From NCBI RefSeq assembly GCF_007859755.1, contig NZ_SJPF01000001.1, positions 1,166,082 through 1,230,081 on the forward strand: DNA of 64,000 nucleotides, read 5' to 3'. Position numbers and translations under genes: made by a program. Under the pieces are notes generated by a model. That model did no database searches. It saw only the letters and a program-made list of their open reading frames with translations, and was not told the DNA's origin. Positions 1 to 64,000 of this stretch are shown here, in pieces; within the stretch, counting starts at the first letter, position 1, and each line of letters begins with the position of its first letter. This DNA is from Blastopirellula retiformator (lineage in GTDB: Bacteria > Planctomycetota > Planctomycetia > Pirellulales > Pirellulaceae).

Positions 1-101
1 GCGCCATCTTCGCCGGATGAGTATGTCTTTGCACTATCAGAACGTTTTGAAGCCATGCTTACGCGACGAAGACGCCGTGAAAGCATGCCGCCATTAATCC
101 T

Positions 102-368
102 CTACGCGAACAACCAGGCCGCCGTTCCGGCGCCGATCGTCGCGGCGCCGAGCAGGATCATCCCGCTGCAGCCGACCCCAGTTGGTTTATCGAGTTCGCC
201 GTCGGCGACCATTTTCGCTTCGATCTGTTCGACCAACTCTTTCGACTCTTTCAAGCCTCGGCCGGTCTCTTCACGCAGCATCTTGATGGCGGCGATCTTC
301 TGCCCTTCTTTGAGCAGGCGTTTGATTTCGTCGAGTTGGCCATCCGGCGATTCATTTTCTACGTCCAT
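102..368 (-). CDS. Small L7/L12 C-domain-like protein with C-terminal membrane segment
   Basis: About 88 residues. The middle (AAIKMLREETGRGLKESKEL) resembles the C-terminal domain of ribosomal protein L7/L12, and the last ~20 residues (ILLGAATIGAGTAAWLFA) look like a single membrane anchor. It is too short and lacks the N-terminal dimerisation region, so it is not the ribosomal protein itself. The ATG at 368 is preferred over an ATG 13 codons upstream because GGAGAAA lies about 10 bases before it. Proteins of this kind are usually annotated as hypothetical; function unknown. A soluble relative lies at 44156-44482. Confidence 0.75.
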   Translation of the reverse strand: MDVENESPDGQLDEIKRLLKEGQKIAAIKMLREETGRGLKESKELVEQIEAKMVADGELDKPTGVGCSGMILLGAATIGAGTAAWLFA

Positions 369-621
369 GGAAGCGACTTTCTCCTGGCGACTTGCAAGCG
401 GGAACACGGTAACGAAGTGTAGCCGATATCACGCTCACGCCAAAATGGTTGGGCGACTCTAGTTCGACTAGGGATCGGTTGGCACATTCTTGGCGATCTT
501 GCGGCGATCTCCGCTTGTGAACGGATCGCCGGATCCTGAGAATTCGACGAATACGGCAGTGCACGCCGCCTTGCCAAAGTCTATACCCAGGACGCTTCTC
601 CCATGTCTGACGCTCCCCGCC
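369..621. other. Intergenic stretch without recognised gene
   Basis: Between the L7/L12-like gene and the five-hairpin repeat. Short open frames occur on both strands, but none has a recognisable product or start signal. I see nothing definite here. Confidence 0.4.
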
Positions 622-777
622 TAACAGTCCGTTGATTTTCTCAACGGGCTGCTGGATCGCAGGGATGCGATCCCAAAATAGCGACGTAAGTCGTTATTTT
701 GGGATCCGCGAAGAGCTATGCTCTGAGCCTGGCGAGGTTGGAAAATGCCACGAGGGCATTTTTCAACAGGCAGCTAA
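622..777 (+). repeat. Five-hairpin dispersed repeat, copy 1
   Basis: Near full-length copy of a ~155-bp element also found at 26038-26193, 51569-51723 (inverted), 45687-45760 (inverted, truncated) and 49391-49424 (internal deletion). It consists of successive small stem-loops: CAGTCCGT/ACGGGCTG, GATCGCA/TGCGATC, CAAAATAGCGAC/GTCGTTATTTTG, AGAGC/GCTCT and AAATGCC/GGCATTT. It begins TAACAG and ends CAGCTA. Here the element runs straight into the coding frame of the MFS transporter at 777, with no intergenic space and no ATG. Confidence 0.9.
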
Positions 778-2106
778 CCTTCTTCCAGTGGACCGTCTGT
801 GTGATCGCGGCGATTGGTTTCGCCTTCGACATCTACGAGCTACTGATGTTGCCGCTGATCGTTCGGTCGGCGCTACAAGAGCTGATCGGCGCCGCCCCGG
901 GTTCCGACGCGTTCAATGTTTTTGGTTGGGTTCCTCTTCTTTGTGCCGGCCATGGTCGGCGGGGTATTTGGACTAATCGGCGGCTATCTGACCGACCTGC
1001 TGGGGCGGCGGCGGGTGTTGGTCGCCAGTATCTTGCTGTACGCAGTCTCGGCGTTTGCATCCGGTTTCAGCACCGCGGTTTACATGTTGCTGGTGCTCCG
1101 CTGCTTCACGTTCATCGGCGTCTGCGTCGAGTTCGTTGCGGCGGTCGTCTGGCTGGCCGAGCTGTTCCCCGACCCGAAACGGCGCGAAGCGGTCCTTGGT
1201 TTCCCCCAAGCTTTCTCCTCGATCGGCGGGATGCTGGTAACCGGCGCCAACATGCTGGCGATTCACTATGGATCGCACCTGCCGGAAATCATGGGGGGAC
1301 ACGAAGCTTGGCGATACACGTTGATCTCCGGCGTGATCCCGGCGATTCCGCTGCTGGTGATTCGGCCGTTCTTGCCCGAGTCGCCAGCCTGGGCCGAAGA
1401 GAAAGCGGCCGGCACGCTGCAAAGTCCAAGCATCGCACAGCTCTTTTCGCCAGCGCTGCGACGCACGACGATCGTCACTACGATCATGTTTGCCTGCTCG
1501 TATGGAATCGCCTTTGGTGCGCTGCAGCAGACGCCGCGCATTGTGCCGCGCCTGCCGCAGGTGAAAGCGCAGGTCGAAGGGATGTCGGTTCCGGAGCAGA
1601 AGAAGACGGAACAAGCGGTCGCCGCCGAAGTGAACGGCGTGCAGGAAATTGGGGGTCTGGTGGGACGTTTCGTTTTGGCGGTGTTGGCGCTGGTGGTGGT
1701 CAGCCGCGTGACGCTGATCCGGATCTTCCTGTTTCCGGCATTGGTTTTCGTGCCGCTCCTTTCCTTTTATCCGGCTCGTTACAGCCTCGATCTCCTGCAT
1801 TACGGCATCTTCTTCGCCGGCGTGCTGACGGTCGGGCAGTTTAGCTTCTGGGGGAACTACCTGACGCGGGTCTATCCGCTCCACTTGCGAGGGACCGGCG
1901 AAAGCTTTGCCGCCAACATCGGGGGCCGGATGTTCGGCACTTCGTTCGCCATGGTGACCTCGCTGTTGGCGAGCGTCATGCCAGACAAATCGACCGCCTT
2001 AGCGGCCGCCGCAGTGGCGCTATTCGTCTGCACGGTGGGGGTGATCGCTTCGTTTTTCTTTCCGGAACCGCCGGCCGAGGACATCGACGAGCAATTTGGA
2101 GCGTGA
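699..2106 (+). pseudogene. MFS transporter with repeat-derived 5' end and +1 frameshift
   Basis: A 12-helix major-facilitator protein, probably a metabolite:proton symporter. The long frame from 916 encodes TM2 onwards, with the loop 2-3 signature GGYLTDLLGRRR, down to a C-terminus at 2106. TM1 (residues like FFQWTVCVIAAIGFAFDIYE) is encoded just upstream, at 780-917, in another frame. Removing one T from the T5 run at 919-923 joins the two frames into a continuous MFS protein. Upstream of 777 the same frame enters the dispersed repeat and meets only non-ATG starts (TTG at 699 or 738), so the native start appears lost. Either a decaying gene, or a functional one with a sequencing error plus a repeat-derived start. 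Some annotators would call only 916-2106. Confidence 0.7.
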
Positions 2107-2189
2107 AATCGCAGCTCCTCGGCTGGAGACGATGCAGGGAAATGGCGTAGAATCTAGGGGTTACGACTTACGCCCAGGAATCGCTCGCT

Positions 2190-3869
2190 ATGCCCCAAAA
2201 ACTTACGATTGTCATCGTCGGCGGAGTCGCCGGCGGCGCTTCGGCCGCCACCCGCGCTCGTCGCATGAACGAGTCGGCCGAGATCATCCTGTTGGAAAAG
2301 GACGAGCATGTCTCTTTCGCCAATTGCGGTCTCCCTTATTACATCGGGGGAGAGATCGCCGAGCGGCAGAAGTTGTTGGTCGCCACGGCCGATTTGCTGC
2401 GGACTCGCTTTCAAATTGACGTTCGCGCCAATCAAGAGTGCAAGAAGATCGATCGAGCCGCCAATCAGTTGTCGGTTCGCGATCATCTGAAGCAGGAAGA
2501 CTACGACCTGGCGTATGACAAGTTGATTCTCTCGCCTGGCGCGGCGCCGTTGGCGCCGCCAATGGAAAACGCCGACGCGCCCGGGGTCTTCACCCTGCGC
2601 AACTTGGCGGACGCGGACAAGATTCGGGAACATGCGATCAAGACCTCGGCCCGCAAGGCGGTCGTCGTTGGCGCCGGTTTCATCGGCTTGGAGATGGCGG
2701 AGCAGTTTCATCGGCTGGAACTGGACGTCGCCCTGGCCGAACTGCAAACGCAAGTCTTGCCGCCGCTCGATCCGGAAATGTCGTACCCTCTTGAGCAGGC
2801 GCTTCGCGATCGCGATATTCAGCTGTTCCTGGGAGACGGCATCGCCAGCGTTATGACCGACGAACGGGGCAACGCGTCGGGCGTCAAACTGCAAAGCGGC
2901 GAAGCGGCGATCGGCGACCTGGTGGTGCTGGGGCTGGGCGTTCGCCCGAACGTGCAATTGGCCAAAGCGGCGGGGCTGGAGATCGGCGCCACCGGCGGCA
3001 TCGCCGTCAATCGCTTCTCCCAAACGTCCGATCCTGATATCTACGCCGTGGGCGACGCGGCCGAATATACGTATGGCCCGACGGGCCAACAGATGCGCGT
3101 GCCGCTAGCGGGACCGGCCAATCGCGCCGGGCGACTGGCTGGCGAACATGCGGCGACCGATGGCTCGGCCGAGATGCCGGAGGTGCAGGGGACGGCGATT
3201 GTCCGCGTCTTTGAGCAAGCGGCCGGCATCACCGGCCTGAGCATGAAAATGGCCCGCAAGCTGGGCTACGATCCGCTGAGCGTCACGATCGCGGCCAATC
3301 ATCATGCCGGCTATTTTCCAGGCGCTAAACAGTTGGCCCTGAAGCTGGTCTTCGAGAAAGAGTCTGGCAAGATCTTGGGCGCCCAGTGCACCGGCGTGGC
3401 TGGGGTTGATAAGCGGATTGACGTGATCGCCACGGCGATGCAGCTAGGCGCCACTGTGCGTCAATTGGCCGGCGTCGATCTCTGCTACGCTCCGCCTTTT
3501 GGATCGGCGAAAGACCCGGTTCACATGGCGGCATTCTCGGCTTGTAACTACTTGGATGGCATTGACGCCTTCCTGGAGAGCGACGCCGATCTGGAAGGAC
3601 GCCAAGTGGTCGACGTCCGCACCGAGAAGGAGGTCAGCTCCAAGCCGCTTGCAGGCGCCGAGGGAACGCTGCCGATTCCGCTGGATGAGCTGCGGCAGCG
3701 TCTGGGAGAACTCGATCCGGCGAAACCGACCGTCGTCTCGTGCGGCGTTGGCGTTCGTGCACACGCTGCGGCCCGGATCTTACGTCAGAACGGGTTCTCC
3801 GACGTGCAGAACTTGTCCGGCGGCGCCCTGGTGCGTCAGTGGGCCGTCGCGAAGCGAACTGCCGAGTAA
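2190..3869 (+). CDS. cdr: CoA-disulfide reductase / FAD-NAD(P) oxidoreductase with C-terminal rhodanese domain
   Basis: 559 residues. It starts with an FAD-binding motif (IVGGVAGGASAA, about 8-20) and has the single active-site Cys46 in SFANCGLPYYIGG, typical of CoA-disulfide reductases and NADH oxidase relatives. A second dinucleotide fold follows (VVVGAGFIGLEMAE, ~158-171), then the FAD/dimerisation domain, and a rhodanese domain from about residue 460 with a candidate catalytic Cys518 in SCGVGVRA. Such fusions reduce CoA disulfide or persulfide/polysulfide substrates in the cytoplasm. ATG 2190 lies 84 bp after the MFS stop and the next gene follows at once, but neither neighbour explains its substrate. 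Confidence 0.88.
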   Translation: MPQKLTIVIVGGVAGGASAATRARRMNESAEIILLEKDEHVSFANCGLPYYIGGEIAERQKLLVATADLLRTRFQIDVRANQECKKIDRAANQLSVRDHLKQEDYDLAYDKLILSPGAAPLAPPMENADAPGVFTLRNLADADKIREHAIKTSARKAVVVGAGFIGLEMAEQFHRLELDVALAELQTQVLPPLDPEMSYPLEQALRDRDIQLFLGDGIASVMTDERGNASGVKLQSGEAAIGDLVVLGLGVRPNVQLAKAAGLEIGATGGIAVNRFSQTSDPDIYAVGDAAEYTYGPTGQQMRVPLAGPANRAGRLAGEHAATDGSAEMPEVQGTAIVRVFEQAAGITGLSMKMARKLGYDPLSVTIAANHHAGYFPGAKQLALKLVFEKESGKILGAQCTGVAGVDKRIDVIATAMQLGATVRQLAGVDLCYAPPFGSAKDPVHMAAFSACNYLDGIDAFLESDADLEGRQVVDVRTEKEVSSKPLAGAEGTLPIPLDELRQRLGELDPAKPTVVSCGVGVRAHAAARILRQNGFSDVQNLSGGALVRQWAVAKRTAE

Positions 3870-3975
3870 CTTTTATTCAACAAGCCGATGGCGCCGACTA
3901 CTCTGGTAATGTTTGACCAGTCGGCGCTTCTTCGGCCTCGCTCGTTTAACGCCTCCGTCCAGCACAAGGCAATCG

Positions 3976-6624
3976 ATGAATTCTGCGATCCGCTTGCGTC
4001 CCAGCGTTTTGAAAGCGAAAGAAACGCTGGCCCAAGGCCGAGAGAAACTTCGCCAACAACATGATCAAGGTTCGCCTGGCGTCCAGGTCTGTACGCGACT
4101 GACTGATCTGTTTGACCAGATCGTGCTCGATCTGTTTGAAGCGGCGCTGGTTGATCTGGGAGAAGATGGCCCCAAAGGGTTGGCGTCGCAGATCGCCTTG
4201 GTGCCGCATGGAGGCTATGGACGCCGCGACGTGGCGCCCTATTCGGACGTCGACCTGATGATCTTGCATCATCCGAAGGCGTACGCTCGCGCGGCGGAGC
4301 TGGCCCGGCGAATGGTGCAAGACATGTCGGACGTCGGGTTGGTCCTGGGACATAGTCTGCGAACGCCCAGTCAGGCGATCAGTCTCGGCTTGTCGGATGC
4401 GACCATCTTTACGTCGCTTACAGAAAATCGCTATCTGACCGGCAGCGTCTCGCTCTTTCGCAGTCTTGCCGACCAGTTGCGCTCGCGGGCCTGTCGCCGC
4501 TTTCGTTCGCTGTTTCACGGGATCATTCTGGCGCGGCAAGGAGAACGAATTCAGTATGGCGATGCGGTCTATCTGCTGGAGCCAAACCTGAAACGTTCCC
4601 GCGGCGGTCTGCGCGGTATTCAGATGGTCCGCTGGCTCGGCTTCGCGCGATGCGGCGAAGTCGAGATCGATTCGCTCAGTTTGCTGGGGCTCCTTTCTGA
4701 CCGTGATCGGCAGATTCTGCGCAACGCGCGGAACTTCTTTCTGCAGATCCGCAACGAGATGCACTTTCACGGCGGCAAGTCGACCGATCAGCTGGACCGC
4801 GGCGAACAACTTCGCTTGGCCGATCGCTACGGCTATGTCGGTACGAAAGGGATGCTGCCGGTCGAGCAATTCATGCAGCAGTACTTCTTGCACTCCAGCG
4901 GCGTGCGCAGCGTCGTTAGCAACTTCATCGAAACGATCCGCCCCCGATCGATTCTTTCCCGTTCGCTCGCTCCGCTAATGACCCATCGCGTCGACCGCGA
5001 CATCTACGTCGGTCCATCGGTGATCAGCACGTCGAAGCGATGGAAAGAGGAGAAGAGTGGGCAGATCTCCGAGATCCTGCGTCTGATGGATCTCGCCAAT
5101 CTGTACGATCGCTGGATCGATCATCCGACGTGGGAGTCGGTCCGACTGCGGATGCAGACGATCGGCGAGATCCAGCTCGATGACGAAGGGCGGAAGCGGT
5201 TTCTCTCGATCATGTCGCAACCGCCTCGTCTGGGTGAGTTGCTGGGACGCTTGAACGAATTGGGCGTGCTCGAGAAGATTATCCCTGGTATGGCGCACGC
5301 CAAAGGGTTGTTGCAGTTTAATCAATATCACAAGTACACCGTCGATGTGCACTGCATCGGTACGGTCCGCTGTGCGACAAGGTATCAAGATCGAGACGAC
5401 GCTCTTGGCGAGGCGTACCGCTCGCTCCGCTCGAAGCGAATCTTGCATTTGGCGTTGCTAATCCACGACTTGGGCAAGGGTTTTGAAGAAGATCATAGCG
5501 ACGTCGGCGCTCGCTACGCGCTAGGGACCGCCGCTAAGTTGGAGCTGACTTCTCGCGAGGCGGAGTCGCTGCGTTACTTGGTGCAAAATCATCTGGTGAT
5601 GTCGCACCTGGCCTTTCGCCGCGATACCACCGACAAAGAATTGGTCGTCCGGTTTGCGATCGACGTCGGTTCGCCGGAACTTCTGAAGATGCTATTTGTG
5701 CTGACGTGCGCCGACTTTGACGGCGTTGGCCCCGGCGTTTTGAATGACTGGAAGGTCCGCGTACTGGCCGAGCTCTATCGCGCGGCGATGGGGCATCTGG
5801 GCGTCGAAGTCGAAGGAGAGTCGTCGTCGCGAACTCGCAACAAACGCCAGCGGCTCGAGCAACTGGCTCAGAAGCAGGAAGATCACGTTTGGTTCCAGCG
5901 TCAGTTGGAAGCGTTGCCGCCGAGTTACCTGAAGGAAACGCCGGTCGATCAGATTATCGAGGAACTGTCGCAACTGCGAACATTGCCCGAGCAGGACGCC
6001 TTCGTCAGCACCAACTATCTGGAAGATCGCGACGTCATCGAGATCACCGTCGGCACGCACGAGGAAGCGGCGCCGGGCGTGTTTCACCGGATCGCCGGCG
6101 CGGTCACCAGCTTGCGGATGAGCATTCTGTCAGCCGAGATCAACACGTTGGCCCGGGGACTGGTGCTCGATCGCTTCTTTGTCGTCGATCAAGAGTCGAA
6201 CGGTGAGCCCGCCGACGAACGGATGGAGGATCTGGCGGCGAAGATCAAGAAGATGGTGCTCGACAAGAACGATGCGCCGCCCAATTTCCGGGCTCGTTGG
6301 ACTAGCAGAGCGTCGCGAACGGCCGCGCATGTCCAGGTGTTGCCGACGCAGGTAAAGATCGACAACGACACCTCTGAGATCTACACGATCATCGAAATCT
6401 TCGCCCACAATCAGTTAGGGCTGCTCTATACGATCTCGCGGACGATCTACCAGTTGGGGCTGAATGTGGCGATCGCCAAAATTGCGACTCACCTGGATCA
6501 AGTCGTCGACGTTTTTTACGTCGCGGACGATGAAGGACGAAAGATCGAAGACGAAGGACGGCTCCAAGAGATTATCGCCCGCTTGGGCGAAGCGGTCGAT
6601 GAGTTTAGCGCTCAGCGGGACTAG
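3976..6624 (+). CDS. glnD: Bifunctional uridylyltransferase/uridylyl-removing enzyme GlnD
   Basis: 883 residues from the ATG at 3976, which is preferred over an in-frame TTG at 3913 because family homology begins near here. Order of domains: nucleotidyltransferase with GGYGRRDVAPYSDVD (~78-93), the GlnD-specific linker, an HD phosphohydrolase domain (LIHDLGKGFEEDHS, ~493-507), and two ACT domains (about 680-750 and 800-875). It uridylylates and deuridylylates PII proteins in response to glutamine and so controls nitrogen assimilation. No PII or glutamine synthetase gene lies nearby. Length and layout are normal for the family. Confidence 0.95.
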   Translation: MNSAIRLRPSVLKAKETLAQGREKLRQQHDQGSPGVQVCTRLTDLFDQIVLDLFEAALVDLGEDGPKGLASQIALVPHGGYGRRDVAPYSDVDLMILHHPKAYARAAELARRMVQDMSDVGLVLGHSLRTPSQAISLGLSDATIFTSLTENRYLTGSVSLFRSLADQLRSRACRRFRSLFHGIILARQGERIQYGDAVYLLEPNLKRSRGGLRGIQMVRWLGFARCGEVEIDSLSLLGLLSDRDRQILRNARNFFLQIRNEMHFHGGKSTDQLDRGEQLRLADRYGYVGTKGMLPVEQFMQQYFLHSSGVRSVVSNFIETIRPRSILSRSLAPLMTHRVDRDIYVGPSVISTSKRWKEEKSGQISEILRLMDLANLYDRWIDHPTWESVRLRMQTIGEIQLDDEGRKRFLSIMSQPPRLGELLGRLNELGVLEKIIPGMAHAKGLLQFNQYHKYTVDVHCIGTVRCATRYQDRDDALGEAYRSLRSKRILHLALLIHDLGKGFEEDHSDVGARYALGTAAKLELTSREAESLRYLVQNHLVMSHLAFRRDTTDKELVVRFAIDVGSPELLKMLFVLTCADFDGVGPGVLNDWKVRVLAELYRAAMGHLGVEVEGESSSRTRNKRQRLEQLAQKQEDHVWFQRQLEALPPSYLKETPVDQIIEELSQLRTLPEQDAFVSTNYLEDRDVIEITVGTHEEAAPGVFHRIAGAVTSLRMSILSAEINTLARGLVLDRFFVVDQESNGEPADERMEDLAAKIKKMVLDKNDAPPNFRARWTSRASRTAAHVQVLPTQVKIDNDTSEIYTIIEIFAHNQLGLLYTISRTIYQLGLNVAIAKIATHLDQVVDVFYVADDEGRKIEDEGRLQEIIARLGEAVDEFSAQRD

Positions 6625-6631
6625 CGACCGC

Positions 6632-7990
6632 TTAGCGAGGTGAGAGTTCCTCGACGTACTGACGCCACTTCGGTTCAAACTCTTCCAGCGACTCGTTAAT
6701 CAGGTTCTCAAGACGCTGGCGACGCGCAGGGTCGGCGGTGACCATCTTTTCGAGACGATTCCCTTCGAATAGCCGCTCTTCAAACACAAGTCGCCACGCC
6801 AATCCCCAGGCCAGCGCATAGTCGAGCTGTTCGCGATGCGGCGACATCGTTAATACAAAGGCGGCGCTGTCGCGCTCAAGCATCTCGGCCAACAAAGGAC
6901 GATCTGACGCGGCCAGGCGTCGTTTCAGTTCGGCGACCAGGTCGGCCGGCGGCGCGTCGATGCGAAACGAGTCGCCTTCCAGTTGCCCATGCTCAAAGAG
7001 CTGCGCCAGCCCTTCGTTGAGCCAAATCGGCACGTCGTACTGAGCCACCGGGAAGACGAAGCATTCCAGGTAGGCGTGAAACGCTTCGTGATAGATGCGC
7101 CGGGTCGTATCTTCGATCGCTTTCTCGAAAGCGTCGGCGTTGGTTCGTTCAACCGCGCGGATGCGACTGAGCGCTTCACGACGTTGCCGGAGAAACGCTT
7201 CGCGGCGAACCGAGACTTCTTGCTCGATCTCTTCCGGTGGGATCTTCGCGGCCGCCAGCTCTTTGCGATAGGCTTCTAAACGTTCGGGCAAACCTCGTCG
7301 CAGTTCGTCCCACCAGCCGATTTGCCGCTTGTGCTCTTCGGCGGCGCGCTTGGCTTGGGCCTGGAGGCGGCGGAAGTCGGTTCCAACGAGAACCAAGCCT
7401 TCCTGCGGAAGGAAGATCGCAGGGTTGCGAACGGCGGCGCCGAGCGTCGCCATGTAGTCGGCGTAGTCGCGCATGTCGTCGAACAGAATCAGACGCAGGC
7501 GGATATCGCTCTCTTTTCGCGGCGGAATCATGTGCTGAAACGCGCGGGAGGCTTGTTCCAGGCGGACCGCCATTCGCCGCGTTAGCGATTCGTCCAAGCG
7601 ACTGTAAAAATCATACCCTTCACCGGTGACCACGCGATAGGTAACGCCATCTCGCTTGACCGTTTCCAATTGGATCGTTTCGCGATTCTCGGCCTCAAAC
7701 TGCAGGCGGTTGCGGAGACGTTCGACTCGTTGGATTAGTTGCGAGCGCGACTCGGGATCGACTTCGGTGATCGCGCGGATTTCGCTCTGGGGGAAATTGC
7801 GAACCACGCCGAACATCGGCTTGCCGGCCGGCTTGACGATCTCGAGAAAGTCGAGGCCGTCGGCTTGGCGTTCGACGATCATCCCCTCCAGCGTTCGCCC
7901 GTCGCTGAGCGTCAACGTATCGCTTTCGGCCGCGGCGAGCAGCGCCTGACAGCAAAGCAACAGGGACAAGGTGAGAGTTCGGATCAACAC
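6632..7990 (-). CDS. Exported gluzincin-type metalloprotease (DUF1570-like)
   Basis: 452 residues with an N-terminal signal peptide (LTLSLLLCCQALLAAAES). A zinc-protease motif HEAFH at 301-305 is followed by LNEGLAQLFEHGQ, which supplies the downstream glutamate of a gluzincin. Residues 25-110 form a small beta domain common in planctomycete secreted proteins, and 200-290 are helical and charged. Probably a periplasmic or surface peptidase; no substrate is evident. The start is GTG at 7988-7990. It converges on glnD with 7 bp between the stops, so the two are not an operon. Confidence 0.78.
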   Translation of the reverse strand: MLIRTLTLSLLLCCQALLAAAESDTLTLSDGRTLEGMIVERQADGLDFLEIVKPAGKPMFGVVRNFPQSEIRAITEVDPESRSQLIQRVERLRNRLQFEAENRETIQLETVKRDGVTYRVVTGEGYDFYSRLDESLTRRMAVRLEQASRAFQHMIPPRKESDIRLRLILFDDMRDYADYMATLGAAVRNPAIFLPQEGLVLVGTDFRRLQAQAKRAAEEHKRQIGWWDELRRGLPERLEAYRKELAAAKIPPEEIEQEVSVRREAFLRQRREALSRIRAVERTNADAFEKAIEDTTRRIYHEAFHAYLECFVFPVAQYDVPIWLNEGLAQLFEHGQLEGDSFRIDAPPADLVAELKRRLAASDRPLLAEMLERDSAAFVLTMSPHREQLDYALAWGLAWRLVFEERLFEGNRLEKMVTADPARRQRLENLINESLEEFEPKWRQYVEELSPR

Positions 7991-8080
7991 GCGAAGCCTA
8001 TGGGCGGAAGGGGAACGGGAAAAGCTCCCCCCATTCTTGTCGCAAAAAGTCCGCGTGGCAACGGCGAGTCGCTAAGCCGG

Positions 8081-8506
8081 CTAATGAGGGAGAATCCGCC
8101 GCACCAGACGGCAGCCCAACTGATAGGAAACCTGACCGTTGGCGACCATTTCGCGGACGTGCACCAGTTCGGCCTCAAAAAAGCGGAACGGAACCGTGCC
8201 GATCGCCAGGATGAAACGAGCGTGGGTCGGTTTGATTGGCAAGACAAACGCAATGCCGGTCGACGAAATATCGTGGAACGTGGCAAGCCGAAACCGCGAT
8301 GTCGGCGGCATGTTCTCGCCGTCGTACTCGGCGTACATCTGCGTCGTCTGAAACGGATGTCGCGGGCTACGGCGACGTTCGCGCATTACCTCGACATCGT
8401 GCCCCAGCAGCGCATCAAGCGACGCTTCTACATCGAGAGCATGTGCCGCCTCATCGGCAAACTCCTCGAATAGTTCGAAGCATTCGAGCTGCGTAGGCTT
8501 GTTCAT
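8081..8506 (-). CDS. PilZ-domain protein
   Basis: 141 residues. After a ~40-residue helical N-terminus comes RRRSPRHPF, matching the RxxxR arginine motif of PilZ domains, then DISSTGIAF, matching the (D/N)xSxxG motif. Both are needed for c-di-GMP binding, so this is probably a functional c-di-GMP receptor. The target process is not visible locally; a diguanylate cyclase lies at 45737-46741. It shares its strand with the protease gene downstream but is separated by ~90 bp. Confidence 0.8.
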   Translation of the reverse strand: MNKPTQLECFELFEEFADEAAHALDVEASLDALLGHDVEVMRERRRSPRHPFQTTQMYAEYDGENMPPTSRFRLATFHDISSTGIAFVLPIKPTHARFILAIGTVPFRFFEAELVHVREMVANGQVSYQLGCRLVRRILPH

Positions 8507-8672
8507 AGGTTTCGCGCAAACAGAGCCGGTTCGGGTGGAAACACCACATCGGAAATCTACGATCGAATCGTCAAGTTGCCAAATTATCTCGTCTCGACCG
8601 GTTACCGCGAAAGCCTGCCAGACGGCCGATTGAGACGACAGTGACGATTGAAATGACGCGAACGGTTATTAA

Positions 8673-9695
8673 TTAGGCGGAATTCGTCGCAACCTGGGAG
8701 GTGTCGGCGACGTTCACCCAGACATGGACGTGCGGACTACCTCGATAGTGCCAGACAAACGAGGGGCCTTCCAGCCGCCAGATATCCCAAACCTGATCGT
8801 CGCCGATATCCCCTTCACGGAAGAAGGCGAGCCGGCACTCGTCCAGGCCGCCGTTCTTATCGAGACAGGCGACCACCTCGTCCCGATCGGATTGGCGGTA
8901 GGGGGCGATCAGCGTCTGCAGAACCTTCTGCACCCCTTCTTTTTGATCGCTCGCCAGATCGGCAACCTCGATCCCCAGGAATTTTCCTTCCGGCCCTTGG
9001 AACTTGACGTCCTCTTCAAACGGCGCCGTTTTGACCAGCGCCTGTTCCTGCTGTTTGCCATCCAGCATTTTGTAGACGTTGTTCGCCGCGACCGCTTGTT
9101 GCCAGAAGACGTTGCCGGGGTGATCGGGCTTCTCGTTAAATCCCTTCGCCGCGTGACCGTAGAAGATCGGTCCGCCAAACGCGACGTGCGGCGTTGAGTT
9201 GCCGTCGCAACGCATCGTCATGTGTCGGCCGGTCATCACCAGTTCAAACTTGTCCTCGCCTGGGGCGCCGAAGATCGCGATGTTTTGATCGTTGCCGAAA
9301 CCGCCGGCGTCGTCCTTCAGCTGCCGATCAAATCGCTCGACCCAGTCCTCGGCGACGATCCCTTCAAAGATCTGGCGGATCAAATGCTTTTGATCGCTGG
9401 TGAAGTAGTTGCTGTTGATGCTCGGTTTGGTGATGTGCCAGTTGTTTTCGACCCGAGCTCGCAGCAGTCCGCGCGAGTCGGTATGTTCCCAAGGCAAGCA
9501 GATCTCTTTCTTCTGCTTCTCGTTCATCGAGTCGAACAAAACCTTGACCAGCGATTCAGGCGACTGGGCGTCAGCCGCCGGTTTCGTTTCGTCTCCCAGC
9601 AGCATGCCCGGGGCGGCTGCGGCAAGCGCGGCGCCAGAAGCGGCCGTTTTGAGGAAATGACGACGATCGACGGAAGAAAGGCGATCCAAGGCCAT
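8673..9695 (-). CDS. Tat-exported DUF3500-like protein
   Basis: 340 residues beginning with a twin-arginine signal (DRRHFLKTAASGAALAAAAP). The mature part has aromatic- and His-rich segments (ELVMTGRHMTMRC, FVWHYRGSPHVHVWVNV) as in the DUF3500 family, whose function is not established. Folding before Tat export suggests a cofactor-containing or complex periplasmic protein. It is transcribed away from the EIIA-like gene, sharing a 212-bp intergenic region with two perfect palindromes, which could regulate both. Confidence 0.72.
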   Translation of the reverse strand: MALDRLSSVDRRHFLKTAASGAALAAAAPGMLLGDETKPAADAQSPESLVKVLFDSMNEKQKKEICLPWEHTDSRGLLRARVENNWHITKPSINSNYFTSDQKHLIRQIFEGIVAEDWVERFDRQLKDDAGGFGNDQNIAIFGAPGEDKFELVMTGRHMTMRCDGNSTPHVAFGGPIFYGHAAKGFNEKPDHPGNVFWQQAVAANNVYKMLDGKQQEQALVKTAPFEEDVKFQGPEGKFLGIEVADLASDQKEGVQKVLQTLIAPYRQSDRDEVVACLDKNGGLDECRLAFFREGDIGDDQVWDIWRLEGPSFVWHYRGSPHVHVWVNVADTSQVATNSA

Positions 9696-9842
9696 ATCGG
9701 GACTCCGAAAAAAGAGGCGGGGAAGGGGGGGGCGTGGCGTTCATTAGAATGAGGTTTTGAAACCATGGCAAATCTTTTTGCGCAGAATCTTGCTTCGCTA
9801 GCGGCTATTATCAAGGATCGCCGACAAGACTTTATCGCGGAA

Positions 9843-9860
9843 ATGTGATACGAATCACAT
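9843..9860. promoter_or_regulatory. CRP/FNR-type operator, perfect TGTGA-N6-TCACA
   Basis: ATGTGATACGAATCACAT is a perfect inverted repeat and contains TGTGA-N6-TCACA, the core consensus of cAMP-CRP sites. It lies 48 bp before the start codon of the zinc-ribbon EIIA gene and 147 bp from the divergent Tat gene. Known: CRP-family proteins bind this pattern. Inferred: a CRP-like regulator acts here. Confidence 0.7.
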
Positions 9861-9877
9861 GACTCAAATCTCGAGTT

Positions 9878-9889
9878 TGCAACGTTGCA
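9878..9889. promoter_or_regulatory. Second palindrome TGCAACGTTGCA
   Basis: Perfect 12-bp palindrome 18 bp downstream of the CRP-type site and 19 bp before the EIIA start codon. This is a position for a repressor or a second activator half. No family can be assigned from the sequence alone. Confidence 0.45.
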
Positions 9890-9907
9890 TTACGAAGGTC
9901 TGATCTC

Positions 9908-10447
9908 ATGACGCCGGCGTCGCGCGCCCCCGAGGGAGAATCGAATCGTTGTCCGCTTTGCGGCGACGCGATATCGATTTCTCCTTCCCGTCCGCCAGGC
10001 GACGCTCCTTGTCCTAATTGCGGAGTGTTGCTGTGGTGGCCCGCGTTGCAGTCGGACGGGGGCTTTGCGTTTCTGGTTGGTGAAGGGACGCTATATGAGA
10101 TCGCAGCGACCACCAAAGAGGACGCGATCGCGACGCTCGTTCGGCAGATGGTGGACCAGGGGGGGCTCGATGCGAGTTTGGCGCCCGATGCGCTCGCCGC
10201 CCTCTATCGCCGTGAAGAAGTCGGTACGACCGCGATCGGTGGAGGAGTGGCGATTCCCCATGCGCGAATTGATGGCCTCGATCAGGTCGTCGGGATTCTG
10301 GGTTGCGCGCCACACGGCGTTGATTTTGGCAGCGTCGATGGTGCGCCAGTGACGCATCTCTTCTTGTTGGTCGGCTCCCAGAACGACCCGAGCGGCTATT
10401 TGCGAGCGCTGGAAGCCGTCGCCAAAGCGATCCGCGCAATTCGCTGA
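9908..10447 (+). CDS. Zinc-ribbon protein with PTS EIIA (fructose/nitrogen-type) domain
   Basis: 179 residues. The N-terminus has CPLCG (about 15-19) and CPNCG (36-40), a four-Cys zinc ribbon. From ~60 to the end is an EIIA domain of the fructose/Ntr type, with the phospho-acceptor His in the GGGVAIPHARID segment (~115). The end (YLRALEAVAKAIRAIR) stops earlier than usual for EIIA domains. Likely a regulatory phosphoprotein rather than a sugar transporter component, since no EIIB/EIIC or HPr gene is nearby. The CRP-type operator directly upstream fits carbon-status control. Confidence 0.82.
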   Translation: MTPASRAPEGESNRCPLCGDAISISPSRPPGDAPCPNCGVLLWWPALQSDGGFAFLVGEGTLYEIAATTKEDAIATLVRQMVDQGGLDASLAPDALAALYRREEVGTTAIGGGVAIPHARIDGLDQVVGILGCAPHGVDFGSVDGAPVTHLFLLVGSQNDPSGYLRALEAVAKAIRAIR

Positions 10448-10502
10448 ATTGTGCGCTGGGGGGGCCGGTTTCTTCCCCGCTCACGCCCGATTATCTTAGT
10501 AT

Positions 10503-10524
10503 CAAGCGGACTGCCGTCCGCTTG
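10503..10524. repeat. Perfect stem-loop between EIIA and esterase genes
   Basis: CAAGCGGAC-TGCC-GTCCGCTTG, nine paired bases and a 4-base loop, 56 bp after the EIIA stop and 42 bp before the esterase start. There is no T-run on the plus strand after it. It could be a terminator-like or processing hairpin, or a short palindromic repeat. Confidence 0.55.
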
Positions 10525-10565
10525 CTCCTCCCCACTACATCCCGATCACCCCGAAACACAATCTC

Positions 10566-12746
10566 ATGACTCGACTTCGCCTTGTTTCCGCCCTGTTGTC
10601 GACGCTGCTCGCCCTCGGGGCGACCCCGGCGTTGGCCGAAGTTCGCCTGCCTGGCTTCTTTGGCGATCACATGGTTTTGCAGCAACAGATGCCGCTGCCG
10701 GTTTGGGGCTGGGCCGATCCCGGCCAACAGGTAACCGTCACCCTGGGCGAAGCCGCGGCGACCGCCAAGGCCGATGACAAGGGGAACTGGAAGGTCGAAC
10801 TGCCGGCGATGGAAGCCGGGGGCGGTCCAATGAAGCTGACGGTCGCCGCCGGCGAACGGAAGTTGACCCTCAGCGATATTCTGCTGGGCGAGGTCTGGCT
10901 TTGCTCTGGCCAGTCGAACATGGAGTGGGTCGTCCGTTCGTCGAAGAACGCCGCCGCAGAAATCGCCGCCGCCAACTATCCCGAAATTCGTCAGATCAAG
11001 TTCAGTCATCAGACGTCCGCTGCGCCGCAAGACGACGTGAAAGGGACCTGGACGATCTGCTCGCCGGAGACGGCCGGCAACTTCACGGCGTGCGGCTACT
11101 TCATGGGCCGCAAGTTGTACCAAGAGTTGAATGTGCCGATCGGGCTGATCAATTCGTCGTGGGGCGGCACGCGGATCGAACCGTGGACCCCGCCGGTTGG
11201 TTTCGCCAAAGTCGCAGAGCTGAAAGACCTGTCGCAGAGGGTGCAGCGCCGCACGCCGGGCACGCCGCAGAACAGGGCGCTGGCCAAGGGGCACATGGCG
11301 GCGACCGAAAAGTGGCTGGCCGAAGCGAAAGCGAAAGACGCCGCCGGCGAAGCAATTCCGCCGAGTCCCGCCGTTCCTGGTGATCTGCAGCCGCACGTCT
11401 CGGCAACCGACCCGACGGCGATCTACAACTCGATGATCCATCCGCTGATTGGCCTGCCGTTCCGTGGCGCCATCTGGTACCAGGGAGAATCGAACCATGG
11501 CGAGGGAATGCTCTACAAGTACAAGATGGAAGCCTTGATCGGCGGCTGGCGAAAGCTGTGGAACATGGGCGACTTCTCCTTCTTCTACGTGCAGATCGCG
11601 CCGTATCAGTATGGTGACGAAAAGCCGGAAGTCTTGCCGGTCTTCTGGGAAGCCCAGGCCGCCGCGCTCGATATCCCCAAGACCGGGATGGTGGTGATCA
11701 ACGACGTCGCCACGCTCAACGACATTCACCCGCCGATGAAGCAGGAAGTCGGCCTGCGTCTGGCCAATCTCGCCCTCCGCGACGTTTACGGTCAGAAGGA
11801 TGTGATCGCCGACGGACCGACCTTCAAAGAGCTGAAGGAAGAGAAGGGCGCCTTGCGCGTGGTGTTCGACAACGTCGCCGCTGGTCTGAAGTCGAGCGAC
11901 GATCAACCGCTGACTCACTTCGAGGTGATTGGCGTCGACACTGGTTGGATGAAGGCCGACGCTAAGATCGACGGCGATTCGGTGATTCTGACTTCCAGCG
12001 AAGTCAACCAGCCGGTCGCGATGCGGTTCGCTTGGCACAAGTTGGCCGAGCCGAACCTGGTTAACAGCGCCGGTCTCCCGACTTCGGCGTTCCGCGCCGG
12101 CGAAGTGCCGAAGCCCGACGCGTTGCCGAAAGTGGGCGCCGCCAAAGGCTACAAGTTGATCTACGATCTCGATCTGGCGACGCTGCCGCGCGGCGTCAAG
12201 TACGATGTCGACAACAGCCAGCAAAAGCTCGCCTTTGATCGGATCGGCTATCTGCTGGAACTGCAAACCTCCGGCGGTGAGCGCAAAGCCGCCTTTGTGT
12301 CGATGGACGCGTTCACCGACGACCTGTCGAAGATCGGCGTGCCAACTTTCACCAGCGGCGCTGTGTTCCAACAGCCGGTCAAGTCGTTGACCGTGTGGGC
12401 CAGCGGCGCCGACCTGAAGACTGGAGTCAATCTGGATGGCGGCAACATCGAGTTTTGGCCGCACAACTATGGAACGCCAAACGCCGCCAAGGTTCCGGGC
12501 GCTTCCGACCAAGTCTATGACTTTGGCGACGTTAAGGCCGAACCGGTCAACGGCTATGGCAGCATGCAAGTGCACAACGGCGCCGCCAAGCAAACGGTTT
12601 TCGCCCTCAATCACTGGGGCGCTGGCGCCAATGCCGACATCGGCATCGGCAACAGCAGCGGCGAAACCCGCGATTGGACCTTCAACGGCAACGCTTCGAA
12701 CTACATCCATAAGCGTCTGCGGGTGTTGGTCCGCCCGGCCCAGTAA
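10566..12746 (+). CDS. Exported sialate O-acetylesterase-like SGNH hydrolase
   Basis: 726 residues with a signal peptide (residues 1-24, LVSALLSTLLALGATPALA). It has an N-terminal beta domain, then the SGNH/GDSL catalytic block CSGQSNMEW with GQSNM at 115-119, AIWYQGESN near 305, and DIHPPMK near 388 carrying the likely catalytic Asp-His. This is the sialate O-acetylesterase family (removal of acetyl groups from sialic acids or other glycans). The C-terminal ~190 residues are an additional domain seen in planctomycete secreted proteins. It is followed 54 bp downstream by another exported SGNH hydrolase, suggesting a small glycan-deacetylation unit. Confidence 0.85.
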   Translation: MTRLRLVSALLSTLLALGATPALAEVRLPGFFGDHMVLQQQMPLPVWGWADPGQQVTVTLGEAAATAKADDKGNWKVELPAMEAGGGPMKLTVAAGERKLTLSDILLGEVWLCSGQSNMEWVVRSSKNAAAEIAAANYPEIRQIKFSHQTSAAPQDDVKGTWTICSPETAGNFTACGYFMGRKLYQELNVPIGLINSSWGGTRIEPWTPPVGFAKVAELKDLSQRVQRRTPGTPQNRALAKGHMAATEKWLAEAKAKDAAGEAIPPSPAVPGDLQPHVSATDPTAIYNSMIHPLIGLPFRGAIWYQGESNHGEGMLYKYKMEALIGGWRKLWNMGDFSFFYVQIAPYQYGDEKPEVLPVFWEAQAAALDIPKTGMVVINDVATLNDIHPPMKQEVGLRLANLALRDVYGQKDVIADGPTFKELKEEKGALRVVFDNVAAGLKSSDDQPLTHFEVIGVDTGWMKADAKIDGDSVILTSSEVNQPVAMRFAWHKLAEPNLVNSAGLPTSAFRAGEVPKPDALPKVGAAKGYKLIYDLDLATLPRGVKYDVDNSQQKLAFDRIGYLLELQTSGGERKAAFVSMDAFTDDLSKIGVPTFTSGAVFQQPVKSLTVWASGADLKTGVNLDGGNIEFWPHNYGTPNAAKVPGASDQVYDFGDVKAEPVNGYGSMQVHNGAAKQTVFALNHWGAGANADIGIGNSSGETRDWTFNGNASNYIHKRLRVLVRPAQ

Positions 12747-12800
12747 TCGCGTTTGATCGCTTTCATCATTTCCCATCGCTATCTCACCCAAGAGCCCCCC

Positions 12801-13523
12801 ATGCCCAAGCTCACCATTCGTTTGTTCGCCCTGTTGTTGTCGGTCGCCGTCGTTGTGCCTGCGCTGGCCCAAAAGAAAGAGGCCAAGAAGCGGACGCCGT
12901 TTACCAAGGTGGAGGATGTCGCCGGCTTGCCGCAGGTGTTGTTGATCGGCGATTCGATTTCGATCGGCTACACGATGCAGGTACAAGACAATCTGAAGGG
13001 CGTCGCCAATGTGCATCGCCCCGGCGCCAATTGCGCTTCGACCAAGCAAGGGGTACAGAACATCGACAAGTGGCTCGGCAGCGGCAAGTGGGATGTGATC
13101 CATTTCAACTGGGGTCTGCATGATCTGAAGTACGTGCTGGGGGATAGCCAGACGATCACGGCGATCGACACGCCGGAGGCTCACCCGCAGGTTTCGGTCG
13201 AAGAGTACAAGGCGAACCTGGAGAAGCTCGTCTCGCGGATGGAAGAGACCGGCGCTACGCTCATCTGGCGGAACACCACGCCGGTGCCGGTCGAAGGTTC
13301 CAACGGTCGCATCCCCGGGGACGCCGCCAAGTACAATGCGGCGGCGCTCGAAGTCTTGAAGAGCCACCCCGACGTTATCGTCGAAGACATGTGGAGCTTC
13401 GTGAAGCCGAACCAAGACAAGTGGAAGACGAAGCAAGGCAACGTCCACTTCAACGGCACGGCCAACAAAGAGCTGGCAAAGCATGTTTCGGAGACGATCC
13501 AAAAGGCGCTGCCGCAGAAGTAG
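12801..13523 (+). CDS. Exported SGNH/GDSL hydrolase
   Basis: 240 residues from ATG 12801; an in-frame start 16 codons upstream would precede the signal peptide (LFALLLSVAVVVPALA) with an unlikely leader. Block I is LLIGDSISIGY, followed by a central HFNWGLHDLKY and a C-terminal NVHFNGTANKELAKH with the likely catalytic His. Probably a periplasmic esterase acting on acylated carbohydrate, working with the sialate O-acetylesterase encoded just upstream on the same strand. Planctomycetes commonly pair such esterases. Confidence 0.85.
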   Translation: MPKLTIRLFALLLSVAVVVPALAQKKEAKKRTPFTKVEDVAGLPQVLLIGDSISIGYTMQVQDNLKGVANVHRPGANCASTKQGVQNIDKWLGSGKWDVIHFNWGLHDLKYVLGDSQTITAIDTPEAHPQVSVEEYKANLEKLVSRMEETGATLIWRNTTPVPVEGSNGRIPGDAAKYNAAALEVLKSHPDVIVEDMWSFVKPNQDKWKTKQGNVHFNGTANKELAKHVSETIQKALPQK

Positions 13524-13971
13524 CGGCTAGACCTCTTCGCGATTTGGCAATGGCTGCTGGAGAAAGGTGAGTACCATTCCTAGGAACGCGACTGAAATCC
13601 TTGGATCGCGCCGCAGGGCAAGCAAGCGCGGTCCGGGGATCGGTGGTGTCGATTTGACGGTCGGTGGCGGTCATCGAATTCTCATTCTGGTAGGGTTTCA
13701 AGTGAGGAAGTTGAAGGCGCTTTCCTGACGTCTCGTCTAATGGCGACTCCAGGAAAGCTTGCAGCGCTCCGCAACTTCGACAGACGCGATGCGTTGTCTT
13801 GCGGCCCCCGAGTTGCATCCAAAAGGAGTCGTCGGGAAGGATAAGACGAGGGCTGCCGACGGACAAATTGGTTGCCAGACGGGTGATAATATTGCCCCAT
13901 GCGAAGTCGCTCTTGCCGCAGATGTGGCAAGGAGCATGTCGATGGATTTGGGGATCATTTGCCGTGGTCAT
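13450..13971 (-). CDS. Small protein with two CxxC zinc-binding pairs
   Basis: The frame from ATG 13971 encodes CHICGKSDFAWGN near the N-terminus and VCRSCGALQAF about 50 residues later, the four-Cys arrangement of a zinc ribbon. The first ~100 residues look like a real protein. The rest is composition-poor and its stop overlaps the 3' end of the SGNH hydrolase gene on the other strand, so the true C-terminus may be shorter or frameshifted. No function can be assigned. Confidence 0.5.
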   Translation of the reverse strand: MTTANDPQIHRHAPCHICGKSDFAWGNIITRLATNLSVGSPRLILPDDSFWMQLGGRKTTHRVCRSCGALQAFLESPLDETSGKRLQLPHLKPYQNENSMTATDRQIDTTDPRTALACPAARSKDFSRVPRNGTHLSPAAIAKSRRGLAATSAAAPFGSSPKHALPALCWPCR

Positions 13972-14163
13972 CGCTCTTTCTGTTGCTAGAACGTCGTAGA
14001 TGTACTAACAGGCAATTCGCCAGCGGGCGTGGCTGATTTCCGAAAATCGCCCTCGATTGGCGCTAAATTCAGACGCCAATCGGCCTGAAACCCTTTGACG
14101 CCAACCGCGGTATCTAGTACTGTCCTCGCTGCGCTGTTCATCGAGAAGGGATGCTCGATCCGA

Positions 14164-15354
14164 ATGAAATTCCGGCTACTCGTATTACTGCTAGCAGTCT
14201 ACGCCTTAGGGCGCCTGCAGTACGCCGCTGCGCAGTCGTTTGATCCGTTCGTCGATCCTCCGCTGCCGCAGCAAGCCGGCTATTTCGACCAAGACTCGCA
14301 TGCGATGCCGACGGCAGAGTACATTCCTTGGTCGCGGCCGCAATCACAACCGGCGCCAGCTCCCTATCAAGAGGCCGCCTATCCGCTGCCCGAGGATCCG
14401 CAGACCGAGCTGTTCCAGGAAGAGATGTACTTCCTCGAAGAGCTTGACGAAAAGCCGAAGCGGAAGGGGGCTGACATTCCCAAACGTGATCCCTTTCAGG
14501 CTCACGCCTATTGGGCGCCGCAGCAAAACCTGCGGGGGCAGGATGGCGACTTCGCGATGAACGGTTTTATTACCAAGTTGATGCTGCCGATCTCGATTCA
14601 GGAAGGGCGAATCTGGGCCGCCAACATCACCTACGATCAGCTCAACATCGACTCCGACGCCTTTCTGCCCGATACCGGCATTCCGCTGCCTGACAACTTC
14701 TATCAACTCAACTTTGGCGTCACCCATATCCGCACCTTGGACAATGGTTGGCAGGCCGGCGGCAACCTGACCATCGGTACGGCGACCAACAAGCCGTTTG
14801 ATAACATCGACGACATGACGATGTCGGGGCTCGCCTTCGTCAACATTCCGTGGAACAACGAACGCGACGCTTGGAATCTCAGTCTCTTTTATTCGCCAAC
14901 CAGTCAGTTGCCATTCCCACTGCCTGGCGTCGCTTATCTCTGGCGACCGAGTGAACAGTTCGAGATGAATATCGGCGTCCCGTTCGCGCTGAAGTATCGT
15001 CCCACCGAGCGACGAACGTTCTCGTTCACCTACACGCCGCTGACCAACGTCAATGTCCTGCTCGAGCAAGAACTGGGCGCCAATTTGGTGGCATACGGCG
15101 GCTACTCGGTCAACAACAAGATCTATCTGCTGTCAGAGCGAACCGACAACGACGATCGCTTTTACTTCTTCGATCAACGTCTGACGATCGGGCTGAAGCG
15201 TCAACTGCCGTGGGGCCTGTCGGCCGATCTCTCGGCCGCCTACCTGTTCGACCGCAAGGTCTTCCAGGCCCAAGGCTTCTCCAGCGACCGCACCGACGAG
15301 TTCGGCATCGATCCCGGCGGCTTAATCTCGTTCTCCCTTAGCTGGAGCCGCTAG
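14164..15354 (+). CDS. Outer-membrane beta-barrel-like exported protein
   Basis: 396 residues from ATG 14164, which begins a signal peptide (FRLLVLLLAVYALGRLQYAAAQ). Residues ~25-130 are Pro/Gln-rich and disordered. From ~140 there are alternating amphipathic beta strands with aromatic ends, finishing with ISFSLSWSR, the terminal-strand pattern of outer-membrane proteins. It resembles the planctomycete DUF6268-like barrels. Probably a surface or outer-membrane porin or structural protein; the substrate is unknown. Confidence 0.7.
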   Translation: MKFRLLVLLLAVYALGRLQYAAAQSFDPFVDPPLPQQAGYFDQDSHAMPTAEYIPWSRPQSQPAPAPYQEAAYPLPEDPQTELFQEEMYFLEELDEKPKRKGADIPKRDPFQAHAYWAPQQNLRGQDGDFAMNGFITKLMLPISIQEGRIWAANITYDQLNIDSDAFLPDTGIPLPDNFYQLNFGVTHIRTLDNGWQAGGNLTIGTATNKPFDNIDDMTMSGLAFVNIPWNNERDAWNLSLFYSPTSQLPFPLPGVAYLWRPSEQFEMNIGVPFALKYRPTERRTFSFTYTPLTNVNVLLEQELGANLVAYGGYSVNNKIYLLSERTDNDDRFYFFDQRLTIGLKRQLPWGLSADLSAAYLFDRKVFQAQGFSSDRTDEFGIDPGGLISFSLSWSR

Positions 15355-15385
15355 CCGGCCTTGCCCGGTGGCGCCATGCTCTGCG

Positions 15386-16156
15386 TCATTCATCCAAATG
15401 CTGCGCCCCATTCAACCCCGCGAACACCTCCTCATAATTCCCGTTCGCTTCCCCAAACCGCAGCGGCTTCACCCGCTCGACCAAGATCTCGCCCTGTGGA
15501 GTTCCGCCGCTGGTCAACAATCCAACTGATTCGGTGATGAACTCATCCAGCGGCATCGCCCTCGGATCGCTCGCTTGGTCGCTGCCCATCAACTCGGTCT
15601 GCACGTACGGGGGCGCCAGTTCCAACACTTCAACGCTCGTCTCTTTCAGCTGATATCGCAGCGATTGGGCGTACGAGTGAATCGCCGCTTTCGTTGCGCA
15701 GTAGGTCGGCGTCATCGCCAACGGCGTGAAGGCCAGGCCCGAACTAACCATCATCACGGTGGCGGCCGGTTGCCGGCGAAGATGCGGCAGCAAGCTCGCC
15801 GTCAGGCGAATCGGCCCGACCAGGTTGGTGGTGATCGTCGCCAGGCTGGCCGACAGGTCGATCGCATCGGTCTGCAGGTCTTCGGCGATCATGATACCGG
15901 CGTTGTTGATCAGCACGTTCAGGTTAGGAAAGTCGGCGATCGCGCGACGCATCACTTCGGCGATGCTCTCGGGCGAGGTAACGTCCAACTGGTAATAGGC
16001 CATCCCGTCGTGCTGTTCGGCCGCTTCGGCCAACGCTGCGGTTCGCCGCCCGCACAAGATGACCTGGTTGCCGAGCTTGTGTAGCGCTTCCGCCAGCGCC
16101 TTGCCAATGCCTGACGCGCCGCCGGTGATCATGATCGTGTTGCCGTCGCTTCTCAT
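15386..16156 (-). CDS. Short-chain dehydrogenase/reductase (DltE-like)
   Basis: 256 residues. NAD(P)-binding GGASGIGKALA at 12-22, NNAG near 85, catalytic Ser in VMMVSSGLAF and Y-x3-K in TYCATKAA: a classical SDR. Best resemblance is to the DltE/YqjQ-type oxidoreductases; the substrate is unknown. It is divergent from an HxlR regulator whose operator-like palindromes lie in the shared 129-bp region, so control by that regulator is likely. Confidence 0.86.
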   Translation of the reverse strand: MRSDGNTIMITGGASGIGKALAEALHKLGNQVILCGRRTAALAEAAEQHDGMAYYQLDVTSPESIAEVMRRAIADFPNLNVLINNAGIMIAEDLQTDAIDLSASLATITTNLVGPIRLTASLLPHLRRQPAATVMMVSSGLAFTPLAMTPTYCATKAAIHSYAQSLRYQLKETSVEVLELAPPYVQTELMGSDQASDPRAMPLDEFITESVGLLTSGGTPQGEILVERVKPLRFGEANGNYEEVFAGLNGAQHLDE

Positions 16157-16224
16157 CGTCTGCTCCTGTTCGCTGCAAATGCCGTTTGCAGCAACGATAG
16201 GCGTCAGTCGCTAGAATGGAAAGA

Positions 16225-16249
16225 ACGCACATGAAAGTGCGTAACGCAC
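16225..16249. promoter_or_regulatory. Overlapping palindromes between SDR and HxlR genes
   Basis: ACGCAC-ATGAAA-GTGCGT at 16225-16242 overlaps GTGCGTAACGCAC at 16237-16249, giving three alternating GTGCG/CGCAC half-sites. HxlR-family proteins bind as dimers to inverted repeats in divergent intergenic regions, so this is the natural operator candidate. Confidence 0.6.
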
Positions 16250-16285
16250 CTTTTGGTAACAATTGGCGAAACGCCGAGAAAAGTT

Positions 16286-16678
16286 GTGAACGAAGCTGCC
16301 GAAAATTCTCCCGAGTGGTCGGACATCGGTACCCAGGTCACTCGCCTGGTGCGCGAGATCATTGCCCGCGTCGCCGACAAATGGACGATGCCGATCATCG
16401 AGGCCCTGCACGAAGAACCGAACGCCCGGTTCAATCAGTTGCAACGCGCGGTCGACGGCATCAGCCAAAAAGTGTTGACTCAATCGCTACGTCAATTGGA
16501 AAGCGAGGGGCTAGTCGAACGTACCGCCTATGCCGAAACGCCTCCGCGAGTCGAATACAAACTGACCCCGCTTGGCGAAAGCCTGGGCGAAGCCTTCTGC
16601 GGCGTCTGGATCTGGGCCGAAAAGCACTGCCAGCAGATCGAAGCGTCGCGAGCCGCGTTTCAGGAAAAGCGGAAGTAG
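16286..16678 (+). CDS. HxlR-family transcriptional regulator
   Basis: 130 residues from GTG 16286; an in-frame TTG at 16253 is an alternative. The core VADKWTMPIIEALHEEPNARF leads into a winged helix with SQKVLTQSLRQLESEGLVER and the wing VEYKLTPLGESL, typical of HxlR/MarR-like regulators that sense electrophiles or oxidants. No Cys in the N-terminal sensing position is obvious. Divergent from the SDR gene, which is its likely target; the palindromes just upstream may be its operator. Confidence 0.88.
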   Translation: MNEAAENSPEWSDIGTQVTRLVREIIARVADKWTMPIIEALHEEPNARFNQLQRAVDGISQKVLTQSLRQLESEGLVERTAYAETPPRVEYKLTPLGESLGEAFCGVWIWAEKHCQQIEASRAAFQEKRK

Positions 16679-16682
16679 TTCC

Positions 16683-16747
16683 GTAGGGCAGGCTGTGCCT
16701 GCCGAAATGGAAAGCGTATGCACTTCGGCAGGCACGGCCTGCCCTAC
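16683..16747. repeat. REP-like inverted pair (GTAG + GGCAGGC stem)
   Basis: GTAG followed by the hairpin GGCAGGC-TGT-GCCTGCC, a 23-bp spacer, then the mirror copy ending CTAC. The GTAG tetranucleotide next to a short hairpin, in head-to-head pairs, is the architecture of REP/BIME elements in other bacteria. It lies between the convergent HxlR and SUKH-like genes, 4 bp from each stop, and could also terminate transcription. Confidence 0.8.
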
Positions 16748-16750
16748 AAT

Positions 16751-17470
16751 TTACTCCGTATCGCGAATGACGCGCCAGTGTCCTTGGCGGTCGTCGATCG
16801 TGCCGATCATGCGGGGCCAATAATTCTCGCGGTCGGCGAAGGCGTCGGCGTCGATCATTTGCAGACGGTTTTCTAGCTGGCCAGCAAAGCCGGCCGGCAG
16901 CGTGCGATAATCGTCGCGCTGCGCTGACCACTCGATCACCGCTTGCAGCGATTGGGCGAATTGCAGCACGCTGGCGTTTACCAAGGTTTGCGGCGGGGCG
17001 GCGGCGATGTTGACTAGGTTGACCGCGCCGCTGGTTTGCTCGACGCAGAACGACGCCACGCCGGCGGCCGAGTCAACCTGGCCGATCACCAGTTGCTCGC
17101 TCATCCGGGCGTCCAGTTCCGAGTCGAAAAAGATCCCCCAGCCGATCAGCGAGTTGTAGCCAACCAGCGGTTCGGCCAAAGCCGCAAACGAAATCGTCTG
17201 CTCGTTACGTCCCTCGAGCACGATGGATTTGGGCAGCCCGCACGTTTGCAGAAAACGGTGCGCGGCTTGCGGCAGCTTGGCTTCGACGTGACGCAGGTAT
17301 ATCAACGCGTCAACGCCAAAGTAGTCGGCCCACCACGCGGCGTCCGGCTTGGTGGCGGTCCACGGTTGCTCGGCGCCTGACTCCGGAATCGTTTTCCAGA
17401 TCGCTTGAGCCAACTTAATTCGTTCTTCGATAGGGAGAGCGGAGACGCTTGAGAGATCGATATCCGCCAT
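16751..17470 (-). CDS. SUKH-4-like immunity protein with addiction-module-like N-terminus
   Basis: 239 residues from ATG 17470. The first ~30 residues (LSALPIEERIKLAQAIWKT-like) resemble RelB-type putative addiction module components. From ~60 to 205 the pattern HRFLQTCGLPKS, LVIGQV, ASFCVEQTSGAVNLVN and NASVLQFAQSLQAVIEW matches the SUKH-4 immunity fold, whose members neutralise polymorphic toxins. No toxin gene is next to it: neighbours are HxlR and a beta-lactamase-like hydrolase. It may be an orphan immunity gene or a SUKH domain reused in signalling. Assignment is by motif pattern only. Confidence 0.6.
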   Translation of the reverse strand: MADIDLSSVSALPIEERIKLAQAIWKTIPESGAEQPWTATKPDAAWWADYFGVDALIYLRHVEAKLPQAAHRFLQTCGLPKSIVLEGRNEQTISFAALAEPLVGYNSLIGWGIFFDSELDARMSEQLVIGQVDSAAGVASFCVEQTSGAVNLVNIAAAPPQTLVNASVLQFAQSLQAVIEWSAQRDDYRTLPAGFAGQLENRLQMIDADAFADRENYWPRMIGTIDDRQGHWRVIRDTE

Positions 17471-17609
17471 GTTGGACTCCGAAATCACGAATGAAAATGA
17501 TAGCGATCGATGATGACGCCATCGTAACCCAAGCCAGACTTTTCTTCAGCCCTGAAAATTTGGGTGGTGAAATTGAGACATATTGCGATCTGCCTGTTTT
17601 GCGAAGCGT

Positions 17610-18704
17610 TTAACGTTGCGCCTTTAGCTGCGCGATGGTCGCTTTCAATTCGGCGACTCCTTGCTCATCGGCAGGCAACGCTTCTTCATGGAGCGCCGGC
17701 AGAAGGTGATCCCAAACGACGTTCAGCTCGGCTTTCATGTCGCTTGTGTTGGCGGTGATCGCGATCACCGCATCCTGATCCGGTAGCACGATGCAAAGTT
17801 GACCATCTCTGCCGTCCCCGCGAAACGCATTGTGCCGGCAACGCCAGAACTGAAAGCCGTACCCTTGGTTCCAGTCGCTGTCCGGGGTGTCGCCGTTGGG
17901 GACTTGCTTGGAAGTCGCCATCGCGATCCAGTCGGCTGAGATGATCTGCTGGCCGTTCCATTTTCCTTTTTGCAGATACAGCTGGCCGAACTTGGCGATA
18001 TCTTCGGTCTTCAGATACAAACCATACCCGCCGATCGATTCTCCCTGCGGGCTCTGGTCCCAAACCGGTTTGCTGATCCCCAACGGCTCAAACAGTCGCG
18101 GCGTCAGATAGTCGAGCACCGTCTCGCCGGTCACCTTCTGCACGATCACCGACAGCATGTAGGTGGCCGGCGTGTTGTAGCGGAAGTGCGTGCCTGGCTT
18201 GTGTGGAACGGGGTGATTCAAAAACGCCTTGGCCCAGTGGGGCTGCTCGCGCCAGTTGAGTTCGTCGTGGTGCCCGGCGTTCATCGTCAGCAGATCGCGA
18301 ACGGTCATCGCCTTCAGGTTCTCGGAAGGATCCTTCGGAGTCAGATTGGGGAAGAACTTAACTACCTTGTCGTCCAGGCTCAGCTTCCCGTCGGCAATTG
18401 CCAGGCCGACCGCCGTCGACGTGAAGCTTTTGCTTAGCGACCACAGCACGTGTGGTTTGTCGGCCGCCTCCGGCGCCCACCACGCCTGGGCCACCACCTT
18501 GCCATGCCGCACCAGCATGAAGCTATGCAGCGAGCTGATCTCTTGGTCGGCCGCTTCGATAAAGGCTTGAATCCCGGCCGACGACACTCCCTCCGCCTCT
18601 GGCGTGCTCCGCGGCAGGACCGAAGTCGAGACGTTTTTTTCTTGGGCGACGGCGGCGCTGGTCCAAAGGAGCGCAAGTAGAAAAAGAGGCGAAAGTCGTT
18701 TCAT
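17610..18704 (-). CDS. Exported serine hydrolase of the class C beta-lactamase family
   Basis: 364 residues with a signal peptide (LFLLALLWTSAAVAQ). Catalytic S89-L-S-K92 in LWSLSKSFTSTAVG, then RYNTPATYM as the Tyr motif near 175. The family includes esterases, D-Ala-D-Ala peptidases and EstB-like enzymes; actual beta-lactam resistance is unlikely. It is periplasmic. Its upstream region (18705-19527, on the side from which it would be transcribed) is filled by the first A-run/TCCAGT motif array, beginning about 120 bp from the start codon. Confidence 0.85.
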   Translation of the reverse strand: MKRLSPLFLLALLWTSAAVAQEKNVSTSVLPRSTPEAEGVSSAGIQAFIEAADQEISSLHSFMLVRHGKVVAQAWWAPEAADKPHVLWSLSKSFTSTAVGLAIADGKLSLDDKVVKFFPNLTPKDPSENLKAMTVRDLLTMNAGHHDELNWREQPHWAKAFLNHPVPHKPGTHFRYNTPATYMLSVIVQKVTGETVLDYLTPRLFEPLGISKPVWDQSPQGESIGGYGLYLKTEDIAKFGQLYLQKGKWNGQQIISADWIAMATSKQVPNGDTPDSDWNQGYGFQFWRCRHNAFRGDGRDGQLCIVLPDQDAVIAITANTSDMKAELNVVWDHLLPALHEEALPADEQGVAELKATIAQLKAQR

Positions 18705-18820
18705 GATGGGGCTCGGGTAAGTGCAGCAAAAAAATGGAGTTTGCGGGGTTGAGGGGCATTATCTCCTGATGCAGCGCCGGACGCTAAGGTTGGGCTCGAT
18801 CTGGGACCGCCCTGGAAATA

Positions 18821-19349
18821 GGACTCCGGACTCACGTTTTTTTTCCAGCTATTCTTTTTCGTCACCAGCGTTCCGATATTGGTCCCAACTGGGGAGTGGA
18901 CTGGACTGCGGTGCGAACTTTTTTTCTTCAGCTCGAACGGGGGCGATCTAACCGGATGCCGGAATCCGCGGGACCGACTTGACTGGACCGTTTTAATTTT
19001 TCTAACGTCGACCCGTTCAATTAGCCCGCCGTTTCAGGGGCTTCGATTGCGGCCGTGGGGCTGAGGACTGGACTGGACCAACTGCGCGCGTTTTTTTCGC
19101 GATGAACACCCTTTCACCGAAAACGTATACGCCATCGATACTTGCGCAAGTTTGACCGAGGCCGCTGCCGGTGGACTGGACTGCTCTCCCATTTTTTTCG
19201 ACGAGCGTAGGGTCCGCTGTGCGGACCGGGGAAACGCCAACGAGCTTCGCCAACCGGTGCACACTTCCATGGTCCGCACAGCGGACCCTACTTTCACTAA
19301 ACGCAACAACCGCAACCAACGACTGGACTGGACCGCGTTCCTATTTTTT
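18821..19349 (-). repeat. Motif array 1: six A-run / TCCAGT units
   Basis: On the minus strand each unit is a run of 5-8 A, a spacer of 9-13 bp, then TCCAGT, usually extended by a 5-bp period (TCCAGTCCAGT). Plus-strand positions: 18821-18844 (degenerate), 18896-18925, 18981-19001, 19065-19097, 19172-19198 and 19321-19349. Unit spacing is irregular (about 60-150 bp), and the sequence between units is unrelated. Open frames across it are short and mutually inconsistent, so this is probably non-coding. A second array of nine units lies at 61460-62099. Confidence 0.75.
19207..19291. repeat. REP-like inverted pair (GTAG + GGTCCGC stem)
   Basis: GTAG plus hairpin GGTCCGC-TGT-GCGGACC at 19207-19227 and its mirror GGTCCGC-ACA-GCGGACC-CTAC at 19271-19291, separated by 43 bp. 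Same plan as 16683-16747 but with a different stem. It lies inside motif array 1, between its fifth and sixth units. Confidence 0.8.
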
Positions 19350-19434
19350 CGCTGCACCGCCAATACCGTTCGTATCCAAATCGTCAAGGGGCAAGCCAAT
19401 CCGGCCGATCCCAAGCAATTCTTCGCCACTCGGA

Positions 19435-19468
19435 AATCGACCACAATTCCGTGCGCTTTGTCAAGCAA
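19435..19468 (+). repeat. 34-bp border sequence shared with array 2
   Basis: Matches 62236-62269 at 32 of 34 positions (key part ATTCCGTGCGC followed by TGTCAAGCAA). In both places it follows the last motif unit, by 85 bp here and 136 bp at the other array, on the same strand and side. This ties the two arrays together as copies of one larger unit. Confidence 0.75.
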
Positions 19469-19527
19469 AAGAAGGACCAGCGAGAGACGCTGCCGAGGTG
19501 CAGATCGGCGACCGGTCAAAACGCCAA

Positions 19528-19995
19528 TCAAGCCGTCTCGACCTGAGCCGCCAAATGCCGCAGATGATGCGACGCATGGGCGGCGTGGATCTCCAGGATC
19601 TTCTCCGGCGGCAAGCGGCCGAACCCGGGGTGCGGCGCATAGGGGCCGGGGTGACGAAGTAGTCGCTCGACGCTGGCGGCGAATGCTTCCACTTCCACCG
19701 CGTCGTCCAAGTCGCCCGGCGGCACAAACATCGGCGCGGTCCGGATCCCCCGCGGCGAATCGCCGCTCAGCAGCTTCGGCAACAGCCACCACCGCATCAA
19801 CGGCCGCAGTGGAGCGAACACCGACATCCAAGCAGGGCAACCGTCGATACTCAAGTCTTGCACCAGCACCAGGTGCCGACAGATCTGTCCCAGCGACCAG
19901 TTGCCATGCCGAACGTAACCGCCGGCCAAAAGCTGCCGAGCATCGTCGACCGCCGCTGCGATGTTTGGGAATTGGAGGTTGCGGAGTTGGGGCAT
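19528..19995 (-). CDS. DUF1569 / DinB-like protein
   Basis: 155 residues from ATG 19995; an in-frame upstream extension to 20118 has no family resemblance. Features: GNWSLGQICRHLVLVQDLSID near 35 and ILEIHAAHASHHLRHLAAQ near the C-terminus. These two His-bearing helices are typical of the DUF1569 branch of the DinB/YfiT four-helix bundles, which often bind metal. Cytoplasmic; reaction unknown. The gene lies upstream of motif array 1 and on the same strand as the hydrolase beyond it. Confidence 0.75.
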   Translation of the reverse strand: MPQLRNLQFPNIAAAVDDARQLLAGGYVRHGNWSLGQICRHLVLVQDLSIDGCPAWMSVFAPLRPLMRWWLLPKLLSGDSPRGIRTAPMFVPPGDLDDAVEVEAFAASVERLLRHPGPYAPHPGFGRLPPEKILEIHAAHASHHLRHLAAQVETA

Positions 19996-20176
19996 GGGGC
20001 GCCTGTTCTCAATGGGATTGCGATCGAAGTCTATTATGAAGGGATTGGATATCGATCGATACCAGTGCTGGGTAATCGTCGGCTGGGACAATCGAGTTGC
20101 TTTTCCATCGGGTGCCACTGGCCTTAGCCAGTGTCTTCATTCGGTATGCGGCAACTGCACGCCACCTGTATCCCAG

Positions 20177-20737
20177 TCAGTCGATCAGATTGCCCAACTG
20201 CTGTTCATAAAAGGAAGTCCAGTTGCGATTTTCCACCGCGGCTTGGATGGAGCGGCGCGTAAAGGTTTTGAGATCGTCGAGCGTGGCGAACGTTTCCTTC
20301 TCGGCGTCGGGGAAGACGACCTGCAAGTTGCTGGTCAGAAAAAGGCTGGCCCCAGTGTTGGTCGTCAAAAAAGGGAACGTGCCTGGCGGAGGATCGATTT
20401 CGGGATAGCCGAGATCAGCGTCGTTGCCCAGCGGGCTAAACAAACTGCCGCGAATGGCTGGTTCGTGGCTCAACTCAATCGCATAGCCGCCTGCCATCTC
20501 GTACTCGTCCGCCTTCAAACCATACAACGAAGCGACATAGGCGGGAACGAAAGCGGGAAACGAGCGGTCAGCGTCGAGGGCCGAAAAGCAAAGCCGATCA
20601 CCAGCGGCGAAGAACGTACCGAGATACTCGTCGTTGATCTGCTGGAAGGTCAGCGACTCGACCAACTGCAGCAAGGCGTGCCATTCGGCCCAACCAGGAT
20701 TGGAGTCGCGAAGACGCTCGTGAAGATGTGAAGCCAT
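20177..20737 (-). CDS. Hypothetical protein (possible SMI1/SUKH-like fold)
   Basis: 186 residues from ATG 20737, chosen over an upstream in-frame start because the first 27 residues of the longer form look non-coding. Acidic, no signal peptide. Segments such as YVASLYGLKADEYEMAGGYA and the C-terminal DLKTFTRRSIQAAVENRNW loosely recall SUKH-type proteins, but I do not recognise the family with confidence. It lies 77 bp downstream of the argG terminator on the same strand. Confidence 0.6.
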   Translation of the reverse strand: MASHLHERLRDSNPGWAEWHALLQLVESLTFQQINDEYLGTFFAAGDRLCFSALDADRSFPAFVPAYVASLYGLKADEYEMAGGYAIELSHEPAIRGSLFSPLGNDADLGYPEIDPPPGTFPFLTTNTGASLFLTSNLQVVFPDAEKETFATLDDLKTFTRRSIQAAVENRNWTSFYEQQLGNLID

Positions 20738-20813
20738 GTCTTTTGCTGCCAGGAATGTTGAGTATCGTCGTTTGGTGGAAATCGTATCACAAATGAGAAC
20801 ACCCAAGAAATGG

Positions 20814-20839
20814 AACAAGGCGCCGAAAGGCGCCTTGTT
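20814..20839 (-). terminator. Terminator hairpin after argG
   Basis: AACAAGGCGCC-GAAA-GGCGCCTTGTT, an 11-bp perfect stem 26 bp past the argG stop, followed on the minus strand by a T-rich stretch. Confidence 0.75.
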
Positions 20840-20864
20840 CGTTTCGATTATTTCGCTTCGCGGC

Positions 20865-22079
<1,215 letters not shown>

Positions 22080-22224
22080 TGGCGAAAACCGTAAGCAGTT
22101 AAAAGGAAAGTGGCGTCCCCAGCCGGGTAGACAGGCCCGCAGGGAAGGGGTTCATTGTGATCCGATTTGAGCCCTGCGGCAAGGTAAGGGGAGGAGAGTG
22201 AGGGGAAAGCGGAGGGAGAAGAGG

Positions 22225-22257
22225 AATGACGAATGTCTAATCACGAATGTCTAATGA
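22225..22257 (+). repeat. 14-bp tandem repeat
   Basis: AATGACGAATGTCT then AATCACGAATGTCT then a partial third unit (AATGA), in the gap upstream of argG. The word CACGAAT(G) also occurs near 17483 and 49931, so it may be a wider low-copy word. Confidence 0.6.
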
Positions 22258-22269
22258 CGGAGATGGCCG

Positions 22270-22295
22270 GTAGGGTGCGTCTCGACGCACCCTAC
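22270..22295. repeat. REP-like palindrome GTAG-GGTGCGTC...GACGCACC-CTAC
   Basis: Perfect inverted repeat: GTAG, an 8-bp stem GGTGCGTC, TC loop, then the complement and CTAC. It is the compact (fused) form of the GTAG-bounded elements at 16683 and 19207. It lies 19 bp beyond the epimerase stop and could act as its terminator. Confidence 0.75.
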
Positions 22296-22313
22296 GGAGG
22301 ACCAGATTTCCAC

Positions 22314-23207
22314 TCAGCTTTCCGCTTTCCGCTTCTCTCCCAAAATCTTAGCCAGGCCGGCCTTGTAATTCGGGTACTTGGGGCGTAGGCCCAGATGCTC
22401 GGTGACCAACTGGTTGGACATGCGGCGGTTGGTGGCGGCGCGTTGGGCGGCGGGGGAGTTGGGATCGGCCGTTTCGTAGACGGGGGGCGGAGCGCCCAGG
22501 CTGCGGGCGATTTGGGCGTAGTACTCGGTTCGCTCGACCGGGTGCCCGTCGCTGACGACGTACAACGATTTGGGGGCAGGGTGAGCGGCGGCCAGCACAA
22601 CTGTCTCGGCGGCGTCGTCTACATGAATAAGGTTTAATGCGCCCGGGCCCGGCGTGGGAATCGGCGTTTGGGCGGCGATTTCCCTCGCGCGCGGGATGCG
22701 GCCGGGTCCATAGATGCCAGCCAGCCGCAGCGTGACGTGTTTCTGTTGCCAGCGAGGATCGGCTCGCAACAATTGTTCTGCAGCCCAACATGCTTTTCCA
22801 CCGGAACGTTGTGGATCGCATGGGGTTTGTTCATCAACCACTTGTCCGCCGGCGTCGCCATAAACGCCGGTCGAACTGACGTAGATCAGCCGGCCGCAGC
22901 TGGTGGGCAAATGGTCGAGAACTTTGGCGAGACCCGCTACGTAAACATCTTCGATCGGCATACCGGCCGAGCGATCGTATCCGACCGCAAACAGCACGGT
23001 ATCGACCGAGGGGAGATCGGCGAGCGAGTTTTCGTCGGTCACGTCGGCGATGATCGGCCGCAGCCCCGCGTTGGCGAGTTCCGCCGCTCGATCCGCATTT
23101 CGCGTTACGGCAAAGACCTCGTCTCCCTGCTCACGCCAACGATTGGCGACCGGCAGGCCGACGTAGCCGCATCCGAAAATCAGTCGACGAGATTGTCCCG
23201 TGCTCAT
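22314..23207 (-). CDS. NAD-dependent epimerase/dehydratase family protein
   Basis: 297 residues. Rossmann motif FGCGYVGLPVANRW (GxGxxG, ~11-24), YVSSTGVYGD near 109-118 (Ser-Tyr of the atypical/extended SDRs), and RLAGIYGPGR near 162. It resembles the YeeZ/SDR_a5-like atypical SDRs found in many bacteria. Substrate unknown; nucleotide-sugar conversion is possible. It is upstream of argG on the same strand but separated by 234 bp holding repeats, so a separate unit is likely. Confidence 0.8.
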   Translation of the reverse strand: MSTGQSRRLIFGCGYVGLPVANRWREQGDEVFAVTRNADRAAELANAGLRPIIADVTDENSLADLPSVDTVLFAVGYDRSAGMPIEDVYVAGLAKVLDHLPTSCGRLIYVSSTGVYGDAGGQVVDEQTPCDPQRSGGKACWAAEQLLRADPRWQQKHVTLRLAGIYGPGRIPRAREIAAQTPIPTPGPGALNLIHVDDAAETVVLAAAHPAPKSLYVVSDGHPVERTEYYAQIARSLGAPPPVYETADPNSPAAQRAATNRRMSNQLVTEHLGLRPKYPNYKAGLAKILGEKRKAES

Positions 23208-23392
23208 GGAAGATCTTTCTGGGACCTGTAGGTAGTTTGCATCCGTCAGCTAGATCTTAGCGGTTCGGCTGACTGTAACAAGCGTCTACAAAAACAGTTA
23301 CGTTCTGACTATTCTGGCAATACGGCCTGCTTGAGCGAATTTCCGCAGGGTGGAGTCGTGCGAATTGTTTCGAAATTGCCGGAATTGTCGCC

Positions 23393-23398
23393 TATAAT
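23393..23398 (+). promoter_or_regulatory. Consensus -10 box (TATAAT) before the HtrA-like gene
   Basis: A perfect TATAAT 52 bp before the start codon at 23450. The -35 region is weak (TTTCGA at 23368-23373, 19-bp spacing). Plausible sigma-70-type promoter for the three-gene unit that follows. Confidence 0.4.
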
Positions 23399-23449
23399 AG
23401 AAGTCCCCTTCCCGAAGCCCCAATCTCACGATCGCGGAACCATCGGATT

Positions 23450-24490
23450 ATGACGCATCAGACGAGACTCCCCCTCTCTGTCCTTCTCCTCCTGTTCGCT
23501 GGCTTAGGGGTTTCGCTCGCTAAGGCGGAAGAATTGCCGAAAGCGGCGGCGGAACCGACTGTCGTCCAAACGGCCCACTTCCAAGAAGTCTTGGCGGGCG
23601 ACGCACCGAACAGTTTGAGCGAACTGCGAGCCCTCGAGCGACGGGTCCAAGAGGTCGCCAAGAAAGTGATTCCTTGCACGGTCGGCGTTTCGGTCGGCGG
23701 CGCCCAAGGCTCTGGCGTTATCGTCACCGAGGACGGCTATGTGATGACGGCCGGTCATGTGATTGGCGAGCCAAATCGGCAAGCGACCATCACCTTGCCC
23801 AGCGGCAAAAAGGTGAAGGCGATCACCCTGGGAGCCGATCGCAGCATCGACTCGGGCTTGTTGAAGATCACGACTCCGGGCAAGTACGAACACTTGAAGG
23901 TCGACCATTCCAACGAACTGCGCGATGGGCAGTGGGTGTTGGTGACCGGGCATCCCGGCGGTTATCTGAAAGACCGCCTGCCGGTGTTGCGGCTCGGCCG
24001 AGTGTTGGCTTCTTACGAAGACGTGGTCGCGACCGACTGCGTGCTGGTGGGTGGAGACAGCGGCGGTCCGCTGCTGGATATGGATGGCGACGTCGTCGGC
24101 ATCAACAGCCGAATCGGCAACCGGATCACCGCCAACATGCATGTGCCGTCGGACGCTTACTCCGAAAATTGGACCCGGCTGACCGATGGCGAAGTCTGGG
24201 GCAAATTGCCGGGGACGCGTCCGGTGCTGGGAGTCCGCTGCGACAAGGATAAGAAGGCGCCGATCGTGATCGAGGTGACCCCCAATTCTCCGGCCGAGCG
24301 GTCGGGCGTCGAAGTGGGGGATCGGATCATTCGCTTTAACGGACGCCAAACCAACTCTTTTGATGATTTGAAATTGCTAGTCGATCAGACAAGCCCCGGC
24401 GACCAGGTGGATGTGGTCGTCCAGCGCGGGGAGCGAACTCTGACGCTGAATGACGTCCTGATCAAGGACGCACGCGAAATCGGCGGTTAG
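23450..24490 (+). CDS. Exported HtrA/DegP-type serine protease with PDZ domain
   Basis: 346 residues: signal peptide (LSVLLLLFAGLGVSLAKA), a helical stretch to ~70, a trypsin-like domain with His103 (MTAGHVIG), Asp134 (RSIDSGLLKI) and Ser204 (GGDSGGPLL), then one PDZ domain (~260-340, ERSGVEVGDRIIRFNGRQ). The triad is intact, so this is likely an active periplasmic quality-control or regulatory protease. Followed 67 bp later by a degenerate relative and then a small DUF4404 gene on the same strand; the three probably form an operon. Confidence 0.88.
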   Translation: MTHQTRLPLSVLLLLFAGLGVSLAKAEELPKAAAEPTVVQTAHFQEVLAGDAPNSLSELRALERRVQEVAKKVIPCTVGVSVGGAQGSGVIVTEDGYVMTAGHVIGEPNRQATITLPSGKKVKAITLGADRSIDSGLLKITTPGKYEHLKVDHSNELRDGQWVLVTGHPGGYLKDRLPVLRLGRVLASYEDVVATDCVLVGGDSGGPLLDMDGDVVGINSRIGNRITANMHVPSDAYSENWTRLTDGEVWGKLPGTRPVLGVRCDKDKKAPIVIEVTPNSPAERSGVEVGDRIIRFNGRQTNSFDDLKLLVDQTSPGDQVDVVVQRGERTLTLNDVLIKDAREIGG

Positions 24491-24557
24491 AAGACCGCGC
24501 AATTGAGATTGGGCGGATGTTCCCGGCTTTTCTCTTGTCCAAGTTGAGGGATAAACA

Positions 24558-25658
24558 ATGATGGCGAAATTGGTGCGCACGCGGACGCTCTGGAGCGTAA
24601 CGGCACTGTTGACGACCCTGTCGATCCTGACGGTCGCCTACGGCCAGCAGCGTCACGAAGGGATGATGGCTCGGTTCCTGCAAAAGGTAAACGAGCGGAG
24701 CAACGTTCGCGTGATGGCCGCGTTTCGCGAAGTCGTCGCCGAGCCGCATGATTCGACCGTCGAATTGCTGATCAAAGGCGAGCGGGTCGCCTTGGGGGGC
24801 ATCGTCGACTCGCAAGGTTGGATCATCACCAAGGCGAGCCAGATCATGGCCCAGGAGAACGTCGACAAGCTGGTCTGCCGCTTGTCCAACGGCGACAGCT
24901 TCGCCGCAACGATCGCCTCGCACGATCGTAAGTTTGACTTGGCGCTGCTGAAGATTGACGCATCGGGTTTGAACGTCATCGAGATGGCCGATACCGCGCC
25001 GGAAGTCGGCAGCCTGCTCGCCACGACCAGCCCGAAGGCCGATCCGCTGGCGATTGGCGTGATGAGCTCGGCCGCTCGCACGATTCAGGGCGAATATGGC
25101 GTGCTGGGGATCCGGCTGCCAGGCGTGGGGGAGAATGTGACCGAAGCTCGAGTGATGCAGGTGTTTGACAAGAGCGCCGCCGACAAGTCGGGCCTTTTGG
25201 CGGGCGACCTGATTCGCTCGGTCAACGACATCACGATCGGCTCGGCCAGCCAGCTGCAAAAGGCGATCCGCGGTTATCAGCCGGGGGATGTCGTGCGGCT
25301 GACGATCGCCCGCGGCGAAAGCGATGTTGATTTGCTTTGCACGCTGGGAGATCGCTACACCGGCGTCGAAGGGCCGGAAGGGATGGCCCGCCATGAGTTT
25401 CAGAATCATTTGGGGGGACCGCTCAGCTCGCGTCGCAGCGGCTTTCCGACGGCGTTTCAGCATGATACGTTCCTGCGTCCCGAAGATTGCGGCGGTCCGG
25501 TCGTCAATCTCGACGGCAAAGTGGTCGGCTTGAACATCGCCCGGGCAGGGCGGGTCGCCAGCTATGCAATTCCGGCTGACATTTTGTCGGAAGTGGTTCA
25601 GCGGTTAAAATCGGAGGCGGCCCTGCAAACGGTCTCGACCGAAGCGGCGGCGCTTTAG
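24558..25658 (+). CDS. Degenerate HtrA relative with nested PDZ domain (pseudoprotease?)
   Basis: 366 residues with an N-terminal signal/anchor. The first half of a trypsin fold ends at D127 (KFDLALLKI), but the usual His is replaced by Ser94 (IITKASQI). A PDZ domain (~175-265, AADKSGLLAGDLIRSVNDI) is then inserted before the rest of the second barrel, where the nucleophile position is Cys311 in PEDCGGPVVNLDGKVVG. It therefore lacks a Ser-His-Asp triad. Family knowledge: such S1C-like proteins are common in planctomycetes. Inference: a substrate-binding or regulatory partner of the active protease encoded upstream. Confidence 0.82.
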   Translation: MMAKLVRTRTLWSVTALLTTLSILTVAYGQQRHEGMMARFLQKVNERSNVRVMAAFREVVAEPHDSTVELLIKGERVALGGIVDSQGWIITKASQIMAQENVDKLVCRLSNGDSFAATIASHDRKFDLALLKIDASGLNVIEMADTAPEVGSLLATTSPKADPLAIGVMSSAARTIQGEYGVLGIRLPGVGENVTEARVMQVFDKSAADKSGLLAGDLIRSVNDITIGSASQLQKAIRGYQPGDVVRLTIARGESDVDLLCTLGDRYTGVEGPEGMARHEFQNHLGGPLSSRRSGFPTAFQHDTFLRPEDCGGPVVNLDGKVVGLNIARAGRVASYAIPADILSEVVQRLKSEAALQTVSTEAAAL

Positions 25659-25700
25659 ACGCTACCCTGATACCTCATTCTGCCCTGGAAACGAAACGTT

Positions 25701-25973
25701 ATGACTGATGCGGATCAACTACGGCTAAAACTGCAAGAGCTCCAAGCCGAGTTGCGTGATATCGACGAGATGGATGCCGAGACGCGTCGGTTGCTGGAAG
25801 GGGCGATGGAAGAGATTCATGACGCCCTCAACCAGGATAACTCGGACGCGCTGCAGCACCCGTCGCTAGTCGACAACCTCAACAAAGCGACGCAAGAATT
25901 CGAAACGTCGCACCCCGGCCTGACTCGCATCATCGGCAACATGGTCGACATCCTCGGGAACACCGGGATCTAG
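25701..25973 (+). CDS. DUF4404 family small protein
   Basis: 90 residues, predicted all-helical, with LRLKLQELQAELRDIDEMD at the N-terminus and LTRIIGNMVDILGNTGI at the end. Matches the DUF4404 pattern of small bacterial proteins of unknown role. It is 42 bp after the degenerate HtrA gene on the same strand and is followed by a strong terminator, so it closes this operon. Confidence 0.8.
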   Translation: MTDADQLRLKLQELQAELRDIDEMDAETRRLLEGAMEEIHDALNQDNSDALQHPSLVDNLNKATQEFETSHPGLTRIIGNMVDILGNTGI

Positions 25974-25998
25974 GTTGAACAAAGCTAAACACGAAACG

Positions 25999-26030
25999 AA
26001 AAAGCGACGCTAGAGGGCGTCGCTTTTTTT
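25999..26030 (+). terminator. Rho-independent terminator after DUF4404 gene
   Basis: Stem AAAAAGCGACGC / GCGTCGCTTTTT with a short loop, ending in a 7-T run. It immediately precedes copy 2 of the five-hairpin repeat. Confidence 0.9.
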
Positions 26031-26037
26031 GTGCGTT

Positions 26038-26193
26038 TAGCAGTCCGTTGATTTTCTCGACGGACTGCGTGATCGCACGGATGCGATCCCAAAATAACGA
26101 CGTAAGTCGTTATTTTGCGAGCCGCGAAGAGCTATGCTCTGAGCCTGGCGAGGTTGTAAAATGCCACGATGGCATTTTTCAACAGGTAGCTAG
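26038..26193 (+). repeat. Five-hairpin dispersed repeat, copy 2
   Basis: Full-length copy, with all five stems well formed: CAGTCCGT/ACGGACTG, GATCGCA/TGCGATC, CAAAATAACGAC/GTCGTTATTTTG, AGAGC/GCTCT and AAATGCCA/TGGCATTT. It begins TAGCAG and ends CAGGTAGCTA. It lies between the DUF4404 terminator and the stop of the convergent beta-propeller gene (31 bp away). Confidence 0.92.
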
Positions 26194-26223
26194 TGTTGAA
26201 TGGTGGCCGCATGGAGGGAGGAT

Positions 26224-27486
26224 CTACTTCGCTCCTAGGCAATACAAGTGCGACGCCGTGCGAACATATAGTTTGCCATTGGCGACGGCGGCTGTGGCGT
26301 TGCTTCCTTCGCCGAGCGAGAAGCGGGCCAGCTCTTGGAATTGTTCGCCTGCCTTTAGGATGACGACTTCGCCCTCTTCGCTGACGTTGATCAATTTGTC
26401 GCCGGCGATGATGGGCGAGCCCGAGAAGTTGCCGCCGATCCGCTGCTGCCATACCTTGCCGCCATCTTCGGTCCGGATGCAGGAGACGATCCCTTTGTCG
26501 TACCACAGGTAGGTCAGGCCATCTTTGCCGATCGGCCCCGGCACGTACGGCGCCGAACGCTCGAAGCGATAGAGCGTTTCGCCTGTCTCGGGATCGATCG
26601 CCACCACGTAGTTGCCGCCGCCGCCTGATCCGCACGAGCCATAAACGACGCCGTCCACGACGACCGGCGATGAGACGCTCCGCATTTTGAAAACAGGGTT
26701 GGCCCAGACCTGATCGCCGTTGGCTGGGTTGTGTGCGGCGATGCCATGGGCCGAGCTGTTGCAGATCAGCAGGTCGCGGCCATCTTTCGCCTTGTAGATG
26801 CAGGGAACCGAATAGGCGGCGACGTCGCTGTCGCGGGCCGACTCCCAGACAATTCGCCCGGTCGCACGATCCATCGCCACCAGGCGGCTTTGACCGGCGT
26901 CGCGGCCATTCAGTTTGCGAGGATTGCCCAACTGCATCAGCGAGAGGATGACGTACTCGTCGTACAACATCGGCGAAACGCCAAACCCATGTTGGCTGAC
27001 CCACGGGCCCAGTTCGGTGGTCCACTCCAATTCGCCGTCATGGTCAAGTGAGGCGAGCGTCGTTTGCTCGCCATCGCTCCAGGCGATGTATACCGAGTGG
27101 GCGTCGACGGCCGGCGTAGTCGACGCGAAGGTGTTCTTCGAGTGCAGGTGATATCCGCCCGAGGCGAGCCGTTTCTTCCAGATCTCTTTGCCGGTCTTGG
27201 CGTCTAAGCAGAGGGCGTAAACGTACGAGCCGTCACGTTCGCTGCTGAGCAGAAAGATTTTGTCGCCCCAGATCACCGGCGACGAGTTGCCCAGGCCCGG
27301 CAGATCGGCCTTCCAGCAGACGTCGTCGGCGGCGCTAAAGGGAAGCTGCAAGTCGATCGGAGCGGCCAGCCCGCTGCCGTTGGGACCGCGAAACCGGGCC
27401 CACTCTTCTTCGGCCATGGCGGGAGCCGAGCAGAAGGCGAGCAGCGTGGCGGAGAGCGCAAGCGAGCGGAGGTGAAGCGAGTTCAT
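26224..27486 (-). CDS. Exported PQQ-type beta-propeller protein
   Basis: 420 residues: signal peptide (LALSATLLAFCSAPAMAEE), WARFRGPNGSG near the mature N-terminus, then repeated propeller blades with AxxxxTGKEIWKK, DRATGRIVWE and DPETGETLYRF-type motifs. Planctomycetes encode many such outer-membrane or periplasmic PQQ-like repeat proteins. Most lack enzymatic residues and act as scaffolds, and none are visible here. The gene is convergent with the HtrA unit and separated from it by repeat copy 2. Confidence 0.88.
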   Translation of the reverse strand: MNSLHLRSLALSATLLAFCSAPAMAEEEWARFRGPNGSGLAAPIDLQLPFSAADDVCWKADLPGLGNSSPVIWGDKIFLLSSERDGSYVYALCLDAKTGKEIWKKRLASGGYHLHSKNTFASTTPAVDAHSVYIAWSDGEQTTLASLDHDGELEWTTELGPWVSQHGFGVSPMLYDEYVILSLMQLGNPRKLNGRDAGQSRLVAMDRATGRIVWESARDSDVAAYSVPCIYKAKDGRDLLICNSSAHGIAAHNPANGDQVWANPVFKMRSVSSPVVVDGVVYGSCGSGGGGNYVVAIDPETGETLYRFERSAPYVPGPIGKDGLTYLWYDKGIVSCIRTEDGGKVWQQRIGGNFSGSPIIAGDKLINVSEEGEVVILKAGEQFQELARFSLGEGSNATAAVANGKLYVRTASHLYCLGAK

Positions 27487-27629
27487 CGATAGGGCTCAGG
27501 AGGGAACAAGAATCTGGCGGGAAACCAAGGTGGTCGCTTGGCAATGTAACCCGCCCAGCCCCTTCTGGCTAGCAAAACGGCCCCAGATTTACGTGAGAAT
27601 CGGGGCCGAGAGGGTAGATGGTTCGTGCC

Positions 27630-28391
27630 TTAAGTAATTCGGCGTCCTTGCGGCAGCGGCAGTCGGGCGCCGCGGGCCTGGGGCTTCGCTTCCAGGTTGT
27701 CGCGATCGGTCGACGTCGGAATCGTCACCTCTTTGATCACCATCAGGGCCGAGCCCATCGATTGCGTCAGCGGGCGAAACGGATGCTGCACGGTGTCGAT
27801 CCAAGGTCGGGCGTCGAGCGAGCTGACCGCCAGCGTCGTCGAATCAAGCGGCAAGCGCTGGGCGGTGGTGGTCACGCCGACCAGGTCGTTGGTCAGATCC
27901 CAGGGAAGGTCAAAGGGAGAGCGAACGGTCGAGACGTACTGGGCGTCTTCCCAATCGAGCGGCTCTAGCGGCTCTTCCCAGGTTGGGTCATCGGTCAGGG
28001 CGGTCATTCCGTATTGGCCAATGCGATCGTCCCGCTGATCGTTCAGCGAGAAGGGGATGACCGCCAGGATCAACAGCGACGCCGCCATCCCCAAGGCGGC
28101 GATTGGCAGCCAGGCGGTCACCGGCGTTGCTGGCGAGGGAGTCTCGGCGGCGATCGGCAGAGTGGCCGACGTGGTCTGCAGCTGCGCGATTACGCAGGCC
28201 GTCAGATGGGGACCGGCGGTCGGCTGATCCCACGACTCTAGGCCGTCAAACAGCATGGCGTAGTCGGCGGCGAGCCGCTCGCAGCGCGTACGATCTTCGG
28301 CGTCGACCTGCGAAAGCAGCTGATCGACTTCATGAAAACGCCGCTCGTCCAACAGGTCGTGCAGCTGAGATTCAAACTCGACGCATTTCAT
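27630..28391 (-). CDS. Putative anti-sigma factor, single-pass membrane protein
   Basis: 253 residues from ATG 28391 (a GTG two codons earlier is possible). It has an N-terminal Cys-containing helical domain (MKCVEFESQLHDLLDE...CERLAADYAML), a membrane segment near 95-115 (WLPIAALGMAASLLILAVIPF) and a disordered exported C-terminus. It lacks the full H-x3-C-x2-C zinc motif. Its start overlaps the end of the ECF sigma gene by ~20 bp, the usual arrangement for a sigma factor and its anti-sigma partner. Confidence 0.78.
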   Translation of the reverse strand: MKCVEFESQLHDLLDERRFHEVDQLLSQVDAEDRTRCERLAADYAMLFDGLESWDQPTAGPHLTACVIAQLQTTSATLPIAAETPSPATPVTAWLPIAALGMAASLLILAVIPFSLNDQRDDRIGQYGMTALTDDPTWEEPLEPLDWEDAQYVSTVRSPFDLPWDLTNDLVGVTTTAQRLPLDSTTLAVSSLDARPWIDTVQHPFRPLTQSMGSALMVIKEVTIPTSTDRDNLEAKPQARGARLPLPQGRRIT

Positions 28392-28938
28392 TTTCACGCC
28401 CTTCCAATACCCCTCGTTGGGACAATCGCGCGATCATCTCCCTCCGCGCTCGGTGGACCCAGGTTTTGATCGTGCCCAGCGGTTTTCCTAACTGCTCGCT
28501 GATCTCGATGTAGCTCAGCTCATGTTCATGAAACAACAAAAATGCTTGTCGGTATTCCGACCGGACTTGCTGCAGGGCCAAATGAACTTCTTCGGCCAAA
28601 ATTTGGGCCGGCTGCAGGTCGGGTCGATGATCGGCGACATGATCTTCGATCGGGTGAGCCTGAGGGCGCCGTTTTCGCTTGGCCAGCAAAGTGCGGCAGC
28701 GATTGCCGGCGATCGTCAGGATCCAGGGCTCCAGCGGACGCTCGCGATCCCAGTGATCTAGGCTGCGCATCACGCGTACAAAGGTCTCCTGGGCCATGTC
28801 CTCCGCCTCGTGATGCTCTCCGACCATGCGGTAGCAGAGCCCATACACTTTGTTTCGAAATAGGTCGATAAACTGCCCGATGGCGGTACCATCCCCACTG
28901 CGGCATTGATCGACTAGCAGGTGAATGTCGGAGACCAA
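28372..28938 (-). CDS. ECF-type RNA polymerase sigma factor
   Basis: 188 residues from TTG 28938. Region 2 includes FIDLFRNKVYGLCYRMVGEH and EDMAQETFVRVMRS; region 4 includes LSYIEISEQLGKPLGTIKTW with the helix-turn-helix. It directs transcription in response to a signal relayed by the membrane protein whose gene overlaps its 3' end. Targets are unknown. Confidence 0.92.
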   Translation of the reverse strand: MVSDIHLLVDQCRSGDGTAIGQFIDLFRNKVYGLCYRMVGEHHEAEDMAQETFVRVMRSLDHWDRERPLEPWILTIAGNRCRTLLAKRKRRPQAHPIEDHVADHRPDLQPAQILAEEVHLALQQVRSEYRQAFLLFHEHELSYIEISEQLGKPLGTIKTWVHRARREMIARLSQRGVLEGRENEMRRV

Positions 28939-29106
28939 CGGTCAAACCTTTCCGCGGAGTTTTTCCGTTCAGAAGTGCTTACTTGGTGAGGTCGACCGGG
29001 GTTTCATCCAGGCAGATTGATTTTTTGAGCTTGGGGCCGATCGACAGGCTTACCGCAGTTCGGCGGGCGAACCCGCATCTTGGCGCTATTATGCCGGAAA
29101 AGACGC

Positions 29107-29132
29107 AAAAAAGCCGGCACGGAGCCGGCTTT
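29107..29132 (-). terminator. Terminator after the FHA gene
   Basis: Stem AAAGCCGGC / GCCGGCTTT with loop ACGGA. On the minus strand it is followed by a T-run, 33 bp beyond the FHA stop. Confidence 0.85.
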
Positions 29133-29164
29133 CTGCTTATCTACTGGTGTGCTCGAGCGGCCGC

Positions 29165-29842
29165 CTAGCGACGATCGAACATCTTTTTCAGCGTTTCCTG
29201 AGCCGCGTCACGACTGTTTTGGGCTTCGTCCTTGTCCATATGCGGCAGTTTGCCGTATTCCTTCTTCTTCTTGCCCGCGAAGAGCCCCATGAAGCCCGAC
29301 TTGGTGTTGGCGCCCGCCTCGTCGGCCGAGGTCGGTTGCTCTTCGTCTTCGACAAAGTCGTCGACCGAGACCGTTTCGCCAATGCGGAACTGACGTCCTT
29401 CCGGATTCGCCAGACGATCCATCCGGTCTTCCTCGTCCGCTTCGGCCAGCCAGCCGGCGACGTCGGAGTCGTTGAGGCCAGCTTCGGCGACCCGCGTGGC
29501 CGCTTCTTTCACGCTGTTCACACGGGGCCGTTTGGCGGCTCCGAGCGAATGATCGATCAGCACGAGGAATTCGAGCGGACCAACGCGAAGTTCGTCCCCC
29601 ATCTTCAATTCGATCGTGCCGCTGATTTGTTCGTTGTTGACGAAGGTGCCATTCTTGCTGCCGAAATCTTCGATCACTAGCTTCGAGTCGGCGACGCGCA
29701 GCTCGCAATGTCGGCGACTAATCATGTCGCTTTTCGGTTTCAGATGACATCCATCGCCGCGTCCGATGACAAAGCTGTCGACAGGAATCTTGAATTCCTT
29801 ACCGGCGCTCGGTCCTCGAACGACCCTTAACATTACCTGCAT
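29165..29842 (-). CDS. FHA-domain protein
   Basis: 225 residues from ATG 29842; the longer frame to 29965 lacks family resemblance. The FHA fold is at the N-terminus: FVIGRGDGCHLKPKSDMISRRH (Arg and Ser of the phosphothreonine pocket) and DFGSKNGTFVNNEQI. The remaining ~110 residues are charged and low-complexity, ending in a Lys/Arg-rich tail. It likely binds a phosphothreonine made by one of the many planctomycete Ser/Thr kinases; none is encoded next to it. Confidence 0.9.
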   Translation of the reverse strand: MQVMLRVVRGPSAGKEFKIPVDSFVIGRGDGCHLKPKSDMISRRHCELRVADSKLVIEDFGSKNGTFVNNEQISGTIELKMGDELRVGPLEFLVLIDHSLGAAKRPRVNSVKEAATRVAEAGLNDSDVAGWLAEADEEDRMDRLANPEGRQFRIGETVSVDDFVEDEEQPTSADEAGANTKSGFMGLFAGKKKKEYGKLPHMDKDEAQNSRDAAQETLKKMFDRR

Positions 29843-30245
29843 CGACAATCCTTCCTTCGCATTTAGTCCCGCCCCCGGAGATTCTCTGAACGAAATAATT
29901 ACGGTTAGCAATATTTGGGAACAAAACCGCGAATAGGATTTAGGAGATGTCTCGACTGCTATCACTCGGATTACAGTCGAACATCAAAGGGAAAAGGTGT
30001 CTGTCGCTAGCCCGGATGATAAGTAGGAATAGGCGAGCGATTAGCTACTTAGGTTACTGCTGGCGCCGGCTAGAAAAAATGACCATTCTGAGGGGCTCCG
30101 TTCCAATTTGGGAAACTTCACAATCCCCAGATTCGTCTTCTTTCTTCTTGCATATCGGCAATATCGAGGTAGCCGCTTCAGGATCATAATACTCCACCGT
30201 AAAGTCCGGGTCAAAGGATATGTTTCTTCCGGCCTGGGCGGGCGG
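29843..30245. other. Intergenic stretch without recognised gene
   Basis: 403 bp upstream of the FHA gene and downstream of the lipoate ligase-like gene. It is noticeably more AT-rich than the surroundings. Short open frames on the plus strand have no family features. No terminator-like hairpin or repeat was identified here. Confidence 0.4.
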
Positions 30246-30983
30246 CTACTTCTTCTCGGTCCAATCAGGGGAGGCGAAACGCGACTTTTCCGTTTCCGTC
30301 GCCAAATCGATTTCCCCCCCGGTTAGCGCACCAATTTCAAAATTCACCTGCAAAATTTGGCTAAGATTCGGCAGCCAAACATTTTGCAGCTCATCAGCGG
30401 CGATTCTCACGCCTGCCAGCTCGACGATTCCCGGCAATTGAGGGGCTGCAGTCGACCGCCCCAGCAGGATGCTGCCATGCTGGAGCACCGCTCCCCGGCC
30501 GCGACGCTGGGCGCTGCCGCAAACCTTATATCCATCGACAATTACGTCGACGCTGCTCCGTCTCTCGAAGCAGAGGAACGGATCGCCTTCGGGATGCTTC
30601 TGTGGCTTTCCGCAAATCGCCGCCGTCACGCCCAGCTCAGCCAGCGTGACAATCAGGGACTGGTGGAACAGGTCAAACAGGCTGGTCACCGACGTGCTGC
30701 GGGGATCGGCCGTCGGCACGCAGTAGCTGTAGGTCAGCTCGACGTCATGCAGAATCGCCCCGCCGCCGGAAGCGCGCCGTACGCAGGCGGCGTCGCGACT
30801 TTCTGCGTGGGACCAGCGGTCGGCGTACTTCTGGAAGTAGCCGAGCGAGAGGGTTGGCTCGCTCCATTGGTAGAAGCGGAGCGTCGGCCTCTGGCTGTCG
30901 GCGGTCGACTCCAGCAAGGATTCGTCGACCGCCATATTCCAGCTTCCGCGGTGGGAAGCGTTTTCTATCAGGCGAACCGCCAT
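30246..30983 (-). CDS. lplA: Lipoate-protein ligase A-like (BPL/LplA/LipB family)
   Basis: 245 residues. RRASGGGAILHD at 69-80 is the lipoate/biotin ligase signature, and K153 in VDGYKVCGSAQRR is the conserved lysine that contacts the lipoyl-adenylate. It probably attaches or transfers lipoyl groups or octanoate to GcvH or 2-oxoacid dehydrogenase E2 domains. It starts 10 bp after the gcvPB stop as the last gene of the glycine cleavage operon, which supports GcvH as its substrate. A LipM-type octanoyltransferase activity is an alternative. Confidence 0.85.
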   Translation of the reverse strand: MAVRLIENASHRGSWNMAVDESLLESTADSQRPTLRFYQWSEPTLSLGYFQKYADRWSHAESRDAACVRRASGGGAILHDVELTYSYCVPTADPRSTSVTSLFDLFHQSLIVTLAELGVTAAICGKPQKHPEGDPFLCFERRSSVDVIVDGYKVCGSAQRRGRGAVLQHGSILLGRSTAAPQLPGIVELAGVRIAADELQNVWLPNLSQILQVNFEIGALTGGEIDLATETEKSRFASPDWTEKK

Positions 30984-30992
30984 CGCACTCGC

Positions 30993-32447
30993 CTAGTTGC
31001 AAACGGCCCGCAGGCAGGGCTGACGCGCCGCCGCCACTTCATTCGGACGGCTGATCGGCGTCGTGTGGGGCGCTTCGTGCAGCAGATCGGCCGACTCTTC
31101 GGTGATGCGGAAGAGGGTTTCGACGAAGGCGTCGAGCATCTCTTTGCTTTCCGTTTCGGTCGGTTCGATCATCATCGCTTCGGGCACCGTCAGCGGGAAG
31201 TAAACGGTCGGAGCGTGATAGCCGTAGTCAAGCAACCGCTTGGCGACGTCCATCGCGGTGACGCCTTTCTCCTGCTTCAGCTTGGCCGCCGAAGCGACAA
31301 ACTCGTGCATGCAGCGAGTCCCGTGCGGAACCGGCATGAAGTGCTTCACCTTGCTCAACAGGTAGTTGGCGTTCAGCACGGCGTTTTCCGACACCGCCTT
31401 CAGACCATCGGGCCCGTACGACAAGATGTAGCAGTAAGCCCGGACGAGCACGCCGACATTGCCGAAGAAGGTGCGAACGCGACCGATCGAGTTGGGGCGA
31501 TCGTAGTCGAGACGATACTTGTCGCCTGCTTTGACTACGATTGGCGACGGCAGGAATGGGCCCAGCTTTTCGGCGACGCAGATCGGACCAGCGCCAGGAC
31601 CACCGCCGCCGTGAGGGCCGCTGAAGGTCTTGTGCGGGTTGTAGTGCATCATGTCGGCGCCGATGTCGCCGGGACGCGAAATCCCCAGGACCGCGTTCAT
31701 GTTGGCGCCGTCCAGATAGATCAAACCGCCGGCGGCGTGGACCGCGTCGGCGATCTCGGCCATCTGCGTTTCAAACAAGCCGAGCGTGCTTGGGTTGGTG
31801 ATCATGAAGACGGCGACCTGGTCGTTCAGCTTGCTGCGGAGGTCATCCATATCGACCGCGCCGTCGACCGTTCTGACGGTGACCGCGGTGAAGCCCGCCA
31901 TCTGGGCGCTGGCCGGGTTGGTGCCGTGCGAGCTGTCGGGCGAAAGGACCAGCTTGCGGCTCTCTTGTCCGATCGAACGGAAGTAGGCGGCGGCCGCCAT
32001 CAGCGCGGTCCATTCGCCATGGGCGCCAGCGGCAGGTTGCAGCGACACGGCCGGCAGACCCGAGATCTCCGTCAGGAAGTCCTGCAGCTCAAACAGCAAC
32101 TGCAACATTCCTTGCAGCGAATCTTCGGGCTGATACGGGTGCAAGTCGACGATGCCCGGCAGCGAAGCGAGACGCTCGTTCCGCTTCGGGTTGTACTTCA
32201 TCGTGCACGAACCGAGCGGGTAGTAATGCGTATCGACCGACATGTTGAGGGTCGACAGGTTGGTGTAGTGCCGCACCACTTCGGGCTCGGCCAGTTCCGG
32301 CAATGCCGGCGGATTATCGGCCAGCGCGTCGGCGGGCAGCAGCTCGCTGAGCGGGGTTTCGGGGACGTCGCACTTCGGCAGAACCACGGCGCGACGACCC
32401 GGTTGCGAAAGCTCGGTCAGCAGCTGGGTAGAGCGGGTATTACGCAT
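30993..32447 (-). CDS. gcvPB: Glycine dehydrogenase (decarboxylating) subunit 2
   Basis: 484 residues. The PLP-binding lysine is near residue 269 in MHYNPHKTFSGPHGGGG. It is the C-terminal half of the P-protein that is a single chain in many bacteria. With GcvPA it decarboxylates glycine and transfers aminomethyl to the lipoyl arm of GcvH. The gene overlaps gcvPA by 8 bp, indicating translational coupling. Confidence 0.96.
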   Translation of the reverse strand: MRNTRSTQLLTELSQPGRRAVVLPKCDVPETPLSELLPADALADNPPALPELAEPEVVRHYTNLSTLNMSVDTHYYPLGSCTMKYNPKRNERLASLPGIVDLHPYQPEDSLQGMLQLLFELQDFLTEISGLPAVSLQPAAGAHGEWTALMAAAAYFRSIGQESRKLVLSPDSSHGTNPASAQMAGFTAVTVRTVDGAVDMDDLRSKLNDQVAVFMITNPSTLGLFETQMAEIADAVHAAGGLIYLDGANMNAVLGISRPGDIGADMMHYNPHKTFSGPHGGGGPGAGPICVAEKLGPFLPSPIVVKAGDKYRLDYDRPNSIGRVRTFFGNVGVLVRAYCYILSYGPDGLKAVSENAVLNANYLLSKVKHFMPVPHGTRCMHEFVASAAKLKQEKGVTAMDVAKRLLDYGYHAPTVYFPLTVPEAMMIEPTETESKEMLDAFVETLFRITEESADLLHEAPHTTPISRPNEVAAARQPCLRAVCN

Positions 32448-33807
32448 GGATCGTCGTCCGGTTGGTAGTCAGGGCCAAAGTTTTCACAAGACCGTCGATC
32501 TCGACGCGAGTTCGTTTTTCGGTCACGGTAACCAGGAAGCAGTCGGCCAGTTCGGGGAACCAGGTTCCCAGGGCGACGCCGGCGAAGAAGCCTGCTTCGG
32601 ACGCTTCGGCCAACACGGTGGCGACGTCATTTTGCGTATCGCGGACGACGAACTCTTTGAAGAACGGCGTGTCGAACGCCAACTCAAATCGCTCGTGCGA
32701 GGCGATCTGCTGGGCCGCGTAGTGCGACTTGCGGGCACACAACTCGCCCACTTCTTTCATTCCCTGCGGTCCCATCAGGGCCAGGTAGATCGAAGCGCGA
32801 AGGGCGAACAACCCTTGGTTGGTACAGATGTTGCTGGTCGCCTTTTCGCGGCGGATATGCTGTTCGCGCGTTTGCAGCGTCAGCACCCAGCAGCGCTTGC
32901 CGCGGCGATCGGTCGTTTCGCCGCAGATACGGCCCGGCATGCGGCGGACGAACTGCTCGCGGCAGGTCATGATGCCAAGATAGGGACCGCCATACTGCAT
33001 CGGCGAACCAAGAGCATGTCCTTCGGCGACGGCGATATCGGCGCCCAGGTCGCCGGGACGCTTCAGCACTCCCAGGCTGAGCGGATCGAACGACTGAACC
33101 AACAGCGCGCCTTTGGCGTGGGCGATGTCAGCCAAGGCTTGCACTTGCTCGGGCGAGCCGAAGAAGTTGGGCGACTGGACCACGACGCAGGCGGTTTGGT
33201 CGTCGACCAGCGCTTCGACTTCGGCCGGATCGGCCGTGCCATTGGTGGTCGGCGCGACGACGATTTCCAGACCGAGCGGACCGAAGTAGGTCTCCAGGAT
33301 CTGGCGATACTCGGGATGGATGCTGCCAAGGACGACGATCTTTTCATGGCGACGAACGGTGTTCATGCTCATGATCACCGCTTCGGCCAGGGCGCTGCCG
33401 CCGTCGTAGAGACTGGCGTTGGAGACGTCCATGCCGGTTAGTTCGCAGATCAGCGTCTGATACTCGAACATCGCCTGCAAGTTCCCCTGCGACACTTCCG
33501 GTTGGTAGGGAGTGTAGGAGGTGTAGAACTCGCCGCGGGACGCGATCGCATCGACCGCCGCGGGAATGAAGTGATCGTAGCTTCCGCCCCCTAAGAAACA
33601 GACCTTGTCACCCGGGCCTTGGCTTTTGGCGGCCAGGCTCGACAAGTGTTGCGTTAGTTCCAGTTCCCCCATCGCTGGCGGCAGGTCGAGAGGACGACCG
33701 AGACGCAGTGACGGCGGGATTTGCTCGAACAGCTCTTCGATCGAAGCCGCGCCGATCGAGGCGAGCATTTCTTGCTGCTCTTGGGGAGTGTTAAATAGGT
33801 AAGCCAT
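32440..33807 (-). CDS. gcvPA: Glycine dehydrogenase (decarboxylating) subunit 1
   Basis: 455 residues from ATG 33807 (MAYLFNTPQEQQEMLASIG). An upstream in-frame extension to 34032 overlaps gcvH and is spurious. Contains FLGGGSYDHFIPAAVD and YTPYQPEVSQGNLQAMFEYQ, hallmark motifs of the N-terminal P-protein subunit. Partner of GcvPB in the P-protein heterotetramer. Lies 124 bp after gcvH on the same strand. Confidence 0.96.
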   Translation of the reverse strand: MAYLFNTPQEQQEMLASIGAASIEELFEQIPPSLRLGRPLDLPPAMGELELTQHLSSLAAKSQGPGDKVCFLGGGSYDHFIPAAVDAIASRGEFYTSYTPYQPEVSQGNLQAMFEYQTLICELTGMDVSNASLYDGGSALAEAVIMSMNTVRRHEKIVVLGSIHPEYRQILETYFGPLGLEIVVAPTTNGTADPAEVEALVDDQTACVVVQSPNFFGSPEQVQALADIAHAKGALLVQSFDPLSLGVLKRPGDLGADIAVAEGHALGSPMQYGGPYLGIMTCREQFVRRMPGRICGETTDRRGKRCWVLTLQTREQHIRREKATSNICTNQGLFALRASIYLALMGPQGMKEVGELCARKSHYAAQQIASHERFELAFDTPFFKEFVVRDTQNDVATVLAEASEAGFFAGVALGTWFPELADCFLVTVTEKRTRVEIDGLVKTLALTTNRTTIHA

Positions 33808-33931
33808 GTTCTCTCGCGTTGGTCCATATTTGACGTTGCGTGATCGCTGACAAAGGAAAGAGACGCCTCGAGCGGCGCCGGCCGCAGCGTCAACTGACGG
33901 TGCGACGCTGGCGATCGCGACAGGAAGTGGA

Positions 33932-34327
33932 CTAGCCTTCTTCCTGGCACTGCTTTTCGTAGGCGGGCTGGTCCAGCAAGTTGGCCAGGCCGCTGTCGTC
34001 CGTGATTTTGATCCTGGCGATCCATCCGCCAACGTAGGGGTCGTCGTTCAGCGATTCCAGTTTGTTCGGCAGCTCTTCGTTGACGGCGATCACTTCGCCG
34101 GTGACGGGAGCATACACGTCGCTGACCGCTTTGACCGATTCGATCTCACCAAAAGGCTGACCGGCGGTCGTTTGGGCGCCGACTTTCGGCAGTTCCAAGT
34201 AGACCAGGTCGGTCAGCGCTTCAATCGCGAAGGCGCTGATGCCGACGGTCGCCACTTTGCCGCCGTCTTGTTCTTCGACGAAGGCCCATTCATGCGTTTT
34301 CGCGTACAGCAGTTGGGAAGGGTCCAC
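33932..34327 (-). CDS. gcvH: Glycine cleavage system H protein
   Basis: 131 residues, GTG start at 34327. The lipoyl-attachment Lys66 lies in GEIESVKAVSDVYAPVTGE. It carries the aminomethyl group between the P and T proteins. The lipoate ligase-like gene three positions downstream in the same operon could lipoylate it. It follows gcvT by 27 bp. Confidence 0.96.
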   Translation of the reverse strand: MDPSQLLYAKTHEWAFVEEQDGGKVATVGISAFAIEALTDLVYLELPKVGAQTTAGQPFGEIESVKAVSDVYAPVTGEVIAVNEELPNKLESLNDDPYVGGWIARIKITDDSGLANLLDQPAYEKQCQEEG

Positions 34328-34354
34328 GTGGAGAGTCTCCTGAAAATTCTTTTT

Positions 34355-35458
34355 TTAGGTGCGAGGACGAGTGTAAAAGGGAAGCGGCGCGATCTCGGCC
34401 GTAATTCGTTTACCGCGAATATCGATTTCTACCGCGGTGCCGACGGTCGCCACGCTGGGGTCAACGTAACCCATCGCGATCGGCTTATTGAAAGTAGGTG
34501 AGAACGTACCGCTGGTCACTTCGCCCACTTGCTTGTCGCCGATATGAATCGTGCAGTGCTCGCGGGGGACCCGACGATCGCCGCAGGTCAAACCAACGCG
34601 AACGACGCTGGGCGCCATGTCGCGGGCCGCTTCGATCCGGTCTTTGCCAAAGAAGTCGTGGTCGTACGAGACCCCAAACGCCAGGCCGGCGGTCAGCGGA
34701 TCGATCGATTCCGACAGTTCGTGGCCATACAGCGGCATCGCCGCTTCGAGCCGCAGCGTGTCGCGGGCGCCCAATCCGCACGGCAATCCACCAAGCGGTT
34801 TGGCGTTTTCCAGAATCTTGTCCCAGATGGCGGTCGCGGCGGCGGCCGGCACGGTCACTTCGACCCCGTCTTCGCCGGTATAGCCGGTCCGGCTGATCAG
34901 GGCGGACTCGCCGCAGAGGGTACCAAGGGCGCCCGAGTAGTATTTGAGCTCGCCGATCGCAACGTCGCACAGCGGCTGAACCGCTTCGATCGCTTTAGGA
35001 CCTTGGACCGCGATCATGGCGGTTTCGAGCGTGTGATCGGTGAAGACGACCCCTTCGGCCGGCAGGTGCTTCTCGATCCAGGCGGCGATCTTCTCGCGAT
35101 TGCCGGCGTTGACGACCAGCCAGAAGTATTGCTGATCGGCTTCGCCCAAGTTGTAAATCAAGACGTCATCAAGGATTCCGCCTTCTTCGTTACAGACCAG
35201 GCTGTAGCGAATTTTGCCCATCGGGACGACGGAAGCTTTGCGAGTGAGCAGCTTGTCGAGGAACTCGCCAGCGCCAGGCCCATCGAAGCGAAAGCGGGCC
35301 ATGTGGGAGACGTCAAACAGCCCGGCCGCGGTGCGGGTGGCGTTGTGTTCGTCAATGATCGAAGAATATTGGACCGGCATCTCCCAGCCGCCGAAATCGA
35401 CCAGGCGGCCGCCTGCGGCGTGATGCCAATCATTAAGAGGCGTTTTGGCGAGCGTCAT
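34355..35458 (-). CDS. gcvT: Glycine cleavage system T protein (aminomethyltransferase)
   Basis: 367 residues from ATG 35458 (MTLAKTPLNDWHHAAGG); the longer frame to 35635 has no family match. Typical motifs: VDFGGWEMPVQYSSIIDEH, the folate-binding segment, and SRTGYTGEDGVEV. It transfers the methylene group to tetrahydrofolate and releases ammonia. First gene of the five-gene operon gcvT-gcvH-gcvPA-gcvPB-lplA on the minus strand; the promoter should lie in 35459-35845. Confidence 0.96.
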   Translation of the reverse strand: MTLAKTPLNDWHHAAGGRLVDFGGWEMPVQYSSIIDEHNATRTAAGLFDVSHMARFRFDGPGAGEFLDKLLTRKASVVPMGKIRYSLVCNEEGGILDDVLIYNLGEADQQYFWLVVNAGNREKIAAWIEKHLPAEGVVFTDHTLETAMIAVQGPKAIEAVQPLCDVAIGELKYYSGALGTLCGESALISRTGYTGEDGVEVTVPAAAATAIWDKILENAKPLGGLPCGLGARDTLRLEAAMPLYGHELSESIDPLTAGLAFGVSYDHDFFGKDRIEAARDMAPSVVRVGLTCGDRRVPREHCTIHIGDKQVGEVTSGTFSPTFNKPIAMGYVDPSVATVGTAVEIDIRGKRITAEIAPLPFYTRPRT

Positions 35459-35845
35459 CTTGCTCCAGGGTGGTTTGAGACCAATGGTTTTCCGCAGGAT
35501 ACAAGGCAACTGGGGCACGGCGCGAGACGCAAGTTCTGATGGTGCGCACGGCCAGATCGCTCGCCGGTCACATGGTTTGCGACCGAAGAGGAAAGGCGCC
35601 CAGCGTCGTGCTCGGGTGAGAGCGACGCTCGACAATGCTCAGATGCCAATTAGCGAAAGATCAACTATTGGCAAATTGTAACCCACTGCGCCGAGGTTGC
35701 TAGGGGCGAAGTGGTGTGTGGTTTGCCGTTCTTTTTGTGGAGCATAAGCCGAATGGGCGAAAAACCGCGCGCTTTGCGCATGGAAACGCCCAGTTCGCGG
35801 CGCGGAGCAATTGCGATCAGCGAATCTCTTCGATAGCGGTTCTCA
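35459..35845. other. gcv operon leader and intergenic region
   Basis: 387 bp between bestrophin and gcvT. It holds a hairpin with a 7-bp stem AGCGTCG/CGACGCT at about 35607-35634 and AT-richer sequence around 35660-35690. It should contain the gcv promoter and leader. I looked for glycine-riboswitch features and did not find convincing ones. Confidence 0.45.
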
Positions 35846-36805
35846 CTAGATCAAGAAATGATCGACCGGCTTGACCGGCGGCGGAACAAGCTCTGGCGGT
35901 TGTTCCGAGAGTTGGCGGATGTTGATTTCGATCATCGTGGACAACTGCAACAGCGGCAGATCGTTGTCGTCGGTGCTGAACGGCTGTTCGATTTCGTCGC
36001 CGACGGCGTCGAGGCCCAGAAACGCATAAGCGACCAGTGCGACCACGACCGGCGTCAGCCAACCGATTCTGTCATGGAGGCCGCACGGCAGCGCCAAGCA
36101 GTACAGCACAACGGTGCGGTGAGTCAGCACGCTGTAGGTAAACGGGATCGGCGTGCTCTTGATCCGTTCGCAACCTCCTTGGATCGCCAGCATCTCGGTC
36201 AGGTTCTGATGCAGCAGCGGGAGATGAAAGACATTCAGCCGTCCGCTTCGCCAAGCGTGATTCAAGCAGCGCGAGATTCGATCGGCGATCGCGGCCGGCA
36301 CGTTGTCTTGCGCCAGGTAGCTGTCGGCCTCGGCGTCGTTTTTTAAGCGCTGACGCAGTTCGGCGGTCGCGTCGGTGTCGCGCAGCCGATGTCGGAAGGC
36401 GTGGACGTAGGCGATGATCAGCCCCGTAATCCGATTCTGATCTGGCTGCTGTTCTCGCGGGGCGTCGGGATCGCTGTCAGCGTTCTCTTCGCCGATCAGT
36501 GAGTTGACCTGCATCGTAAAGGTGCGGCAGACGTTGACCATCCGGCCCCACAACTTGCGTCCTTCCCAATAGCGATCGTAGGCGGCGTTGTTGCGAAAGC
36601 CGAGAAAAATCGCCAGCGCCAGGCCGACCACCGTAAACGGTTCCATCGTCAAGCTATACGCCTGGGTTGGAAAGAATTTTGCGATGACCGTGATCACGAC
36701 CGAGAACCCGACCACCACGGCCAAGCGAGGCCATGTGCGATCCATGGTCGTGCCATGGTACGCAAAGATCATGCGGATCCAGCTATCTTTTTCGGTGATG
36801 ATCAT
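35846..36805 (-). CDS. Bestrophin-family (UPF0187) membrane channel-like protein
   Basis: 319 residues. Membrane helices near 25-45 and 55-75, with the family signature LAIFLGFRNNAAYDRYWEGRKLWG (~63-86), and further helices around 220-260 (VLTHRTVVLYCLALPCGLHD, LTPVVVALVAYAFLGLDAV). Bacterial bestrophins are inner-membrane ion channels. No regulatory partner is visible nearby; the C-terminus is Pro-rich. Confidence 0.88.
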   Translation of the reverse strand: MIITEKDSWIRMIFAYHGTTMDRTWPRLAVVVGFSVVITVIAKFFPTQAYSLTMEPFTVVGLALAIFLGFRNNAAYDRYWEGRKLWGRMVNVCRTFTMQVNSLIGEENADSDPDAPREQQPDQNRITGLIIAYVHAFRHRLRDTDATAELRQRLKNDAEADSYLAQDNVPAAIADRISRCLNHAWRSGRLNVFHLPLLHQNLTEMLAIQGGCERIKSTPIPFTYSVLTHRTVVLYCLALPCGLHDRIGWLTPVVVALVAYAFLGLDAVGDEIEQPFSTDDNDLPLLQLSTMIEINIRQLSEQPPELVPPPVKPVDHFLI

Positions 36806-36929
36806 CGGCGGCGCAGCTCGTTGGAATAAGGATCATTGGCAAGCCGCCTAGGATAGCCGAGATCGTCCGCCTCCGACAAGCAATTCGAGCGAAGAAGTCG
36901 GCAGACTGGCGACGGTAGAATCGAAAACG

Positions 36930-36963
36930 AAAAAAGCCGCGTGCCCAACGGCGACGCGGCTTT
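36930..36963 (-). terminator. Terminator after the DUF1559 lipoprotein gene
   Basis: Stem AAAGCCGCGT / ACGCGGCTTT with an 11-base loop, followed on the minus strand by a T-run, 26 bp beyond the stop. Confidence 0.85.
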
Positions 36964-36988
36964 GCTTTGTTCCGAAGACGTGGCGACC

Positions 36989-38731
36989 TTATTCCGCCTC
37001 GTCCCAATTGACCACGTTGCCATCGTTGCGCTCGATCAGGTTGCGCATCGTTTCTGGTTTCAGCTTTTTGGTCGAGAACTGGCGAACGCTGCCGTCGACT
37101 AGGGCCGCCGAGAAGGTTCCTTCCGGGTTGAGGTTGGTGAGCCCGCGAAATGGGTTTTCGGGGTCGTAATCCCATTCGTCCGGCTTGGTCCAAATGACCG
37201 CTTCCTCCGGCGCCACGTTTAAGATCAGGATCGTGTTGGACGTGCCGTCGGTCATGTCATGCATGCCGAGCGTTTTGCCAGGTTGAAAAGAGGCTTTCTC
37301 GCCGGCTGGTACGACATAAGTCGTCTTCGTGGGATCGTCCAGTGGATGGACGGGGTCGATATAGATACTCGGCATCTTCTCGACCAGCTTGATGTTGTGC
37401 TCGCTATCCCACGGCTCATCCAGATGAAACTGATCGTACAGGGCTCCATATTCCAGGTAAGGAAGCAGGTAGACGCGCCACGAGAGGAGCGGCTTTTCCG
37501 GCGTTTTTCCATCCGGAACGCCGGCGGGAGGGAACTTTCCAAAGGTGTCGTGAAAATTGTGCATCCCCAGAGCGAACTGCCTTAGGTCGTTGCGTCCATG
37601 CGTCTGCTTGGCCGCCTGACGAGCCGCATCAATCGCCGGCTGCAGCGCCGCGCGCAGGGTCGTAATCTGCTGATTGTCGAGCGAGATCCGCAGCTCGTCG
37701 TCGTCCATCTTCGGCAAGATCGCCTGGCGAACCATTTCGACCAACGCCGCCGGGGGCTTCATGGGGAGACTTTCTGGCCGGGTCATCAGGTCGACCCAGT
37801 TATACAGCTCCTGGGCGCCTTCTTGGGAATCGGCGTCGACGATGACGTTGACTTTGGCGCCATCGACATAGGCGAACGCGACTCCGGTGTACTCGACCTT
37901 GTCGAGATAGTACTTGGCGAACTGGCCGCCGGGGATGAATCGTTGTTCGATCATCAAGGTGCGTGAGTCGTCGTCGAGCAGTGCGATCGCCTGGATGGGG
38001 GCGGGGCCAATCGCTGCGACCGCCGCATCGAGCTTCGTCGCGTCATACGGCTTGAGATTGGCCAGACGTTCCGCTTCGTCCGGGCGGTTGACCATCGTGA
38101 ACCACTCGCCATGCCGGATGAGACCTTTCTCGAGCGTTTCCGGTGGGATATCCGCAAAGCGGTCGCCGACGATGATCTTGATGATGTCTTTGTCAGAGAC
38201 CGCGCCAGTCGTGTGGAAGAGGGGCGAGGCGGATATTCGCGTATTGGTCTCGCCGTTGCCAAGATCGGATTCCATCGCGTAGAAAGCGATCGCCAACTCC
38301 TTCACCCCTTTCGCAAATTCGGGGCTGTTTGCCGGGTTGGTGAACACGTCCTCTTCAAAAAAGCCGGTATCGACCTCGTTCTCTTCCATTTCCTGGAGGA
38401 TCGCCTCCAGGTCGGGATTGGGCCAGTCGAGCCGAACAATGGCAAAGGTCGATTCGCCGAGGAATGGCGAGATTTCCTTGATCCAAGTCGGCGCCGTTGC
38501 GGCGGCCGGGTTGGCGGGCTGAGCGGCCGGTTTCGCGGGAGTCTCCGCAGGCGTGCTGGGCGCCGTTTCCATGTTCTTGTCGGCAGCGGCCGGGGGCGGA
38601 TCGACCGGCGTTTGTTGCGAATCGGCGTCGGGCGCCGCCGCCTGTTCGACGCCAGAGCAGCCGAACGTCAAGGGAATCAACGCGAGAAACAGCAGCAAGG
38701 TACGTGGCATCTTCCGAATCCTTGTGGCCAT
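36989..38731 (-). CDS. Large DUF1559-domain lipoprotein-like exported protein
   Basis: About 580 residues from ATG 38731 (ATG 38710 is also possible and gives a shorter signal peptide). The signal LLLFLALIPLTFGC ends in a lipobox-like Cys, followed by a Pro/Ala linker. The middle is a planctomycete domain without known function. The C-terminal third is DUF1559-like (LRQFALGMHNFHDTFGKFPP, LLSWRVYLLPYLEYGALYDQFH, DGTSNTILI, VDGSVRQFS). Unlike most DUF1559 proteins it lacks the pilin-type N-terminal helix, so it is probably a membrane-anchored periplasmic protein, not a pseudopilin. Confidence 0.8.
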   Translation of the reverse strand: MATRIRKMPRTLLLFLALIPLTFGCSGVEQAAAPDADSQQTPVDPPPAAADKNMETAPSTPAETPAKPAAQPANPAAATAPTWIKEISPFLGESTFAIVRLDWPNPDLEAILQEMEENEVDTGFFEEDVFTNPANSPEFAKGVKELAIAFYAMESDLGNGETNTRISASPLFHTTGAVSDKDIIKIIVGDRFADIPPETLEKGLIRHGEWFTMVNRPDEAERLANLKPYDATKLDAAVAAIGPAPIQAIALLDDDSRTLMIEQRFIPGGQFAKYYLDKVEYTGVAFAYVDGAKVNVIVDADSQEGAQELYNWVDLMTRPESLPMKPPAALVEMVRQAILPKMDDDELRISLDNQQITTLRAALQPAIDAARQAAKQTHGRNDLRQFALGMHNFHDTFGKFPPAGVPDGKTPEKPLLSWRVYLLPYLEYGALYDQFHLDEPWDSEHNIKLVEKMPSIYIDPVHPLDDPTKTTYVVPAGEKASFQPGKTLGMHDMTDGTSNTILILNVAPEEAVIWTKPDEWDYDPENPFRGLTNLNPEGTFSAALVDGSVRQFSTKKLKPETMRNLIERNDGNVVNWDEAE

Positions 38732-38853
38732 GAAAAGTGGAGGCGAAATGGGACGCCCCTCCATGGTAGTGCATGTCGCGCGCAGATCTCAACAAGCGGC
38801 CCACAGAAAGGGCCAAAAATAGACTGTCGCTTCTCGTTGGCCGCTTGCCTGGC

Positions 38854-40314
38854 TTAGGCGGCGGCGCGGCGCTGCAAGGTGATCGGTTCGGCCGGCGTAT
38901 CGCGCAGAATACGATCGAGCGTTTCGGCGCCTTGCCAGTCGCCGGTCATTTCGCGGAAATAGCGGGTCCACTCTAGCAATTGGCGATGGTAGGCGGCCAT
39001 TTGCATCAAGTAACGTCGATCTCCGCGATGGAGCGCCATGTGGATTGTCAGCAGATTCAAGACGTCAGGGTCGTTGAAGTAGCTGGTATGCACGAGTTCT
39101 TCGCCGGATAGTTCGGCGTTGAACGCGGCCAGTCCGGCCATCAACGTCTTTTGCCCCAGCAAGGCCCGCAGTTTCGGGGCGATGTCTTTCGACTTGGAGT
39201 TGGCTCGGGCGGTGATCCGCTGGGAGATGAAGTAGGGAAGGGGGGGGATGCTGTTCACATCCGTGTCGCCGATCGGGGCGGTCGAGACGTTGCAGAGTTC
39301 GGCCGACGGACGATTGTTCCCTTGTACCGCCTTGCTGACGTATTGTCGCACGAAGTGATTAAGAATCGGACGGACGATGTAGTTGAACGTCGGCGCCACG
39401 GTCCAGTAATAGGGGATCCACAAGAAGCTGAGATAATCGGAGACGAAGATCCGGTCGGCGGCGGTCACTTTGCCGACGAAGGTGATGTCGAGATGGAGCG
39501 TCGTCCGCAGGCCGTTGATCGCTTCGTCGTCTGGAGAGAAGATGCCGAGCCAGCAACGGCCATACTCTTGGATCACGCATTGCTCGGCATGCAGCTCTTG
39601 GCGGATCCGCCGCGACTCAATCACCGGGCCGATAAAAAAGCTGGCCAACTGGGCGAAGACGAAGAACATGACGAACACGCCGGCCATCGCCAGCCAGCCC
39701 AGATGGTCGTACATCAAGTAGTCCATCAGGTTAACGTCGCGGCCCAGCAGTTCTACCTGCGTCGAGGCGTAATGATCGGGATCGAAGATCGCACAATGCA
39801 TGATGCGGAACATCTGCTGCAACGACTGGCGCGCGTGACTAAGAAAAAAAAGTCCGGCGATGATGTTGATCGCATTGGCGATGCTGACCGGGTTGACGGT
39901 CCGGTGGCGTAGGAAAGGGGTACCGACTGTCGACCAGGTGCGCAGGTAATCGAGCGGAATGCCGTCGACGCTCGCCTGGCGGAGCGCCATCCAGATGATC
40001 GAGCCGCCGTGGCTATGACCGACCAGGTGATAGCCTTGGCCCGCCGCTTCAAACTGGGCGACGTATTCGAGCAGCGCTTTGGCGCCTTTAAGTCGTTCGC
40101 GTTCGTTGTTTTCGCCCGACCAGTGAAACAGGCGGCCTTGTTCCTGTAGCGAAATGCCGTCTGGCAGGCGGCTTTCCAGCTCTTGCCAGACTTCGCTGCC
40201 TCGTTGCCAGAAAGCGTCCCCTTCTTCATGTTCGCGTCCGGCGAACGTGCCATGCACCAGGATGACGACATCCTCGGGCGTCGTGGGAGGGGTGTAGACT
40301 TTAAGCTCGGACAT
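38854..40314 (-). CDS. Alpha/beta hydrolase with membrane segments
   Basis: 486 residues from ATG 40314. VVILVHGTFAG near 16-26 is the oxyanion-hole strand and YHLVGHSHGGSIIW near 95-108 carries the nucleophile Ser in GHSHG. A hydrophobic segment (WLAMAGVFVMFFVFAQLASFF) near 212-232 suggests membrane attachment. Lipase/esterase-like or PGAP1-like; substrate unknown. Start choice: the upstream in-frame extension has no family resemblance. Confidence 0.75.
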   Translation of the reverse strand: MSELKVYTPPTTPEDVVILVHGTFAGREHEEGDAFWQRGSEVWQELESRLPDGISLQEQGRLFHWSGENNERERLKGAKALLEYVAQFEAAGQGYHLVGHSHGGSIIWMALRQASVDGIPLDYLRTWSTVGTPFLRHRTVNPVSIANAINIIAGLFFLSHARQSLQQMFRIMHCAIFDPDHYASTQVELLGRDVNLMDYLMYDHLGWLAMAGVFVMFFVFAQLASFFIGPVIESRRIRQELHAEQCVIQEYGRCWLGIFSPDDEAINGLRTTLHLDITFVGKVTAADRIFVSDYLSFLWIPYYWTVAPTFNYIVRPILNHFVRQYVSKAVQGNNRPSAELCNVSTAPIGDTDVNSIPPLPYFISQRITARANSKSKDIAPKLRALLGQKTLMAGLAAFNAELSGEELVHTSYFNDPDVLNLLTIHMALHRGDRRYLMQMAAYHRQLLEWTRYFREMTGDWQGAETLDRILRDTPAEPITLQRRAAA

Positions 40315-40633
40315 CAAGGTTCGCCTGGGAAACGCGACAGTCGGCACGCGAAAAACGCCGCGAGAAAGTAGAAGAAGCTGGCTTAGGAATCAAGACGAAT
40401 CCCTGCCATTGAGCCAAAAGCAGGGCGCCGGCGGTAGTTGCGGTCAGGCGCCGCGGCAACCAGGCGTTTGATTTCGTGGGGGCGACTTCTAGGATTGCAG
40501 CGGGCGATTGTGCCGACCCTGGCAATGGGGTAGGTTACACCGTGAAACGCTGGCGCCGTCTATGCAAGCATGGCGCCTTTTTCTTTGAAGACTTAACGTA
40601 CCCCGTTCGAATCAACATAACGGAGAAGCAACT

Positions 40634-41242
40634 ATGGCTTACACGCTGCCGGAATTGCCGTACGCGTACGACGCGCTCGAGCCGTCGATCGACGCCAAGA
40701 CGATGGAAATCCATCACACCAAGCATCACCAAGCCTACATCACCAAGGTCAACGATGCGATCAAAGGTACCGAGCTGGAAAGCAAGACGATTGAAGAGCT
40801 GGTCTCGGACATGTCGGCCGTGCCGGACAACATCAAGGGCGCCGTCCGCAACAATGGCGGCGGTCACGCTAACCACTCGCTGTTCTGGACCGTCATGAAG
40901 CCGGGCGGCGGCGGCACGCCGAGCGGCGACCTGGCCGCGGCGATCGACGCCGAACTGGGCGGTTTCGAGAAGTTCAAGGAAGCGTTCTCCAATGCGGCCG
41001 CGACCCGCTTTGGCTCGGGTTGGGCCTGGCTGTCGGTCGACGGCGGCAAGTTGGTGGTCGAAAGCACCCCCAACCAGGACACGCCGCTGATGGAAGGTCG
41101 CACGCCGATCCTCGGTCTGGACGTGTGGGAACACGCCTACTATCTGAACTATCAGAACCGCCGTCCCGATTACGTCTCGGCGTTCTTCAACGTCATCAAC
41201 TGGGACGAAGTGGCCAAGCGTTACGCCGCCGCCAAGGCCTAG
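40634..41242 (+). CDS. sodA: Superoxide dismutase, manganese type
   Basis: 202 residues, ATG preceded by GGAGAAG. Metal ligands: His27, the His in [11 protein letters not shown] (~82), and Asp/His in [19 protein letters not shown] and the Gln in TPNQDTPL are features of MnSOD rather than FeSOD. It dismutates superoxide in the cytoplasm; no signal peptide. Confidence 0.93.
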
Positions 41243-41357
41243 AGCGTTTTTCTCATCGCAGTAGCGTTTCTGGCGCCGGTGAGGCAAGCTGGTCAAGGCG
41301 ACCGAAGCAGGTGAATCCTCAAGATTCGTCGATGCAGGTCAACGCCGACCAGCGCGG

Positions 41358-41401
41358 CCGCAACCAGCCAGAACGATACAGATGGAGGAAAACCGCTCTA
41401 G
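41358..41401 (+). repeat. 44-bp dispersed repeat, copy A
   Basis: Starts CCGCAACCAGCC and ends AACCGCTCTAG, and contains an internal GGAGGAAAA. It matches 49053-49096 at 42 of 44 positions in the same orientation. A terminator-like hairpin follows 28 bp downstream. Confidence 0.8.
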
Positions 41402-41429
41402 TCGAGCGACCGCGACAAGCGATCCATGA

Positions 41430-41463
41430 AAGAGCCGTTCGCCCTGCGAGCGGCTCTTTTTTT
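41430..41463 (+). terminator. Terminator-like hairpin
   Basis: Stem AAGAGCCG / CGGCTCTT with an 11-14 base loop and a 7-T run. It is 188 bp after sodA and 29 bp after the 44-bp repeat, so it may end the sodA transcript or a short RNA that begins at the repeat. Confidence 0.7.
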
Positions 41464-41744
41464 GCTAGCAGCGGGGATTCCCATTTTCTGACCTTGACCT
41501 CCGCGAAGCGTCTCCATACTCTCCCTCCCAAGTCGGCACACAACGCGTGGTAGACTTTTCCGATAAAACGGATCGAAATGGTTAATGTGCGGGTTACGCG
41601 CAGGTCGACTTTTGGATCTATACGGAGGTCGCCGCATACCAGTCGGCAGACGAAAACAAATCACTCAGGGACGAGGCCGCAGACGAGCACAGGGACGTGC
41701 TTTCTCGTGCGATGCCGCCTCACAGAGCCAAAGGCGCGTGAGCT

Positions 41745-42752
41745 ATGCGAGTGCGAATCGAAAAATGGACGCTAGGAGCAGCGCTGCTTGCCGCTGCCGT
41801 TGTACCCTCAGTCGGCTGCAAGAGCGGCATGAGCTGGTGGGCCAGCAAGAAAGCCCCCGACGTCTCGAACGTCGCCACATCACAAGCGCCCCCTTACAGC
41901 GCTACGGCTGTCGCCCCGTCGAGCACTTCGACTCCGGTGCAGAGCAGCTCGTCGCTAGCCCGCAACTTCAACGGTACGGTGACGCCGAACTACGCCGCGA
42001 CGACTGGCGCTGCGAGTTCGCCGAGCTACAGCGGCGCCTATCCGGGCATGGGCTCGCCGTCCGCTCCGCAACAAGGTTTTTATGCCGCCTCGCAAGGGCA
42101 GCAACCGGCGTCGACCAGCTATCCGGCCGGCATGACGCAACCGGTTAGCAATCCGTACGCCGCTCAAGGCGCTGCGGCCTACACCGCTTCGGCGGCTGGG
42201 GCTGCGGGCTATCCGTCGCGCAGCAGCTACTCGCAGCCGAGCAGGACCTCGCCGAGCAGCTACGGCCAACAACCGTCGACCAGCTATCCTGGCGCCGGCG
42301 CCGTTCCGGCCAGCTACGCCCCGAGCAGCGGTTCGCAGTACCGGTCCACCACCGGCGGCAGCAGCTATCCGTCGACCGGCGGAGCAGCGAGCGGCTACCC
42401 GTCGACCGGTTCGCAGCATCCGTCGACCAGCGGCGGCAGCAGCTACCCGAGCACCGGTGGATCGAGCTATCCGTCGACCGGCAACAGCTACCAGGGCGCC
42501 AGCAGCGGAAGCTACAACAGCCCGGCCAGCTACCAATCGACGCCATCGACCCCGACGCCTTCGACTGGTTCGACCCCGCACTATCGTCCGGGCGGCACCA
42601 GCGACTACGGCAGCGGCAGCTCGGCGCCGGCCGCGACCAGCTCGTATCCGTCGACCAGCACCTCGAACTATCCGAGCACCGGCGGTTCGACCTACCCGTC
42701 GACCAGCTCCAGCGAAAGCTCGGGCGGCTCGCGTTACTCGAGCGGCTACTAA
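41745..42752 (+). CDS. Low-complexity Ser/Tyr/Pro/Gly-rich lipoprotein
   Basis: 335 residues. The signal peptide ends in VVPSVGCKSG, a lipobox with Cys25. The rest is almost entirely Ser, Thr, Tyr, Pro and Gly, with many imperfect SYPSTGG-type repeats between ~200 and 325, so the gene itself is internally repetitive (about 42340-42720). Probably an extended surface-anchored or outer-membrane polypeptide. No enzymatic domain; function unknown. A strong terminator follows. Confidence 0.8.
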   Translation: MRVRIEKWTLGAALLAAAVVPSVGCKSGMSWWASKKAPDVSNVATSQAPPYSATAVAPSSTSTPVQSSSSLARNFNGTVTPNYAATTGAASSPSYSGAYPGMGSPSAPQQGFYAASQGQQPASTSYPAGMTQPVSNPYAAQGAAAYTASAAGAAGYPSRSSYSQPSRTSPSSYGQQPSTSYPGAGAVPASYAPSSGSQYRSTTGGSSYPSTGGAASGYPSTGSQHPSTSGGSSYPSTGGSSYPSTGNSYQGASSGSYNSPASYQSTPSTPTPSTGSTPHYRPGGTSDYGSGSSAPAATSSYPSTSTSNYPSTGGSTYPSTSSSESSGGSRYSSGY

Positions 42753-42784
42753 GCCTCGAGAAGCTGCGATCTCCGATTCACGAA

Positions 42785-42817
42785 GAGACCTCGCCCTGGT
42801 GCGAGGTCTCTCTTTTT
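42785..42817 (+). terminator. Rho-independent terminator after lipoprotein gene
   Basis: GAGACCTCGC-CCTG-GTGCGAGGTCTC with a trailing TCTTTTT. Confidence 0.88.
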
Positions 42818-42953
42818 ATGCGCGCTGGTGAAGATGCCGGTTGTAGCGATGATTCGGTTGGCGGAATTTCGCACGCCCCCGGCAAGTGTGGGCTAGGTTT
42901 CATTGGTACTCACCATCCAGTCCCAATCCCACCTTCATTGAGAGCGAGCGCCC

Positions 42954-43667
42954 ATGTGCGACCATCAGCCAACTTCCCGCAGATCGTTTGTTAAATCCGT
43001 AGGCATGGCGGTTGGGGTCGCTAGTCTCGGTGCGTTTCGTTCCACTAGCGCCGCCCAGTTGGACGCTGAGAAATCCCCGGATCAGATCCTGGCCGAGTTG
43101 AAAGCGGGGAACGATCGCTTCTCCAGCGGCAAGACGAATCTGTCGCCGCGGACTCCGGAAGACTTCGCTCGCGATGCCCAAGGCCAGGCGCCGCCGGCGA
43201 TCGTGTTGGGCTGCGCCGATTCGCGGGTTCCGCCAGAGATCGTGTTCGACCAACCGGTTGGCGATCTGTTTACGCTCCGCGTCGCCGGCAATATCGTCGG
43301 GTCGGGGCCGATTCTGCTCGGCAGTATCGAGTTCGCCGTCGCCGAACTGGGCGCCAAGTTGATCGTCGTGATGGGGCACAGCTCGTGCGGCGCTTGCGCT
43401 GCGGCGATTGAGCACATCGAAAACAACGATGCGCTGCCGGGTGCGATCGAAGGCATGGTCAACTACATTCGTCCGGTTGTTCGTCAGGTGCAAGGCAAAC
43501 CGGGCGACAAGTTGGTCAACGTCACCAAGCAGAACGCGATCTACAACGCTCAAAAGCTGCGCAAGCTCGGTCCGATTCTGCCTGACCTGGTGAAGAGCGG
43601 CACGGTGCAGACGGTCGCCGCCTATTACGAACTGTCGACCGGCAAGGTCGAGTTCCTCGATAGCTAG
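42954..43667 (+). CDS. Tat-exported beta-class carbonic anhydrase
   Basis: 237 residues beginning with a twin-arginine signal (TSRRSFVKSVGMAVGVASLG). Zinc ligands: Cys in LGCADSRVPPE (~87) and His/Cys in MGHSSCGACAAA (~142-145), with Asp-Arg in CADSR. It hydrates CO2 reversibly. Export through Tat, with zinc loaded before export, places it in the periplasm, where it could supply bicarbonate or buffer pH. Single gene with its own terminator. Confidence 0.92.
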   Translation: MCDHQPTSRRSFVKSVGMAVGVASLGAFRSTSAAQLDAEKSPDQILAELKAGNDRFSSGKTNLSPRTPEDFARDAQGQAPPAIVLGCADSRVPPEIVFDQPVGDLFTLRVAGNIVGSGPILLGSIEFAVAELGAKLIVVMGHSSCGACAAAIEHIENNDALPGAIEGMVNYIRPVVRQVQGKPGDKLVNVTKQNAIYNAQKLRKLGPILPDLVKSGTVQTVAAYYELSTGKVEFLDS

Positions 43668-43708
43668 ATTGATCACGATCTGCGGCGCTAGGCCGCAAGA
43701 AACAACCG

Positions 43709-43735
43709 CGGCGCCAGCAGTCGATGCTGGCGCCG
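43709..43735 (+). terminator. Hairpin terminator after carbonic anhydrase gene
   Basis: CGGCGCCAGCA-GTCGA-TGCTGGCGCCG, an 11-bp perfect stem followed by a moderately T-rich tail. Located between convergent genes. Confidence 0.8.
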
Positions 43736-43766
43736 TTTGCATTTCTTGCAGTTCGTCGCTGCCGGC

Positions 43767-43985
43767 TTAACGACCAGCGGCGCACGAACCGAATTCTAAA
43801 ATCCGACACTGCAGGCCTTTGCTAGCAAGTTGCTGTAGGGCCGCTTCCGCGTCGTTACGCGAGTTGTAAACGTCGTGGCGATGCCAAAACATCTCTTTGG
43901 TGTCGAAATATTGAACGCGAAAATGTCGAGCATCGCCGCCAGGGACACTGACGCCAATCGTCGACTCTTGCCATTGAAGGCTCAT
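43767..43985 (-). CDS. Small hypothetical protein (72 aa)
   Basis: 72 residues, soluble: FRVQYFDTKEMFWHRHDVYNSRNDAEAALQQL followed by a short strand. The pattern (strand, HDVYxSRxDAExAL helix, strand) is like a tiny SPOR-like or ferredoxin-like domain. Family not recognised with certainty. Good start and no overlap with neighbours support a real gene. Confidence 0.65.
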   Translation of the reverse strand: MSLQWQESTIGVSVPGGDARHFRVQYFDTKEMFWHRHDVYNSRNDAEAALQQLASKGLQCRILEFGSCAAGR

Positions 43986-44113
43986 AATAATCTCGCTCCG
44001 AAGTCCCCAAACTTACTGCGATGTTATTTTCATCGAGTTCGGATGTAGTATCCGTTAAGTCAAAATGGGACAAGAGCGGTATTTCGTAGGTTCGCGCAAT
44101 TGCCAGAAGCGGC

Positions 44114-44143
44114 TTGGATTTCCTGCAGCGTGATTTCCTGCAG
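44114..44143 (+). repeat. 15-bp tandem duplication
   Basis: GATTTCCTGCAGCGT followed directly by GATTTCCTGCAGAGT, just beyond the stop of the L7/L12-like gene. Minor local duplication. Confidence 0.5.
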
Positions 44144-44155
44144 AGTGGTCCCAGC

Positions 44156-44482
44156 CTACCAGCCAAGGACCATGTTCGATTCGATCGCCTTGCGGGCCTT
44201 ATCCAGATCGACGCCGGTTTCGTTCATGTACAAACGAATCGCGTGGACCTTATCTCCCTCCGCCTTCGACAGGCAGTCGCGGGCGACCAGGCAAGGGTCC
44301 AAGCGGTGATCGGTCAGTCCCAGGGCCGCCTTCGAGATGACCCAGCTGTTGCGAGGCCGCTTGGTCAGACGAATCACTTCGTCATTGGGATAGTTGTCGT
44401 GGACAACGACCTTGGCCTGCGTTTCGTCTTCCGCCCAGGTAATCAGAATGTGAGCGTTCGTCTCGATCTCGAACAGCGGCAT
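44156..44482 (-). CDS. Small L7/L12 C-domain-like protein, soluble
   Basis: 108 residues from ATG 44482; longer frames upstream are spurious. The C-terminal HAIRLYMNETGVDLDKARKAIE resembles the L7/L12 C-terminal helix pair and the protein at 102-368. The N-terminal half is a small beta domain (MPLFEIETNAHILITWAEDE). No membrane segment. Function unknown; possibly a ribosome- or GTPase-interacting adaptor by analogy only. Confidence 0.72.
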   Translation of the reverse strand: MPLFEIETNAHILITWAEDETQAKVVVHDNYPNDEVIRLTKRPRNSWVISKAALGLTDHRLDPCLVARDCLSKAEGDKVHAIRLYMNETGVDLDKARKAIESNMVLGW

Positions 44483-44824
44483 GGCTGTCTCCTTTCCGCG
44501 AAAGAGCATTAACCGGGACAGAGCATCTGGAAAGTAAGATGGCGCGCCGCGAGAAGTCGGGCACTCGCATTCGTGCACCTGAACCGTACTGCTGATCTTA
44601 AGCTCTGGCCGACATCCCAGCAACGGAGTTTGGACTGCTGGCGACGCCCTGACCGCAATTTCGCCGCAAAAAGAAGGGGAATACGCGCGTTTCGTCCGCC
44701 TTGGCCGGAAAGGGCCCATGGCCAGCGGCCAGGGGGAATGTTACGGTTGACCCAGCGGCGAAATCGCCTCCGATACGTCGCCCGACTCCTTCGCAGCCGC
44801 TTTCGTCGGCAGGATGAACGCCTG
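44483..44824. other. Intergenic stretch before the TPR gene
   Basis: 342 bp between divergent genes. The TPR frame stays open upstream to 44573, but the protein-like sequence begins only at the membrane segment after 44825. No repeat or strong promoter match noticed. Confidence 0.35.
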
Positions 44825-45661
44825 GTGAAATCTCGACTTCTTTGGATCCGCACGTTGCTGGTGGCCGCGATCGTCTTCGTGGTTCTCTCGCAGTTACTTC
44901 GTCCGTCGCTCGTCGGGCAGTGGTACTGGGCGTCGGCGCTAGAGAAACTGGAAGCCGGCGAAAACGACCAGGCGATCGAACTGGGCCAGAAGGCGGTCGA
45001 TTGGAGCGGCGATTCCGCCGCGATGCGAATGCGGATGGCGGAGTTGCTCTACCGCGTCGAGCGCAACGAAGAGGCGCTCGCGTTGCTCGAACCGGCGGAG
45101 GAGAGCGAAGAAGAGGACGTAACGCTACTGCCGATGAAAAACTTCCTCCTCTCGCGCATGGGAGAGCATGAGCGGGCGCTCGCCCTGGCTGACGACCTGA
45201 TCGCGGCGGCGGACGAAGGAAAGTTCCATCGCCATCGCGCCCTCAACAATCGCGCTTACGCAACGGCGCTCGCGTTGTCGGACGACGCTGAGCTGCCGCC
45301 CGAGGCGCTAGAGCAGGCGCAGAAGGATATCGAAGAGGCGATCGGCATCTATGGCGCCGATGCGTCTTACCTGGACACCCGTGGGTATGTGAAGCATTTC
45401 GCCGGCGACAACGAAGGAGCGGTGGGCGATCTCAACGTTGCGATCGAGATCTACCAGTCGCTGATCAACCAGGTCGAAGAGGAAGAGGACGTCTGGGGGA
45501 CGATGAAAGAGATGCGGCTGAAGCAAGCCCAAGGGATGATCGGGGTGCTCTATCACCATCGCGGCGAAGCGCTCAAGGCCCTGGGCCGCGAAGAGGACGC
45601 GAAACGCGACTTTGAGCAGGCCGATAAGATGGGATACAGCCGCCAGAAGGGACATTGGTAG
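44825..45661 (+). CDS. Membrane-anchored TPR protein
   Basis: 278 residues from GTG 44825; the frame stays open to 44573, but that part is Arg-rich and unlike protein. N-terminal membrane segment TLLVAAIVFVVLSQLLRP, then about six tetratricopeptide-like helix pairs (GENDQAIELGQKAVDWSGD, RNEEALALLEPAEE, GEHERALALADDLI, GDNEGAVGDLNVAIEIYQ, ALGREEDAKRDFEQADKMG). Likely a periplasm-facing scaffold. Its stop is 25 bp before truncated repeat copy 3. Confidence 0.82.
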   Translation: MKSRLLWIRTLLVAAIVFVVLSQLLRPSLVGQWYWASALEKLEAGENDQAIELGQKAVDWSGDSAAMRMRMAELLYRVERNEEALALLEPAEESEEEDVTLLPMKNFLLSRMGEHERALALADDLIAAADEGKFHRHRALNNRAYATALALSDDAELPPEALEQAQKDIEEAIGIYGADASYLDTRGYVKHFAGDNEGAVGDLNVAIEIYQSLINQVEEEEDVWGTMKEMRLKQAQGMIGVLYHHRGEALKALGREEDAKRDFEQADKMGYSRQKGHW

Positions 45662-45686
45662 TCCCTTCCAGCTGGTGGCCAATCTT

Positions 45687-45760
45687 TAGCTGCCTGTTGA
45701 AAAATGCCATCGTGGCATTTTCCAACCTCGCCAGGCTCAGAGCGTAGCTCTTCGCGGCTC
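45687..45760 (-). repeat. Five-hairpin dispersed repeat, copy 3 (truncated)
   Basis: Inverted copy holding only the last two stems (AAATGCC/GGCATTT and AGAGC/GCTCT) and the adjoining GCGAGG and GAGCCGCGAAG segments. It breaks off at the coding region of the diguanylate cyclase, whose final codons and TGA stop are read from this repeat. Confidence 0.88.
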
Positions 45761-46741
45761 GACAATCGGTTCGCCGGCGCCGTGCAGTTGCTCGAGTTCA
45801 CGCACTTCCGACAGCAGCGTGTCGGCCTCGTCAACCGCTTGCGCTTCGATTTCCGGAGTGATCTCCAGGCAAGGCAGGATCCGCGTGCCGTCATGGTAGA
45901 AGTTGCAGTTGCGGCCGTTCGCTTTGGCTCGATAAAGGGCGGCGTCGGCGTGAGCCAGTAACGTGCGCGCATCGTCTTCACCACGCGCCTGGGAAAGGCC
46001 GCCGCTGATGGTGACGCCCAGCTGCGCTTCGGCACTGGTCCGCAGTCGCTCGGCGAAAATGCAGGCGCCGTAGATGTCGGTCGACGGCATCAACACCACG
46101 AACTCTTCGCCGCCGTAGCGGGTGACGATGTCGGTTTCGCGGACGCAGTTGTCGATCACGTTCGAGATCTCCACCAGCACGCGGTCGCCATGCAGGTGAC
46201 CATGCTGATCGTTGACCCGTTTGAAGTGGTCGACGTCTAAGATGCAGAGCGAGAAGGTGAAGTCGTAACGACCCTTCATTGAGATCATGTTTTCCAGCGA
46301 GTCGTCCAGCGCTCGGCGGTTGCTGAGCCCGGTCAGCGGATCGGTTCGCGACTCGGTGAAGGTCATCAACAGGCTGGCTTGCTGGCGGATTTCGTCATAG
46401 GCGTTGGCGATCTGCGACGAGAGCCGCATGGTGGGGCTGAGCATTTGCTCCGCCTCTTCGCACAGGTCTTGCCAGGCCTGGGTGTCTTTGGCGTCGCCCA
46501 GTTCGTTAATCCGCTCTTTGAAGTGCAGAATGCTGTTCTGATGCGTCGTCAGGTTGCGGCGGATGTCCCGCGAGATGTCCTCCAACTGACGGATCACGGC
46601 CTGGGCTCGTTTTACTTCGCGACGCGCGCGGCTCTGTTCGGCGACAGCGGCGCTGGCGTTGCGCTTCCCAAGGAAGTAGCCGATCAAAGCGACAAGCGCC
46701 AATGAGACCGGGACCGGGATTCCGAGCATCCAGTTTTCCAT
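45737..46741 (-). CDS. Diguanylate cyclase (GGDEF) with N-terminal membrane segment
   Basis: 334 residues. N-terminal helix VPVSLALVALIGYFLGK, a helical linker, then a GGDEF domain with the active-site motif GGEEF at 210-214 and an RxxD inhibitory site (RETD) five residues before the RYGGEEF segment. It makes c-di-GMP and should be feedback-inhibited. The PilZ protein at 8081-8506 is a possible receptor. The last residues (EPRRATL) and stop are encoded by the truncated five-hairpin repeat, so the native C-terminus was replaced or extended. Confidence 0.92.
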   Translation of the reverse strand: MENWMLGIPVPVSLALVALIGYFLGKRNASAAVAEQSRARREVKRAQAVIRQLEDISRDIRRNLTTHQNSILHFKERINELGDAKDTQAWQDLCEEAEQMLSPTMRLSSQIANAYDEIRQQASLLMTFTESRTDPLTGLSNRRALDDSLENMISMKGRYDFTFSLCILDVDHFKRVNDQHGHLHGDRVLVEISNVIDNCVRETDIVTRYGGEEFVVLMPSTDIYGACIFAERLRTSAEAQLGVTISGGLSQARGEDDARTLLAHADAALYRAKANGRNCNFYHDGTRILPCLEITPEIEAQAVDEADTLLSEVRELEQLHGAGEPIVEPRRATL

Positions 46742-46802
46742 TTCTCGAACTTCCTCTCGAGCTGCACTTCAGGCGGTGGGGAGTTAGACGTGGGAGAAAC
46801 GC

Positions 46803-46991
46803 CTAGGCGTTGGTGCGATTTCCGATTCCACGCATACACAGCACGCCGAAAATAACCGCGAAGACGAATACGTAGGTCCAGTCGCCCGAGTCCATTTGCT
46901 CGATGAACTGCTCTAGACTCTTGAACGAAGTGTGGAGGTATTCGCGCATTTCGGAATTGCCGGCAAGATTTGCGGAGCCGTCGTTGTTCAT
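46803..46991 (-). CDS. Small single-pass membrane protein (62 aa)
   Basis: From ATG 46991: an acidic N-terminus (FKSLEQFIEQMDSGDW) and a membrane segment (YVFVFAVIFGVLCMRGIGN). The longer frame to 47123 has no protein character. It lies between the diguanylate cyclase (61 bp downstream) and the chemoreceptor on the same strand. Function unknown; an accessory of signalling proteins is possible. Confidence 0.6.
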   Translation of the reverse strand: MNNDGSANLAGNSEMREYLHTSFKSLEQFIEQMDSGDWTYVFVFAVIFGVLCMRGIGNRTNA

Positions 46992-47125
46992 AGGGAAGTT
47001 TACGTCACAATTACGACGCGGCTGAAAATGCAGGCCCCAGTTGGGGAATTGGCCTGGGAGATCGGGATCGTAGCGATTGTGCCGATTATCGGGGCGTGCC
47101 GATTGCGTAGAGTGCGCAAACAAAT

Positions 47126-47148
47126 GCCCGCCTTCGGGGAAGGCGGGC
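47126..47148 (-). terminator. Terminator after the chemoreceptor gene
   Basis: GCCCGCCTT-CGGGG-AAGGCGGGC, followed on the minus strand by ATTTGTTTG, 33 bp past the stop. Confidence 0.8.
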
Positions 47149-47180
47149 GAGGGTGGTCGAAGGTGGAAGGTCGCCGCCGA

Positions 47181-49022
47181 CTAGCAGCGGAACTGACCCA
47201 CCATGTGTTGGATCTTGTCGGCCACGCGGGTCAGTTCCAGACTGACGTTGCGGGTCTGGGCCGAGTCTTCGGCGGCGTCGTCCGCCGACTTTTTGACCCC
47301 GACGATGTTGCGGCTGACTTCGGTGCTGGCCTGCGTCGATTGCTCCAGGCTGACCGTCACGCCGCGAACGTTGGTCGATGCCGACGACAGATTTCGTGAG
47401 ATCTCTTTGGTCGCGATGCTTTGCTCTTCGACCGCCGCGGCGATCGAGCGCGAGACCGAGTCGACGTTGTGAATCACCGTCAGCACTTTGCCGATCGATT
47501 CGACGGCGTCTTGCGACGATTCCTGAATTCGCGAGATCCGCTGACGAATGTCTTCGGTTGCCGTGGTGGTCTGGCGGGCGAGGTCTTTCACTTCGGTCGC
47601 CACCACGGCGAATCCCTTACCGGCGTCGCCGGCTCGGGCTGCTTCGATCGTGGCGTTGAGGGCCAGCAAGTTGGTTTGCTCGGCGATTTCCTGAATCACT
47701 TCGGTCACCTTGCCGATTTCGATCGCAGACAAGCCGAGCGCCGAAACGGTCGCGTTGCTCGCTTCAACCAACTGCGACGCTTCTCGCGACGTGTTGGTGG
47801 CGTTTTCGGCGTTGCGGGCAATTTCGACCACGCTGGAGGTCATCTCGTCGACCGCCGCGGCGACTGACTCGATGGTGCGGTTCATTTCGCGGGTGCTGGT
47901 CGAGATCGACTCCATATTGACCGACATCTCTTCGGCGGCGGCGGCGACGCTGGTCGATTGCTCCTGCGTGCTTCTGGCGCCGTCGGTCATGCGACCCGAG
48001 GTCGCGTTCAGCATGTTCGACGAACTGCTGAGCGTTTCGGTATCTCCCATCAGTTCGCGAATGATCTCTTGGATCTTGGTGACGAACAGATTGAACGAAC
48101 CGGCCAGGCGGCCGAGCTCGTCACGTTTGTTTTCCGGCAGACGCTGAGTCAGGTCGCCATCGCCTTGGGCGATTTCGTCCAGCATCTTGGTGGTCGCGTT
48201 GAGCGGCAACAGGATCGAGCGAGCGATCAGCCATCCGCAGACCGACATGGCGACGATCGACAGACCGCCGATCGTCAGCAGAACCCAGATGTTCTGGGCC
48301 GCTTCAGCGCGGATCTGAACGGCCGTTTCCAACACCGCGTCGCGGGCGGCGTTCGCTTCGGCTCGCTTCTGGGCGATCCGTTCTTGTTTCGCTTCCAACT
48401 TGGCGCGGGTCCGAGCGAGCGATTGTGCTTGGGCCTCGGTCACCGCGTCTAGGTGACCGCGGAAGTCGCTAAACGACTCCAGGCCATAGCCATAGTCGCT
48501 GGCCGCTTGGACTTCCGCTTTTTTCGCCTCGTTCTGAGCGTCGGTGAAGATCTTGCGGGACGCTTCGGCCCACAGCTTGAATTTCGCCATCAGACCGTTG
48601 TAGACGGTTTGAACTTCTGGATCGTTCATGCCGTTGGCGGCCAGACGAAGCCGTTTGTCGGCTTGGCCGATGTTTTCTTCTTGCGTCGCTTGAGCGGCTT
48701 GGAATTGCTCTTCGCTGGTCGCCGCCAGGGCGAGTTTTTCAGCGATGATCGCCTGGTGAACGTCGCGATCGGCCTGCAGCATCAGTTCGATGCTCTCCTG
48801 CATCTGACGAAGCTCGGGCAGGTCTTTATTGATGACCGGCAGCATTTCGTCTTCGATCAGCGGAGCGATTTCGTGATCAATCAGGTGGACGAATTTTTCG
48901 TCGACGACTTGGTCGAGTTGTCCGAGCAGATAGCTGGAAGTCCGCCAGCCGAGGCCGACGATGAAGGCCAGTGCCAAGCAACTGAGCGTTACTTGAACGA
49001 TGATTTTTCGTTGGATGCTCAT
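47181..49022 (-). CDS. Methyl-accepting chemotaxis protein
   Basis: 613 residues: TM1 near 8-28, a long helical periplasmic sensor, TM2 near 248-270 ([20 protein letters not shown]), HAMP (~270-325) and the cytoplasmic signalling hairpin with the conserved tip ([35 protein letters not shown]). Senses a periplasmic ligand or membrane state and controls a CheA kinase; no che genes are nearby. The 44-bp dispersed repeat (copy B) lies 31 bp before its start codon. Confidence 0.93.
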
Positions 49023-49052
49023 GAAACTAATCCCGGACTAATCAATTGCTTT

Positions 49053-49096
49053 CCGCAACCAGCCAGAACGATACAGACGGAGGAAAACCGATCTAG
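49053..49096 (+). repeat. 44-bp dispersed repeat, copy B
   Basis: 42 of 44 positions identical to 41358-41401, same orientation. Here it lies upstream of and antisense to the chemoreceptor gene, not followed by the hairpin found at copy A. Confidence 0.8.
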
Positions 49097-49390
49097 GGAG
49101 CGCGTTGAGCAAAGATAGGTTGACGATCACAAAAACCAATGTGGTCATTCCGAGATTGCAGTGCACCGTTCGGCGCGGGGGAAAGCGACTATGCCGATTG
49201 TGCAGCGTGGATCCCTCAGAAGTCGTAAAATTCGCCGATTCTGGCGGCACGGTTCATTCCCTCTTTTCCCAATAACCGGGCGAACTTGTACCGAAATCGC
49301 CGGGCCAGACCCGCGCCAATTCGGTGAACCGCAAGCGCAAAAGCGCAGAACTGCGACTTCAAACCGGGTTTGATACCGCCGACGAAAGCT
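49097..49390. other. Intergenic stretch upstream of chemoreceptor
   Basis: About 290 bp between the 44-bp repeat and the short copy of the five-hairpin repeat; probably contains the chemoreceptor promoter. No gene recognised. Confidence 0.35.
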
Positions 49391-49424
49391 TAGCAGTCCT
49401 TTGATTTTCTCAACAGGCAGTTAG
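49391..49424 (+). repeat. Five-hairpin repeat, copy 4 (internal deletion)
   Basis: TAGCAGTCCTTTGATTTTCT then CAACAGGCAGTTAG: the left end of the element joined directly to its right end, with the central ~120 bp missing. The EamA stop codon (TTA on this strand) lies inside the right terminus at 49421-49423. Confidence 0.8.
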
Positions 49425-49855
49425 CGTTTCCAAGCCAGCAGCATCACTCCGGCGCCAACCAGGGCAATCGCCAACCACTCGCGCCCCGCCGGGCGATCTC
49501 CCAAGAAGATCACGGCAAAGATCGCCACCAAAACGACGCTGAACTTGTCGACCGGCGCGACCTGCGAAGCTTCGCCGACCTTCAAAGCGCGAAAGTAACA
49601 AACCCACGAAGCGCCCGTCGCCAGACCCGAGGCGACGAGGAAGCCGATCGTCTTGCCCGAGAGCTGGCGCGGATCGCTCAGCGCCCCAGTCGCCCACACG
49701 AACGCTGCCAGCACGACCAGGATGACGATCGTCCGGATCAACGTGGCGTAGTCCGAGTTGACTCCCTCGAGCCCGATCTTGGCGAAGATCGCCGTCAGCG
49801 CCGCAAACCCGGCCGAGAGAATCGCCCACAGGAACCAGTTATGCGAGATATCCAT
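49421..49855 (-). CDS. EamA-domain half-transporter (DMT superfamily)
   Basis: 144 residues from ATG 49855. Five hydrophobic helices (FLWAILSAGFAALTAIFAKI, LIRTIVILVVLAAFVWATG, TIGFLVASGLATGASWVCYF, FSVVLVAIFAVIFLGD, WLAIALVGAGVMLLAW) with the EamA motif around APVDKFSVVLVAIFAV. A single-domain version that would need to dimerise. Substrate unknown. The stop codon is in the edge of repeat copy 4. Confidence 0.85.
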   Translation of the reverse strand: MDISHNWFLWAILSAGFAALTAIFAKIGLEGVNSDYATLIRTIVILVVLAAFVWATGALSDPRQLSGKTIGFLVASGLATGASWVCYFRALKVGEASQVAPVDKFSVVLVAIFAVIFLGDRPAGREWLAIALVGAGVMLLAWKR

Positions 49856-50221
49856 TGAGAGGCTCCTGAAGTTGTCGTCTCTTTGGGAGCGCCGAGGGAT
49901 ACGATTGAAGCGCATTAGAGAAAGTGTGTGATCACGAATTTACGTTAGCTGTTCGATCAAAAGTGGACGTCCACGTTGCGGCGCCAAATAGGCTGCAAGC
50001 GGTGTCTTTTCCGACTCGCGGACCCAGTTAAAGAGAGGTTTCGCGCATCGTCCCATTCTTATCTGCGAGAGGCTCGCCAGGCGACGGTTTTTAGGATTTT
50101 TGAGATTTTCCTCTTTCGCCTTTTTTGCGTGAATTTGGGAGGATTTTGAAGGCTCATCTCCCCCAAATTTAGTAATGTGAGGTTAGGGCAGTCTAGTCGT
50201 AAACTGAATTGGGAGTTGAAC
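49856..50221. other. Divergent intergenic region between EamA and PhoD genes
   Basis: 366 bp, locally T-rich around 50090-50170. No gene recognised; presumably holds both promoters. Confidence 0.35.
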
Positions 50222-51571
50222 ATGCGCCGTCGATCGTCACTTAAACTGCTGGCTGCCGGACTGCCGCTGACATTTGCTGCACAAAGCTTTGGAAAGAGTA
50301 CGACCGGACCCTACTTCGGGAGCGGAGTCAAAGTCGGGGAAGTCACCTCCGACTCAGCCATTCTCTGGACCCGGACCTCCTCGGCAGATGAATGCGACTC
50401 CAATTTCGCATTGCCGGGCATCGCCGCCGACGTGCGCGTGCGCTACTGGATCGCCGAGCAATCGGGTTCCGAAAAAACGACCGCCTGGCAGTCGACGACG
50501 GCCGATGGCGACTTCGCCACGCAGATTCCGTTGAGCGATCTCTCTCCGGGCGTTAAGTATCGCTTTGTCTTGGAAGCGAAGAACTCGCTGGGGGCGAATC
50601 AGACCGACGGAACCTTCAAGACCGCGCCCCTTGCCGAAACGATCACGCCGATTCGCTTCGTCGTCACTTCCTGTCATAAGTACGCGACGATGGATGCGCC
50701 CGGCCTGGGGCAAAAAATCTATCTAGAGATGCTGAAGCTAAAGCCGCAGTTTTTTGTCCATACGGGCGATGTCGTCTACTACGACGGCGATACCGAACCG
50801 CTGGCAAGGAACGTCGAATTGGCTCGCTTGCATTGGCACCGGATGGACAACCTGCCATACCATCGCCAGTTCTATCCGAACATGGCCTCCTACTTTATGA
50901 AGGATGATCACGACGTCTTGAAAGACGATGCGTGGCCTGGTCAAAAATTTGGTGATCTTACCTTTGCGGAAGGATTGGCGATTTTTGATGAACAGAACCC
51001 GATGGGTGAGTCTCCTTACCGCACCGTTCGCTGGGGACGAGATCTCCAGGTCTGGATTGTGGAAGGCCGCGACTTTCGCAGCCCCAATCCTATGGCGGAT
51101 GGTCCCCAGAAATCGATCTGGGGCGAGCAGCAGTGGGAATGGCTGCAGCAAACGGTCGCCGCATCGGACGCCAAATTCAAGATACTGATCAGTCCGACTC
51201 CAATCGTCGGACCTGATCGACCGCAGGGGAAGAACGACAACCACTCCAACGCAGTCTGGACCTCCGAGGGAAATCGCGCTCGCAAGTTCCTGGTCGACAA
51301 CCATATGCACGTCATCTGCGGCGATCGTCATTGGCAATATCACTCGGTTGATGATGCGACGGGGCTCAACGAGTTCTGCAGTGGGCCCAGCACCAACAAA
51401 CATGCAGGGGGCTGGAATCAAAAGAACTTCCTGCCGGAGCACCGCTTTTTGCGGGTCGCGGGAGGATTTCTGTGCGTCGACGTTGATCGGACCGGCGAGC
51501 AGCCGGGACTGCTATTTCGCCACATTGACGTCGATGGCGCCGTCGTCTACGAAAAGCGATTTGAAGGCTAG
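50222..51571 (+). CDS. PhoD-like alkaline phosphatase/phosphodiesterase
   Basis: 449 residues from ATG 50222; the N-terminus MRRRSSLKLLAAGLPLTFAA is a Tat-type signal. An N-terminal Ig-like domain (GEVTSDSAILWTRTSS) precedes the metallophosphatase with FVTSCHKY, FFVHTGDVVYYDGD, MKDDHDVLKDD and HVICGDRHWQYHS as metal-binding segments. It hydrolyses phosphate esters in the periplasm and would help phosphate scavenging. The TAG stop at 51569-51571 forms the first bases of repeat copy 5. Confidence 0.88.
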   Translation: MRRRSSLKLLAAGLPLTFAAQSFGKSTTGPYFGSGVKVGEVTSDSAILWTRTSSADECDSNFALPGIAADVRVRYWIAEQSGSEKTTAWQSTTADGDFATQIPLSDLSPGVKYRFVLEAKNSLGANQTDGTFKTAPLAETITPIRFVVTSCHKYATMDAPGLGQKIYLEMLKLKPQFFVHTGDVVYYDGDTEPLARNVELARLHWHRMDNLPYHRQFYPNMASYFMKDDHDVLKDDAWPGQKFGDLTFAEGLAIFDEQNPMGESPYRTVRWGRDLQVWIVEGRDFRSPNPMADGPQKSIWGEQQWEWLQQTVAASDAKFKILISPTPIVGPDRPQGKNDNHSNAVWTSEGNRARKFLVDNHMHVICGDRHWQYHSVDDATGLNEFCSGPSTNKHAGGWNQKNFLPEHRFLRVAGGFLCVDVDRTGEQPGLLFRHIDVDGAVVYEKRFEG

Positions 51572-51723
51572 CAGCCTGGTGAAAAATGCCATCGTGGCAT
51601 TTTCCAACCTCGCCAGGCTCAGAGCATAGCTCTTCGCGGCTCGCAAAATAACGACTTACGTCGTTATTTTGGGATCGCATCCGTGCGATCACGCAGTCCG
51701 TCGAGAAAATCAACGGACTGCTA
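51569..51723 (-). repeat. Five-hairpin dispersed repeat, copy 5
   Basis: Full-length copy in inverted orientation, with stems matching copy 2 almost base for base. CTAG stands at both edges. It sits between the PhoD stop (shared bases) and the fosmidomycin-resistance-type gene and could terminate transcription between them. Confidence 0.92.
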
Positions 51724-51862
51724 GTGAAGCCATTTGGCCGCCAAACGCCCCACACTTGCTGGTGGGGCGAACCCTATTTGTTCGCTTACTGTCTCTTTCG
51801 GCGTTCTGCGGCATCCAATCGGGGATGCCCTTCATGCAGCAAGCAAGCCCCAAGAAGAACGT

Positions 51863-53128
51863 ATGGCGACCGACAGCAGCGGCCCCACGCTGACCAGCGA
51901 AGTCTCTCCGGAATTACCGACCCCGACCGAAGTCAATGACGCGAAGGTGAGCCGCGCCCAAATGGTAGTGGCGATCCTGGCGGCGCTCAGCGTATCGCAC
52001 ATGCTGAACGACGTGATGCAGTCGTTGCTGCCGGCCGTCTATCCATTGCTGAAAGAGAACTATTCCCTCTCGTTCTTTCAGGTGGGGCTGATCACCTTTA
52101 CCTTTCAAGTTACTGCATCGCTCTTACAACCGCTGGTCGGGATGGCGACCGATCGCCGCCCGTGGCCCTATTCGTTGGTGATCGGCATGGGCTTCACCTT
52201 GGTGGGACTAAACCTGCTGGCGATGGCAGGCAGTTTCAGCTCGATCTTGGTCGCAGCTGCGATGGTGGGAATGGGCTCATCGGTGTTTCATCCGGAAGCC
52301 TCACGAGTCGCCCGGATCGCCTCTGGCGGGCGGTATGGCTTTGCCCAATCGCTATTTCAAGTTGGAGGGAACGCCGGCTCGGCGATCGGTCCACTCTTGG
52401 CGGCGTTCGTCGTCGCCCCTTGGGGACAACAAAGCATCGCCTGGTTTTCGATCGGGGCTGTTGCGGCGCTGTTGATCTTGGGTTACGTCGGGCGCTGGTA
52501 TCAACGTCATCTGAACGAACTGAAACAAAATCCGCGTTGCATCCAATTGGATGAGACGTCAGGCTTGTCGCCAGTTCGCGTCTACGCGGCCGTTGGCGTG
52601 TTGCTGACGTTGGTTTTCTCGAAGTACATCTACCTGGTCAGTTTGAGCAGTTATTACACGTTCTACTTGATGGACAAGTTTGACGTGCCAGTGCAATCGG
52701 CTCAGCTGTACTTGTTCGTCTTTCTCGGAGCGGTCGCCGTAGGAACGCTGGGGGGCGGACCGGTTGGCGATCGGGTCGGTTTCAAAACGGTGATCTGGTT
52801 TTCGATTTTGGGCGTGTTGCCATTTACGTTGGCGCTCCCTTACGCCAACTTGTTTTGGACCGTCGTGCTGACCGTGCCGATCGGTTTGATCTTGGCGTCG
52901 GCGTTTTCGGCGATCATCGTTTACGCCCAGGAACTAATGCCTAGCAAGGTCGGTATGATCGCCGGCATGTTTTTTGGATTCGCCTTTGGCATTGCCGGCA
53001 TCGGCGCCGCGGCGCTCGGTTGGCTGGCGGACCAGACGAGTATCGAGTACGTCTACAGCATTTGCGCTTATCTGCCGCTAGTCGGACTGCTGACCGCGCT
53101 GCTGCCGAACCTGGAGGGGCGCGGATAG
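51863..53128 (+). CDS. MFS transporter, fosmidomycin resistance (Fsr) type
   Basis: 421 residues from ATG 51863, with AAGAAGA upstream. Twelve hydrophobic helices; SVSHMLNDVMQSLLPAVYPLLKE-type N-terminus, SSVFHPEASRVAR and FKTVIWFSILGVLPF are characteristic of the Fsr subfamily. These proteins export small molecules including fosmidomycin in E. coli; the natural substrate here is unknown. The frame continues upstream to 51734 but without protein character. Confidence 0.88.
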   Translation: MATDSSGPTLTSEVSPELPTPTEVNDAKVSRAQMVVAILAALSVSHMLNDVMQSLLPAVYPLLKENYSLSFFQVGLITFTFQVTASLLQPLVGMATDRRPWPYSLVIGMGFTLVGLNLLAMAGSFSSILVAAAMVGMGSSVFHPEASRVARIASGGRYGFAQSLFQVGGNAGSAIGPLLAAFVVAPWGQQSIAWFSIGAVAALLILGYVGRWYQRHLNELKQNPRCIQLDETSGLSPVRVYAAVGVLLTLVFSKYIYLVSLSSYYTFYLMDKFDVPVQSAQLYLFVFLGAVAVGTLGGGPVGDRVGFKTVIWFSILGVLPFTLALPYANLFWTVVLTVPIGLILASAFSAIIVYAQELMPSKVGMIAGMFFGFAFGIAGIGAAALGWLADQTSIEYVYSICAYLPLVGLLTALLPNLEGRG

Positions 53129-53161
53129 TCGCTGTGGCAATCGATTGGCGCGACGAAGTGG

Positions 53162-53197
53162 AAAAAAATCCCTACGCCGCCGGTGCGACGTAGGGAT
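53162..53197 (-). terminator. Terminator after the small lipoprotein gene
   Basis: ATCCCTACG / CGTAGGGAT stem; on the minus strand it is followed by a 7-T run. Located 8 bp beyond the stop, and may also serve the convergent MFS gene. Confidence 0.82.
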
Positions 53198-53204
53198 GTC
53201 GAGT

Positions 53205-53630
53205 TCATTTTTTTTGCAGGTGAAAGTCGATCAGATTGATTTCGTCCTTCACCTCGTAGACTAGTTCGGTTTCGGTGTTGTACCGAGCAGGGAACTTTTC
53301 GTCCGATGGTTTCGGAAACGAAAGGAGCGCCGCCGTGCTGATTTCGACGCGATAGATTCCGGGCGGAGCGCCCCGGCTATCGCGCGTGTACGCCAATTCG
53401 TAGTTCCCCTGTTCGTCGGTAATGGCGACCGCAGGACGCCCCGAGTCGGGCAGGAACATGACGCTGGTCTGCGGGATCGGTTCTCCATCGAGCGTCACTT
53501 GTCCTTTTACCGGGGCGACGTCATAGGTAGATCCTCCACAGCCTGCGAAAGCCAGCAAGCCGCAGACCCAAAGCGAGGATCGAGCCGCCGAGCAAAGCGG
53601 CTTCCTATTCGTGAAGTTTGTTTTCGGCAT
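53205..53630 (-). CDS. Carboxypeptidase-regulatory-like small lipoprotein
   Basis: 141 residues. The signal peptide ends in LLAFAGCGGS (lipobox). The mature part is a single Ig-like carboxypeptidase-regulatory fold (VKGQVTLDGEPIPQTSVMFLP, AITDEQGNYELAYT, PGIYRVEIST), a standard companion of DUF1559 pseudopilins in planctomycetes. It starts 1 bp after the DUF1559 gene stop, so they are co-transcribed. Confidence 0.85.
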   Translation of the reverse strand: MPKTNFTNRKPLCSAARSSLWVCGLLAFAGCGGSTYDVAPVKGQVTLDGEPIPQTSVMFLPDSGRPAVAITDEQGNYELAYTRDSRGAPPGIYRVEISTAALLSFPKPSDEKFPARYNTETELVYEVKDEINLIDFHLQKK

Positions 53631-53631
53631 T

Positions 53632-54501
53632 CTAAAATCCTTCCACCGTTAGGCCGTCCTGACGATCTCCGAGCCGCTGATACAAACTCATGTTCGGCCC
53701 GCTATTGGTGGTCGCGTCGATCGTTTCGGAAATGAAGTGAACCGATCCGTCGCAGAAAGCGAAGTTGGCGCCGCCGGGATGAAAGCTGCCGAATCCTTTG
53801 TATTTGGTCGGGTCATTGATCAGACCGTCGCTGGTGTTGGTCGAAGCGAGAATGTACTTCTTGTTTTGGTGTCCCGGCCCTGACGTGGTGGTGCCAGCCC
53901 ACAGACCGCCGATCGTGTGTTGATACTCTCGCTCGCCAATCAGAAACGTGTTACTGGTCCCGTCGAGAACGTTGCGAAAAGCGACACGACTTTGCGGCCA
54001 GAACATCCCGAGTCCCAGTTGGGTGACGGTGGCGTCTTTGTAGGACCCCATGCTCGCGAGATAGCTGGAGTAGGCGATCTCCTCGCTGGCGACAACGACC
54101 GGTACGGACTTGTCGTTCAAGTCGGGAGCGACGTCCGACGGACAGCGGAATGCGTCAAGCGGAATTTGAACGGCGGCCAGGATATCGGCGTCCGACAAGT
54201 CCATCAGCCCGTTGACCTGATCAATTTCGTCATACAGCGCCGTCTGTTCGATGAATGGCAGGATCTTGGCGCCCCAACCCCAGCCAAGTTCGTTGTTGAA
54301 ACCTGGGGGAAACAACTTGTGGGTATCATGATAGTTGTGCATCGCCAGGCCGATTTGTTTCATGTTGTTCGTGCATTGCATGCGACGAGCAGCTTCACGG
54401 GCCTGCTGAACGGCGGGCAACAACAGTGCGATCAAGACTCCTATAATTGCGATCACGACAAGCAACTCAACCAGCGTAAATCCTTGGCGCTGAAACCTCA
54501 T
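53632..54501 (-). CDS. DUF1559 protein with type IV pilin-like N-terminus
   Basis: 289 residues from ATG 54501. The N-terminus QGFTLVELLVVIAIIGVLIA is a prepilin cleavage/methylation site with the hydrophobic helix, then RRMQCTNNMKQIGLAMHNYH, LFPPGF, GTSNTFLIGE and FCDGSVHFISETID of the DUF1559 domain. These pseudopilin-like proteins are very numerous in planctomycetes; exact role uncertain, probably in a type II/IV-like envelope assembly. Operon with the small lipoprotein downstream. Confidence 0.92.
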   Translation of the reverse strand: MRFQRQGFTLVELLVVIAIIGVLIALLLPAVQQAREAARRMQCTNNMKQIGLAMHNYHDTHKLFPPGFNNELGWGWGAKILPFIEQTALYDEIDQVNGLMDLSDADILAAVQIPLDAFRCPSDVAPDLNDKSVPVVVASEEIAYSSYLASMGSYKDATVTQLGLGMFWPQSRVAFRNVLDGTSNTFLIGEREYQHTIGGLWAGTTTSGPGHQNKKYILASTNTSDGLINDPTKYKGFGSFHPGGANFAFCDGSVHFISETIDATTNSGPNMSLYQRLGDRQDGLTVEGF

Positions 54502-54883
54502 GGCCTGACTCCAGATACGACTAGAAAAATAAAAGATGGACGAAGATTTAATGGCGCATGGATGAGGTGCCGCCAATCCTAACAGTTGCTATCTGCGCAA
54601 TTGGGCAAATAAGCAGCGGGTTTGGGCAGATCTTGAAGTAACGGTAAAGTTGCTCTCCAAGTTCTCCGCTATGCCACTTGTTAGGGCATGTAATCTACCC
54701 AGGGGCGATATGGCTGCCACCTTTCCTCCAATATTTGTTGCGGCCGTCACGCGATGTTTCGTAGTGCGGTTGCGAGATCGAACAGGGCGACAATCGGACG
54801 CCGGGTGTGAAGTTTTTCCCCGCTTCGCTCTTTTCTTAAAAATGCATGTTGCAACATATAATGGCGTGACGTAAAACTAGGGT
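54502..54883. other. Divergent promoter region DUF1559 / marR
   Basis: 382 bp. It contains the MarR operator and promoter candidates at its right end (54833-54862). The left part is AT-rich around the DUF1559 start. No gene recognised. Confidence 0.45.
54846..54857. promoter_or_regulatory. Candidate MarR operator ATGTTGCAACAT
   Basis: Perfect 12-bp palindrome that touches a perfect -10 box TATAAT (54857-54862) and lies downstream of a weak -35 (TTCTTA, 54833-54838, 18-bp spacing), 26 bp before the marR start codon. This geometry suits autorepression. Confidence 0.65.
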
Positions 54884-55387
54884 ATGAAGAAGACGTCAGC
54901 GAACATGGAGAGCGGGCTCGCCGCCGAGATCGGCAAACGCAAGCCGTTTGAAAGCTTGCGCCAAGAGGCGTTCTTGAATCTGGTGCGCACTCATGAGCAG
55001 CTCGCCAGTGAAGTCACCCGCTTGCTGAAGCAACATTCCCTTTCCGACGCACAGTACAATGCATTGCGAATTTTGCGTGGGGAAGGGGAGCCAATGCAGA
55101 CCTACCAGATCGCCCAACGCATGATCACGGCGCAGACCGACATCTCGCGGCTGGTCGATCGCCTGGAAGCGAGCGAATTGGTCGAGCGGGAGCGCAGCGC
55201 GGATGATCGTCGCGTCGTCTGGGTCTCGTTGACCAGTAAGGGAAAGGCCGTGTTAAAGCAGTTGGATAAACCGCTCAGTGAGCTGCATGAAACGCAGTTT
55301 GCCGGCTTCAGCGACCAACAGCTGCGTACGCTGTCGAAGCTGCTCTTTCGGGCTCGTCAGTCGGAAGCGAAAGACAACAGCGAGTAA
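54884..55387 (+). CDS. MarR-family transcriptional regulator
   Basis: 167 residues. Winged helix with SDAQYNALRILRGEGEPMQT, ITAQTDISRLVDRLEASELV and the wing RERSADDRRVVWVSLTSKG. Likely a repressor of the azoreductase gene 92 bp downstream, as with other MarR/azoreductase or quinone-response pairs. It has no obvious redox Cys, so ligand sensing is more likely. Palindromic TTGC/GCAA sites lie before both genes. Confidence 0.9.
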   Translation: MKKTSANMESGLAAEIGKRKPFESLRQEAFLNLVRTHEQLASEVTRLLKQHSLSDAQYNALRILRGEGEPMQTYQIAQRMITAQTDISRLVDRLEASELVERERSADDRRVVWVSLTSKGKAVLKQLDKPLSELHETQFAGFSDQQLRTLSKLLFRARQSEAKDNSE

Positions 55388-55430
55388 GTAGCTCCTCCAT
55401 TTTTTTCGTCAAAAGCGCGTTGCGACAGTG

Positions 55431-55443
55431 ATTGCGGCGCAAT
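55431..55443. promoter_or_regulatory. Candidate operator ATTGCGGCGCAAT before azoR
   Basis: Odd palindrome with perfect 6-bp arms around a central G, 36 bp before the azoreductase start. It shares TTGC/GCAA half-sites with the palindrome before marR. Confidence 0.55.
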
Positions 55444-55479
55444 GTAATTCGTCACCGCCAAACCACAGGAGATCGTCCT

Positions 55480-56109
55480 ATGGCCAAATTGCTCTATCTC
55501 GAATCGTCTCCCCGTAAAGACCGCTCGGCGTCGATCGCCGTCGCGAAGGAGTTCCTAGCGAAGTACCAAGAGGCGCATCCGGCGGACGAGGTCGACACGT
55601 GGGACTTGTGGTCGACTTCGCTGCCGGAGTTTGATGGCGATGTCCTGAACGCCAAGTATCAGATCCTGCATGGGCAAGAACATACGCCGGAACAGGCTGC
55701 CGCGTGGAAGGCCGTCACCGACGTCTTTGAGCGGTTCAACTCGGCCGACAAGTACGTCATGAGCGTCCCGATGTGGAACTTCGCCATTCCGTACAAGCTA
55801 AAGCACTTCATTGACGTTATCGCCCAGCCGGGGCTGGCGTTCAGCTTTTCGCCAGAGACCGGCTATTCAGGCCTGGTAACCGGCAAGCCGATCACGGTGA
55901 TCTACGCGCGCGGCGGCGACTATTCCTCCAGCGAGCAGATGCAGGCGATCGACTACCAGAAGGCGTATCTCGAGTTCCTGCTCGGCTTCATCGGCTTCAC
56001 CGACATCAAAAACATCCTGGTCGAGCCGACGTTGGCGGCGCCGGAAGTCGCAGGCCAAGCCAAGGACTCGGCCAAACAACAAGCGGCCCAAATCGTGGCC
56101 AGCTTCTAA
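55480..56109 (+). CDS. azoR: FMN-dependent NADH azoreductase
   Basis: 209 residues from ATG 55480 (MAKLLYLESSPRKDRSAS, the flavodoxin-like FMN loop). Further family motifs: VMSVPMWNFAIPYKLKHFID, GYSGLVTGKPITVIYARGGDY and FLGFIGFTDI. It reduces azo compounds and quinones with NADH, protecting against electrophiles. Co-oriented with and probably controlled by the MarR gene upstream; strong terminator downstream. Confidence 0.93.
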   Translation: MAKLLYLESSPRKDRSASIAVAKEFLAKYQEAHPADEVDTWDLWSTSLPEFDGDVLNAKYQILHGQEHTPEQAAAWKAVTDVFERFNSADKYVMSVPMWNFAIPYKLKHFIDVIAQPGLAFSFSPETGYSGLVTGKPITVIYARGGDYSSSEQMQAIDYQKAYLEFLLGFIGFTDIKNILVEPTLAAPEVAGQAKDSAKQQAAQIVASF

Positions 56110-56132
56110 CCCAGAATCGCTGCACGCGCATG

Positions 56133-56168
56133 AAAACCGCAAGTGGCGACGGCCGCTTGCGGTTTTTT
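56133..56168 (+). terminator. Rho-independent terminator after azoR
   Basis: AAAACCGCAAG...CTTGCGGTTTT stem with a 6-T end. Located between convergent genes, so it may serve both. Confidence 0.88.
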
Positions 56169-56182
56169 GCGTAGCCTGCTTC

Positions 56183-56602
56183 TTAGCGATCCATTTCGGG
56201 CTTGCCGCAGTTGATCATCCAGGGAGTGCCGAATCGGTCGGTCACCATGCCGAACCGATACGCCCAAAACGTCTCTTGCAGCGGCATCTCGATATCGCCT
56301 TGCTGCGACAGTCCGGCGAAGATCCGCTCCGCTTCGGTTGGATCGGCCAGCGCCAGCGAGACCTTCATTCCTTGCATCTTGTCGTAAACCTCGGGCGGGC
56401 AATCGGACGCCATCAAGTGCGTCTCGCCCACCGTCAGGCAAGCATGCATGATCTTGTCGCGAAAGTCGGCCGAGACTTGCTCTTCGGATGGAGAGCCCGC
56501 GTAGGGAAACATCGCCTCGACGGTCGCGCCGAACAACTCGGCGTAAAACGCAAGCGCTTCTCGACAATTGCCATTGAAGAACAGATAGGGACTGACGTGC
56601 AT
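56183..56602 (-). CDS. VOC/PhnB-like protein
   Basis: 139 residues. Two beta-alpha-beta-beta-beta modules: VSPYLFFNGNCREALAFYAELFGATVE at the N-terminus and FWAYRFGMVTDRFGTPWMIN at the C-terminus, the classical PhnB / 3-demethylubiquinone-like glyoxalase family pattern. The enzymatic activity of most members is unknown. It stands alone, convergent with azoR. Confidence 0.88.
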   Translation of the reverse strand: MHVSPYLFFNGNCREALAFYAELFGATVEAMFPYAGSPSEEQVSADFRDKIMHACLTVGETHLMASDCPPEVYDKMQGMKVSLALADPTEAERIFAGLSQQGDIEMPLQETFWAYRFGMVTDRFGTPWMINCGKPEMDR

Positions 56603-56677
56603 CGGGAGGGCTCCTGAAACAAGGGGCAGGGAATCCCTCTATTGGATCGTAAACGGCGGCGTCAGGAAAGCGGCGGT

Positions 56678-59600
56678 TTAGGCGTCGACCGGGCGTTGTT
56701 CCGGCGACAACGTGTTGATCCGGGTGGCGATCTCGGCCAGGAACGACCGGCGTTCGATCGGCTTGGTCAGGTACGCGTCGCACCCGGCGTCGAGGCACTT
56801 GTTGACGTCGCCTCGCATCGCATGGGCGGTCAGCGCGATGATCTGTCCTTTGTAACCCGCGCTGCGCAGCAGTTCGGTCGCGGTATAGCCGTCCATGACC
56901 GGCATCTGCATGTCCATCAGGATGACGTCATGCGGATTGTCGGCTTGCCAGGCTTTCAGGGCCGCGTCCAGACCAAGTTTGCCGTTTTCGGCGGTCGTCA
57001 CTTCGGCACCAGCCTTCTTTAAGATAAAGCTAATCAGCTTGCGGTTGTCGGGCCCGTCTTCGACCAACAGGATGCGACCCGATAGTTTCAGTGAAGACGC
57101 GTCGGCAGTCTGCGGCTGGGTCTTGGCGATCGGTTCGTCTTCGGCGCTAGCTGCGGCCGCCGCCAGATCGCCGGTTCCGATCGACAAAGTGAACGTGCTC
57201 CCTTTGCCCAGCTCGCTCGTCGCGGTGACGTCGCCCCCCAGCAGAATCGCGATCTGCTTGGTAATCGCTAAGCCAAGGCCGGTACCGCCAAATTTGCGCG
57301 TCATCGAGGCGTCGGCCTGACGGAACGGCTGAAAGACGTGCTGCATCTGCTCGTCCGACATGCCGATGCCGCTGTCGGAAATCTCAAAAATCAACTGTTC
57401 ACGTTCGACGTCGCAGCGAGTGGAAACTCGAACCACGCCGTTCTTGGTGAACTTGATCGCGTTACCCACCAGGTTCAATAGCGCTTGCTTCAGGCGGGTC
57501 GAATCGCAGAGGATCGACTTCGGCAGCTCGCCCACCGTCTTGAACGTAAGGCGGTTCTTCTGAGCATGGGCGCGGTCGCTCATCAGCTCTTCCAAGTCGC
57601 GCAGCGCCATGGCCGGGTCCATCGGACGAAGCTCGATGTCGAACTTGCCCGCTTCGACCTTCGAGAGATCGAGAATGTCGTTGATCAGTTCCAACAGGTG
57701 CGTGCCGTTGCGCTGAATGGTGCTGACCGCCTTCTTGCGATCTTCGTTCGAGACTTCGTCATCCAGCAGCATGTCGCTAAAGCCGATGATGGCGGTCATC
57801 GGGGTGCGGATTTCGTGGCTCATGTTCGCCAAGAATTCGCTCTTGATTCGGCTGGCCCGTTTCGCTTCCTGATGGGCCATCGTCAATTCGGTGTTCAGCG
57901 CCTTCAAGCGATTTTCGGCGGCGCATTTTTCGGTGATGTCGCTTTCGATCAGCATGTAGCCGGTCAACGCGCCGCTAGAATCCGTCAGCGGTGCGCTTTC
58001 GATGGCGACGACGTACTCGCGGCCATCTTTGGCGTAGTTGACGATTTCGGCATTGGTCGAAGCGCGCAGACGCAGCGCATCGCTGAGCCGCTCGACCGCA
58101 TCCGGATTGCTGTTCGGGCCGTACAACAGTTCGCTCGGACGTTTGCCGAACGCCTCGTTCAGCTCGTATCCGCTCAGTCGAGTGAAGCCGTCGTTGACCC
58201 ATTCGATTCGGCCGTCGACGTCCGTAATGACGACGGCGTTGCTGGTGCGGCGGACGATCTTCGCCAGCCGTTCCGCCTCTTCGGCGGCGTGATTTGCCGT
58301 TTGCTCGCTGATTCGCAGTTCGTGCGTCATGTCTTCGGCCAGCGCCAAGGCCCGGGCCTGACTCAGACCCATCGCCCACACGATGCCGGCCAGCATCAAG
58401 CTAAGCGCCACCCCCCCAAAACCAAAGAACGCCGGGGTGACGCGATCAACTTCCGCTTCAAACGGCGGGAGCGTGCTCGTCCTGATGGTCCACGTCCGGC
58501 CACCAACCGGAATTCGGGCAATGTTGACGAACATGCGGCCTGAATAGTCGGTTCCGTCGTCGTGTTGGCCTGGCTCATCTTTTAAATGGCCGTCGTGATC
58601 ATACAGTTGCGATTGCTGCGCCAATTGGTCGCCATCAAAAATTTCAAAATCGAGACCCGCATTGACTAGATCGCCCATATGATCCAGACTGCGCTCCAGA
58701 ATGATCGGCGCGTAAAGCACCCCGGCCAAGTTGGCTTGGCGTTCCTCGGGGGTCCGAGTGCTTGACCCATTCTCGTAGATCGGAACATAGTAGAGAAAAC
58801 CGGCGCGGATCTTATCGTCTTGCAATAGATGAATCATGCCGGTGATTGTCGGTTCCCCCGTGCGAATCGCTTTTTCGATCGCCGTCCGGCGAGTCGTCTC
58901 AGACCCGACGTCATAACCCCATGCCCGACGATTGGGCTCTAAGGGATAGATGTGCTGGATCACGTAGGCGATCGACTCGTCACCGAGCGAAAGGACGTCG
59001 AAGTCGGGAGCGTTGTCGGCTCGTTCGGCTGCAATGAATTGTTGGATCTCGTCACGCGGCACGCGCTGAATCATGCCGAAGCCGATCGCCCCTGGGAATT
59101 CGGCCGGCAGGTCGCGGGAGTCGACATAAGACTTGAACCCGTCCCGGCTCACATGTTCGCTGCCCGCGTACATCCCGCGGGCGCCTTTCAGTCCGTAAAC
59201 GCACAGGTTGGCGCGGCGCTGGATCTCTTCGGTCAACAGCTCGCTCCGTTTCAGGAACAAGGTGTGGTTCGTATTGCGAATATGACGCTGCGAGTCGCGA
59301 ACGAGAAAGCCGGTCACCAGCAGCCCGACCGCCAGCGTGACGCAGACGAGCGCGACCAAAGGTCGGGCACGTCGCATTTCTTTCTTCAGGTTCGTCCCAT
59401 CCTCTTCTTCGGCGGCGAGACTTAGTCCGCGGAGCGACAGCAAGACGCCAGCCGAGATCGCCGCCAGCACCATCTCCGTATGCAGCGCCGAGGTCGAATA
59501 AAAGTGATGATCCCGCATGCCGCTGGCCCGCGACAGGAAAATGACGATGCCGACCACGCCGACAAGGCCGCCCCCCAGCGTCATTCCGATTCCGAGCCAT

Positions 59601-60082
59601 TGCCCGCGGCCGCGATAGAAGAAGATGCCGATCCCTAGCAGCACAGTTCCCAGCGCCGTCCCCGGAGACATCAGCCCCGGCGTCTGTCCTGCCGCAACCG
59701 AGACCGGGTCGGCGGATATCAGCGTATTGATTCCCAGATCGACATCAGCGATGTCCTGAATCAAGCAGGCCGATCCCAACAGGACGGCCAACAGCGCGCA
59801 GAACTTGCCGGCGCAGTGGAATCGACAGGTTGAGCAAATCGCCTGGGTGCGCAGCAGCCCCGCCAGTGAGAGCAGCGCCAGGCCGATCGCCGTGTTGACC
59901 TTCATCGTCGGCAGGCCGTCGACGACGCTGCGTAGCGACGTCCAGGCCGCCGGCCAAGCGATCAGCACCAGCAGCGAGACGCCCAGGCAGAGGCTCAGCA
60001 AGACTCGTGCGGCGATGATCAACCAGGCGACGTCGATCGTCGACGCGCGGTTCTCTCCCGTCTGGATTGTTTCAGTTCGCAT
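56678..60082 (-). CDS. Hybrid sensor histidine kinase (CHASE-PAS-HisKA-HATPase-REC)
   Basis: About 1134 residues from ATG 60082 (ATG 60118 and 60151 are alternatives). Several N-terminal membrane helices (~20-210), a CHASE domain (~260-480, GLKGARGMYAGSEHVSRDGF, PGAIGFGMIQRVPRDE), another helix, a PAS domain (~590-700), HisKA with phospho-acceptor His756 in NMSHEIRTPMTAIIGF, HATPase_c (NAIKFTKNG, DSGIGM, GGTGLGLAI), and a C-terminal receiver (LMDMQMPVMDGYTA; LTKPI). It senses an external ligand through CHASE and phosphorelays internally; no HPt or output regulator is nearby. Confidence 0.92.
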   Translation of the reverse strand: MRTETIQTGENRASTIDVAWLIIAARVLLSLCLGVSLLVLIAWPAAWTSLRSVVDGLPTMKVNTAIGLALLSLAGLLRTQAICSTCRFHCAGKFCALLAVLLGSACLIQDIADVDLGINTLISADPVSVAAGQTPGLMSPGTALGTVLLGIGIFFYRGRGQWLGIGMTLGGGLVGVVGIVIFLSRASGMRDHHFYSTSALHTEMVLAAISAGVLLSLRGLSLAAEEEDGTNLKKEMRRARPLVALVCVTLAVGLLVTGFLVRDSQRHIRNTNHTLFLKRSELLTEEIQRRANLCVYGLKGARGMYAGSEHVSRDGFKSYVDSRDLPAEFPGAIGFGMIQRVPRDEIQQFIAAERADNAPDFDVLSLGDESIAYVIQHIYPLEPNRRAWGYDVGSETTRRTAIEKAIRTGEPTITGMIHLLQDDKIRAGFLYYVPIYENGSSTRTPEERQANLAGVLYAPIILERSLDHMGDLVNAGLDFEIFDGDQLAQQSQLYDHDGHLKDEPGQHDDGTDYSGRMFVNIARIPVGGRTWTIRTSTLPPFEAEVDRVTPAFFGFGGVALSLMLAGIVWAMGLSQARALALAEDMTHELRISEQTANHAAEEAERLAKIVRRTSNAVVITDVDGRIEWVNDGFTRLSGYELNEAFGKRPSELLYGPNSNPDAVERLSDALRLRASTNAEIVNYAKDGREYVVAIESAPLTDSSGALTGYMLIESDITEKCAAENRLKALNTELTMAHQEAKRASRIKSEFLANMSHEIRTPMTAIIGFSDMLLDDEVSNEDRKKAVSTIQRNGTHLLELINDILDLSKVEAGKFDIELRPMDPAMALRDLEELMSDRAHAQKNRLTFKTVGELPKSILCDSTRLKQALLNLVGNAIKFTKNGVVRVSTRCDVEREQLIFEISDSGIGMSDEQMQHVFQPFRQADASMTRKFGGTGLGLAITKQIAILLGGDVTATSELGKGSTFTLSIGTGDLAAAAASAEDEPIAKTQPQTADASSLKLSGRILLVEDGPDNRKLISFILKKAGAEVTTAENGKLGLDAALKAWQADNPHDVILMDMQMPVMDGYTATELLRSAGYKGQIIALTAHAMRGDVNKCLDAGCDAYLTKPIERRSFLAEIATRINTLSPEQRPVDA

Positions 60083-60369
60083 TTCCGCACAGCCCCTAAT
60101 CGCCGCCGTTTCGATCATTCGGCGGAGACGAGAACGTCCCGCCTGGCGCAAGGGGCCAGAAAACTACGGTCGAGTCCTCCCAAGAATCTAGGTTGCCGTG
60201 ATGCGGCCGAACGAATATCTGAGTGCGAACTGCCGCAACATCGGGCGCCAATCGCCGCGAAGCGACGACAAGAGGCGCACAATCGTTTCAGCTGTACCCC
60301 ACAGCATTTAAAGGGGGTTGGCGATCTTGCGACCAAACGCCGGCGGCTTCCGCGGTTGCGTCGGTCGCA

Positions 60370-61230
60370 TTAGAACCGGACCCCGCCCCCAAAGTTGCTG
60401 AAGAAGTTGGGCGATTGGTCGTTCAGGCCCCAGCCAACACGGACCCCCAGCTCAAAATTTGGGGTGACCAGGTAGTGGAAGCCGGGGCTGAAATAGTGCT
60501 GTACGCTTTCCGTCTCCCGCCCCTCGGTAAAGATCCCAAAGTATTCGGCATGCGCCTTCCAGCCTGCGCCGACCGGGACTTTCAGAACGGTCGAAGGCGC
60601 CCATACGTTGAAATGGTCCTCTTCGGCGCTGCTGGTGCTGTAGCGAATCGCGGAGTCCCACTCCCAGCCCTCGCAAAACTGCCAACCTCCGACGTAGGTG
60701 GTCGAGAAATCGCTGTCATTCGCCTCGCCGCTGGTCGGCGTAAAGCCTTGCAAGATCAACGCCGTCCGCGGCGTCCAATCGCATTGCTGAGTCAGTTGGA
60801 ACTTGCCGCCGTACAACAGACGACTCTCTTCCTCTAACTCGGCCGCGCCTTCTTCTTCAAAGTCGTCCGGCGCATTGCCCGAGACTGGGTTGCCGGCGCC
60901 CCCGACTTCGTAGTTCCAGCCGATCCGCAGCTCGATGTTGTCGGTCACGCCGATGCGGGTGACGATCTCCGGAAAACTATGCGTCTCTTTGACGGTCCGG
61001 TTGTCGATAAACGTATAGGCCGACTCGACCACCGTATGCCCATAGCCGACCACGCTGGTCGCCGGCGTAAATGAATCGCGGTCGGTTTCGATCTCGTCTT
61101 CTTCGCCCGGCTCTTGCTCGGTCGGCGTAAAGGCCTGCTCGGCAATGCTCTCCAGCGGAAACTGCGCTCGCGCCTCCAGCGCCGCCGCCAGGCTGCCCAG
61201 AACCAATAAACCGATGCAGGTCCGTTTCAT
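60370..61230 (-). CDS. Exported transporter-like outer-membrane protein (phenol MetA-pathway family)
   Basis: 286 residues from ATG 61230, which begins a signal peptide (IGLLVLGSLAAALEARAQ). Mature part: EIETDRDSFTPATSVVGYGH and IVTRIGVTDNIELRIGWNY, then amphipathic strands to a C-terminal aromatic end (FFSNFGGGVRF), as in the MetA-pathway outer-membrane family. An open frame extends to 61662 but is Arg/Lys/Ser-rich shadow sequence reading through motif array 2. The array starts ~230 bp upstream. Confidence 0.82.
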   Translation of the reverse strand: MKRTCIGLLVLGSLAAALEARAQFPLESIAEQAFTPTEQEPGEEDEIETDRDSFTPATSVVGYGHTVVESAYTFIDNRTVKETHSFPEIVTRIGVTDNIELRIGWNYEVGGAGNPVSGNAPDDFEEEGAAELEEESRLLYGGKFQLTQQCDWTPRTALILQGFTPTSGEANDSDFSTTYVGGWQFCEGWEWDSAIRYSTSSAEEDHFNVWAPSTVLKVPVGAGWKAHAEYFGIFTEGRETESVQHYFSPGFHYLVTPNFELGVRVGWGLNDQSPNFFSNFGGGVRF

Positions 61231-61459
61231 CACAATCGTCCACCATGCAAACAGCGAGAACAGCACGACTCCGTCTCCCTTGCTTCGACCCGCCCCCGCC
61301 GCTCGCTCCACCACCAACCCCACCGCCGACAAACTTCCCACGATCGGGGGAATTGGTTTGCTAGCAGACCGGCGTGGAATGACGCATGTCGAAGTACGAA
61401 TGACGAAATGAAATACCGGCCGCAAGTCGCCAAAGCGACCTGACCCCTTTGGCGAGACA

Positions 61460-62099
61460 GGACTGGACCGCTCCGTTTCGTTTTTTTCACCCCATTTCAA
61501 CCCCTCAACTTTCGACCCATCCACAATGGTTGATAAGCACTGGACTCGCCCGCACATTTTTTTCCGTGTGCCAAGGCTCTGTGAGCCCACCAATCCCGTT
61601 TCCGCCAGACCAAGCCGGACCAGACTGGACCGCACGGTTTCGTTTTTTTGACTCCTCCCCAACCCATCAGCACCCGTTGATCACCACTGGACTCGCCGGC
61701 GCAATTTTTTTCACCCGGCGGTGCATCTGAACGCGCTACGAACCGGCCCGATTGCTCGTCTCTCCCCGGCGCCGCGGCGCAACCTCTTACAGCGATTACG
61801 TTTCCACGCGATTCCCCCAAAAACTGGACCGCCGCGCATCGTTTTTTCTCCGGCGAACTGGACTGGACCGCCACGTTTTTTTTGCCGCCCCGCATGGATC
61901 GAAACCGCATTCCCTCGGCTTGCGCACTCGGGCTACGATGGTGGCCGGATCGTGAACTGGACCGGACCGACCGTTTTTATTGCGTGGCGGACTGGACCGT
62001 CAGGCATCGTTTTTTCAGCTCCAAGGGGGCGCCGCTAAAGTAGCCCGGGGTACGCCTTCGACGATCCCTATCGACTGGACCGGACTGTTTCTAATTTTT
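61460..62099 (-). repeat. Motif array 2: nine A-run / TCCAGT units
   Basis: Minus-strand units (A5-8, spacer usually 12-13 bp, then TCCAGT with optional CCAGT extension) at 61460-61487, 61538-61563, 61623-61649, 61684-61711, 61822-61847, 61856-61883, 61954-61979, 61988-62015 and 62072-62099. All share one orientation, with irregular spacing of about 30-140 bp. Sequence between units differs. Same motif and same orientation relative to a minus-strand gene as array 1. Confidence 0.78.
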
Positions 62100-62235
62100 C
62101 GGTCCGCCCGATTCATCCTCTTTCCAACCCGCGCCTACTGCCACCGCCGACACGATTCACGCTGTAACGAATAGGTGAACCTGCTCCATCTTCCGCGGTC
62201 GCCAATCGCGGCGGATGAACGAAGAACCACGCCGC

Positions 62236-62269
62236 AATCGACCAGAATTCCGTGCGCTCTGTCAAGCAA
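62236..62269 (+). repeat. 34-bp border sequence shared with array 1
   Basis: 32 of 34 positions identical to 19435-19468, 136 bp beyond the last motif unit. See array 1. Confidence 0.75.
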
Positions 62270-62589
62270 GTTTTCTTGCCCGGTTGGCCCGATTAGTCGC
62301 GGCGCGAATGGTCAGCTCGCGTCCGCGACAAGATGCCTTAGCAAGCGGATGAGATTTGCGTGGGGAACAATCGGATCGACAGTCCGGGACTCTTAATTGA
62401 CCACTCTTTTTAGGGTGGCTAAAGTGGGTCTCGCTTCATTCGGCTCAACAACAGCCTTTGCTCCCGGTTAGGCAAGAGGCGCTTTGGGATTCCCAGTCGT
62501 GAGTTGGTTGATCCATTCTGTGATTCTCAGCAATAAGCCTGCGTCTTAAACGAAGTTCTTCTTCAGTTGCATCCGAGTCGAGAAAATCA

Positions 62590-64000
62590 ATGGAAGATAG
62601 ATTTAAAACTCTGCGGGAGAATTGCTACGGCCGGCGGGAACTTCAAGAGACTCTGCAGCAAAAGTATGACTTGGCAGCGGCAGACGCTCCACAGTTTGTA
62701 GTACTGCTTGGCCCTACCGGATTCGGCAAGACCCGGCTTGCCCAGGAACTCTACCGCTGGCTGGCGACTGAGCGAGATCCAGCGACGCCCGATTGCCCGC
62801 ACGGTTATTGGCCCGATTCGTTCGTCAGCGATCGAGAAAAGGACAGCGTCAATCCTCGATTTGACGAAATTGCGAAACCCAAGATTCCATTCTTATGGTG
62901 GGGACTTCGTTTCCGTGAGGAAGCGGAACCTTGGGAAGCGTTGAACGAATCGCTGCATTGGCTCGGCGTTCATTCCGTTCAGATGGCGCAGCATCGCGAG
63001 ATGCGAAACCAGGACATGGCCGCTTGGTATCAGCTCTTTGGAATGGGCGTTACCATCGCCGGTTTGGTTCCTATCCTGAGTACCGCGACCAATTGGATCT
63101 CGCTGGCCAAGGAAGCGTACGATGTGGTTCAAAGAAACGCCGAGCGGTCGGCCAAGCAAATCGATGAGCGAGAATCGGTGGCGGCTGCCAACGCACGCAT
63201 TAACGCCGAGCGTGCGCAGCAGATCCTCAACACGCTCGGCATGTTTCTTGACTCGCAGGGTTCAGATGCGTCCACGGTTCCCGTAGTTTTGATGCTTGAC
63301 GACGCGCATTGGATGGATGCGAATGCGCTGCAAATCGTGCGTCAACTCTGGACGCAAGCGACGGCGAATCATCAAAAGTTGCTGATCGTCGCGACGCATT
63401 GGGATGACGAATGGAAGCTCCATCTGCGCGGCAATACAGCCAACGAGCGAGGAGCACAAAAACTGGCGCAATTCGTCTCGTATTTATCAAGTGACAGCCC
63501 ACAGAACGTGACGTTAGCGTCGGTCGGCCCAGTCGCAACTACGGCACTGCGTAAGTGGGTCGCCTGCGTTTTTCCAGCGCTGACCGAGCAACAAAGTCAA
63601 CTTTTGATTGACAAAGCGCGCGCGCTGGAGCAGAACGCCGACGGAGATGCAACCGAAGCAGGCAGTCCACGTGTCCTAGAAGAGATGATGAAGTGGCTGT
63701 TGGAACGCCCTAATCGCTTCTTTGAGGATGGCGATTGCAATGGAAAATTACTTCCATCAGCAATCGAAGAAATTCAAACAACGATTCATGACCTCCGCGA
63801 CATTGTCAAACAGCGATTTTTGGGACTATCCAGCGATCTCCGATTGACGCTCGGATGGAGCAGTCTGCAAGGGCTTCGGTTCTTGAACGAGTTATCGTTC
63901 GCCGTGGCGGAGCAGCTTGATTTTGGTCCTGATAAACGCGAATTCGCTGTATTGATTCAACGCGCCGAAGATCCGCACGGCTGGGTGGAACGCCTGCGTC
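62590..64000 (+). CDS. Large P-loop NTPase (STAND/AAA-like), N-terminal 470 residues, runs off window
   Basis: Open from ATG 62590 to the window edge with no stop. Walker A GPTGFGKT at 41-48 preceded by a hydrophobic strand; Walker B VVLMLDDAHWMD with Asp237-Asp238, followed by the pattern of ORC/STAND-type ATPases (LLIVATHWDDEW as sensor strand). Between them lie a possible hydrophobic helix pair (~145-170, WYQLFGMGVTIAGLVPILST) and an Ala/Glu/Arg-rich coiled coil (~185-220). N-terminal FKTLRENCYGRRELQETL resembles the segment before the P-loop in AAA_16 / novel STAND proteins. Composition is less GC-rich than its neighbours. Many such proteins act in conflict or signalling systems; the effector part lies beyond the window. 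Confidence 0.82.
   Translation, partial: MEDRFKTLRENCYGRRELQETLQQKYDLAAADAPQFVVLLGPTGFGKTRLAQELYRWLATERDPATPDCPHGYWPDSFVSDREKDSVNPRFDEIAKPKIPFLWWGLRFREEAEPWEALNESLHWLGVHSVQMAQHREMRNQDMAAWYQLFGMGVTIAGLVPILSTATNWISLAKEAYDVVQRNAERSAKQIDERESVAAANARINAERAQQILNTLGMFLDSQGSDASTVPVVLMLDDAHWMDANALQIVRQLWTQATANHQKLLIVATHWDDEWKLHLRGNTANERGAQKLAQFVSYLSSDSPQNVTLASVGPVATTALRKWVACVFPALTEQQSQLLIDKARALEQNADGDATEAGSPRVLEEMMKWLLERPNRFFEDGDCNGKLLPSAIEEIQTTIHDLRDIVKQRFLGLSSDLRLTLGWSSLQGLRFLNELSFAVAEQLDFGPDKREFAVLIQRAEDPHGWVERLR

What the first reader, a model, noticed from the sequence alone, without database searches (positions are those of the whole stretch)
622..51723. A modular five-hairpin element dispersed over the window
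A ~155-bp sequence recurs at 622-777, 26038-26193 and 51569-51723 (inverted), truncated at 45687-45760 (inverted) and collapsed at 49391-49424. It consists almost wholly of five consecutive palindromes with distinct stems and short loops, bounded by TAGCAG and CAGCTA. It encodes no protein and does not look like a classical transposon. Compensatory change is visible: in copy 1 the first stem is CAGTCCGT/ACGGGCTG (G-T pairing kept). It could be a MITE, a structured RNA or a bidirectional terminator cassette. Five copies in 64 kb suggests hundreds per genome.
Basis: seen in the sequence. Interest (0 to 1): 0.85.

Follow-up and report, generated by a model that had tools for sequence, protein, structure and literature searches.

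The report
Mobile five-hairpin repeat in a planctomycete
A 149-base non-coding element with five hairpins is present about 300 times in the genome of a Blastopirellula-group bacterium, behaves like a miniature transposon, and shares its folded core with a single-copy relative lying in a tRNA gene cluster of another genus.

Summary
The element is 149 bp (CAGTCCGTTGA...TCAACAGGCWG), flanked by a 4-bp YTAR duplication: 64 of 90 copies have identical 4-mers, shuffled mean 14.9. Its core occurs 300 times in the 6.2-Mb genome, control 0. The three other genomes of the genus, one identified as Blastopirellula marina, hold 5, 7 and 10 covariance-model matches. Copies carry about 1% rare changes, so the burst looks recent. 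It is best read as a MITE. The probable mobiliser is an IS1182-like transposase family: seven near-full-length relatives all end in CAGCNNGTTGA beside YTAR, with identical 4-mers in 5 of 7; only remnants were found here. The hairpins covary (15 of 48 pairs; shuffles 3.0). Another IS, of the IS4 family, sits inside hairpin 5 at 7 of 10 sites seen. Unexpectedly, four genomes of another genus carry one copy of the core, without the transposon ends, at the same place in a tRNA array. Rfam has no matching family at gathering scores. Direction of descent and any RNA function are undecided.

The parts
621..777 (+). Copy 1: element 625-773 with CTAA at 621-624 and 774-777; subfamily with stem-1 half ACGGGCTG
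   Evidence: used as query, where 40 of 376 candidate places were scored and all 40 match over 151-156 bases
26037..26193 (+). Copy 2: element 26041-26189, TTAG left and CTAG right; starts about 8 bases after a T-run-ended hairpin at 25999-26028
51568..51724 (-). Copy 3: element 51572-51720, CTAG on both sides
45686..45760 (-). Copy 4: right part only (hairpins 4 and 5), CTAA at 45686-45689
49390..49424 (+). Copy 5: collapsed 27-bp element (left arm joined to right end in one palindrome), TTAG on both sides; same junction as a copy at G000:C4:753810

Best explanation
It is a MITE: a non-autonomous DNA transposon of 149 bp with short imperfect terminal inverted repeats (CAGTCCGTTGA / CWGCCTGTTGA). 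It inserts into YTAR and duplicates those 4 bp. It was most probably moved in trans by an IS1182-like DDE transposase whose own ends are CAGCNNGTTGA at the same target; in this genome only remnants of that transposase were found. A recent burst gave about 300 copies. Its interior is a folded core of hairpins 2-5, homologous to a single-copy structured element in a tRNA array of another genus of the family; the whole is a structured sequence carried between transposon ends. Once inserted, copies lie mainly between genes near 3' ends and are probably near neutral. Hairpin 5 is in turn a frequent landing site for an IS4-family IS. Shown: copies, target duplication, ends, nested IS, covariation, homology of the core. 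Inferred: the identity of the mobiliser, neutrality of single copies, and any RNA function.
For: 300 copies of the core, control 0. Identical 4-mers at both ends in 64 of 90 full-length copies; shuffled mean 14.9, maximum 27 in 2000 shuffles; commonest CTAA, TTAG, CTAG, TTAA. Mean 1.7 rare changes per 150 bp in 96 copies. IS1182-like IS in relatives: the seven held loci with a near-full-length match (six genomes) have CAGCNNGTTGA at all 14 ends, beside YTAR, with identical 4-mers in 5 of 7. In this genome a 405-aa relative (L057) has CTAG|CAGCCCGTTGAA on one side; NCBIfam IS1182 model 163 bits, under its cut-off of 270. Covariation: 15 of 48 pairs with both sides changed, shuffles 3.0, slid versions 3-7. 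Single-copy core in genus g43: E 2.1e-19, 1.2e-18, 4.5e-18, 2.2e-10, between tRNA-Asp and the next tRNA gene in all four.
Against: No intact IS with these ends was found in this genome. In 1.24 Mb (about 20%) no unexplained pair of ends was seen; genome-wide, YTARCAGCCCGTTGA occurs 4 times. Only three transposase Pfam families were searched here (PF01609, PF01797, PF13751), so a mobiliser of another family is not excluded. The element's ends differ from CAGCCCGTTGA at 1-2 of 11 positions. 26 of 90 copies lack identical 4-mers. Rare stem changes in single copies show no clear strand bias (21 G-T against 17 A-C outcomes), so there is no sign of selection for RNA pairing copy by copy. Template-switch correction of palindromes can mimic covariation.
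Confidence: 0.82

Rival explanations
1. The interior is a functional non-coding RNA family, ancestrally single-copy beside tRNA genes, that was captured between IS1182-type ends and so became mobile in Blastopirellula.
For: Four genomes of genus g43 carry one copy each, without hairpin 1 or the right terminal repeat, at the same place in a tRNA array. Stems 2, 3 and 5 are exchanged while the NGGA loop (4 of 4), the ACGATG apex (3 of 4) and the stretch GAGCCGCGAGGAGCTNTGCTCTGAGCTTGGCGAGG (3 of 4) are kept. All four fold better than 200 of 200 shuffles. The + strand folds better than the - strand in 15 of 17 sequences tried, and the four common stem polymorphisms of the genome copies are all G-T against Watson-Crick on the + strand.
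Against: The element lies antisense to the tRNA genes. L277 lacks hairpin 4. In L276, L277 and the trimmed L275 the minimum-energy fold departs from the expected plan around hairpin 4. A fifth g43 genome (G043) was not among the matches. Two of the four strand differences in g43 are under 0.5 kcal/mol. No expression data. It could equally be an old insertion.
Confidence: 0.3
2. The tRNA-array copy is an old insertion of the MITE that lost its ends and was kept or drifted; all covariation comes from palindrome repair (template switching) and not from RNA selection.
For: Old copies shared by two Blastopirellula genomes (L131/L133) persist as partly decayed insertions. 6 of 81 rare stem changes have the partner changed too, and rare stem changes show no clear G-T excess (21 against 17).
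Against: In g43 stems are exchanged with loops conserved, and all four beat every shuffle, while 9 and 4 of 200 shuffles match L131 and L133; but the z-scores overlap (-2.8 to -5.4 against -1.9 and -2.9).
Confidence: 0.4
3. Bidirectional terminator or mRNA 3'-end cassette kept for its function.
For: Among 96 full-length copies, 63 gene 3' ends but 12 gene 5' ends lie within 60 bp (no random control for this count); in tandem gene pairs the element points against the genes in 32 of 44 (p = 0.004, one of several tests). Hairpin 5 carries A and T runs around a short GC stem.
Against: The stop-codon share of insertions on C4 equals that of free YTAR sites (9 of 49 against 311 of 1754, odds ratio 1.04). 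The element end facing a gene 3' end is not significantly biased (37 against 26, p = 0.21). The terminator scan around copy 2 called no element hairpin. Avoiding promoters is expected of any tolerated insertion.
Confidence: 0.1
4. REP/REPIN-type palindromes moved by a RAYT (Y1 transposase).
For: The genome has 21 Y1_Tnp matches, and the element is palindromic and intergenic.
Against: 4-bp duplications and terminal inverted repeats fit a DDE enzyme. In the 10 Y1 loci held (of 21 matches), one (L062) has an ordinary element copy and four (L063, L064, L070, L071) have lone end-like sites with 1-2 mismatches; none has a pair of ends around the gene.
Confidence: 0.03

Closest known systems
Bacterial MITEs (Nezha, RUP, NEMIS)
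   Same: Short, no gene, terminal inverted repeats, target duplication, high copy number, foldable; an IS with similar ends as presumed helper (general features from passages of PMC3049150, and PMC3733652)
   Different: Five separate hairpins with covariation; a homologous single-copy core without the ends in another genus; no intact helper found in the host
BOX elements of Streptococcus pneumoniae (passages of PMC3049150)
   Same: Modular, strongly folded small interspersed repeats
   Different: BOX varies by the number of boxB modules; here module variants look like deletions, and ends and 4-bp YTAR duplication resemble IS1182-like IS
bcr1-bcr18 repeats of the Bacillus cereus group (passages of PMC3446304)
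   Same: bcr1-bcr3 are called MITE-like there, bcr10 and bcr18 have conserved RNA structure, and about half of the copies are found within transcripts
   Different: Unrelated host; I know of no tRNA-array relative (recalled, not searched)
IS1182-like insertion sequences
   Same: Ends CAGCNNGTTGA beside YTAR in the seven near-full-length relatives
   Different: The element codes for nothing; its ends differ from CAGCCCGTTGA at 1-2 of 11 positions; the covariance model finds no element core in those loci
IS4 family, subgroup IS4 (passages of PMC2266710)
   Same: This concerns the IS nested in hairpin 5: NCBIfam IS4 model at 217 bits over a cut-off of 115; ends compatible with -AATR; 9-13 bp duplicated
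   Different: A passenger of the element, not its mobiliser; often lands in hairpin 5 of this repeat

Membership tests
MITE | Short, non-coding, terminal inverted repeats | tested here: met
   149 bp; ends CAGTCCGTTGA and CWGCCTGTTGA
MITE | Target-site duplication | tested here: met
   64 of 90 identical 4-mers, shuffled mean 14.9
MITE | High copy number with closely similar copies | tested here: met
   300 cores; 1.7 rare changes per copy in 96 copies, chosen partly as best matches
MITE | Autonomous partner with matching ends in the same genome (usual, not defining: MITEs can be orphans) | tested here: inconclusive
   Only an apparently truncated IS1182-like gene with one matching end (L057) and a fragment. 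Three transposase families were searched and 20% of the genome scanned for ends; the genome is 97% complete
Derivative of IS1182-like IS | Same ends and target | tested here: inconclusive
   Same YTAR target; 1-2 of 11 end positions differ; no element core in those IS loci
REP/RAYT | GTAG or CGTC tag at one end; Y1 transposase linked | tested here: not met
   Both ends carry YTAR; no pair of ends around a Y1 gene in the 10 of 21 loci held
Any Rfam 15 family | Covariance-model match at the gathering score | tested here: not met
   0 in the window; in five loci searched at E up to 5 none of the 78 listed hits overlaps the element
Structured RNA | Covariation of stems | tested here: met
   15 of 48 pairs, 0 of 500 shuffles as high; template-switch repair not excluded
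Structured RNA | Transcription | not testable with these tools
   No RNA data

The most novel reading that the evidence does not exclude
An undescribed structured RNA, resident as a single gene in tRNA arrays of one genus of this planctomycete family, was captured between IS1182-type transposon ends in Blastopirellula and amplified to hundreds of copies: a bacterial counterpart, by DNA transposition, of RNA-gene-derived SINEs.
Probability: 0.25. Interest if true: 0.8.

Novelty: new variant of a known kind. Interest (0 to 1): 0.57.

Why it matters
It gives a recent-looking MITE burst (about 300 copies in one species; 5, 7 and 10 covariance-model matches in three congeners). Paper searches on MITEs or palindromes in this phylum or genus returned only 7, 2 and 1 papers (listings, plus passages of one). 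It also carries a structured core with an apparent single-copy relative beside tRNA genes. That makes testable whether non-coding RNA genes can become mobile DNA in bacteria, or mobile repeats become RNA genes. The nested IS4-family insertions in one hairpin offer a natural case of hairpin-targeted insertion.

Tried and rejected
Cognate transposase: the DDE_Tnp_1 genes L051/L053/L054/L061 first looked like the partner because element ends flank them. Reading the junctions of L051, L053 and L061 showed an IS4-family IS inserted inside hairpin 5, with TGCCACGAGGGCA (TGCCACGATGGCA on one side in L051) on both sides and in both orientations. It was rejected as mobiliser. Lone end-like sites lie beside two of the ten copies L040-L049 of a DDE gene of about 406 aa (L041, L044) but not beside seven others (L046 has an ordinary element copy), so they are not its ends. 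More distant relatives of the IS1182-like gene (about 25% identity: L231, L233) have CAGGCTGCTGA at both ends. Y1/RAYT genes were considered and rejected.

Stop-codon targeting: many insertions abut stop codons, but the share equals that of free YTAR sites. A loose count of 37 stop-abutting ends used a wider window and is not relied on.

Lower rare-change rate in stems: 81 changes in 96 stem sites against 83 in 54 unpaired sites gave p = 0.0002. 29 of the 83 fall in the last seven columns, which touch the variable right end, and 30 loci were chosen for an exact core, so I do not use it.

Terminator role: not supported. Viral, plasmid and phage searches: a long exact core pattern gave 0 viral contigs; a shorter one gave 3, of which one (L287) holds a real copy; plasmids 0 with the window copy as query; phages 0 with the g43 sequence as query. 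A pattern for another subterminal motif gave 0. Paper searches for IS5/YTAR, IS1182 target and REP-as-IS-target gave 0.
Full report
WHAT IS THERE. The element runs from CAG to CWG, 149 bp. The bases TAG/CTA counted into it belong to a 4-bp duplication of the target YTAR. Copy 2 has five hairpins and folds far better than shuffled sequence as RNA and as DNA. Rfam gave no match at its gathering scores in the window.

COPY NUMBER AND TARGET. A 31-base core pattern occurs 300 times in the genome (152 and 148 per strand) and its control 0 times. In 1.24 Mb of held sequence (two contigs plus the window) there are 86 places, of which 56 are full length and 30 partial. Among 96 distinct full-length copies, chosen partly because searches listed them as best matches, both ends could be placed in 90; 64 of these have identical 4-mers, and random pairing gives 14.9. 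The 32 others were printed there: 26 with unequal 4-mers and 6 whose right end my pattern missed, at least one of which (window copy 3) is intact by eye. Copies carry on average 1.7 rare changes; positions 19, 24, 29 and 30 have near-equal counts and appear to split the copies into two main subfamilies.

MODULES. The partial places are internal deletions, truncations or copies cut by the nested IS; by eye several deletions lie at short repeats. Examples are hairpin 1 joined to hairpins 4-5 (C4:371047, C4:48969, C4:289442), loss of hairpin 3 (C8:3590), and a 27-bp minimal palindrome found twice with the same junction and with target duplications (window 49394-49420 and C4:753810).

WHO MOVES IT. 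No intact IS with these ends was found. In the 1.24-Mb sample, 155 of 162 end-like sites lie in the copies, and the other 7 are pieces of copies, one other fragment or chance. Genome-wide, YTARCAGCCCGTTGA occurs 4 times; one site borders a DDE gene whose model match begins only at position 53, so it appears to lack its start (L057). That protein matches DUF772, DDE_Tnp_1 and DDE_Tnp_1_6 in Pfam, and best the IS1182 model in NCBIfam, below its cut-off. Relatives of it occur in 22 of 119 genomes of the family, this one included. The seven held loci with a near-full-length match at over 50% identity (six genomes) have CAGCNNGTTGA at all 14 ends and YTAR beside them, and 5 of 7 have identical 4-mers. 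One, L218, continues GTTGATTTT at both ends as does the element's left end. This makes an IS1182-like transposase the probable mobiliser, now broken or lost here. Only three transposase Pfam families were searched in this genome, so another mobiliser is possible.

THE NESTED IS. An IS4-family IS (426 aa, NCBIfam 217 bits over a cut-off of 115) lies in hairpin 5 at 7 of 10 distinct sites found in the held sequence, in both orientations and in both subfamilies. The three others have targets rich in G or C (sites merged by me from 13 end flanks, exact ends only). The duplicated part is 9-13 bp, depending on where the IS end is set. Of ten loci of relatives in other planctomycetes that I scanned for ends, seven show similar ones (CAATACTGTTCGG-like), and no target duplication printed there resembles hairpin 5; no element copy was found by covariance model in the 25 loci of such relatives.

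RELATIVES OF THE ELEMENT. Searching by DNA, 3 of 60 genomes of the family match: two of the genus and one weak 28-base match in another (G033). All 4 genomes of the genus match. By covariance model the other three hold 10, 7 and 5 matches. G060 is Blastopirellula marina DSM 3645: a stretch is identical to the named record, whose contig length also agrees. Some old copies sit at the same place in two species (L131/L133, loci 88% identical over 3.1 kb; and L134/L138 by eye). Of 199 genomes of the family, 8 match: the 4 of this genus and 4 of another genus, g43, one match each (stricter filters, which lose weak matches). G043, also g43, was not among the matches; how many other g43 genomes were in the sample is not known to me.

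THE tRNA-ARRAY COPY. In the four g43 genomes the match lies between tRNA-Asp(GTC) and the next tRNA gene (Val(TAC); in one ARAGORN calls Cys) of a long array with similar gene order, on the strand opposite to the tRNAs. It has no hairpin 1 and no right terminal repeat that I can see. Stems 2, 3 and 5 differ among the species and from the element, yet stay paired; the loop NGGA, the ACGATG apex (ATGATG in one) and the 35-base stretch around hairpin 4 are kept, except that L277 lacks hairpin 4 itself. Each folds better than all 200 shuffles (z -2.8 to -5.4), but in L276, L277 and the trimmed L275 the minimum-energy fold pairs differently around hairpin 4.

RNA OR DNA. On 30 sequences, 15 of 48 pairs have changes on both sides (shuffles 3.0, slid structures 3-7). 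The + strand folds better in 15 of 17 sequences, two of them by under 0.5 kcal/mol. Among distinct non-Watson-Crick states in nine divergent copies, 16 are G-T, 13 A-C and 25 others; among rare stem changes of the 96 genome copies, 21 give G-T, 17 A-C, 34 others and 9 Watson-Crick pairs. So family-level covariation is clear, while single copies show no sign of selection for pairing. Palindrome repair by template switching remains a possible cause of part of it.

WHERE COPIES SIT. With home-made gene calls (768 genes on C4), 2 of 64 copies of at least 60 bp on C4 lie inside called ORFs, against 1770 of 3000 random YTAR sites; 18 are between convergent genes, 12 between divergent and 32 between tandem genes (random: 204, 390, 605). 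Across 96 full-length copies 1 lies inside an ORF, and in tandem pairs the element points against the genes in 32 of 44 (p = 0.004, one of several tests). Stop-codon insertions are not in excess.

VERDICT. A recent-looking MITE burst with a probable IS1182-like mobiliser, carrying a covarying folded core. The core's single-copy relative in tRNA arrays is the unexpected part, and its direction of descent is open. I found nothing on this repeat in the papers I could search (listings only, plus passages of PMC3733652). The species name of the window was not established.

Noticed in passing
G000:C4:842935, C8:3693, L021, L051, L053, L054, L061: An IS4-family IS sits in hairpin 5 of the element at 7 of 10 sites seen, in both orientations, with 9-13 bp duplicated.
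   Followed up: yes
L274-L277, L282, L283: Long tRNA arrays (19 and 22 tRNA genes in the 18-19 kb read around two of them) in genus g43, with one odd tRNA call (Cys, anticodon ACA, where the relatives have Val).
   Followed up: partly
L152:11852-12004 (G000:C4:31852): A divergent five-hairpin copy, about 71% identical, beside a truncated young copy; possibly an older subfamily.
   Followed up: partly
L287 (IMGVR_UViG_2891333991_000001), 11124-11262: A near-complete element copy on a contig classed as viral; the stretch held ends inside the element.
   Followed up: no
G000:C4:293892-293932: A palindrome made of two right ends (hairpin 5 only), next to another end-like sequence TTAACAGCCCGTTGAAAAAC.
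   Followed up: no
L070; also L066, L067: A RAYT-like Y1 transposase gene flanked by AAAAGGTGTCAGGACTCTTT inverted repeats (L070); the same string lies upstream of two others, possibly a second palindromic repeat system.
   Followed up: no
L060, L061: Runs of N inside two IS4-family copies in the held genome.
   Followed up: no
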